Source: a virus. From it: 21,851 bases of DNA. The number at the start of each line of letters is the position of its first letter. The first letter of the stretch is position 1. Positions 1-21,851 of the stretch are shown piece after piece. The notes below the pieces were generated by a model. It saw only the letters and a program-made list of their open reading frames with translations. It was not told where the DNA came from and ran no database searches. The stretch spans positions 1 through 21,851 of IMG/VR virus record IMGVR_UViG_3300021137_000115. One strand, written 5' to 3'. A program made the translations under genes and the position numbers.

Positions 1-46
1 GACCTCTAGCACCTTTAGCACGTACTACAATAACATTTTGTGCCAT
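1..46 (-). CDS. N-terminus of a virion (probably tail) protein, cut by the window edge
   Basis: Leftward ATG at 46 opens a frame to the window edge (15 codons, MAQNVIVVRAKGARG). The ATG overlaps the TAA stop of the upstream virion gene in a TAATG junction, so the two are translationally coupled. The end of the visible part (KGARG) could be the start of a collagen-like Gly-X-Y stretch, which is frequent in phage tail fibres, but too little is visible to decide. The assignment rests mainly on the neighbour. Confidence 0.6.
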   Translation of the reverse strand, partial: MAQNVIVVRAKGARG

Positions 47-402
47 TAAATTAAACCTTCGCTAACTTCAAACCAACCTTGTAAAAATAAAATATTTTCT
101 CCGTACTGATCTGTTCCTAAAATTTCATATGCTGCACGGGGGTAGTTAAAAACTCTTGTTCTTTCTGAAGAAATAACTATATCCATAATTCCAGATATTG
201 GGTCAGATACCGTAATGCCATCATTAATTGTTAGCCTTGCACATAAAATATTTCCGCCAGGCTTATCTTTTATTTCCATTACAACATTTATATCTGTAAT
301 ATCTATAGGGTTCTCGTCTGGATCTTGGTACTGCAATTCAAGAAGGAAGGTTTCCCCCTGAGTGACTCTCCAATTTATTGGTTCATCTGAAGTTACAGAC
401 AT
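46..402 (-). CDS. Virion beta-sandwich protein, LtfC/Gp6-like (tail or baseplate)
   Basis: About 118 residues, no transmembrane segment, predicted mostly beta. The pattern WRVTQGETFLLELQY, then PIDITDINVVMEI, GITV, GIMDIVIS, YEIL, ILFLQGWFEV resembles the small beta-sandwich domain found beside phage tail proteins (LtfC/p132/Gp6 type). This is family resemblance from memory, not a search. A TTG at 411 would add three residues. The ATG at 402 is preferred because GGA lies about 5 nt upstream. It is coupled to the next gene (TAATG). A leftward extended -10 promoter lies 50 nt upstream. Confidence 0.7.
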   Translation of the reverse strand: MSVTSDEPINWRVTQGETFLLELQYQDPDENPIDITDINVVMEIKDKPGGNILCARLTINDGITVSDPISGIMDIVISSERTRVFNYPRAAYEILGTDQYGENILFLQGWFEVSEGLI

Positions 403-449
403 CAAATCCAACTAACACTAGTTACTATCCCGCAGGCTTAGTAAATTTT

Positions 450-458
450 ATTATAGCA
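450..458 (-). promoter_or_regulatory. Leftward extended -10 promoter for the virion genes
   Basis: The minus strand reads TGCTATAAT, a perfect extended -10. No ATGTCAG box lies at the usual offset and no TTGACA is present, so this virion-gene promoter differs from the rightward accessory promoters. It lies between RNR and the virion gene, about 50 nt upstream of the latter. Confidence 0.6.
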
Positions 459-484
459 TTTTAAGCTCTAAATCCGTAGAAAAA

Positions 485-2416
485 CTACTGATTTATATCA
501 ACAATTTCACATTCTCCAGACACGCAGGCAAGCGCCTGAGTACCCGTTGTGGAGTCTTCAAGCTCATACATAGAAAGTGCTGCCCAGTTTATGGTTTTAG
601 GCATTTTTGCCGTTAGTGATTCGTAGCTTGCTTTGTCAATTTCTTGGTACGGGGCCTGGACATAAGTATGCTCTGAGTATGGCAGGAATGAGATACCCGA
701 AACCTCGTCAAAGTGCTTATATACCCAAGCACCAACTTCCATCCATTCATCCTCTTTAACCGATACGGTAATAGAAGGCTTATGTTCACACCAATGTCTC
801 TGGTAGGTTAACCATACTTCAAGCTGTTGAATAGCTGTAAGCTTATCTCTAGTAATGGCATGTGCTGGAGCTTTTACTGGGAATGAAAATACAGAAGTTG
901 AATCTGGCTTCATAACATCATCTTCAGTAGGAATTCCAGAGTCAACTAGGAATTGAGTAATTGGATCTTTTTTATCCCCCCGAACTGTACGAATATAATA
1001 ATCTGAATGCCACGGGTGCATTCCTGAAGACACCCCGACCAATTGGGACACTGTGCCCGAAGGCTTAACGCAAGTTACTGCTGCCGAGGCGGGAATCCCA
1101 ATTTTCTCTGCCTCTACAATATTAACATCTACTGCCCATTGACGAAGATGGCTTAGAATATCTCCAAGCTTATCTAAACCTTCTTGCCCAGAAAAGAACT
1201 TATGTCCAAACTGTCCAGTAAGAGAAACTCCAAGTAAACGCTCTTCTTCTGTATTGTCCTTCCAAATCTTACGGATATATTTAAAGTCTGTAAGAGTTGA
1301 TTGCCAAGTCCCTAAAATAGATGCAAGACGTACTTTGTTTGTAACATCTTCAACTGTGTCTGTTTCACGCAAAACAACTTCTGACAAATTACAGAATTGA
1401 TATGGACGCAAAATAATTTCAGAACATGGGTTTGTACCATAATGAATGTCTGGGCTGCGACGACCATACTTTGCTGCTTGAGCTTGTGCTGCTGCAACAT
1501 TGTAAATTCCACGCTCTCCAGATTTAGAATCATAAAGAGATTTCCATTCAGCAATAAATTGTGCCATATCTGGTTTTCGAGAATAAGCTACAGAGTTATT
1601 AGACAAAGCACGTTGTCCATTTGACTCCCACCAATTTCCAGACTTAGCGGCTGCCATTTCAATATCATTAATATTAGAAAGCGAAATCATTGCAGAACGA
1701 CGTACTCCTCCAACAACAACCACTTCTCCAATTTTACACATAATATCATGAGCTTCAATTGGCTTTAAATTACGACCCAATGCTCCCTTAAAGATCTGAA
1801 CAGTAAAATCAAAAAGATTTACTAATGGTTGTGGACCTGACGAACGCCCGCCCATTGTTTTTAAACGTGCTCCTGCTGGACGAACCTTACTTACATCAAT
1901 CTGAGGAATCTGTCCTGCCCAAAGTAGCGAAAGAAATTCACGATAAGCTTTTGCCCATCCTTCTTTTGAATCTCCAACGATTACTACTGTAGAAGATTTC
2001 TCTAATGTTTCAGGAAGAGCGGGGAGCTTATTAATATACTTATACTCAACAGAGAATCCAACACCCGTACCGCACATGAGAATATACATTGCTTCATCAA
2101 ATGATCTGGCATTATCAACTGGAAGAAATGCACAGTTATACCCAGAAACATTTTCTCTTTCCAACGCTGGTCCAGCAGTCATGACACTTCTCATAGATGG
2201 CATAACATTTCTGTTAAAAACAGCATCACGAAGTTCTGCGACAACTTTCGCATCTGGTTTGTAATTATGTTTTACTTCAAGCTGATTAACCATAAAGTTA
2301 AAGTAACGGTCTACTGTTTCACCCCAAGTCTCACGGCGGGACTCTGACTCTATCCATCTCGCATAACGAGATAAAGCGATAAAGTTTTCATATGGGTTTT
2401 CAATTGTATTAGACAT
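485..2416 (-). CDS. nrdJ: Class II (adenosylcobalamin-dependent) ribonucleotide reductase, monomeric RTPR type
   Basis: 643 residues. Reduces ribonucleotides to deoxyribonucleotides for phage DNA synthesis, using coenzyme B12 to generate the thiyl radical. Visible landmarks: YNCAFLPVD with the first redox cysteine (Cys95); the active-site segment GTNPCSEIILRPYQFCN with Asn329, radical Cys331, Glu333 and the second redox Cys342; GGVRRSAMISL; PSGTVSQLVGVSSGMHP; and the C-terminal CVSGEC pair (Cys631/Cys636) with the same spacing as the shuttle cysteines of the Lactobacillus leichmannii enzyme. The protein is shorter than the roughly 740-residue bacterial one, as is usual in phages. No catalytic residue appears missing. 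AAGGAG precedes the ATG. Activity would require host cobalamin. Confidence 0.96.
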   Translation of the reverse strand: MSNTIENPYENFIALSRYARWIESESRRETWGETVDRYFNFMVNQLEVKHNYKPDAKVVAELRDAVFNRNVMPSMRSVMTAGPALERENVSGYNCAFLPVDNARSFDEAMYILMCGTGVGFSVEYKYINKLPALPETLEKSSTVVIVGDSKEGWAKAYREFLSLLWAGQIPQIDVSKVRPAGARLKTMGGRSSGPQPLVNLFDFTVQIFKGALGRNLKPIEAHDIMCKIGEVVVVGGVRRSAMISLSNINDIEMAAAKSGNWWESNGQRALSNNSVAYSRKPDMAQFIAEWKSLYDSKSGERGIYNVAAAQAQAAKYGRRSPDIHYGTNPCSEIILRPYQFCNLSEVVLRETDTVEDVTNKVRLASILGTWQSTLTDFKYIRKIWKDNTEEERLLGVSLTGQFGHKFFSGQEGLDKLGDILSHLRQWAVDVNIVEAEKIGIPASAAVTCVKPSGTVSQLVGVSSGMHPWHSDYYIRTVRGDKKDPITQFLVDSGIPTEDDVMKPDSTSVFSFPVKAPAHAITRDKLTAIQQLEVWLTYQRHWCEHKPSITVSVKEDEWMEVGAWVYKHFDEVSGISFLPYSEHTYVQAPYQEIDKASYESLTAKMPKTINWAALSMYELEDSTTGTQALACVSGECEIVDINQ

Positions 2417-2446
2417 GTTACTCCTTGTTTTTTGGGATAGAGATTA

Positions 2447-2476
2447 AGTGTACCACATTGATTTTTTTAAAATCAA
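2447..2476 (-). promoter_or_regulatory. Leftward promoter of the reductase gene
   Basis: On the minus strand TTGATT (2471-2476), an 18-nt spacer, then TACACT (2447-2452). It overlaps the last codons of the glycosyltransferase and has no ATGTCAG box. It precedes the AAGGAG site of the reductase gene. Confidence 0.5.
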
Positions 2477-2479
2477 GTT

Positions 2480-3478
2480 TTAAAGATTTTTGTTTATTTC
2501 TTCTAATCTTTGAATTGCTGGTTTTGTTACTTTAGTCCAGTTATAATCTTTGTGAATTAAAAATGCATTTTTATAAGCTAATTCTGAGTAAGATTCATAA
2601 TTATCATAAACATCCTGCATATAAAAAACTAATTGATCAAAATCTGGTCTATACATTAAGCCAGGATGAACTGTGGGCCATGGGGATAAAACTAATTCTG
2701 AATTAAGTGGTGCAGTTATATATTTGCCATATGATGCCCATGATTCTGTACATATTGTAGGTATTCCTTTAGCCATAGCTTGTAAAGGATTTAATCCAAA
2801 CCCCTCGCCCCACGATGGATAAACAAAAGCATCACACAAATCATACAAACCATTCATTTGTTCATTTGACAAAAAGCCTTCAATGCTTTTTATGTTAGGG
2901 TAAAAAACTCCAGGCGAACCTTGTACTTTACCCGTAACTGGATCAAATACTCTAGTAGTATTTAATCTGCTACATTTTAAAATTAATTCAAATCTAGGGT
3001 CATCGCCAAATACTTTTATAAAAGCATCAACTACACGTTGAGCGTCTTTTCTAAAATATGGCTCTCCAACATGCAAAAATCTAAAAGGGCGGGACTCATC
3101 AATAATTCTTTTCTTTGGAACCCATTCATCTTCAATTCCATGTTCATAAACAAAGACAGGTTTATCAGTAAACTGTTTAAATACTTCAGCACACCAAGGT
3201 GATGTAGTCCACATTTCATCAATATCATCTCTGAGTGGTTTTTTCCAAGAATCAAATACATCTGTAGATTCCCAAGGTGTATAACCAATTTTATATTGAT
3301 GTCTTCCAAATCTATACATGTTTGGTTGAATAAAAGAAATTCCAATATTAGCTTTTGGAGAACCAACTAAACATTCAATATTATTTTTCTCAAATTCTTT
3401 CCAGATATGCCATGATGCTTCACCATATCCAACATTGCGATCCATATACTCTGGAGCACCTGTAAAAGATATTTTCAT
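2480..3478 (-). CDS. GT-B fold glycosyltransferase, GT4-like
   Basis: 332 residues. The N-terminal half starts KISFTGAPEY and has the glycine-rich GYGEASWHIW loop. The C-terminal half has FLHVGEPYFRKDAQRVVDAF (from about residue 134) and the nucleotide-sugar signature DAFVYPSWGEGFGLNPLQAM (from about 216). In the usual E-x7-E motif the first Glu is residue 225 and the second is replaced by Gln233. It probably moves a sugar from a nucleotide-sugar donor to a virion protein, DNA base or host surface glycan; the acceptor cannot be read from sequence. It lies 63 nt upstream of the reductase on the same strand. AGGAAA precedes the ATG. Confidence 0.88.
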   Translation of the reverse strand: MKISFTGAPEYMDRNVGYGEASWHIWKEFEKNNIECLVGSPKANIGISFIQPNMYRFGRHQYKIGYTPWESTDVFDSWKKPLRDDIDEMWTTSPWCAEVFKQFTDKPVFVYEHGIEDEWVPKKRIIDESRPFRFLHVGEPYFRKDAQRVVDAFIKVFGDDPRFELILKCSRLNTTRVFDPVTGKVQGSPGVFYPNIKSIEGFLSNEQMNGLYDLCDAFVYPSWGEGFGLNPLQAMAKGIPTICTESWASYGKYITAPLNSELVLSPWPTVHPGLMYRPDFDQLVFYMQDVYDNYESYSELAYKNAFLIHKDYNWTKVTKPAIQRLEEINKNL

Positions 3479-3501
3479 TGATTTCCTGACTTGTTTTTCC
3501 T

Positions 3502-3510
3502 AGTATATCA
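3502..3510 (-). promoter_or_regulatory. Leftward extended -10 promoter of the glycosyltransferase
   Basis: The minus strand reads TGATATACT, an extended -10 with no clear -35 and no ATGTCAG box, about 24 nt upstream of the glycosyltransferase ATG. This short spacer is divergent: on the plus strand TACACT (3524-3529) may serve the transglycosylase gene, but no good -35 supports it. Confidence 0.5.
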
Positions 3511-3552
3511 TGATACGATTGATTACACTACTCTTTCCCTAGGAGGTTCAAA

Positions 3553-4233
3553 ATGAACAATGAGAACAAAGCAAGGATAAGAACAGTGTGGACAATGGTT
3601 GGTGTGACTATTCTCACATTAATTTCTGGTATAAATTCCAGTGTTCACGCTTTAACAGCACCAACTATCGTGTATAATAAAAATATATTATATATTAATA
3701 AATATACTAATTTAGTTAATATTAAAAATATTATTAATATAGATATAAATAATAATAAAAGCATTTCTAGTAATGAAGTTTATTTAGTTAATGATCTTTC
3801 TTCTGGAAAAACTTTTCAAATGCCCGCTTATAGCAAAATGCTAAATTTAAAATCAAGAGTAGATTCAAGGGTAATAATCTCAAGACTTGCAAATGCAATC
3901 CTGTCTCAAGAAACAGGTGGAGCAGGTGCATATTATCGCAAGTCTTATTCCAGTAGTGCATGTGGAGCATTCCAATACATGTCAACATCATGGAATAACT
4001 TTATGGGCTACAAGAGTGCATGTGATGCACCAGAATGGGTACAGGATAAACGTATGATTGATGAACTAAAAAGTTCTTACGCAACCTACCATGACTGGAG
4101 AAAAGCAGTTGCAGCACATCTTCTTCCATCAAGAGCAGGCAATATGGCTACTTGGAACAAACCAGTTCCAGGAAATCCAACTGTCCGTGAATATGTCACA
4201 TCTGTATTTCAGAAGGCGAACATAGCATACTGA
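3553..4233 (+). CDS. Exported lysozyme-fold transglycosylase (lysis or virion-release enzyme)
   Basis: 226 residues. A hydrophobic segment at about 13-29 after a basic start, ending SVHA, looks like a signal peptide. Residues 40-75 are Asn/Ile/Lys-rich low complexity. The C-terminal domain shows ILSQETGGAGAYYR with the probable catalytic Glu120, then CGAFQYMSTSWNNFMGY, the hallmark of transglycosylase SLT/lysozyme-like folds. It should cleave peptidoglycan glycan strands outside the membrane. AGGAGG sits 6 nt before the ATG. The stop overlaps the next start (TGATG), and the papain-like hydrolase two genes on suggests a lysis cassette. A resuscitation-factor-like role is an alternative. Confidence 0.85.
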   Translation: MNNENKARIRTVWTMVGVTILTLISGINSSVHALTAPTIVYNKNILYINKYTNLVNIKNIINIDINNNKSISSNEVYLVNDLSSGKTFQMPAYSKMLNLKSRVDSRVIISRLANAILSQETGGAGAYYRKSYSSSACGAFQYMSTSWNNFMGYKSACDAPEWVQDKRMIDELKSSYATYHDWRKAVAAHLLPSRAGNMATWNKPVPGNPTVREYVTSVFQKANIAY

Positions 4234-4463
4234 TGAAAATACAAGTTTTCTCTCAGTATTTCAAATTAGCTCAGGAGGGGAAGGTAAAATTCCTCTCCTG
4301 TCCTAATCATAAGGAAGATTATGAAATTTTTAGAGTTAAATATGCACTCTTACATAAAGAAGAAGATGATACAATAATCTTGTACTGCACAAACTGCGGA
4401 TACCAACAAACAGCTGGACTACAGCTGTATGAAAATATTTTAAGGGAGATAGAGAATGCCTAA
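4233..4463 (+). CDS. Small zinc-ribbon-like protein in the lysis cluster
   Basis: 76 residues. CPNH near residue 23 and CTNCG near residue 52 could hold one zinc as a ribbon. No enzyme motif is visible. It overlaps the genes before (TGATG) and after (8 nt), so it is co-translated with the transglycosylase and the papain-like hydrolase. Function unknown. Confidence 0.8.
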   Translation: MKIQVFSQYFKLAQEGKVKFLSCPNHKEDYEIFRVKYALLHKEEDDTIILYCTNCGYQQTAGLQLYENILREIENA

Positions 4464-4932
4464 TCTTGGAGATTACTTTGTGGTTCATACCACTGGACCC
4501 GCTGCCAGAGCAATTCAGCTTGGTAACTGGTCAACATGGAACCATGCAGGCATTTATATCGGGGATGGTCAGATAATTGAGGCTCGTCCGTCAGGAGTAT
4601 CTATTTCACCTTTAAGTAAATATGATAATCATAAAATTATATGGAGCAATGAATCTTCTTTGACTCAAGCAGAACGAGAAGAATTAGTGAGGTTTGCAAA
4701 AGGATTTTTAAATGACGGATATGGCGTCTGGTCAATTATTGCACTAGGAATTAAGTGCTTAACCTTTGGAATTCCATTCTTACCTGCAAATTGGATGGCT
4801 ATCCGTGAAAAAAGAGTAATCTGCTCTCAACTGGTAGCTTGGTCATACTCTCATGTTAAGATTAAGCTATCAAATAAGAAGCATGCATTAGTGCGTCCGA
4901 AAGATTTGGCTGAAAGATTGAGCCGAAAGTAA
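4456..4932 (+). CDS. Permuted papain-fold (YiiX/NlpC-P60-like) hydrolase
   Basis: 158 residues. In this circularly permuted family the His comes first (NHAGIYIGDGQIIEA, His30) and the nucleophile Cys later (VICSQLVAWSYS, Cys123). The opening GDYFVVHTTGPAARAIQ and the PLSKY segment also fit. Family members are amidases or peptidases of peptidoglycan or lipid-linked substrates. Adjacency to a transglycosylase suggests cell-wall cleavage at lysis. A hydrophobic stretch at about 92-112 contains no signal peptidase site and could be a membrane-associated loop. Substrate not determined. Confidence 0.82.
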   Translation: MPNLGDYFVVHTTGPAARAIQLGNWSTWNHAGIYIGDGQIIEARPSGVSISPLSKYDNHKIIWSNESSLTQAEREELVRFAKGFLNDGYGVWSIIALGIKCLTFGIPFLPANWMAIREKRVICSQLVAWSYSHVKIKLSNKKHALVRPKDLAERLSRK

Positions 4933-4935
4933 GAA

Positions 4936-5454
4936 ATGGATTTTCTGCCTATAGTTGATGGAAGAAGTTGCGGGACTTGTACAAAGTGCTGTGAGGGCCA
5001 TTTGCGGGCTGATATCAAGCTATCTGACGGACGTACTTCATGGATAGGGCAAGAAGAAGATACAGGAAATTTTCACCCTTGTGGATTTTTGAAAAAAGGC
5101 GAGGGATGCGGGGCATACAAAGAAAGACCAGTCAATCCTTGTGCACTATTTAAATGTGATTGGCTTACAGATGCTTCTATGCCTGAGTCTTTTAAGCCTG
5201 AGAGAAGTAATTCAATTTTTTCTACTCGCACAATCAAAGGTATTGAGTATACGATGCTGATTGAGGCGGGACGGAAGTTAGATTCTGAAGTTTTATCATG
5301 GGCTATAGAAAAACACTTGTCAGAAGGCACAAATTTTGCTTGGAGAGTATTAGGAAACATTTTTTGGATAGGTTCTGAAGAGTTTAATAATATGATGGCA
5401 GAAGATTACCCATTATTGACTCAAGGAACGTCACATGGCTCTGATTCACATTGA
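4936..5454 (+). CDS. YkgJ-type Cys-cluster (Fe-S or zinc) protein
   Basis: 172 residues. CGTCTKCC at 12-19, HPCGF (Cys49), GCGAY (Cys58), and RPVNPCALFKCDW (Cys69, Cys74) match the YkgJ/UPF0153 metal-cluster family, whose members bind Fe-S or zinc and whose reactions are mostly unknown. The C-terminal 90 residues show no motif. The gene starts 3 nt after the hydrolase stop with a weak AAAGTAAGA site, and overlaps the next gene by 20 nt. Role in the phage unknown. Confidence 0.82.
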   Translation: MDFLPIVDGRSCGTCTKCCEGHLRADIKLSDGRTSWIGQEEDTGNFHPCGFLKKGEGCGAYKERPVNPCALFKCDWLTDASMPESFKPERSNSIFSTRTIKGIEYTMLIEAGRKLDSEVLSWAIEKHLSEGTNFAWRVLGNIFWIGSEEFNNMMAEDYPLLTQGTSHGSDSH

Positions 5455-5698
5455 GCGGGCTTATATTGAGCCGTTCGAACAGGAAGACGAAGACAATTTC
5501 ACCATATTGATTCACGTGAAACAGGGAAATGATCACATTTTTGCGGGAAAAGTGGATTTAGATAAACCCATGAAATGGCTGTATACTATAAATGCCGAAA
5601 ATGGTGATCTAATTATCAATAATTCGGCGGGAATGGAAGCCAGTAAATGGAATCATCTAACCAAAGAGATTATAGGAGATATAGATGGACAAGTATAG
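5435..5698 (+). CDS. Hypothetical protein, 87 residues, beta-rich
   Basis: No family recognised. Acidic (EQEDEDN near residue 15), with alternating hydrophobic stretches (FTILIHV, WLYTINA, DLIIN) suggesting a small beta sheet. It overlaps the Cys-cluster gene before it and the membrane-peptide gene after it, so it belongs to the same transcript. Confidence 0.75.
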   Translation: MALIHIERAYIEPFEQEDEDNFTILIHVKQGNDHIFAGKVDLDKPMKWLYTINAENGDLIINNSAGMEASKWNHLTKEIIGDIDGQV

Positions 5699-5756
5699 TG
5701 TCTTATTTACGTTTATAGGTCTATTTATAGCTATAAGAATGTGGCGAGGTAGATAA
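5685..5756 (+). CDS. 23-residue single-span membrane peptide
   Basis: MDKYSVLFTFIGLFIAIRMW followed by RGR: one hydrophobic helix (residues 4-17) and a basic tail, so the N-terminus is probably outside. AGGAG lies 8 nt upstream and the stop is 1 nt before the next ATG, so it is well placed for translation despite its size. Its position after wall-degrading enzymes makes a holin, antiholin or small membrane effector possible, but nothing in the sequence proves it. Confidence 0.7.
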   Translation: MDKYSVLFTFIGLFIAIRMWRGR

Positions 5757-5757
5757 T

Positions 5758-6024
5758 ATGGGCAATTTAGGCGATAGTATAGAGTCATTGGCAGAATTCC
5801 AGAAGATATTTGAGAATATCAGAGAACTTCTTGGTGCGATATTTATCCAGGAACAGAGAAATTATGATATGTTAGTCATGATTGCAGATAAGCTAGGTGC
5901 TGATACTGATAAAATGATATCTTTGCATGAATCTGGACAGATTCTAGCTCCCGCCCCGTCTTTTATTTTTGAAAATGATGATGAAAATATGACGTCTAGC
6001 GACGTTGACACTCTTTTTGAGTGA
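5758..6024 (+). CDS. Hypothetical acidic helical protein
   Basis: 88 residues. The N-terminal two thirds is predicted helical (SLAEFQKIFENIRELLGAIF onward). The C-terminus is disordered and acidic (ENDDENMTSSDVDTLFE). No known domain. It is the last gene of the lysis-like operon; a separate promoter follows. Confidence 0.75.
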   Translation: MGNLGDSIESLAEFQKIFENIRELLGAIFIQEQRNYDMLVMIADKLGADTDKMISLHESGQILAPAPSFIFENDDENMTSSDVDTLFE

Positions 6025-6031
6025 TTTTTAT

Positions 6032-6059
6032 TTGAGTAATTAATGCTTTATGTTATAAT
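6032..6059 (+). promoter_or_regulatory. Promoter of the first TISDSN gene
   Basis: TTGAGT (6032-6037), 16 nt, then TGT-TATAAT with the hexamer at 6054-6059. It has an extended -10 but no ATGTCAG box. AAGGAG follows before the ATG at 6092. Confidence 0.6.
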
Positions 6060-6091
6060 TAAATCAAGTCTTTAAATACAAGGAGAAAAAT

Positions 6092-6457
6092 ATGGCAATA
6101 GAGCCAATAACACCAAGTTACACCATTTCTGATTCAAATTCAGTAAGTATATTTTTTAATGAAGGTGCAGAGCGTCCTGTTTATATTCAGAACGCTTGGC
6201 CAGATGGCACAGCTTGGGCAGATAAAGCTACTGCAGAAAAGTGGGCACAACAATTTATTGCATCTATAAATGATGATACAAAGCCTACCGCAGACTTTGG
6301 ACCGAACATACCTGGCTTCCCGCAAAAAAATATTAGTGATGCTGATAAAGCTAGATTTTTACAAGCTATTGATGATTTTAAGCAAAAGAACCCAGGCGTT
6401 ACAAAAGCTAGTTTAGTTGAAAAAAATAAAGCTATGCTAGTAACTCTTGCTCAATAA
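6092..6457 (+). CDS. TISDSN protein, copy 1 (unknown function)
   Basis: 121 residues. The start PSYTISDSN and the core WPDGTAW, DKATAEKWAQQF and FGPNIPGFPQ are shared with the next gene, so the two are paralogues from a tandem duplication. The C-terminal third is a charged helix (DADKARFLQAIDDFKQKN). No catalytic motif. AAGGAG precedes the ATG. The conserved 5' leader (AAGTCTTTA ... AAGGAGAAA) is duplicated too. I do not recognise the family. Its own promoter and high-quality ribosome site suggest a well-expressed product, perhaps a virion component. Confidence 0.8.
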   Translation: MAIEPITPSYTISDSNSVSIFFNEGAERPVYIQNAWPDGTAWADKATAEKWAQQFIASINDDTKPTADFGPNIPGFPQKNISDADKARFLQAIDDFKQKNPGVTKASLVEKNKAMLVTLAQ

Positions 6458-6521
6458 TTATTATTAATTAGTGCATTAGCCCTTTTTTTAAATATTTTTT
6501 TTATTTTTTATAAATTAATGG

Positions 6522-6527
6522 TATACT
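6522..6527 (+). promoter_or_regulatory. -10 of the second TISDSN gene promoter
   Basis: TATACT after GG, at the same position relative to the AAGTCTTTA leader as the -10 of copy 1. No clear -35. Confidence 0.45.
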
Positions 6528-6559
6528 TAATTTAAGTCTTTACAATAAGGAGAAATAAA

Positions 6560-6802
6560 ATGGCAAATACGCCTAGTTATACAATTTCTGATTCAAACGA
6601 AGTTAAAATATTTTTGAATTCAGACGATTTACAAAATAATAAAGCTCACATTACAACAGGATCCTGGCCAAACAGAACTGCATGGGACAAAGATACTGCA
6701 GAAAATTGGGCAAAAACATTTGTTGCTGCATTGTCAGATGCAACAAAGAATTTTCCTCCATATGGACCAAATCTTCCAGAAGTGCCTCAAAATCGAGGCT
6801 AG
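6560..6802 (+). CDS. TISDSN protein, copy 2, frameshifted near the C-terminus
   Basis: 80 residues as read, paralogous to the gene at 6092 (PSYTISDSN, TAWDKDTAENWAKTFVAAL, YGPNLPEVPQ). After PQ the frame runs to a stop in NRG. Dropping one A from the AAAA run at 6789-6792 gives IEAREAFLAKVKAANK and a stop at 6840-6842, which matches the helical C-terminus of copy 1. So either a one-base insertion truncated this copy, or the base is a sequencing error, or a +1 frameshift is used. The intact length would be about 93 residues. A strong terminator follows. Confidence 0.75.
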   Translation: MANTPSYTISDSNEVKIFLNSDDLQNNKAHITTGSWPNRTAWDKDTAENWAKTFVAALSDATKNFPPYGPNLPEVPQNRG

Positions 6803-6863
6803 AGAAGCATTTTTGGCAAAAGTTAAAGCTGCAAATAAGTAATATTTAAATATATAATGCATT

Positions 6864-6894
6864 AGCCATCTTCGGATGGCTTTTGTATTTTTTT
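6864..6894 (+). terminator. Intrinsic terminator with UUCG loop
   Basis: AGCCATC, TTCG, GATGGCT (stem 6864-6870 with 6875-6881), followed by T-rich sequence. The preceding TGCATTAGCC also occurs after copy 1 (6472-6481), where it runs straight into seven Ts without the hairpin. Confidence 0.85.
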
Positions 6895-7130
6895 TATTTT
6901 TTGATCTTCCAATAGAGTATAAACTCTTATATGTGTATAGGTAATAAGAGTATCCAGAAGAAATTCCCGCCCATTTTTAAATTATCCCCCGTTCTCAGCT
7001 AATTTTAAGAATTAGATTTGATCAAAATGTTAATGGGTATAAATTTTGTATGATGCATCTTTCCAAACGGAAAATGACTTTAGAATAGTCCGCCCGAAAT
7101 GTCCGATTTGCCTGGAATGTCTGTCAAAAA
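6895..7130. other. Gene-free AT-rich stretch, no confident gene
   Basis: Contains small inverted repeats (ACTCTTA with TAAGAGT near 6925-6952; CTAATT with AATTAG near 6998-7014) and one CCCGCCC. A 54-codon frame from TTG 7046 to 7210 would encode CPIC and RCPNC motifs, but it lacks a ribosome site and runs through the promoter at 7194. See findings. Confidence 0.4.
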
Positions 7131-7216
7131 TGTGGTGTATATCACAAACTATTTTTAAAAGATGTCCGAATTGTATGCATTTTGGAGTTGAAAATGTCAG
7201 ACCCCTATGATTTAAT
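7131..7216 (+). promoter_or_regulatory. ATGTCAG-box promoter P1 with upstream CRP-like site
   Basis: CRP-like site TGTGGTGTATATCACA (7131-7146); TGTCCGA at 7163; box ATGTCAG 7194-7200; TGA-TTTAAT with hexamer 7211-7216. Site to box is 63 bp. It drives the operon 7263-8278 and lies just upstream of the ATG at 7263, so an earlier in-frame ATG at 7182 is not the start. Confidence 0.7.
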
Positions 7217-7262
7217 TATCTTATTGAAAGGGAAAGACCCAATCAAAAGAAAGGTTCAGAAA

Positions 7263-7478
7263 ATGAACACTAAATACTCAGTATATCAAGAGTTCAAGGC
7301 TGACGAGTTCGTTGGTTCACTTGAAGAGTGCAAGGCTTATATCGCTGAAGAGCTTGCAGAGTTGGATGCGTTAGAACAACGCATGATAAATGAGAATTGG
7401 GAAGAGGACGAGCGTTTCGTCCCATTCCGTCCAGAGTTCTTCATATCAGAAGAACAAAACAAGAAAGGTTGGTTGTAA
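7263..7478 (+). CDS. Hypothetical acidic helical protein
   Basis: 71 residues. Starts MNTKYSVYQEFKADEF; the middle is a Glu-rich helix (SLEECKAYIAEELAELDALE). No known domain. An in-frame ATG at 7182 would place promoter P1 inside the gene. The ATG at 7263 has GAAAGG about 9 nt upstream and lies downstream of the -10, so it is chosen. First gene of the P1 operon. Confidence 0.8.
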   Translation: MNTKYSVYQEFKADEFVGSLEECKAYIAEELAELDALEQRMINENWEEDERFVPFRPEFFISEEQNKKGWL

Positions 7479-7479
7479 A

Positions 7480-7584
7480 ATGAAAGATTGGCGTAATCAA
7501 GAGCTAGAATGCTCAGATTGTGGTAAAGTCCAAGCTTGGGATACTTGCACACTGTGTCAAGTAAAAAAGCTAAAGCTTAACTAA
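7480..7584 (+). CDS. 34-residue zinc-ribbon micro-protein
   Basis: Starts MKDWRNQELECSDCG and contains two CxxC knuckles (CSDC and CTLC) separated by 11 residues, enough for one zinc. GAAAGG lies upstream and the ATG is 1 nt after the previous stop. A longer frame starting at 7390 is only the overlap with the preceding gene. Function unknown; nucleic-acid or protein binding is the usual role for such ribbons. Confidence 0.75.
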   Translation: MKDWRNQELECSDCGKVQAWDTCTLCQVKKLKLN

Positions 7585-7600
7585 TAAAATTAAATAAAAT

Positions 7601-7633
7601 CCTGTGAGCCCTAGAAATAGGCAAATAATCAGG
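7601..7633 (+). ncRNA. Two-level hairpin in an mRNA leader
   Basis: An outer CCTG (7601-7604) pairs with CAGG (7630-7633) around an inner hairpin GCCCTA-GAAA-TAGGC (7608-7622, one bulged C). It lies in the 87-nt leader of the gene at 7672. It could be a regulatory or RNA-processing structure. I do not recognise it as a known riboswitch. Confidence 0.4.
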
Positions 7634-7671
7634 TCAGCAAATAAAAGAAAGTATCTTGAAAGGATAACTAA

Positions 7672-7833
7672 ATGAAAATGAAACTACACTTTCCAGCAGA
7701 GTCTGGATATAATGTTAAAGAATCTGCAACTTGCCGTTGTGGAAAGACTATCCGCTACTGGCGTGGTAGCCCGCTATCCACTTGGATGGCTACTGATTCA
7801 GGTATCTATTGTGAAGGTAAGGTGACAGAATAA
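7672..7833 (+). CDS. 53-residue Cys-containing micro-protein
   Basis: Starts MKMKLHFPAESGYNVKESAT, then CRCGKTIRYWRG and a later single Cys near the end (GIYCEG), so there are only three cysteines in the CxC-Cx pattern. GAAAGG precedes the ATG. The stop overlaps the next start (TAATG). Short basic domain of the type often found in actinophage accessory regions; function unknown. Confidence 0.75.
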   Translation: MKMKLHFPAESGYNVKESATCRCGKTIRYWRGSPLSTWMATDSGIYCEGKVTE

Positions 7834-7976
7834 TGTCATACTCATTTGATAAAACTAATGACCGTTGGTCTGAACTAGCAGACGATTACCAATCTATGCT
7901 AGATGAATTGGCTTCTGAGGACATGGAAGATGTCTTTATCCCCGTTGCACACTTTGACCCTGATGAGGTGTTGTAG
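7833..7976 (+). CDS. SYSFDK micro-protein, copy 1
   Basis: 47 residues, starting MSYSFDKTNDRWSELAD, then a helical segment YQSMLDELA and an acidic C-terminus. The first 17 codons are almost identical at DNA level to the gene at 8704, so a recent duplication is clear. AAGGTGA precedes the ATG, which overlaps the previous stop. Function unknown. Confidence 0.8.
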   Translation: MSYSFDKTNDRWSELADDYQSMLDELASEDMEDVFIPVAHFDPDEVL

Positions 7977-7977
7977 T

Positions 7978-8079
7978 ATGGAAAAAGATATTTTTGGTTT
8001 CGCTGATGCGATACAACTAGACCACTTAACAGATGAACAACTAACAGTTGTTGAAGATATTTTTAAAGATTGGAAATAA
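7978..8079 (+). CDS. IFGFADAIQLDHL micro-protein, copy 1
   Basis: 33 residues: MEKDIFGFADAIQLDHL then LTDEQLTVVEDIFKDWK, a single predicted helix-turn-helix-like or amphipathic pair. A homologue lies at 9119. ATG is 1 nt after the previous stop with GAGG upstream. Function unknown. Confidence 0.75.
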   Translation: MEKDIFGFADAIQLDHLTDEQLTVVEDIFKDWK

Positions 8080-8083
8080 ATAA

Positions 8084-8278
8084 ATGATGACTCGTAAAGA
8101 TTATGTTTCTATCGCTAAGATTCTTAATTCATATTTGACAGAATATAATTCTGAATCCCGCCCGTCATTCGTTGCAGAGTTTGATGATTCGTTGGTTCAA
8201 CCTTTTATTAAAATGTTTGCAAAAGATAATCCTAACTTTGATGAAAATAAATTTTGGGATGCGTGTTTCGGAGATTAA
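8084..8278 (+). CDS. MTRKDY family phage protein, copy 1
   Basis: 64 residues. The layout MTRKDYV--A-ILNSY, then V--F---FIKMFAKDN-NFD---FW-ACF is shared with the genes at 8938 and 10776 and with a family of small proteins common in actinobacterial phages (from memory). All helical; function unknown. An ATG-ATG start leaves a one-residue ambiguity. Last gene of the P1 operon; the intergenic regulatory block begins 14 nt after its stop. Confidence 0.85.
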   Translation: MMTRKDYVSIAKILNSYLTEYNSESRPSFVAEFDDSLVQPFIKMFAKDNPNFDENKFWDACFGD

Positions 8279-8291
8279 TTTCTCCGCTGTT

Positions 8292-8332
8292 GGGCCGACC
8301 CACCGACCCGCACTCGGGCGTGTCGCTTACGG
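8292..8332 (+). repeat. GGGCCGACC element, copy 1 (with 8-bp internal duplication)
   Basis: Begins GGGCCGACC, carries an extra CACCGACC, then continues as the consensus to TCGCTTACGG. Immediately abuts the CRP-like site of P2. Confidence 0.85.
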
Positions 8333-8419
8333 TGTGATTAAGCTCACAAAAATAGTTTTTTTTGGTGTCCGATTTGTACACATATACTGACGGGTAATGT
8401 CAGACCCCCCTGCTATAGT
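8333..8419 (+). promoter_or_regulatory. ATGTCAG-box promoter P2 with perfect CRP-like site
   Basis: CRP-like site TGTGATTAAGCTCACA (8333-8348); T-run; TGTCCGA at 8366; box ATGTCAG 8397-8403; TGC-TATAGT, hexamer 8414-8419. Site to box is 64 bp. Drives 8477-9223. Confidence 0.8.
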
Positions 8420-8476
8420 TACACTATAAGAAATTAACAAAGGTTGTTAGTTTAACTTAAAAGAAAGGAAGTCAAA

Positions 8477-8701
8477 ATGACTTCACTAAATGAATACTAT
8501 AATGAAATCCGTATGGATATTGCTAAAGACTTTGGCTTTGAGGCTGGTGGTTATTCTCCCCGCCCTAGTAATGTTCTCCCTGTTGATATTGCTCTCCGTA
8601 TCGCTAAGAAATATCCTAGCGAACAGCGTTTTGTTCCTAATCTTAAAGCAGTTGTAATCGCTCAGCGTTACTTCTCTCTAATGATGAAAGGTGGCAAGTA
8701 A
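8477..8701 (+). CDS. Hypothetical protein, 74 residues
   Basis: Starts MTSLNEYYNEIRMDIAKDFG; helical, basic C-terminus (RYFSLMMKGGK). No family recognised. GAAAGG precedes the ATG in a leader (GAAAGGAAGTCAAA) closely similar to those at 9472 and 9763, showing that the leaders were copied along with the promoters. First gene after P2. Confidence 0.8.
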   Translation: MTSLNEYYNEIRMDIAKDFGFEAGGYSPRPSNVLPVDIALRIAKKYPSEQRFVPNLKAVVIAQRYFSLMMKGGK

Positions 8702-8703
8702 TA

Positions 8704-8847
8704 ATGTCATACTCATTTGATAAAACTAATGACCGCTGGTCTGAACTAGCAGACGAATATCAGTCAATGCTAGATGAACTAGCAGAGTCAGAATCTGAAT
8801 CTGTTTTTATTCCTGTTGATAACTTTGATGAATTGGAAATCTTGTAA
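8704..8847 (+). CDS. SYSFDK micro-protein, copy 2
   Basis: 47 residues, MSYSFDKTNDRWSELADEYQ at the start, then acidic (AESESESVFIP). Same length as copy 1 at 7833, with near-identical DNA over about the first 50 nt and drift afterwards, mostly at third positions. Translation probably starts from AAAGG in the previous gene's end. Function unknown. Confidence 0.8.
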   Translation: MSYSFDKTNDRWSELADEYQSMLDELAESESESVFIPVDNFDELEIL

Positions 8848-8937
8848 ATGAAAAAAAATAAATGTCTAAATTGTAAAACAATTCTAATCCCTAAGTTTTG
8901 GGTATTGTGTCATAATTGCTTGAAAGGTGTTAAATAA
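8848..8937 (+). CDS. 29-residue zinc-ribbon micro-protein
   Basis: MKKNKCLNCKTILIPKFW then VLCHNCLKGVK: two CxxC knuckles, strongly basic. The ATG touches the previous stop. In the first cassette this position holds a different gene, so it was inserted or lost during duplication. Function unknown. Confidence 0.7.
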   Translation: MKKNKCLNCKTILIPKFWVLCHNCLKGVK

Positions 8938-9129
8938 ATGATGACTCGTAAAGATTATATTGCTACCGCTTCAATTCTTAATACTTATCTAAAGCGTAAC
9001 AATTCAGAATCACACCCGCAACTTGTTGCAGAGTTTGATGAATTGGTGCAAGACTTTATTTATTATTTTGAGAAAGATAATCCTAATTTTGATTCCGATA
9101 AGTTTTGGGAGGCTTGTTTTGGAGAATAA
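8938..9129 (+). CDS. MTRKDY family phage protein, copy 2
   Basis: 63 residues, MMTRKDYIATASILNTYLKR at the start and YYFEKDNPNFDSDKFWEACF at the end; clear paralogue of the gene at 8084. GAAAGG upstream; the ATG touches the previous stop. It overlaps the next gene by 11 nt. Function unknown. Confidence 0.85.
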   Translation: MMTRKDYIATASILNTYLKRNNSESHPQLVAEFDELVQDFIYYFEKDNPNFDSDKFWEACFGE

Positions 9130-9223
9130 AGATATTTTTGGTTTTGCAGATGCAATTCAACTAGACCACTTAAATCTAGAACAACTAAAAGAATTAGAAA
9201 AAATTCTAGATAAAATAAAATAA
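9119..9223 (+). CDS. IFGFADAIQLDHL micro-protein, copy 2, TTG start
   Basis: 34 residues (TTG)ENKDIFGFADAIQLDHL then LNLEQLKELEKILDKIK. Homology to the gene at 7978 fixes the frame and the start: the TTG at 9119 has GGGAGG 6 nt upstream, whereas the longer in-frame extension back to 9023 lies wholly inside the preceding MTRKDY gene. Gene order relative to copy 1 is reversed (here it follows MTRKDY). Confidence 0.75.
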   Translation: MENKDIFGFADAIQLDHLNLEQLKELEKILDKIK

Positions 9224-9228
9224 AAAAT

Positions 9229-9265
9229 AAAATTCGCAATTTGTATTTTACATTTTGCGAATTTT
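9229..9265. terminator. Bidirectional-type hairpin after the P2 operon
   Basis: A perfect 11-bp inverted repeat, AAAATTCGCAA (9229-9239) and TTGCGAATTTT (9255-9265), with a 15-nt loop. It ends in TTTT and immediately precedes the next regulatory block. Weak U-tract, so termination may be partial. Confidence 0.6.
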
Positions 9266-9296
9266 GGGCCGACCCGCACTCGGGCGTGTCTTACGG
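9266..9296 (+). repeat. GGGCCGACC element, copy 2 (solo, 2-nt deletion)
   Basis: Same element lacking GC before TTACGG. No CRP-like site or promoter follows; copy 3 begins 25 nt later, so this looks like a decayed tandem copy. Confidence 0.85.
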
Positions 9297-9321
9297 GGAT
9301 CAGATATTACTGTTAGATCAT

Positions 9322-9354
9322 GGGCCGACCCGCACTCGGGCGTGTCGCTTACGG
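9322..9354 (+). repeat. GGGCCGACC element, copy 3 (consensus)
   Basis: Full 33-bp form directly followed by the CRP-like site of P3. Copies 1 and 3 extend their identity through the CRP-like site, T-run, TGTCCGATTTGTA and ATGTCAGACCCCCCTGCTAT to the -10. Confidence 0.9.
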
Positions 9355-9441
9355 TGTGATTAAGCTCACAAAAATAGTTTTTTTACGTGTCCGATTTGTA
9401 CGCATATACTGGCGGGTAATGTCAGACCCCCCTGCTATAAT
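9355..9441 (+). promoter_or_regulatory. ATGTCAG-box promoter P3 with perfect CRP-like site
   Basis: TGTGATTAAGCTCACA (9355-9370); TGTCCGA at 9388; box 9419-9425; TGC-TATAAT, hexamer 9436-9441. Site to box is 64 bp, identical to P2. Drives 9472. Confidence 0.85.
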
Positions 9442-9471
9442 ACTCATATAAACAAAAGAAAGGAATTCCAA

Positions 9472-9657
9472 ATGAATTCACTAATTATCAAAGGTGGTTG
9501 CACAAGCCACGAAAATTGCCCAAACGAATTTTATATGGAATGGGATAAATGCACAACCTGTGGCATTTATGTCAACGTAGACCAAGAGTTTAACGAGGGT
9601 GATGAAATTGAGTATGGTTGCCCGAATTGTGGCGATTTGCACAAATTCTCTGTGTGA
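9472..9657 (+). CDS. Zinc-binding small protein with two knuckle pairs
   Basis: 61 residues. CTSHENC at 10-16, CTTCG near 27 and GCPNCGDLHKF near the C-terminus give six Cys and two His, enough for one or two zincs. GAAAGG precedes the ATG. Its last three codons (TCT GTG TGA) form the left arm of the CRP-like site of the next promoter. Function unknown. Confidence 0.8.
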   Translation: MNSLIIKGGCTSHENCPNEFYMEWDKCTTCGIYVNVDQEFNEGDEIEYGCPNCGDLHKFSV

Positions 9658-9728
9658 TTCACTTCACACAAAATAATTAAATAAACACGGCGTGTCGCCT
9701 TGATTTTTAGCAGAAAGTCTGCTAGAAT
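9653..9728 (+). promoter_or_regulatory. Promoter P4: CRP-like site plus ordinary -35/-10
   Basis: Extended palindrome TGTGTGATTCACTTCACACA with core 9653-9668, overlapping the preceding stop codon; GGCGTGTCGC at 9690; TTGATT 9700-9705, 17 nt, TAGAAT 9723-9728 with TGC before it. No ATGTCAG box, but the CRP site is 53 bp from the point where the box would start, in phase with P2/P3. Confidence 0.7.
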
Positions 9729-9762
9729 ACTCAGTATTAGAAACTAAAGAAAGGTGGTCAAA

Positions 9763-9954
9763 ATGACTACACTAAATCAAACTAACATATTCGCTTCACT
9801 TGAGATTTCAGGTGCTTTAGAAAATCGTATTATCCATGAATACAATAATGGCGGTATTAAATCTGCCTATGGCTTGTCTAACTACAAGCGAGCTGTAATC
9901 ATTAAATATCTATTTAGTGAAAATCCTAAGTGCTACTGTGTGGAGTGCTTGTAA
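9763..9954 (+). CDS. Hypothetical protein with C-terminal CYCVEC
   Basis: 63 residues starting MTTLNQTNIFASLEISG. The ATG at 9763 follows GAAAGG in a leader like that of 8477; a GTG at 9754 would overlap the ribosome site and is rejected. Helical body, then a cysteine cluster CYCVECL at the end. The stop overlaps the next start (TAATG). Function unknown. Confidence 0.75.
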   Translation: MTTLNQTNIFASLEISGALENRIIHEYNNGGIKSAYGLSNYKRAVIIKYLFSENPKCYCVECL

Positions 9955-10040
9955 TGAAAACTCTCATAATGCTAGCACTGCTTGTCAGTGCCTTCGTGTA
10001 TAATTATCTCAACAATAAGAAATGGAAGCACTTAGACTAA
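9954..10040 (+). CDS. 28-residue membrane peptide
   Basis: MKTLIMLALLVSAFVYNYLN then NKKWKHLD: one hydrophobic helix and a basic tail. GGAG precedes it, and both ends overlap neighbours in TAATG junctions. The neighbour is an exported peptide, so the pair may act at the cell envelope. Function unknown. Confidence 0.65.
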   Translation: MKTLIMLALLVSAFVYNYLNNKKWKHLD

Positions 10041-10198
10041 TGAAAAAGATTATATTCTCTCTAGTGGTAATTCTTCTCCTAATTATCACAAGTCCCGCCC
10101 AAGCCCGTGGCACTCATATCTCTGGCGTATTTAAAGCGCCTCATAACTCAATCATATGGCATAAACAGAATTTGGTTCGTCAGAAGCGTAGCTTCTAA
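10040..10198 (+). CDS. Small exported cationic peptide with signal sequence
   Basis: 52 residues: basic start MKKIIF, hydrophobic core LVVILLLIITS, then PAQA-RG as a probable signal-peptidase site after residue 22. The mature part is about 30 residues, basic and His-rich (GTHISGVFKAPHNSIIWHKQ), without cysteines. A phage product secreted through the host Sec pathway could be a superinfection-exclusion or envelope factor; this is inference. Confidence 0.7.
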   Translation: MKKIIFSLVVILLLIITSPAQARGTHISGVFKAPHNSIIWHKQNLVRQKRSF

Positions 10199-10202
10199 AC
10201 CA

Positions 10203-10225
10203 ATGTCAGACCCTAGTGCTATACT
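10203..10225 (+). promoter_or_regulatory. ATGTCAG-box promoter P5
   Basis: Box ATGTCAG 10203-10209; TGC-TATACT, hexamer 10220-10225. No CRP-like site or GGGCCGACC element upstream. Drives 10264 and 10511. Confidence 0.8.
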
Positions 10226-10263
10226 AGGGATATAACCAACCAACAAGAAAAGGAAAAGAAACA

Positions 10264-10425
10264 ATGACAGTAGCAAACAAGACTTATCAGGTAGGCGATT
10301 TGTTCACGACTCAGAAATCAAAGGTAACAGGCGTAATCAAGGCAATAGAGCCAAAGTCTCCAAACTCAACACTAGTTCTTCTTGATGTTGATGGCGAGGA
10401 ACGCTTTACAACCGTTACTTTCTAA
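10264..10425 (+). CDS. YQxGDLFTT beta-barrel-like small protein, copy 1
   Basis: 53 residues. YQVGDLFTTQKSKVTGVIK then TLVLLDVDGEERFTTVTF: alternating strands as in a small SH3-like barrel. Paralogue of the next gene. This type is common in actinophage accessory regions (from memory). Own promoter P5 and AAAGGAAAAG before the ATG. Function unknown. Confidence 0.8.
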   Translation: MTVANKTYQVGDLFTTQKSKVTGVIKAIEPKSPNSTLVLLDVDGEERFTTVTF

Positions 10426-10447
10426 GTTTCGGGAAATACTCGAAAAG

Positions 10448-10473
10448 TCCTGAGCAAGACTAAAAACTGCTCA
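10448..10473 (+). ncRNA. Conserved 26-nt hairpin, copy 1
   Basis: TCC-TGAGCA-loop-TGCTCA with an 11-nt A-rich loop, in the leader of the gene at 10511. It is 24/26 identical to the copy at 10966, with both differences in the loop. A second small stem TTTCG/CGAAA lies just upstream (10427-10445). Confidence 0.55.
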
Positions 10474-10510
10474 ACAACCCAACAAAAGAAAAAAAAGAAA
10501 AGGAAAACTA

Positions 10511-10681
10511 ATGTCACTCAACGGATATACTTATCAAATCGGAGATTTGTTCACAACCAGCAAGACAGGAATCACAGGACGAATCCGTGACTTCACACCA
10601 ATCAACAACAAGCTAACTCGTGTTGGTCTAACTCTTGCAAATGGTTCATATCGTTTTGCAATGGTAAAAACCTCAAAGTAA
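10511..10681 (+). CDS. YQxGDLFTT beta-barrel-like small protein, copy 2
   Basis: 56 residues, MSLNGYTYQIGDLFTTSKTG at the start and LTLANGSYRFAMVKTSK at the end; paralogue of 10264 with the same strand pattern. AAAAGGAAAA precedes the ATG. Its leader carries the conserved hairpin. Function unknown. Confidence 0.8.
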   Translation: MSLNGYTYQIGDLFTTSKTGITGRIRDFTPINNKLTRVGLTLANGSYRFAMVKTSK

Positions 10682-10682
10682 T

Positions 10683-10690
10683 GCTATAAT
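10683..10690 (+). promoter_or_regulatory. Extended -10 promoter P6
   Basis: TGC-TATAAT with the hexamer at 10685-10690, 1 nt after the preceding stop codon. No ATGTCAG box, no clear -35. The leader to 10776 is 85 nt and contains the inverted repeat TAATAA/TTATTA. Confidence 0.55.
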
Positions 10691-10775
10691 AAAACGAAAC
10701 AGGGGAAGTTTGTGAGTGTTCTAACCCAATGTCGTAAGTAATAACTCTCCTTATTAAAAAGGAAAACGAACTAAA

Positions 10776-10958
10776 ATGATGACTCGCAAAGACTATGTAG
10801 CAACCGCAGAAATTCTAAATTCTTATGGCTCAGAAATGAAGTTAGAAGTGTTTGAGGATTTAGTAAATGATTTTGCAGAAATGTTTGCAGCAGATAATGA
10901 AAGATTTGACTCAGATAGATTCTGGGATGAATGTTTTAAAACTGTAAATCACAATTAA
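10776..10958 (+). CDS. MTRKDY family phage protein, copy 3
   Basis: 60 residues, MMTRKDYVATAEILNSYGSE at the start, FAEMFAADNERFDSDRFWDE near the end. Third paralogue after 8084 and 8938, and closest to what I recall of this family in other actinophages. ATG-ATG start with AAAAGG upstream. Stands alone behind P6. Function unknown. Confidence 0.85.
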   Translation: MMTRKDYVATAEILNSYGSEMKLEVFEDLVNDFAEMFAADNERFDSDRFWDECFKTVNHN

Positions 10959-10965
10959 ATAAAAT

Positions 10966-10991
10966 TCCTGAGCAAGAATTAAAACTGCTCA
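10966..10991 (+). ncRNA. Conserved 26-nt hairpin, copy 2
   Basis: TCC-TGAGCA-loop-TGCTCA, the same 6-bp stem and 11-nt A-rich loop as at 10448. Here it follows a gene and precedes a GGGCCGACC element rather than sitting in a leader, so a terminator or RNA-processing role is also possible. Confidence 0.55.
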
Positions 10992-11031
10992 TGATCCATA
11001 ATAGTTAATTGAAAGTTCAACTACCTGATGC

Positions 11032-11064
11032 GGGCCGACCCGCACTCGGGCGTGTCGCTTACGG
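11032..11064 (+). repeat. GGGCCGACC element, copy 4 (consensus)
   Basis: Full 33-bp form, directly followed by the CRP-like site of P7. Confidence 0.9.
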
Positions 11065-11151
11065 GGTGAGATTAATCACAATTTTTGAGCGTCTCACAAT
11101 ATGGAATTACTGGCGGGTAAGTAGAATAATGTCAGTACGTTCTGTTATACT
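11065..11151 (+). promoter_or_regulatory. ATGTCAG-box promoter P7 with CRP-like site
   Basis: GGTGAGATTAATCACA (11065-11080); GGCGGGTAA at 11112; box ATGTCAG 11129-11135; TGT-TATACT, hexamer 11146-11151. Site to box is 64 bp, as in P2/P3, although the intervening sequence differs. Drives 11180-12271. Confidence 0.8.
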
Positions 11152-11179
11152 ATGGGTATCAAGAGAAAGAAGGTCAGAA

Positions 11180-11296
11180 ATGAACCTAGAAGAATATAAG
11201 GCGTACGTCCTAGAGACACGCAAAGCAAATGCAGAAAAAGCGATGTCAGTCCTATCTGCTACAATATCAACAACAAAGAAAGAAGGTAGCAAATAA
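11180..11296 (+). CDS. 38-residue helical micro-protein
   Basis: MNLEEYKAYVLETRKANAEK then AMSVLSATISTTKKEGSK: one amphipathic helix and a basic tail. AGAAAGAAGG precedes the ATG. An in-frame extension back to 11009 would run through the GGGCCGACC element, the CRP-like site and P7, and is rejected. First gene after P7. Function unknown. Confidence 0.7.
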   Translation: MNLEEYKAYVLETRKANAEKAMSVLSATISTTKKEGSK

Positions 11297-11297
11297 T

Positions 11298-11519
11298 ATG
11301 CTAATCTCAGAAGCCCTAGAAGGCAAATTCGTAAAGTCCTCACAAGGACAAGGCATAATTCAGTATGCGGAGTTTCGTAACAATATGCGACACTCTACAC
11401 CAGAAGGATACCTTGCCTATTCTGTTAAGGTTCGCCCAAATTGGAATGGCACAGGATTTCCTAAGCCAGATTTCTTCACGACAATTTATGTCGGATTGGA
11501 TAGTGAACTAAATGACTAA
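11298..11519 (+). CDS. Hypothetical protein, 73 residues, beta-rich
   Basis: Starts MLISEALEGKFVKSSQGQGI; aromatic and strand-rich (YLAYSVKVRPNW, FFTTIYVGLD). The start at 11298 follows AGAAGG and lies 1 nt after the previous stop. It overlaps the next gene by 8 nt. No family recognised. Confidence 0.75.
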   Translation: MLISEALEGKFVKSSQGQGIIQYAEFRNNMRHSTPEGYLAYSVKVRPNWNGTGFPKPDFFTTIYVGLDSELND

Positions 11520-11652
11520 GTTTATTTTTAGCACTACCATAGGAGTAGAGGCTGATTCATATGATGAAGCCATTCGCTGGTTTGATTACCAAATGGAATC
11601 AACACAATTAAAAAATGATATTCATGTTTCAGATATTCAGGAGGAAAAGTAA
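11512..11652 (+). CDS. 46-residue hypothetical protein
   Basis: MTKFIFSTTIGVEADSYDEA then IRWFDYQMESTQL and an acidic end. The strand-then-helix layout (ADSYDEAIRWF) resembles the sensory half of small actinophage proteins such as those at 15113 and 17471, which also have V-EADS/D at this position. Overlaps both neighbours. Function unknown. Confidence 0.75.
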   Translation: MTKFIFSTTIGVEADSYDEAIRWFDYQMESTQLKNDIHVSDIQEEK

Positions 11653-11792
11653 TGGGTAACTTACAAGAAATTATCGCAATTGGTTGCGATGAGTGTAATG
11701 GTGCAGGTTTTGTATTTTTTGGTAATGATGAAGATTACCATGTAGAGCCATGCGATTGTGTAACTATTTTTGAGACAGAGGGGAATAACTAG
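11652..11792 (+). CDS. DnaJ-like Cys-knuckle micro-protein
   Basis: 46 residues. CDECNGAGF (12-20) followed by EPCDC (33-37) resembles half of a DnaJ-type CxxCxGxG zinc centre, often found in RNA- or chaperone-related small proteins. A strong AGGAGG lies upstream inside the previous gene. The stop overlaps the next GTG. Function unknown. Confidence 0.78.
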   Translation: MGNLQEIIAIGCDECNGAGFVFFGNDEDYHVEPCDCVTIFETEGNN

Positions 11793-12001
11793 TGTATAAG
11801 ATTGTCGTAAAGTATGACGAGAATCCCGTCCCAATTGGAATCTATTCTTATTCGGACGAGTTGCAAGCACACAAAGAGTTTGCAAAGTTTATTGACTGGG
11901 GCTATGCAGATGAGACTTCAGTTGTAGAAATGACTTGCCCAAGCGGTAAAGTTTATACAAAGATATTTTATCGTGAAGGACGAAAGGTCGTAGAGCGATG
12001 A
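11792..12001 (+). CDS. Hypothetical protein, 69 residues, GTG start
   Basis: (GTG)YKIVVKYDENPVPIGIYSY onward; beta-alpha-beta pattern with ELQAHKEFAKFIDWG as the helix and a basic C-terminus (FYREGRKVVER). GTG at 11792 overlaps the previous TAG and has GAGGGG upstream. No family recognised. Confidence 0.75.
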   Translation: MYKIVVKYDENPVPIGIYSYSDELQAHKEFAKFIDWGYADETSVVEMTCPSGKVYTKIFYREGRKVVER

Positions 12002-12156
12002 ATCAAGTAGATATGATTTGTAATAAGTGTAATCACAAAGGCGCACTTATTCTTAACATTGAAATTGCTGACTATGTTTGTGAGGCTTGCGGAAAATGGC
12101 AAGACTTAATTCTTAACGATGTTTATTATCCGATTAACTATGCAGAAAAGGTTTGA
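11998..12156 (+). CDS. 52-residue zinc-ribbon protein
   Basis: CNKC (8-11) and CEACG (28-32) separated by 16 residues, with beta strands around them, a classic zinc-ribbon layout. GAAAGG upstream; overlaps the previous stop by 4 nt. Function unknown; such ribbons often contact nucleic acid. Confidence 0.8.
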   Translation: MNQVDMICNKCNHKGALILNIEIADYVCEACGKWQDLILNDVYYPINYAEKV

Positions 12157-12160
12157 CATA

Positions 12161-12271
12161 ATGGAAAAAGTAAAGCGAATTCAAGAGTTGCGGCGTAGTA
12201 ACGCTGCAACTGCAATTAAAAACAAAAAGAAATATACTCGTAAACAAAAATATAAAAATAAGTTTGAATAG
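12161..12271 (+). CDS. 36-residue highly basic peptide
   Basis: MEKVKRIQELRRSNAATAIK then NKKKYTRKQKYKNKFE: about 15 Lys/Arg in 36 residues, no hydrophobic segment. Likely binds RNA or DNA. AAAAGG precedes the ATG. Last gene of the P7 operon. Confidence 0.7.
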   Translation: MEKVKRIQELRRSNAATAIKNKKKYTRKQKYKNKFE

Positions 12272-12297
12272 TTATGCGTGATCCCGTATAACTATGC

Positions 12298-12330
12298 GGG
12301 CCGACCCGCACTCGGGCGTGTCGCTTACGG
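12298..12330 (+). repeat. GGGCCGACC element, copy 5 (consensus)
   Basis: Full 33-bp form. Its GGCGTGTCG (12315-12323) is answered by the inverted CGACACGCC at 12350-12358, on the other side of the CRP-like site. Confidence 0.9.
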
Positions 12331-12396
12331 GGTGATATTAATCACACTACGACACGCCGAGATTTTGTTGAGAATGTCAGTGTAGTCTGCTATAAT
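12331..12396 (+). promoter_or_regulatory. ATGTCAG-box promoter P8 with CRP-like site nested in a palindrome
   Basis: GGTGATATTAATCACA (12331-12346) lies between GGCGTGTCG and CGACACGCC; box ATGTCAG 12374-12380; TGC-TATAAT, hexamer 12391-12396. Site to box is 43 bp, exactly 21 bp (two helical turns) less than P2/P3/P7. Drives 12424. Confidence 0.82.
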
Positions 12397-12423
12397 TCCA
12401 ATACCAACAAGAAAGGTAAACTA

Positions 12424-12624
12424 ATGGGCAATTTAGCTGATGAAATTGCAACCTATGAAGTAGGTTGTTTATACTATGAAGTATGCGGGACTTCAGAGAC
12501 ATTCTCGCAAGAAGAATATGATATCTATGGGGATGATTATGTCTGCCCTGAATGTCAAGATTCTGTATCTCAATTCTATCTAGACTCATTCCCCATGTCT
12601 CTAGAATATGATGAAGCCTACTGA
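12424..12624 (+). CDS. Acidic small protein with CPEC knuckle
   Basis: 66 residues, very acidic and tyrosine-rich. Cys at 15 and 21 and CPEC near 41-44 could form one metal site. AAGAAAGG precedes the ATG. The stop overlaps the box of P9. Function unknown. Confidence 0.78.
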   Translation: MGNLADEIATYEVGCLYYEVCGTSETFSQEEYDIYGDDYVCPECQDSVSQFYLDSFPMSLEYDEAY

Positions 12625-12646
12625 TGTCAGTGGCTTATGCTATGAT
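12624..12646 (+). promoter_or_regulatory. ATGTCAG-box promoter P9
   Basis: Box ATGTCAG 12624-12630 begins at the previous gene's stop; TGC-TATGAT, hexamer 12641-12646. No CRP-like site. Drives 12680-13594. Confidence 0.8.
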
Positions 12647-12679
12647 ATCCCTATATCCCAACAAGAAAGGTACCAACTA

Positions 12680-13150
12680 ATGACAACTAATCTAACTCTC
12701 GGAGAAGCCCGCCAAATTATTGACGAGGCTATCACTAACTACACTGATTTCGTACCTCAGAAAACTGCAGAAACAATTGCATATGCAATTAATCGTGACA
12801 TTCAGCTTCGTGACTATATCATGGGCTTGCCTAATATCCACGGTTTGGCAAAAGTCCATGACTTCGTAATGGTGCTAACTGCAGGGGTTCCAGAAGAAGA
12901 GCGTTATTCACTTTACACAATTACCGCCTTGTTTAACTATGAATTGGGTCTTATTGATATGTCTCGTGAATTGTCTGATAAGGTTGAATATCTTAATCCT
13001 AACTATAATCTCAACAAATTGTTAAAGCGTATCTTCAAGGCAAATTGGGAGCCAAGCATGATGTCTCAAATGCGAAAAGAATTGCATGACACAGTTACAA
13101 AGACTTTAACTGATTATGCATACCTACCAATTTCGGAGGTGGCATACTAA
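12680..13150 (+). CDS. DUF4192-like helical protein
   Basis: 156 residues, all helical. The C-terminal part (AGVPEEERYSLYTITALFNY, ELSDKVEYLNPNYNLNKLLK) follows the pattern of the actinobacterial DUF4192 family, whose C-terminus has a repeat-like helical array with a DP-Y-LA-LL signature; here it is NPNYNLNKLL. Function of that family is unknown. The ATG at 12680 follows AAGAAAGG; an in-frame ATG at 12608 precedes promoter P9 and is rejected. GGAGG in its last codons serves the next gene. Confidence 0.75.
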   Translation: MTTNLTLGEARQIIDEAITNYTDFVPQKTAETIAYAINRDIQLRDYIMGLPNIHGLAKVHDFVMVLTAGVPEEERYSLYTITALFNYELGLIDMSRELSDKVEYLNPNYNLNKLLKRIFKANWEPSMMSQMRKELHDTVTKTLTDYAYLPISEVAY

Positions 13151-13368
13151 TGGCAAAGCATCCACCAGTCGGGAGTGCCAACTGGCACTCCTTGTTTGCA
13201 GATGATGAATGCAAAGTTTGGCAGGACGGTAACGATGACATATTTTTTAAAGTTGTTATCAAAGGCAAGCGTCCTAAATATTTCTACAATGAAACTGCAT
13301 GGTCAGACGTGCCACGTTATATTGTAGATGAAACTGGGCACATGCATTATTGGAGCTTGTTTCAGTAA
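13150..13368 (+). CDS. Hypothetical protein, 72 residues, Trp-rich
   Basis: MAKHPPVGSANWHSLFADDE onward, five Trp, alternating strands (CKVWQDGNDDIFFKVVIK). Overlaps both neighbours in TAATG junctions; GGAGG upstream. No family recognised. Confidence 0.78.
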   Translation: MAKHPPVGSANWHSLFADDECKVWQDGNDDIFFKVVIKGKRPKYFYNETAWSDVPRYIVDETGHMHYWSLFQ

Positions 13369-13484
13369 TGGCTAAAGAGAAAATGACGTGGTCCTGCAGA
13401 TTGTGCGGTGCCACAACGGACCGTATTGAAGACAGTCTAATTGAATATTTTCATATGGACTGTCCTGCATATAAAACAAAGTAA
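13368..13484 (+). CDS. 38-residue CxxC-H-C zinc micro-protein
   Basis: CRLCG (10-14), then H29 and C32 (FHMDC): one CCHC zinc knuckle. Basic ends. Starts in a TAATG overlap. Function unknown. Confidence 0.75.
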   Translation: MAKEKMTWSCRLCGATTDRIEDSLIEYFHMDCPAYKTK

Positions 13485-13507
13485 ATTTAATTGGGAGACA
13501 CGAGGGG

Positions 13508-13594
13508 ATGATAGTGCAATTAATAGATGGCCTAATCACTAGTGTGAGTTGGATATTTATTTTTTGCACTGTCAAATTTCTTATCGGAAAATAA
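13508..13594 (+). CDS. 28-residue membrane peptide
   Basis: MIVQLIDGLITSVSWIFIFC then TVKFLIGK: one long hydrophobic helix with a basic end. GGGAG lies 10 nt upstream; a second possible start is GTG at 13514. Last gene of the P9 operon. Function unknown. Confidence 0.55.
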   Translation: MIVQLIDGLITSVSWIFIFCTVKFLIGK

Positions 13595-13624
13595 TATTTA
13601 AAGCTTGACAAATGCTGCGATCTC

Positions 13625-13657
13625 GGGCCGACCCGCACTCGGGCGTGTCGCTTACGA
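13625..13657 (+). repeat. GGGCCGACC element, copy 6
   Basis: Full-length, ending TTACGA instead of TTACGG; directly followed by the CRP-like site of P10. Confidence 0.9.
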
Positions 13658-13755
13658 TGTGAGATTAATCACTTTTAAAAATTCCGACATTACGGACAAA
13701 TGTTTGCTAGGTTTTGTTTTTAAGATAGACAAATGTCACCCCTGTCTGGTAAGAT
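13658..13755 (+). promoter_or_regulatory. ATGTCAG-type promoter P10 with CRP-like site
   Basis: TGTGAGATTAATCACT (13658-13673); GACATTACGGAC at 13686; variant box ATGTCAC 13733-13739; TGG-TAAGAT, hexamer 13750-13755. Site to box is 75 bp, one helical turn more than P2/P3/P7. Drives the DUF932 gene. Confidence 0.75.
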
Positions 13756-13782
13756 AGGCATACTTAACGAAAGGAAATAAAT

Positions 13783-14823
13783 ATGACCAATGTCATGTCA
13801 CAAGTTCACCGCTCAGAGGTTGAGTCTGGTGAAGTTTCACTCGCTGTTGCAACACGCACCAATCCTGCGTGGCACTCTTTTGCAAACAAGGTTTTTGCTA
13901 AAGACGAAAATGTAACAACCGCACAAATGCTTGATGGTGCTAAGCTATCAAATTGGAATGTATCACTAGAATCTGTTAGTGATTTATTGCCAGACAACTA
14001 CACAACTGTAAACGAGAATTTTCTCGTTACTCGTGACAATCCTTATACAGCAGGACAAAAAGATGTGCTGTCTGTTGTAGGCTCTCGCTATAAGACAGTT
14101 CAGAATGAAGATTTATTTTCATTCGCTGATAATCTCCATGACGGCAATCAGGATGTTTATTGGGAATCTGCGGGTTCTCTAAAGAATGGTCGTGTAGTAT
14201 TTGGCACAATGTCAATTCCCCGCACTATTGTTCTTGACCCTAGTGGTGCTAATGATACAACTAATCTTTATCTAGTTGTTTATACCTCGCATGACGGTTC
14301 TGTTGCTGTTCAATCTGCTATTACACCTGTTCGGGTAATGTGCCAGAACACTCTCAACCTTGCAATGCGTAAGGCTAAGCAATCTTTCAAAATCCGCCAC
14401 ACTCAAACTGTAGACGGAAAAATTGCAGCAGCTCGTGAGGCTTTAGGTCTTACTTTTGCTTATGCAGATGAATTTGAAAAAGAGGCACAAGAGCTTTTCA
14501 AGATTGAAGTCTCAAATGCTAAGTTTTCAGAAATCATCAACAAGATGTATCCTAAGCCAGAAGTAGACAAAAAGGGTTCAATCAAAAAGTGGGAGAACAA
14601 GGTTGTTCTGCTTGACGAGTTGTATCACAATTCGCCTACCAATGCTAACATCAAGGGTACAGCGTGGGGCGTTGTTAATGCTCTCACAGAACGCCTTGAT
14701 TACTATCGCACAGCTCGCAAGGGTAATAGCGATACACTTATGGCTGGTGCTTCAGGATTTGACCCTGTAATCACAGCAGAAAAAAATAAAATTGTTAAGC
14801 AGGTTCTTGCTTTAACAAAATAA
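13783..14823 (+). CDS. DUF932 phage/plasmid-like protein
   Basis: 346 residues, the largest accessory gene. Family landmarks in order: NPAWHSFANKVF, VGSRYKTVQNEDLFSFADNL, VVYTSHDGSVAVQ, TPVRVMCQNTLNLAM, FKIRHTQTVDGKIAAAREAL and KGTAWGVVNALTERLDYYRT, matching the DUF932/TIGR03299 family found in phages and plasmids. Biochemical role is unsettled; a part in DNA metabolism is often proposed. AACGAAAGG precedes the ATG. Single-gene unit between promoter P10 and its own terminator. GC-richer codon use than the left arm. Confidence 0.92.
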   Translation: MTNVMSQVHRSEVESGEVSLAVATRTNPAWHSFANKVFAKDENVTTAQMLDGAKLSNWNVSLESVSDLLPDNYTTVNENFLVTRDNPYTAGQKDVLSVVGSRYKTVQNEDLFSFADNLHDGNQDVYWESAGSLKNGRVVFGTMSIPRTIVLDPSGANDTTNLYLVVYTSHDGSVAVQSAITPVRVMCQNTLNLAMRKAKQSFKIRHTQTVDGKIAAAREALGLTFAYADEFEKEAQELFKIEVSNAKFSEIINKMYPKPEVDKKGSIKKWENKVVLLDELYHNSPTNANIKGTAWGVVNALTERLDYYRTARKGNSDTLMAGASGFDPVITAEKNKIVKQVLALTK

Positions 14824-14830
14824 AATAAAC

Positions 14831-14859
14831 GGCGGGGCGAAAGCCCCGCCACCTATTTT
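14831..14859 (+). terminator. Intrinsic terminator with GAAA loop after the DUF932 gene
   Basis: GGCGGGGC-GAAA-GCCCCGCC, a perfect 8-bp GC stem (14831-14850), followed by ACCTATTTTT. Stem also contains the GGCGGG/CCCGCC word. Confidence 0.9.
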
Positions 14860-14893
14860 TAATTATGCATGATCACTGCATAAATATGCAGGC

Positions 14894-14948
14894 GGGCCGA
14901 CCCGTGTGATTTGCAGCACAAATTACGATATTACGGCGTGTCGCTACG
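14894..14948 (+). repeat. GGGCCGACC element, copy 7, split around a CRP-like site
   Basis: The left part GGGCCGACCCG (14894-14904) and the right part GGCGTGTCGCTACG (14935-14948) of the element flank the CRP-like site TGTGATTTGCAGCACA (14905-14920) and ATTACG repeats. Confidence 0.7.
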
Positions 14949-14975
14949 AATAATGTCAGTGGGCTATGCTACAAT
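14905..14975 (+). promoter_or_regulatory. ATGTCAG-box promoter P11 of the tRNA gene
   Basis: CRP-like TGTGATTTGCAGCACA (14905-14920); box ATGTCAG 14953-14959; TGC-TACAAT, hexamer 14970-14975. A start about 7 nt after the hexamer leaves a tRNA leader of 2-3 nt. Site to box is 48 bp, which is about half a turn out of phase with the others. Confidence 0.8.
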
Positions 14976-14984
14976 AGCGGTCTA

Positions 14985-15058
14985 GGTTCAGTAGTTCAGT
15001 TGGTTAGAACGCCACCCTGTCACGGTGGAGGTCGGGGGTTCAAGTCCCCTCTGAGCCG
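14985..15058 (+). tRNA. tRNA-Asp (anticodon GTC)
   Basis: 74 nt without CCA. Acceptor GGTTCAG pairs with CTGAGCC (one G-T pair). D stem GTTC/GAAC; anticodon stem CCACC/GGTGG with loop CTGTCAC (anticodon GTC reads GAC and GAT). T arm GGGGG-TTCAAGT-CCCC with GGTTCAAGTCC. Discriminator G followed by CAA, so CCA must be added. Canonical and probably functional. It has its own box promoter and no other tRNA is near. Confidence 0.97.
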
Positions 15059-15063
15059 CAAGA

Positions 15064-15086
15064 GTGTCAGACCTATATGGTATGAT
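15064..15086 (+). promoter_or_regulatory. ATGTCAG-type promoter P12
   Basis: Variant box GTGTCAG 15064-15070, 5 nt after the tRNA; TGG-TATGAT, hexamer 15081-15086. Drives 15113-15665. Confidence 0.75.
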
Positions 15087-15112
15087 ACCAATATCAACGA
15101 AAGGATAACTAA

Positions 15113-15352
15113 ATGCCACAACCAGAAGCAACACTAGAATACCCAAACCACTATCGGGTTCAGGTTCATGTCACCTATGATTTCACCGTAGAAGCAGATG
15201 ATGAAGTCATGGCAGAAGAAATGGGCTGGAACTATGAGGACTATGGTATGTTCGCAGATGTCCAATCCATAGATGTAGATTTGGAAAATGAATACTGCCA
15301 AGAGTGCGGTTCTGATTTAGATGACCCACATTGTGAACCCGAGGAAGAATAA
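15113..15352 (+). CDS. Acidic small protein with C-terminal zinc knuckle
   Basis: 79 residues. Strand-rich N-terminus (HYRVQVHVTYDFTVEADDEV) then CQECGSDLDDPHC at the end (three Cys, one His), ending EPEEE. Resembles the 11512 and 17471 proteins in its V-EAD segment. AACGAAAGG precedes the ATG. TAATG overlap with the next gene. Function unknown. Confidence 0.8.
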   Translation: MPQPEATLEYPNHYRVQVHVTYDFTVEADDEVMAEEMGWNYEDYGMFADVQSIDVDLENEYCQECGSDLDDPHCEPEEE

Positions 15353-15489
15353 TGAAGCGTTATGTAGTTACCTTTGAGATTCTTTCTGAGACCAATCCCC
15401 GCAAGTGGGATTGGTATAATCTTATGGATATAAATACTGCTACCGAAGAATTAACTGTTTTAGATATTAAAGAAGTGGGTGGTAAGTAA
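15352..15489 (+). CDS. 45-residue hypothetical protein
   Basis: MKRYVVTFEILSETNPRKWD then WYNLMDINTATEELTVLDIK: beta-alpha-beta. Overlaps both neighbours (TAATG). GAGGAAG upstream. No family recognised. Confidence 0.75.
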   Translation: MKRYVVTFEILSETNPRKWDWYNLMDINTATEELTVLDIKEVGGK

Positions 15490-15665
15490 TGTCGTGGAAT
15501 AAATGGACTTATGTCTGTACAAATTGTGATGCATTGGTGGAGATGACTCTTAAATCTAATGGACAACCGCATACTTCTGTTTGTCCAAAATGTATTTTTG
15601 GTATGACACTAATATCAGTGGTAGATGCTACAATACCTGATAGCCAAAAAGAAGGTGGTATCTAA
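15489..15665 (+). CDS. 58-residue zinc-ribbon protein whose tail overlaps a promoter
   Basis: CTNC (10-13) and CPKC (32-35), a zinc ribbon. Residues 43-58 are encoded by the box, -10 and ribosome site of P13, so the C-terminus is constrained by regulatory DNA and is probably not part of the fold. Function unknown. Confidence 0.8.
   Translation: MSWNKWTYVCTNCDALVEMTLKSNGQPHTSVCPKCIFGMTLISVVDATIPDSQKEGGI
15612..15634 (+). promoter_or_regulatory. ATGTCAG-type promoter P13, inside the previous gene
   Basis: Variant box ATATCAG 15612-15618; TGC-TACAAT, hexamer 15629-15634, within the 3' end of the 15489 gene. Drives 15665. Confidence 0.7.
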
Positions 15666-15934
15666 TGGCAGTTATTACACTACAAGTTCCTAATCCCGCC
15701 CAAATGGGATATGGGCTGGGTAAGGCTATGCAGTATGGCGTAGAATATGAAGTTCTAAATGACTTACAAGTTGAGCTAACTTCTGCTGATGAGATGAAAT
15801 TGGCAAAGATGATTGTAGCTTTTCGTGGCAAGTTGCTAGATGTAAGTACAACTAAACAAGTATCGGGTGATTTGCCAAAGTATGAGGTTCAGTATGCTCG
15901 TACCAATCGCCCTATCCAAACCCGCAAGAAGTAA
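15665..15934 (+). CDS. Hypothetical basic protein, 89 residues
   Basis: MAVITLQVPNPAQMGYGLGK onward, one helical segment (SADEMKLAKMIVAFRG) and a basic C-terminus (TNRPIQTRKK). AGAAGG upstream, TAATG overlap. The stop overlaps the box of P14. No family recognised. Confidence 0.8.
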   Translation: MAVITLQVPNPAQMGYGLGKAMQYGVEYEVLNDLQVELTSADEMKLAKMIVAFRGKLLDVSTTKQVSGDLPKYEVQYARTNRPIQTRKK

Positions 15935-15956
15935 TGTCAGACCCCTCTGATATACT
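15934..15956 (+). promoter_or_regulatory. ATGTCAG-box promoter P14
   Basis: Box ATGTCAG 15934-15940; TGA-TATACT, hexamer 15951-15956. No CRP-like site. Drives 15996. Confidence 0.8.
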
Positions 15957-15995
15957 AACACCTCAAACCCCAACAAAAGAAAAGGAAATAAAAAC

Positions 15996-16415
15996 ATGGC
16001 AAGTCGCTCAATCACAGTAAAGGTAGCAACATCAAAGGTAATCGCCGCTTTGGAAACAAAGTTGGCACAAATCCAAAATGACTTCGTAAATCAAGACCAG
16101 CTAGAGGCAAAGTTCCAGCAAGACCTTCGGGCTTGGAATAAGGCTTTAACTGAATATGCTTTGGCAAACATTGACAAGGCAGAAAACTTCCGAACCAGCT
16201 ACCGCTCTTGGTCAAACTCTCTTAACATTGACTTTGATGTTGATACAAAGGGCAAGGACTTCCCTGCTCAACCTGAGCGGGACTTTGAGCAAATCCATCG
16301 CCACTCATATAACGAGATGGTACAGGAAATTACCAACGCCTTGTCTATCCTAAAGATGACAGACGAGGAAACAGTAAATGCCTCAACCATGAAGTCAATC
16401 GCAAAGTATCTCTAA
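15996..16415 (+). CDS. Helical coiled-coil-like protein, 139 residues
   Basis: MASRSITVKVATSKVIAALE, a long helix (KLAQIQNDFVNQDQLEAKFQ), then ALTEYALANIDKAENF and a C-terminal helix. No cysteine and no catalytic motif. AAAAGGAAA precedes the ATG. Single-gene unit between P14 and a GC hairpin. Of a type found widely in actinophages but without known function. Confidence 0.82.
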   Translation: MASRSITVKVATSKVIAALETKLAQIQNDFVNQDQLEAKFQQDLRAWNKALTEYALANIDKAENFRTSYRSWSNSLNIDFDVDTKGKDFPAQPERDFEQIHRHSYNEMVQEITNALSILKMTDEETVNASTMKSIAKYL

Positions 16416-16428
16416 GTAGATAATCTTG

Positions 16429-16455
16429 GCGGGTGGGGTTAAAGTTCCCACCCGC
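16429..16455 (+). terminator. GC hairpin after the 15996 gene
   Basis: Perfect 9-bp inverted repeat GCGGGTGGG (16429-16437) and CCCACCCGC (16447-16455), loop of 9 nt. No U-tract follows, so termination is likely but not typical. Confidence 0.6.
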
Positions 16456-16466
16456 TACCTTCCCTA

Positions 16467-16495
16467 TTGACAGAAGCAAGAAGATGAGATAGGAT
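16467..16495 (+). promoter_or_regulatory. Consensus -35 promoter for a leaderless transcript
   Basis: TTGACA 16467-16472, 17 nt, TAGGAT 16490-16495. The predicted start is at or next to the ATG at 16502. No ATGTCAG box. Confidence 0.7.
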
Positions 16496-16501
16496 AGCCC
16501 A

Positions 16502-16570
16502 ATGGACACAATTATATTCGTATTAACAATAGCCGCAATCTTTCTAGTTATCGCAGGAGGTATCTTTTAA
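16502..16570 (+). CDS. 22-residue membrane peptide, probably leaderless
   Basis: MDTIIFVLTIAAIFLVIAGG then IF: almost entirely one hydrophobic helix. No ribosome site; the ATG is about 7 nt after the -10, fitting leaderless translation as is common in Actinobacteria. The peptide's GCAGGAGG codons double as the ribosome site of the next gene, so a leader-peptide role in coupling is also possible. Confidence 0.6.
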   Translation: MDTIIFVLTIAAIFLVIAGGIF

Positions 16571-16917
16571 TGGGTGCAAGAACAAATTATACAATCATCG
16601 CCACAGAAAACCCCGCCCAAAATATAAATGTGTATGCACATTGGGACGGAGATGATTCTGTAGCAATCATGCAGAACGCAATCAAGGCTGCTATGCCTCG
16701 TATCCAAATGGGTGATTTATCCTATGCCACCCGTATCTTGATTGACCAACTAACTAAGCACGGGCGGGATTCAGAAACAGGTTATGGTCTTTATATCAGC
16801 GAAGATATCCTAACCGAAGAACAATATGAGCGCAAGGTAATTGACTTAGTTAAACAAACAGTCAGAGTTGGTAGCATGCAATTTCAGCTAGACCAATTTG
16901 TAGAGGTCTTAACATGA
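16570..16917 (+). CDS. Conserved actinophage-type hypothetical protein, 115 residues
   Basis: MGARTNYTIIATENPAQNIN, YAHWDGDDSV, AAMPRIQMGDLSYATRILID, ETGYGLYISED. A similar layout (TNY/TNTVI near the start, WDG, a helix, then GYG-Y) recurs in small actinophage proteins from memory; function unknown. AGGAGG upstream; overlaps the 22-residue peptide (TAATG) and the next gene (ATGA). Confidence 0.8.
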   Translation: MGARTNYTIIATENPAQNINVYAHWDGDDSVAIMQNAIKAAMPRIQMGDLSYATRILIDQLTKHGRDSETGYGLYISEDILTEEQYERKVIDLVKQTVRVGSMQFQLDQFVEVLT

Positions 16918-17078
16918 CCTCTACAGACTACAAGCCATATACCATAGATGAATTGGTGACAGCGATCTATGAAGATAATCTAGGGCATTTTGAGTTCATG
17001 GAAAATATGAACGGTGGCGATTGCGAATGTAGTCTGCATGTGACTATGCAAACTATTTTACATTATTGGGACGAGTAG
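16914..17078 (+). CDS. 54-residue hypothetical protein with CxC
   Basis: MTSTDYKPYTIDELVTAIYE then GGDCECSLHVTMQTILHYWD: helix, CxC, helix. ATGA overlap with the previous gene; GAGG upstream. Function unknown. Confidence 0.75.
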   Translation: MTSTDYKPYTIDELVTAIYEDNLGHFEFMENMNGGDCECSLHVTMQTILHYWDE

Positions 17079-17083
17079 AGGCG

Positions 17084-17092
17084 GGGCCGACC
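17084..17092 (+). repeat. GGGCCGACC element, copy 8 (remnant)
   Basis: Only the first 9 bp remain, followed by AAAACGGACATTTCAGAC and a TTACGA array. Confidence 0.55.
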
Positions 17093-17112
17093 AAAACGGA
17101 CATTTCAGACAA

Positions 17113-17176
17113 TTACGAATATGATGAAAATCACATTTACGAAAGGCTTACGAATACTTGACATATTGGCTTACGA
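17113..17176 (+). repeat. Four TTACGA copies in a promoter region
   Basis: TTACGA at 17113, 17137, 17148 and 17171, the last three preceded by T or GC, interleaved with a CRP-like site and the -35/-10 below. The same word ends the GGGCCGACC element and forms the core of the ACATTACGA repeats at 19658-19954. Confidence 0.55.
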
Positions 17177-17187
17177 TAGGATAAAAT
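17120..17187 (+). promoter_or_regulatory. CRP-like site and consensus -35 promoter for a leaderless gene
   Basis: TATGATGAAAATCACA (17120-17135); TTGACA 17159-17164, 17-18 nt, TAAAAT 17182-17187. The predicted start is at the ATG at 17194. The site is 45 bp from the position equivalent to the box. No ATGTCAG box. Confidence 0.65.
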
Positions 17188-17193
17188 GACCCT

Positions 17194-17415
17194 ATGACAC
17201 TAGAAATATATGAAATAGATTATTCAGTCTCTCCAAATGGAAGAAATGTATTTGAGATCTATGATGAGTCTGGGCAATATATCACAGAATTTGATAACAT
17301 GATTGAAGCTCATAAATGGTGTGATGCTATGGAAGAAGATTATACTGTGCATCTTCTTACTACTTATCATAGACAATTTGAAGAAGATAATATCTCCAAC
17401 ACTCCCGCCGAATAG
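17194..17415 (+). CDS. Hypothetical acidic protein, 73 residues, probably leaderless
   Basis: MTLEIYEIDYSVSPNGRNVF onward; beta-strands then a helix (DNMIEAHKWCDAMEED). No ribosome site (sequence before the ATG is AATGACCCT), and the ATG lies about 7 nt after the -10, so a leaderless mRNA fits. No family recognised. Confidence 0.75.
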   Translation: MTLEIYEIDYSVSPNGRNVFEIYDESGQYITEFDNMIEAHKWCDAMEEDYTVHLLTTYHRQFEEDNISNTPAE

Positions 17416-17419
17416 ACCA

Positions 17420-17442
17420 ATGTCAGACCCCTATGCTACAAT
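17420..17442 (+). promoter_or_regulatory. ATGTCAG-box promoter P15
   Basis: Box ATGTCAG 17420-17426; TGC-TACAAT, hexamer 17437-17442. Drives 17471 and 17640. Confidence 0.82.
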
Positions 17443-17470
17443 ATCACCATAACCCAACGAAAGGACAACA

Positions 17471-17647
17471 ATGAAATACAAAGTATATTCTACCTATACT
17501 CAATACTATGTTGATGAAGTAGAAGCTGACTCACCTGACCATGCAAAGTCTATTGTAGATAATCTAGATATTGACGACCTAAACTTTGATGAATTTACGT
17601 TTACTATTGACAATGTAGAGGAAGCAGGGGATTCTGAAAATGCCTAA
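17471..17647 (+). CDS. 58-residue hypothetical acidic protein
   Basis: MKYKVYSTYTQYYVDEVEAD then SPDHAKSIVDNLDIDD: strand, V-EADS turn, helix; same pattern as 11512 and 15113, a small alpha-beta fold. ACGAAAGGA precedes the ATG; 8-nt overlap with the next gene. Function unknown. Confidence 0.78.
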   Translation: MKYKVYSTYTQYYVDEVEADSPDHAKSIVDNLDIDDLNFDEFTFTIDNVEEAGDSENA

Positions 17648-18335
17648 CTGGGTATATAACAGCGTTTCAATTTATGGCAATGCCTCAGATATTGCCAAAG
17701 TAAAATCACAACTTAATCAACCATTCACAATGACCCACAACAACTACAATGTTGAAACAGGTCAGTTTGAAGACCAATTAACTACTTATTCAAATCCTGT
17801 CTTTGCTTTCTGGAATATCATTAAACCAACAGACATGGACACATATTATCTTCAGAAAGACCCAAATGAAGATAAGACTGTCTTGTTCTCTGGCAATAAC
17901 TGGTATGACTGGAATGTACGCAATTGGGGTACAAAATGGGATGTTGCTGTAGCTGATAATGATAAGTATCCTGAAACTGAGTTAACAGATGAGAATGCAA
18001 ATAATCTTATCTATCACTTTAATACAGCATGGTCTTATCCTGAACCCGCCGTCATGAAGTTGGCAGAACAGTATCCTGATTTAACCTTTAATCTTGACTA
18101 TGAGGAAGAAACAGGCTGGGGTGGGGAGATTGAATACCGCCTTGGTGACCGCCATGTTAAACAAGACTATGATTCAAAGTGCCGTGACTGTGGTGCTAAT
18201 GACACATTAGACTATTGTGAAGATTGTGAGAATGAAGTATGTTCTGCTTGCGGCTATGGCAACGAAGAAGCCGAGGCAAACCAATGTCAGACCCATATGG
18301 TAGAATCTGATTCCAACGAAAAGGAGAACGCATAA
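17640..18335 (+). CDS. Api92/YubB-like ferredoxin-fold protein with C-terminal zinc region
   Basis: 231 residues. MPNWVYNSVSIYGNASDIAK, FAFWNIIKPTD, NWYDWNVRNWGTKWDVAV, FNTAWSYPEPAVMKLAEQYP and GWGGEIEYRLGD match the DUF1281/YubB ferredoxin-like family of phages and plasmids, whose function is unknown. After residue 175 comes CRDCG, CEDC, CSACG, C: three zinc knuckles that are not part of that family, so this looks like a fusion. The last 18 residues are encoded across promoter P16 and the next ribosome site. AGGGGA upstream of the ATG. Confidence 0.85.
   Translation: MPNWVYNSVSIYGNASDIAKVKSQLNQPFTMTHNNYNVETGQFEDQLTTYSNPVFAFWNIIKPTDMDTYYLQKDPNEDKTVLFSGNNWYDWNVRNWGTKWDVAVADNDKYPETELTDENANNLIYHFNTAWSYPEPAVMKLAEQYPDLTFNLDYEEETGWGGEIEYRLGDRHVKQDYDSKCRDCGANDTLDYCEDCENEVCSACGYGNEEAEANQCQTHMVESDSNEKENA
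18284..18306 (+). promoter_or_regulatory. ATGTCAG-box promoter P16, inside the 17640 gene
   Basis: Box ATGTCAG 18284-18290; TGG-TAGAAT, hexamer 18301-18306, within the 3' end of the preceding gene. Drives 18335-19520. Confidence 0.78.
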
Positions 18336-18616
18336 TGGATACCCAACTTGACCCATATCTTGCCAAGCAAGTTGCTATTGGCATGGACGGTGCAGACATC
18401 ATGCACGGTCACCTCAAGGGCTTATTGCTTGAAGCTGAACAACAACTAGAACGTGCTCAAGAAGACGAGGACGTTTCGGGCGAAGCCATGGATAGCATGG
18501 AACGTCGTTACTGGGAAGGTGTTACAGAAGCCTATAGCGAACTATACGCCTTGACCTATGCTATTGCTTTTGAAGCGGGAGTTGTTAAAGAAAACCGAAA
18601 GGACGGGCACCTCTAA
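18335..18616 (+). CDS. Hypothetical helical protein, 93 residues
   Basis: MDTQLDPYLAKQVAIGMDGA onward; long helices (LLEAEQQLERAQEDED, ERRYWEGVTEAYSELYALTY). No cysteine or catalytic motif. AAAGGAGAA upstream; TAATG overlaps at both ends. First gene of the P16 operon. No family recognised. Confidence 0.82.
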   Translation: MDTQLDPYLAKQVAIGMDGADIMHGHLKGLLLEAEQQLERAQEDEDVSGEAMDSMERRYWEGVTEAYSELYALTYAIAFEAGVVKENRKDGHL

Positions 18617-18762
18617 TGGAAGTCTTAGAATATATCAAACAACACGTAGAAGAGTTAATTGAAGAATTCAATGATGAATCTGACCCTAATTATCAAACAG
18701 ATTATCTACAAGGATGTATTGAATCACTAGAACATGTCCTAGCAAAGTTTGGAGCAAAGTAA
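18616..18762 (+). CDS. 48-residue acidic helical protein
   Basis: MEVLEYIKQHVEELIEEFND, then YLQGCIESLEHVLAKFGAK: two amphipathic helices, possibly dimerising. GAAAGG upstream; TAATG overlaps. Function unknown. Confidence 0.78.
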   Translation: MEVLEYIKQHVEELIEEFNDESDPNYQTDYLQGCIESLEHVLAKFGAK

Positions 18763-18956
18763 TGGATGATGAATTTATTATAGAGTTTTTTAAAACTATG
18801 TACGAAAACTTTGGTCAATGGGCAGTAATTAATTTTATTAAGGACCGCCAATTAAATGGTCAATTACAACACGTACATTGGCATGAATGTGGCGGGTGTG
18901 AAGAATATACACCATTTTTGGATAGCTGTCTAGTATGCGGGGGCTCATATGTCTAA
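18762..18956 (+). CDS. Zinc-knuckle protein, 64 residues
   Basis: A helical N-terminus (DDEFIIEFFKTMYENFGQWA) then HVHWHECGGCEEY and CLVCGGSYV: a His-rich CxxC-CxxC zinc ribbon at the C-terminus. GGAG upstream; overlaps the next gene by 8 nt. Function unknown. Confidence 0.8.
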   Translation: MDDEFIIEFFKTMYENFGQWAVINFIKDRQLNGQLQHVHWHECGGCEEYTPFLDSCLVCGGSYV

Positions 18957-19245
18957 TATTAATATGATGGTTCAAACTAACTCTTATCTGGATAATTTGA
19001 ATCGGGAATATCCTGATGCTAATCCAATTGTATTGCTGTATATGTGGGACCTTATCCGTAATGTGTATGATGAAATTAGTTATGATCCTTCAGCTTTTGA
19101 AGTAGTTCCCGCCCCTGGTGTGGGACTGGAGCAGATATGGTCCAAGTTTGAAAAGGACCCATGGGGCGACTTTGACGTAGAGTCCTTCCATGTGGTAGAC
19201 TGGATGACCGAAGAGGGACTACTTACAGAATGGGACGGGGAGTAA
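18949..19245 (+). CDS. Hypothetical acidic protein, 98 residues
   Basis: MSNINMMVQTNSYLDNLNRE onward. Contains NPIVLLYMWDLIRNVYDEIS, VVPAPGVGLEQIWSKFEKD and a C-terminal VVDWMTEEGLLTEW. No known family. Its VPAP segment is encoded by one of the CCCGCC words. GGGGG upstream; the next ribosome site lies in its last codons. Confidence 0.8.
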   Translation: MSNINMMVQTNSYLDNLNREYPDANPIVLLYMWDLIRNVYDEISYDPSAFEVVPAPGVGLEQIWSKFEKDPWGDFDVESFHVVDWMTEEGLLTEWDGE

Positions 19246-19247
19246 CA

Positions 19248-19520
19248 ATGGCCAAGAACGTAACACAGAAACTTCATGATTCTATTGTAACTGGCATGTC
19301 TTCATATGAAGTATCACCTGCTGGTGCCGCATATAAAATGTTAGATGAATCTAGATTTGTTAATGAATCTACACTACAATATCTGCTTAATTATATTATT
19401 GTATGGGGCACACGAGATGAAGACCATGTTCCACCATATAACAAAGATGTTTATATTATCTGTAAGCAACTATACCGTATTCTGAAGGAGTTGGGCCTAA
19501 CGAATACTGGTTCTAGATAA
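19248..19520 (+). CDS. Hypothetical protein, 90 residues, last of the rightward array
   Basis: MAKNVTQKLHDSIVTGMSSY onward, helical (TLQYLLNYIIVWGTRDED, DVYIICKQLYRILKELG). Start 19248 is preferred over an in-frame ATG at 19230 because GGGGAG lies 6 nt upstream and it clears the preceding stop. Followed by a strong terminator. No family recognised. Confidence 0.8.
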   Translation: MAKNVTQKLHDSIVTGMSSYEVSPAGAAYKMLDESRFVNESTLQYLLNYIIVWGTRDEDHVPPYNKDVYIICKQLYRILKELGLTNTGSR

Positions 19521-19566
19521 TATAACAACAGGGCGTTCAGGCTATTCCCGCCAAGTCCTAAGTTAA

Positions 19567-19601
19567 CCCCACGGGTGGTGACCCCGTGGGGTTTTCTTTT
19601 T
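19567..19601 (+). terminator. Strong intrinsic terminator ending the rightward array
   Basis: CCCCACGGG (19567-19575) and CCCGTGGGG (19583-19591), perfect 9-bp stem, 7-nt loop, then TTTTCTTTTT. Confidence 0.95.
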
Positions 19602-19657
19602 GTCCACATATGTCCGAATTGTCCATTTTTAACGACAACGATTTTTTTCAGGATCCA

Positions 19658-19954
19658 GACATTACGAAGGGGCGGGAATTTCTACTGGTGACATTACGAA
19701 GATCCCAATATATCTATTTGTTATATATATAAGACATTACGAAGGAGATCAAATATCTATTTGTTCTGTGTATTTTGATCATATTATGTATCATGATTTT
19801 ATTTTACATAAAATTGATCAGATTTTACACAGAATATTACGAAATGTCTGCAAAAATCTGCAAATTATAGCAAAAATGCTCAGAAATATCAAGAAAATAT
19901 GCATGTATATGGTGTGATATATATCATATCTGCAAAATTTGACATTACGAGCGG
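19658..19954. repeat. Five direct ACATTACGA repeats
   Basis: ACATTACGAAGG at 19659, ACATTACGAAG at 19691, ACATTACGAAGG at 19734, ATATTACGAA at 19834 and ACATTACGAGCGG at 19942. Read on the other strand they are CTTCGTAATGT, sharing TAATGTC with the promoter box. A sixth copy (20683) lies inside a coding region. Confidence 0.8.
19690..19770. repeat. Imperfect tandem duplication of about 40 bp
   Basis: Unit 1 (19690-19732) and unit 2 (19733-19770) share GACATTACGAAG, GATC and AATATCTATTTGTT-type sequence with small gaps. Confidence 0.7.
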
Positions 19955-19968
19955 CAATATGTTATGCT
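19913..19968. promoter_or_regulatory. CRP-like site with overlapping divergent promoters
   Basis: TGTGATATATATCATA (19913-19928). Rightward: TTGACA (19939-19944), 18 nt, TATGCT (19963-19968) with TG before it. Leftward: box-like ATGTCA (19940-19945 on the minus strand), 17 nt to TATGAT (19923-19928). The rightward transcript would be antisense to the zinc-gene operon. Confidence 0.5.
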
Positions 19969-20049
19969 CTATAACCCATTACAATGTCTATATAAATAAT
20001 AACTGAATTTATTTAATCAGCTATTGACTTTATTCTCCACTTTGCTCCA

Positions 20050-20181
20050 CTATTCACCACTATTTTCCACTATTTCTCTATAAATATCGCCACAATAATA
20101 GCAGATTTTTCTTGAATATATCTTTACCCATTCATGCTCACATTGGGCGGGATCTAGATTAGAATTTGAAGTTTTCGCCAC
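20050..20181 (-). CDS. 43-residue zinc-knuckle micro-protein
   Basis: GTG start, (GTG)AKTSNSNLDPAQCEHEWVK then IYSRKICYYCGDIYREI. The CxH ... CxxCG pattern matches that of the neighbouring upstream gene, so the two are probably paralogues. It overlaps that gene by 23 nt. The last codons lie in a 10-bp tandem repeat with unit TTCCACTATT. No strong ribosome site is visible; coupled translation is likely. Last gene of the leftward operon. Confidence 0.65.
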   Translation of the reverse strand: MAKTSNSNLDPAQCEHEWVKIYSRKICYYCGDIYREIVENSGE

Positions 20182-20308
20182 AGTATTCACATATCAATCT
20201 TTTATCTTCTATGGTGATTTTGTGTGTACATTCTTCATTGTTGGCTGATTCTGGCTTTATTCCCAGAGGATTGTTATATTTATTGACAAATGGTTTATTT
20301 ACAGTCAT
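20159..20308 (-). CDS. 49-residue zinc-knuckle micro-protein
   Basis: MTVNKPFVNKYNNPLGIKPE then ECTHKITIEDKRLICEYCGE: CxH and CxxCG ligands for one zinc. Starts inside the last codons of the preceding gene (14-nt overlap). Function unknown; it sits between two other Cys-rich genes, suggesting a set that works together or arose by duplication. Confidence 0.7.
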   Translation of the reverse strand: MTVNKPFVNKYNNPLGIKPESANNEECTHKITIEDKRLICEYCGENFKF

Positions 20309-20477
20309 TGCAGTAATATGGGTTCCTTATATTGTTTATATCTATATATTCTATATTAGTACATCTATTACAGGAGACTCTTACGCCTTCCCGCCCATCT
20401 TTGAAATTGATGGTAAATTTATGGGTATAGTACAGTTTTGTAGCATACCAGACTAGTATTAGGCTTAATAGGGTCAT
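20295..20477 (-). CDS. 60-residue membrane-anchored zinc-ribbon protein
   Basis: A short hydrophobic N-terminus (LLSLILVWYATKLYY) and then CNRC (36-39) and CNDC at the extreme C-terminus (57-60 region), CxxC-17-CxxC. The ATG follows the upstream stop by 3 nt, so translation is probably coupled. The opposite strand has a longer open frame across this gene but without such motifs. Confidence 0.72.
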   Translation of the reverse strand: MTLLSLILVWYATKLYYTHKFTINFKDGREGVRVSCNRCTNIEYIDINNIRNPYYCNDCK

Positions 20478-20480
20478 TGA

Positions 20481-20942
20481 TCAAAAATCCAATTCATCGC
20501 TAAAATTTAGATTTGGGGTAACTCCAAATGGTTCTTCTTCTAGCATAGTTTCATTGGCATATTTACTATCCCAGATGCCACTCTTATATATACTAGATTC
20601 ATAATGCATATCTTTTGACTCCCCCGCCACATATACAGCACTATCTGTAAGTGGTCTTACACTCCAAATTGATGGATTTGAGACATTACGAAGGGCTGCA
20701 TTTTCAGCTTTTAACTCTTGAATATAGTTCTGCAAGGCTTTATTTTGATAGTCTAGACTGCTTATATCTAGCTGAAGTTGAGTATAATGCCTATAATGCT
20801 CTGATCCACGTGATAGCTTAATTGCTCTTTCATAGTCAGATATTGCTGAACGCATTGATGTTAGCTTATTCTCATAGTGTAAAATTCCAATAAGTATCCC
20901 TAGGGTATATAGCCCTAGGGTTACTGTTAATACAATGTTCAA
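20481..20942 (-). CDS. Membrane-anchored coiled-coil protein, TTG start
   Basis: 153 residues. One hydrophobic segment (2-20: NIVLTVTLGLYTLGILIGI) followed by a long coiled coil (about 25-90, with LQLDISSLDYQNKALQNYIQ), then an acidic, aromatic tail. Layout resembles spanin or Rz-like proteins, but those carry it on the periplasmic side and the lysis genes are elsewhere, so this is only one option. The TTG start at 20942 is 9 nt after the previous stop, with GGGCGGGA as the only purine-rich stretch upstream. One ACATTACGAAGG copy lies inside the gene. Confidence 0.7.
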   Translation of the reverse strand: MNIVLTVTLGLYTLGILIGILHYENKLTSMRSAISDYERAIKLSRGSEHYRHYTQLQLDISSLDYQNKALQNYIQELKAENAALRNVSNPSIWSVRPLTDSAVYVAGESKDMHYESSIYKSGIWDSKYANETMLEEEPFGVTPNLNFSDELDF

Positions 20943-20951
20943 ATTCCCGCC

Positions 20952-21284
20952 CTATTCTGCTGGAGTATCTGTTACTACTGGTTCCTCAGTTACTGGAGCT
21001 TCTGGCTCTGGGGTAACCTCGGGTTCTGGAGCTGGTGTAGGTTCTGGAGCAACTACAGGCTCTGGCTTGCGGAAATTAAACTTTGATTCAACATGCTTTA
21101 CTTCCTCAGCAATTTTTTCCTTGATTATTTCTTTGGCAACTTCAACTTTGATTGTATGGTAAAGTCCATCACCCTCGTGTTTTGCCACTTCATTAGCCGT
21201 AGGAGTATGATCAAATTCTACGACTTTCTCAAAAAACTTATATACGCCATTTACTTTCTTAAAATAGCTGACATTAAAATGCAT
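20952..21284 (-). CDS. Protein with Pro/Glu-rich C-terminal tail, 110 residues
   Basis: MHFNVSYFKKVNGVYKFFEK begins a compact N-terminal domain of about 70 residues (strands, then helix KVEVAKEIIKEKIAEEVKHV). The tail from about 75 is PEP-type repeats (EPVVAPEPTPAPEPEVTPEP), disordered and acidic. AGGAGG precedes the ATG. Overlaps the nuclease gene by 11 nt. Function unknown. Confidence 0.8.
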   Translation of the reverse strand: MHFNVSYFKKVNGVYKFFEKVVEFDHTPTANEVAKHEGDGLYHTIKVEVAKEIIKEKIAEEVKHVESKFNFRKPEPVVAPEPTPAPEPEVTPEPEAPVTEEPVVTDTPAE

Positions 21285-21762
21285 TATGTTCCTCCTGATT
21301 TTCGCTCATTTCTTGCCACTCAATTGTGTCAAATAATGTATCGAATAGATTTACTTTATCCTCTAAGTATACTACCTTATCTATTATGTTGCATCTAAGG
21401 GCAGTATTAAGCATGATATCTGATGATGATCCAATTTCAGGTTTTGCTGAAAAATATACGGTGTAATGGGCTTCTGGCTTTACCGCCTTTAACAAGGCAC
21501 CATTGGCTATAGCTTTCTTTACATTGTCTGTTCTTTTGGCTCCTGGACGCTTCTTATCGCCTTTTAACCCGCCCTTTGCTTCAAAGTAATTATTGCCTGA
21601 GACAAAGTCAATCTCCACACCCGCCCCTGGGATGAATACGTTTTTTCTTATATCGGTGTAACGATTTATAACTAAATGATTAAAAACATTCAGTTCAAAA
21701 TGTCCTCCTGTTAAAACAGATTCAGCCTGGAAGGAAGGTATGGAAGATTGACTATTTATCAA
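21274..21762 (-). CDS. PD-(D/E)XK-like nuclease, TTG start
   Basis: 162 residues. ELNVFNHLVINRY (Glu23) then IPGAGVEIDFVSGNNYFEAKGG with Asp52 and Glu61-Ala-Lys63, spaced as in restriction-like nucleases. It may process or degrade DNA, as in holliday-junction or VRR-NUC relatives, or act in recombination. The start is TTG directly after the stop of the upstream gene, with CAGGAG upstream; no in-frame ATG is available earlier. Confidence 0.7.
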   Translation of the reverse strand: MINSQSSIPSFQAESVLTGGHFELNVFNHLVINRYTDIRKNVFIPGAGVEIDFVSGNNYFEAKGGLKGDKKRPGAKRTDNVKKAIANGALLKAVKPEAHYTVYFSAKPEIGSSSDIMLNTALRCNIIDKVVYLEDKVNLFDTLFDTIEWQEMSENQEEHNAF

Positions 21763-21851
21763 TTACTTTGCTCGCTCCTGAAGAGAGATAAGTTTAGCTA
21801 ATGCTCTACGAGATAGTGTAGGTTCACCATTACGGTAAAACTCTATCTGCA
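21763..21851 (-). CDS. C-terminal end of a gene running off the right edge
   Basis: Open frame on the minus strand to the edge, QIEFYRNGEPTLSRRALAKL then ISLQERAK and TAA, touching the nuclease start. Ser-Arg-Arg-Ala-Leu-Ala-Lys helix suggests a DNA-binding or helical C-terminus. The gene cannot be named. Confidence 0.7.
   Translation of the reverse strand, partial: QIEFYRNGEPTLSRRALAKLISLQERAK

Follow-up and report, generated by a model that had tools for sequence, protein, structure and literature searches.

At class I promoters of Escherichia coli the CRP dimer is centred at -61.5, -71.5, -82.5 or -92.5, and the MotA-type middle promoters of phage T4 combine an extended -10 with a box near -30 and a weak or absent -35. 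Both are among the closest known systems to the locus described here. As at the class I promoters of E. coli CRP and M. tuberculosis CRP-Mt, TGTGA-N6-TCACA palindromes lie upstream of a core promoter in whole-turn steps, with centres at approximately -55 to -97; unlike at those promoters, the sites are repeated over a whole gene block, the binder is putative, and a TGTCAG box precedes the -10 of the core promoters by 10 bp. The extended -10, the box near -30 and the weak or absent -35 are shared with the T4 promoters, but the TGTCAG box and its spacing differ. The phage motif also agrees with the consensus TGTGANNTANNTCACA of the GlxR regulon of Corynebacterium glutamicum (PMC4254451), in which GlxR mostly activates and its binding is cAMP-dependent (PMC7999487), and GlxR is closely related to the regulator of the likely host order. 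Unlike in that regulon, the sites are on phages, and the genomes searched from the likely host order yielded few consensus sites and no class III adenylate cyclase. Phage promoters answering to host CRP are known from coliphage T1 (PMC6737242), where the genes are repressed, whereas here binding is predicted and the geometry suggests activation of many promoters. Among described phages, the Stanwilliamsviridae (Streptomyces phages Jay2Jay and LilMartin) share a ribonucleotide reductase (RNR, 66% identical), a DUF932 protein (54% identical) and a divergently oriented accessory block adjoining glycosyltransferase and RNR genes; the 78.5 kb of Jay2Jay that was scanned, however, had no TGTCAG promoter and one CRP-like site, and Jay2Jay was rejected as a conserved case since the signals are absent. 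A megablast of the accessory region against INPHARED gave no match.

The window, which is the whole stretch of 21,851 nt that was analysed, contains 12 sites matching TGTGA-N6-TCACA with at most one mismatch, versus 0.93 expected from dinucleotide shuffles (Poisson P approximately 4e-10). This 13-fold enrichment was confined to the N6 spacing, as the same half-sites at other spacings gave 0 to 4 matches each. A -10 box was found 50 to 92 bp downstream of 10 of the 12 sites. The features are given below, with d the distance from the first base of the site to the TGTCAG box of the promoter or its equivalent.

3603 to 3618, no strand: perfect TGTGACTATTCTCACA within the ORF at 3553 to 4233, a doubtful member of the set
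7131 to 7146, no strand: CRP/GlxR-like site TGTGGTGTATATCACA, d=64 to the TGTCAG of the promoter at 7195 to 7216, 0.7 bp off the helical ladder
7195 to 7216, plus strand: promoter TGTCAG-N7-TGA-TTTAAT
8333 to 8348, no strand: CRP/GlxR-like site TGTGATTAAGCTCACA, d=65
8398 to 8419, plus strand: promoter TGTCAG-N7-TGC-TATAGT
9355 to 9370, no strand: CRP/GlxR-like site TGTGATTAAGCTCACA, d=65
9420 to 9441, plus strand: promoter TGTCAG-N7-TGC-TATAAT
9653 to 9668, no strand: CRP/GlxR-like site TGTGATTCACTTCACA, d=54
9700 to 9728, plus strand: promoter TTGATT-N17-TAGAAT, with TG and without a TGTCAG box
11065 to 11080, no strand: CRP/GlxR-like site GGTGAGATTAATCACA, d=65
11130 to 11151, plus strand: promoter TGTCAG-N7-TGT-TATACT
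12331 to 12346, no strand: CRP/GlxR-like site GGTGATATTAATCACA, d=44
12368 to 12396, plus strand: promoter TTGAGA-N17-TATAAT, with TGTCAG at 12375 and TG
13658 to 13673, no strand: CRP/GlxR-like site TGTGAGATTAATCACT, d=76
13734 to 13755, plus strand: promoter TGTCAC-N7-TGG-TAAGAT of the DUF932 gene
13783 to 14823, plus strand: DUF932 protein gene (PF06067, E 2.5e-56), the bait for relatives
14905 to 14920, no strand: CRP/GlxR-like site TGTGATTTGCAGCACA, d=49, half a turn out of phase
14954 to 14975, plus strand: promoter TGTCAG-N7-TGC-TACAAT of tRNA-Asp
14985 to 15059, plus strand: tRNA-Asp (gtc)
17120 to 17135, no strand: CRP/GlxR-like site TATGATGAAAATCACA, d=46, approximately 2 bp off phase
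17158 to 17187, plus strand: promoter TTGACA-N18-TAAAAT
19913 to 19928, no strand: CRP/GlxR-like site TGTGATATATATCATA, d=34, in phase
19939 to 19968, plus strand: promoter TTGACA-N18-TATGCT, with TG

The ten sites named in the original prediction are all present with at most one mismatch each, and its site-to-promoter distances were reproduced with a constant offset of +1 (64, 65, 65, 54, 65, 44, 76, 49 and 46 for sites 7131 to 17120, in order). It had overlooked two in-gene sites, the perfect one at 3603, upstream by 111 bp of a TGATATACT on the minus strand with a possible role for the glycosyltransferase gene, and another at 14673. It had also wrongly left 19913 without a promoter, the in-phase TTGACA-N18-TATGCT downstream of that site having been missed. 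Placement on 10.5-bp turns held for 8 of the 10 promoter-linked sites, which are within 1 bp of the helical ladder, and the two exceptions recognized at the outset, 14905 at the tRNA promoter and 17120, stand. Since the sites at 8333, 9355, 11065, 12331 and 13658 belong to one repeated module, the window alone provides few independent placements, and the phasing is convincing only once relatives are added to it.

Relatives were approximately 200 related viral loci, with the DUF932 protein gene as bait, and comprised 690 dereplicated TGTCAG-N7-TGNTANNNT promoters. The proposed scan of relatives and plot against a 10.5-bp period showed that sites and spacing are conserved across a large phage family, and the signals are stronger by far in the relatives than in the window. 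Upstream of the 690 promoters, 303 site distances peaked at 34, 44, 54, 64-65 and 76 bp, with a best-fit period of 10.5 bp (R=0.68). Single-linkage and global-alignment clustering of the spacers had merged nearly everything (the largest cluster held 300 of 303 at E 0.01 and 205 at E 1e-6), and spacers were dereplicated by same-length comparison; after strict dereplication, p for the periodicity ranged from 7e-15 to 3e-25. The phase was the same in all four relatedness groups (1.6-1.9), and an out-of-phase site stood alone at only 8 of 268 site-bearing promoters. A site-centred test without the TGTCAG requirement placed -10 boxes at offsets of 50, 60, 70 and 80-81, with counts of 16, 47, 51 and 25+17 versus a background of 1.7. 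DnaA boxes in the same upstream regions showed no phasing (R=0.12). The CRP-like sites and promoters were confined to one divergently transcribed block of approximately 20 kb.

The consensus of the phage sites is TGTGATnTAwATCACA, and its logo agrees with that of GlxR. A central TA was found in 20% of 95 distinct N6 sequences versus 8% in the background (T at position 3, 0.48; A at position 4, 0.52), and since the N6 bases were unselected and show the central TA of TGTGANNTANNTCACA, this was counted in favour of a CRP/GlxR-type binder. We consider it likely that the sites are operators for the single CRP/GlxR-type activator of the host, in a class I-like geometry. A CRP/GlxR dimer bound to TGTGATnTAwATCACA would lie on the face of the DNA that RNA polymerase also occupies, centred approximately 54, 64, 74, 85 or 96 bp ahead of the predicted start, and would contact the C-terminal domain of the polymerase alpha subunit (alpha-CTD). 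This contact would raise initiation at phage promoters whose -10 is extended and whose -35 is usually weak, and these promoters would drive the small genes of the block, which is probably expressed early, when host factors alone are available. We infer the identity of the binder, activation, the alpha-CTD contact and the early timing alike. If transcription is taken to begin 12 bp past the first base of the -10, the predicted centres are -54.5, -64.5, -74.5, -85 and -96.5; these are approximately 3 bp further upstream than the E. coli class I positions, on start sites that are guessed.

We infer the host from genome size, the presence of WhiB and a single diverged phage contig that was binned with Actinomycetota. 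The likely host order was represented by 61 genomes, and 58 of them encode a CRP-domain protein of approximately 230 aa. The single CRP orthologue of the order has an HTH nearly identical to that of M. tuberculosis CRP; in the one genome compared from this putative host order, the recognition helix ASRETVNKALADFA is identical. The site itself is rare there. A perfect site occurs in 9 of the 61 genomes, about as few as the reversed control, and sites with at most one mismatch number 5 in 0.8 Mb of one genome, so the host genome as proof of shared sites was negative. The tRNA-Asp was uninformative as a host marker, its best match being 89% identical along part of its length, and two host contigs with a TGTCAG promoter match, L295 and L296, had no recognisable phage gene. 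A similar TGTCAG-type promoter precedes a carD-like host gene, so this promoter may be a host-type element.

Among 25 large relatives, none of the relatives being certified complete, no CRP-HTH (PF13545) was encoded, and tblastn for CRP in 2.8 Mb of relatives was negative; one HTH_Crp_2 match, in G026, is a non-CRP protein that is a GntR-type regulator by sequence. WhiB is encoded by 23 of the 25. With no CRP-type protein found among the phage sequences, a regulator of the host is the most economical candidate for the binder, and on this point the original prediction, which is supported in part, agrees with the data. The cAMP part did not fare as well: none of 41 genomes searched from the likely host order had a class III adenylate cyclase, with a positive C. 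glutamicum control, which makes cAMP doubtful as the signal and as a requirement.

It is unlikely that the binder of the TGTGA palindromes is instead a phage-encoded regulator with no sequence relationship to CRP, which would activate the block once a first phase of infection has passed. These phages do control many genes with the palindromes, the perfect site sees little use in the putative hosts, and most of the block's small proteins have no match to a known family, so one could be DNA-binding; however, a CRP-type HTH was missing from the 25 large relatives by profile and by tblastn, the N6 preferences fit GlxR (PMC4254451), and a suitable CRP orthologue is present in the likely host order. 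Slightly less probable again is that host CRP/GlxR binds and either represses or bridges DNA in a nucleoid-associated role or by looping, silencing the block. For CRP-Mt, classical transcription-factor activity is limited to part of its sites, and its copy number is close to that of nucleoid-associated proteins (PMC4117774); host CRP represses coliphage T1 promoters (PMC6737242), and looping could also use phasing. Against this, distances below 33 bp, which roadblock or overlap repression needs, held no site at any of the 690 promoters, and a fixed register to the -10 with variable whole turns is the signature of polymerase contact. That the palindrome lacks a regulatory role and merely belongs to a repeated intergenic module or a terminator hairpin is highly improbable and was rejected, being already largely refuted by the relatives: five window sites do have a common repeated upstream sequence GGGCCGACCCGCACTCGGGCGTGTCGCTTACGG after gene ends, but the module core was counted only 6 times in the 690 upstream regions and its positions there are unrelated, one copy folds as RNA no better than shuffled sequence does (z=-0.29), a scan found no plus-strand terminator at the sites, and a module leaves the phasing across unrelated spacers unexplained.

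With activation by the host CRP/GlxR-type regulator as the preferred reading, it is possible, and only tentatively put forward, that these phages have assembled a CRP regulon larger than that of their streamlined hosts. The host would retain one CRP/GlxR, not clearly linked to cAMP and with hardly any consensus sites of its own, while each phage has approximately a dozen near-perfect, helically phased sites, most in one block. A global regulator of bacteria would then be reused, with the virus at the centre, as a constitutive activator of early genes, in combination with WhiA-core-like (GACAC), TGTCCGA and DnaA boxes.

Judged from sequence, a large family of uncultured freshwater phages most likely places sites for the probable host CRP/GlxR whole turns upstream of many promoters in one block, which suggests that the phage relies on a control protein of its host to turn on the genes of the block. 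If host CRP is the binder, phage gene expression would be tied to a global regulator of the host, with the unexpected twist that class III adenylate cyclases seem to be missing from the likely hosts, which themselves make hardly any use of consensus sites. The result is a promoter grammar, clear and open to test, for lake viruses that are widespread but uncultured, and its hundreds of natural promoters are an evolutionary experiment on activator-polymerase geometry, with whole-turn spacing over five turns.

The 21.9-kb IMG/VR fragment encodes a class II ribonucleotide reductase (RNR), a glycosyltransferase and a DUF932 protein, with the RNR and DUF932 protein showing 66% and 54% identity, respectively, to those of Streptomyces phages of the Stanwilliamsviridae. 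In the Streptomyces phage Jay2Jay, small genes, the DUF932 gene among them, form a block divergent from the glycosyltransferase and RNR genes, and the window has the same layout in the opposite orientation. Small genes are tandemly duplicated in the accessory block of the window (7829-9227 and 10774-10946), the copies being 62-92% identical. The phased sites lie in the plus-strand block, at about 7.1-20 kb.

All ten CRP/GlxR-like palindromes (TGTGA-N6-TCACA) listed in the original prediction were present in the window. With one mismatch allowed, 12 matches were obtained, compared to 0.93 in shuffled sequences, and half-site spacings other than six gave 0-4 matches; TGTGA ranked second among 1024 half-sites, the first being an A/T-only word. 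Distances from the first base of each site to the TGTCAG box of the promoter, or to the equivalent point 16 bp before the -10 hexamer, were recomputed as 64, 65, 65, 54, 65, 44, 76, 49, 46 and 34 bp. Eight of the ten sites deviate by no more than 1 bp from a ladder of 10.5-bp steps, in agreement with the proposed helical placement, and the two exceptions already named also stand: the site at 14905, preceding tRNA-Asp, is displaced by half a turn, and that at 17120 by 2.3 bp. The site at 19913 had been considered promoterless, but a TTGACA-N18-TATGCT promoter with TG was found in phase at 19939-19968. Since five sites share one repeated upstream module, the window by itself is unable to prove phasing:

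8299-8332, 9321-9354, 11031-11064, 12297-12330 and 13624-13657: GC-rich repeat module GGGCCGACCCGCACTCGGGCGTGTCGCTTACGG, directly before five sites

Relatives were gathered using a DUF932 search (80 viral loci) and a promoter pattern scan (at least 120 matches). TGTCAG-N7-TGNTANNNT occurred 1316 times in the collected loci and the window, and 690 TGTCAG promoters were left after 85% dereplication. A site started 30-80 bp upstream in 268 of these, while three control palindromes gave 5-7 matches across the whole 200 bp upstream of the same promoter set. Distances peaked at 34, 44, 54, 64-65 and 76 bp, with a minor peak at 49 bp. The best Rayleigh period was 10.5 bp (R=0.68, n=303), indicating that both the sites and the whole-turn spacing predicted from the window are conserved in relatives; R was 0.80 once the 49-50 group was removed. 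Dereplication of the spacers to below 60%, 50% and 45% identity gave p values of about 3e-25 (n=144), 4e-19 (n=119) and 8e-15 (n=105). In a site-centred count that ignored TGTCAG, an extended -10 was found at offsets 50, 60, 70 and 80-81 in 16, 47, 51 and 42 cases, respectively, against a background of 1.7 per offset. The phase (1.6-1.9 bp) was alike in four relatedness groups, and the diverged contig L212, which has a different promoter, carries a site at the equivalent of 44 bp when read by hand.

Several controls favour an activating role. No site was found from 32 bp upstream through the scanned bases downstream of the TGTCAG start in the 690 promoters. Among site-bearing promoters, 260 had an in-phase or near site, and in 8 the sole site was at 48-50 bp; six of these 8 visibly belong to one promoter family. 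DnaA boxes, which are also enriched in these upstream regions, showed no phasing (R=0.12). Over 10 bp, A/T content was 66% downstream of the site versus 55% upstream.

The phase relative to the -10 is kept across five turns and between unrelated spacers, and on this basis the best, and a likely, reading of these sequences is class I-like activation by host CRP/GlxR; the upstream-bound activator would contact the polymerase. Roadblock repression by the bound regulator does not predict such -10-relative phasing over five turns with unrelated spacers, and neither does a role for the site as part of a terminator. For class I-like activation, the predicted site centres fall some 3 bp further upstream than those of the E. 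coli series, with start sites here being predicted positions. CRP-Mt acts as an activator when bound upstream and as a repressor when bound close to the start (PMC4117774), GlxR is an activator in most cases (PMC4254451), and coliphage T1 promoters are repressed by host CRP (PMC6737242). The literature searched, which partially covered phage promoters, CRP, GlxR and freshwater actinophages, yielded no account of a phage family whose promoters are preceded by phased CRP sites.

Three relatives of 108-120 kb each contain 13-14 sites, and in all three the majority of sites, along with almost every TGTCAG promoter, lie in one block of about 20 kb. In the large relative G001 the site block is on the plus strand and most long genes are on the minus strand, while the orientations in G010 and G012 are opposite; this layout suggests that the site block is an early block. 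The site and promoter signals were absent from the scanned parts of Jay2Jay, and therefore seem tied to the freshwater branch.

Other motifs are found in the upstream regions. CGACACGCC/GGCGTGTCG is enriched about 29-fold (186 of the 690 promoters of related loci), often at fixed positions 18 and 26 bp ahead of the TGTCAG box. The word includes the WhiA core motif GACAC, and these phages encode WhiB. ATGTCCGA/TCGGACAT repeats are enriched about 38-fold upstream of promoters in related loci, mostly 33 and 24 bp ahead of the TGTCAG box, in the interval that separates the CRP-like site from the core promoter. A perfect DnaA box (TTATCCACA) is upstream of 94 of the 690 promoters; in related loci these boxes are concentrated in the accessory block, and the window has none. 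A TGTCAG-N7-TGGTAGAAT promoter lies directly 5' of a carD-like gene in the putative host genomes L249, L250, L252 and L253, and the TGTCAG box may therefore belong to the promoter elements of the host. Recurring words in the window are as follows:

8317, 9283, 9339, 9689, 11049, 12315, 13642 and 14935: GGCGTGTC, grouped with CGACACGCC/GGCGTGTCG
7100, 7163, 8366, 9388 and 19611: TGTCCGA, grouped with ATGTCCGA/TCGGACAT
13686, 19658, 19690, 19733, 19941 and 20682: GACATTACG, three tandem copies near 19.7 kb

No CRP-type HTH was found in 25 large relatives, or by tblastn in 2.8 Mb, and WhiB, an actinobacterial hallmark, was found in 23 of the 25 (these records are not certified complete). In the spacers of the sites, whose bases played no part in the search, TA is seen at the centre and an A seldom follows TGTGA, preferences that agree with the GlxR consensus TGTGANNTANNTCACA (PMC4254451). 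A related DUF932 contig sits in a 1.3 Mb Actinomycetota bin, probably of the order Nanopelagicales judging from genome size and habitat, and genomes in the order of that bin are mostly 1.2-1.5 Mb. In 58 of 61 genomes of the likely host order there is a cyclic-nucleotide-domain protein of about 230 aa, adjoining an endonuclease III-like gene in the three loci read. For the one such protein compared, the closest solved structures were M. tuberculosis CRP and GlxR, and its recognition helix is the same as that of CRP-Mt.

The likely host order has a CRP orthologue, a candidate for the proposed host cAMP-receptor-type regulator, but class III adenylate cyclase was absent in all 41 actinobacterial genomes of that order that were searched, with a positive C. 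glutamicum control. Also at odds with the preferred reading, a perfect site was found in only 9 of 61 genomes of the likely host order, no more than the reversed control, and 5 sites with up to one mismatch were found in 0.8 Mb of one such genome; phylum-wide, 219 of 397 genomes contain at least one such site. This would leave two alternatives: the true host is a different actinobacterium, or the regulator is cAMP-independent and is used more by the phage than by the host.
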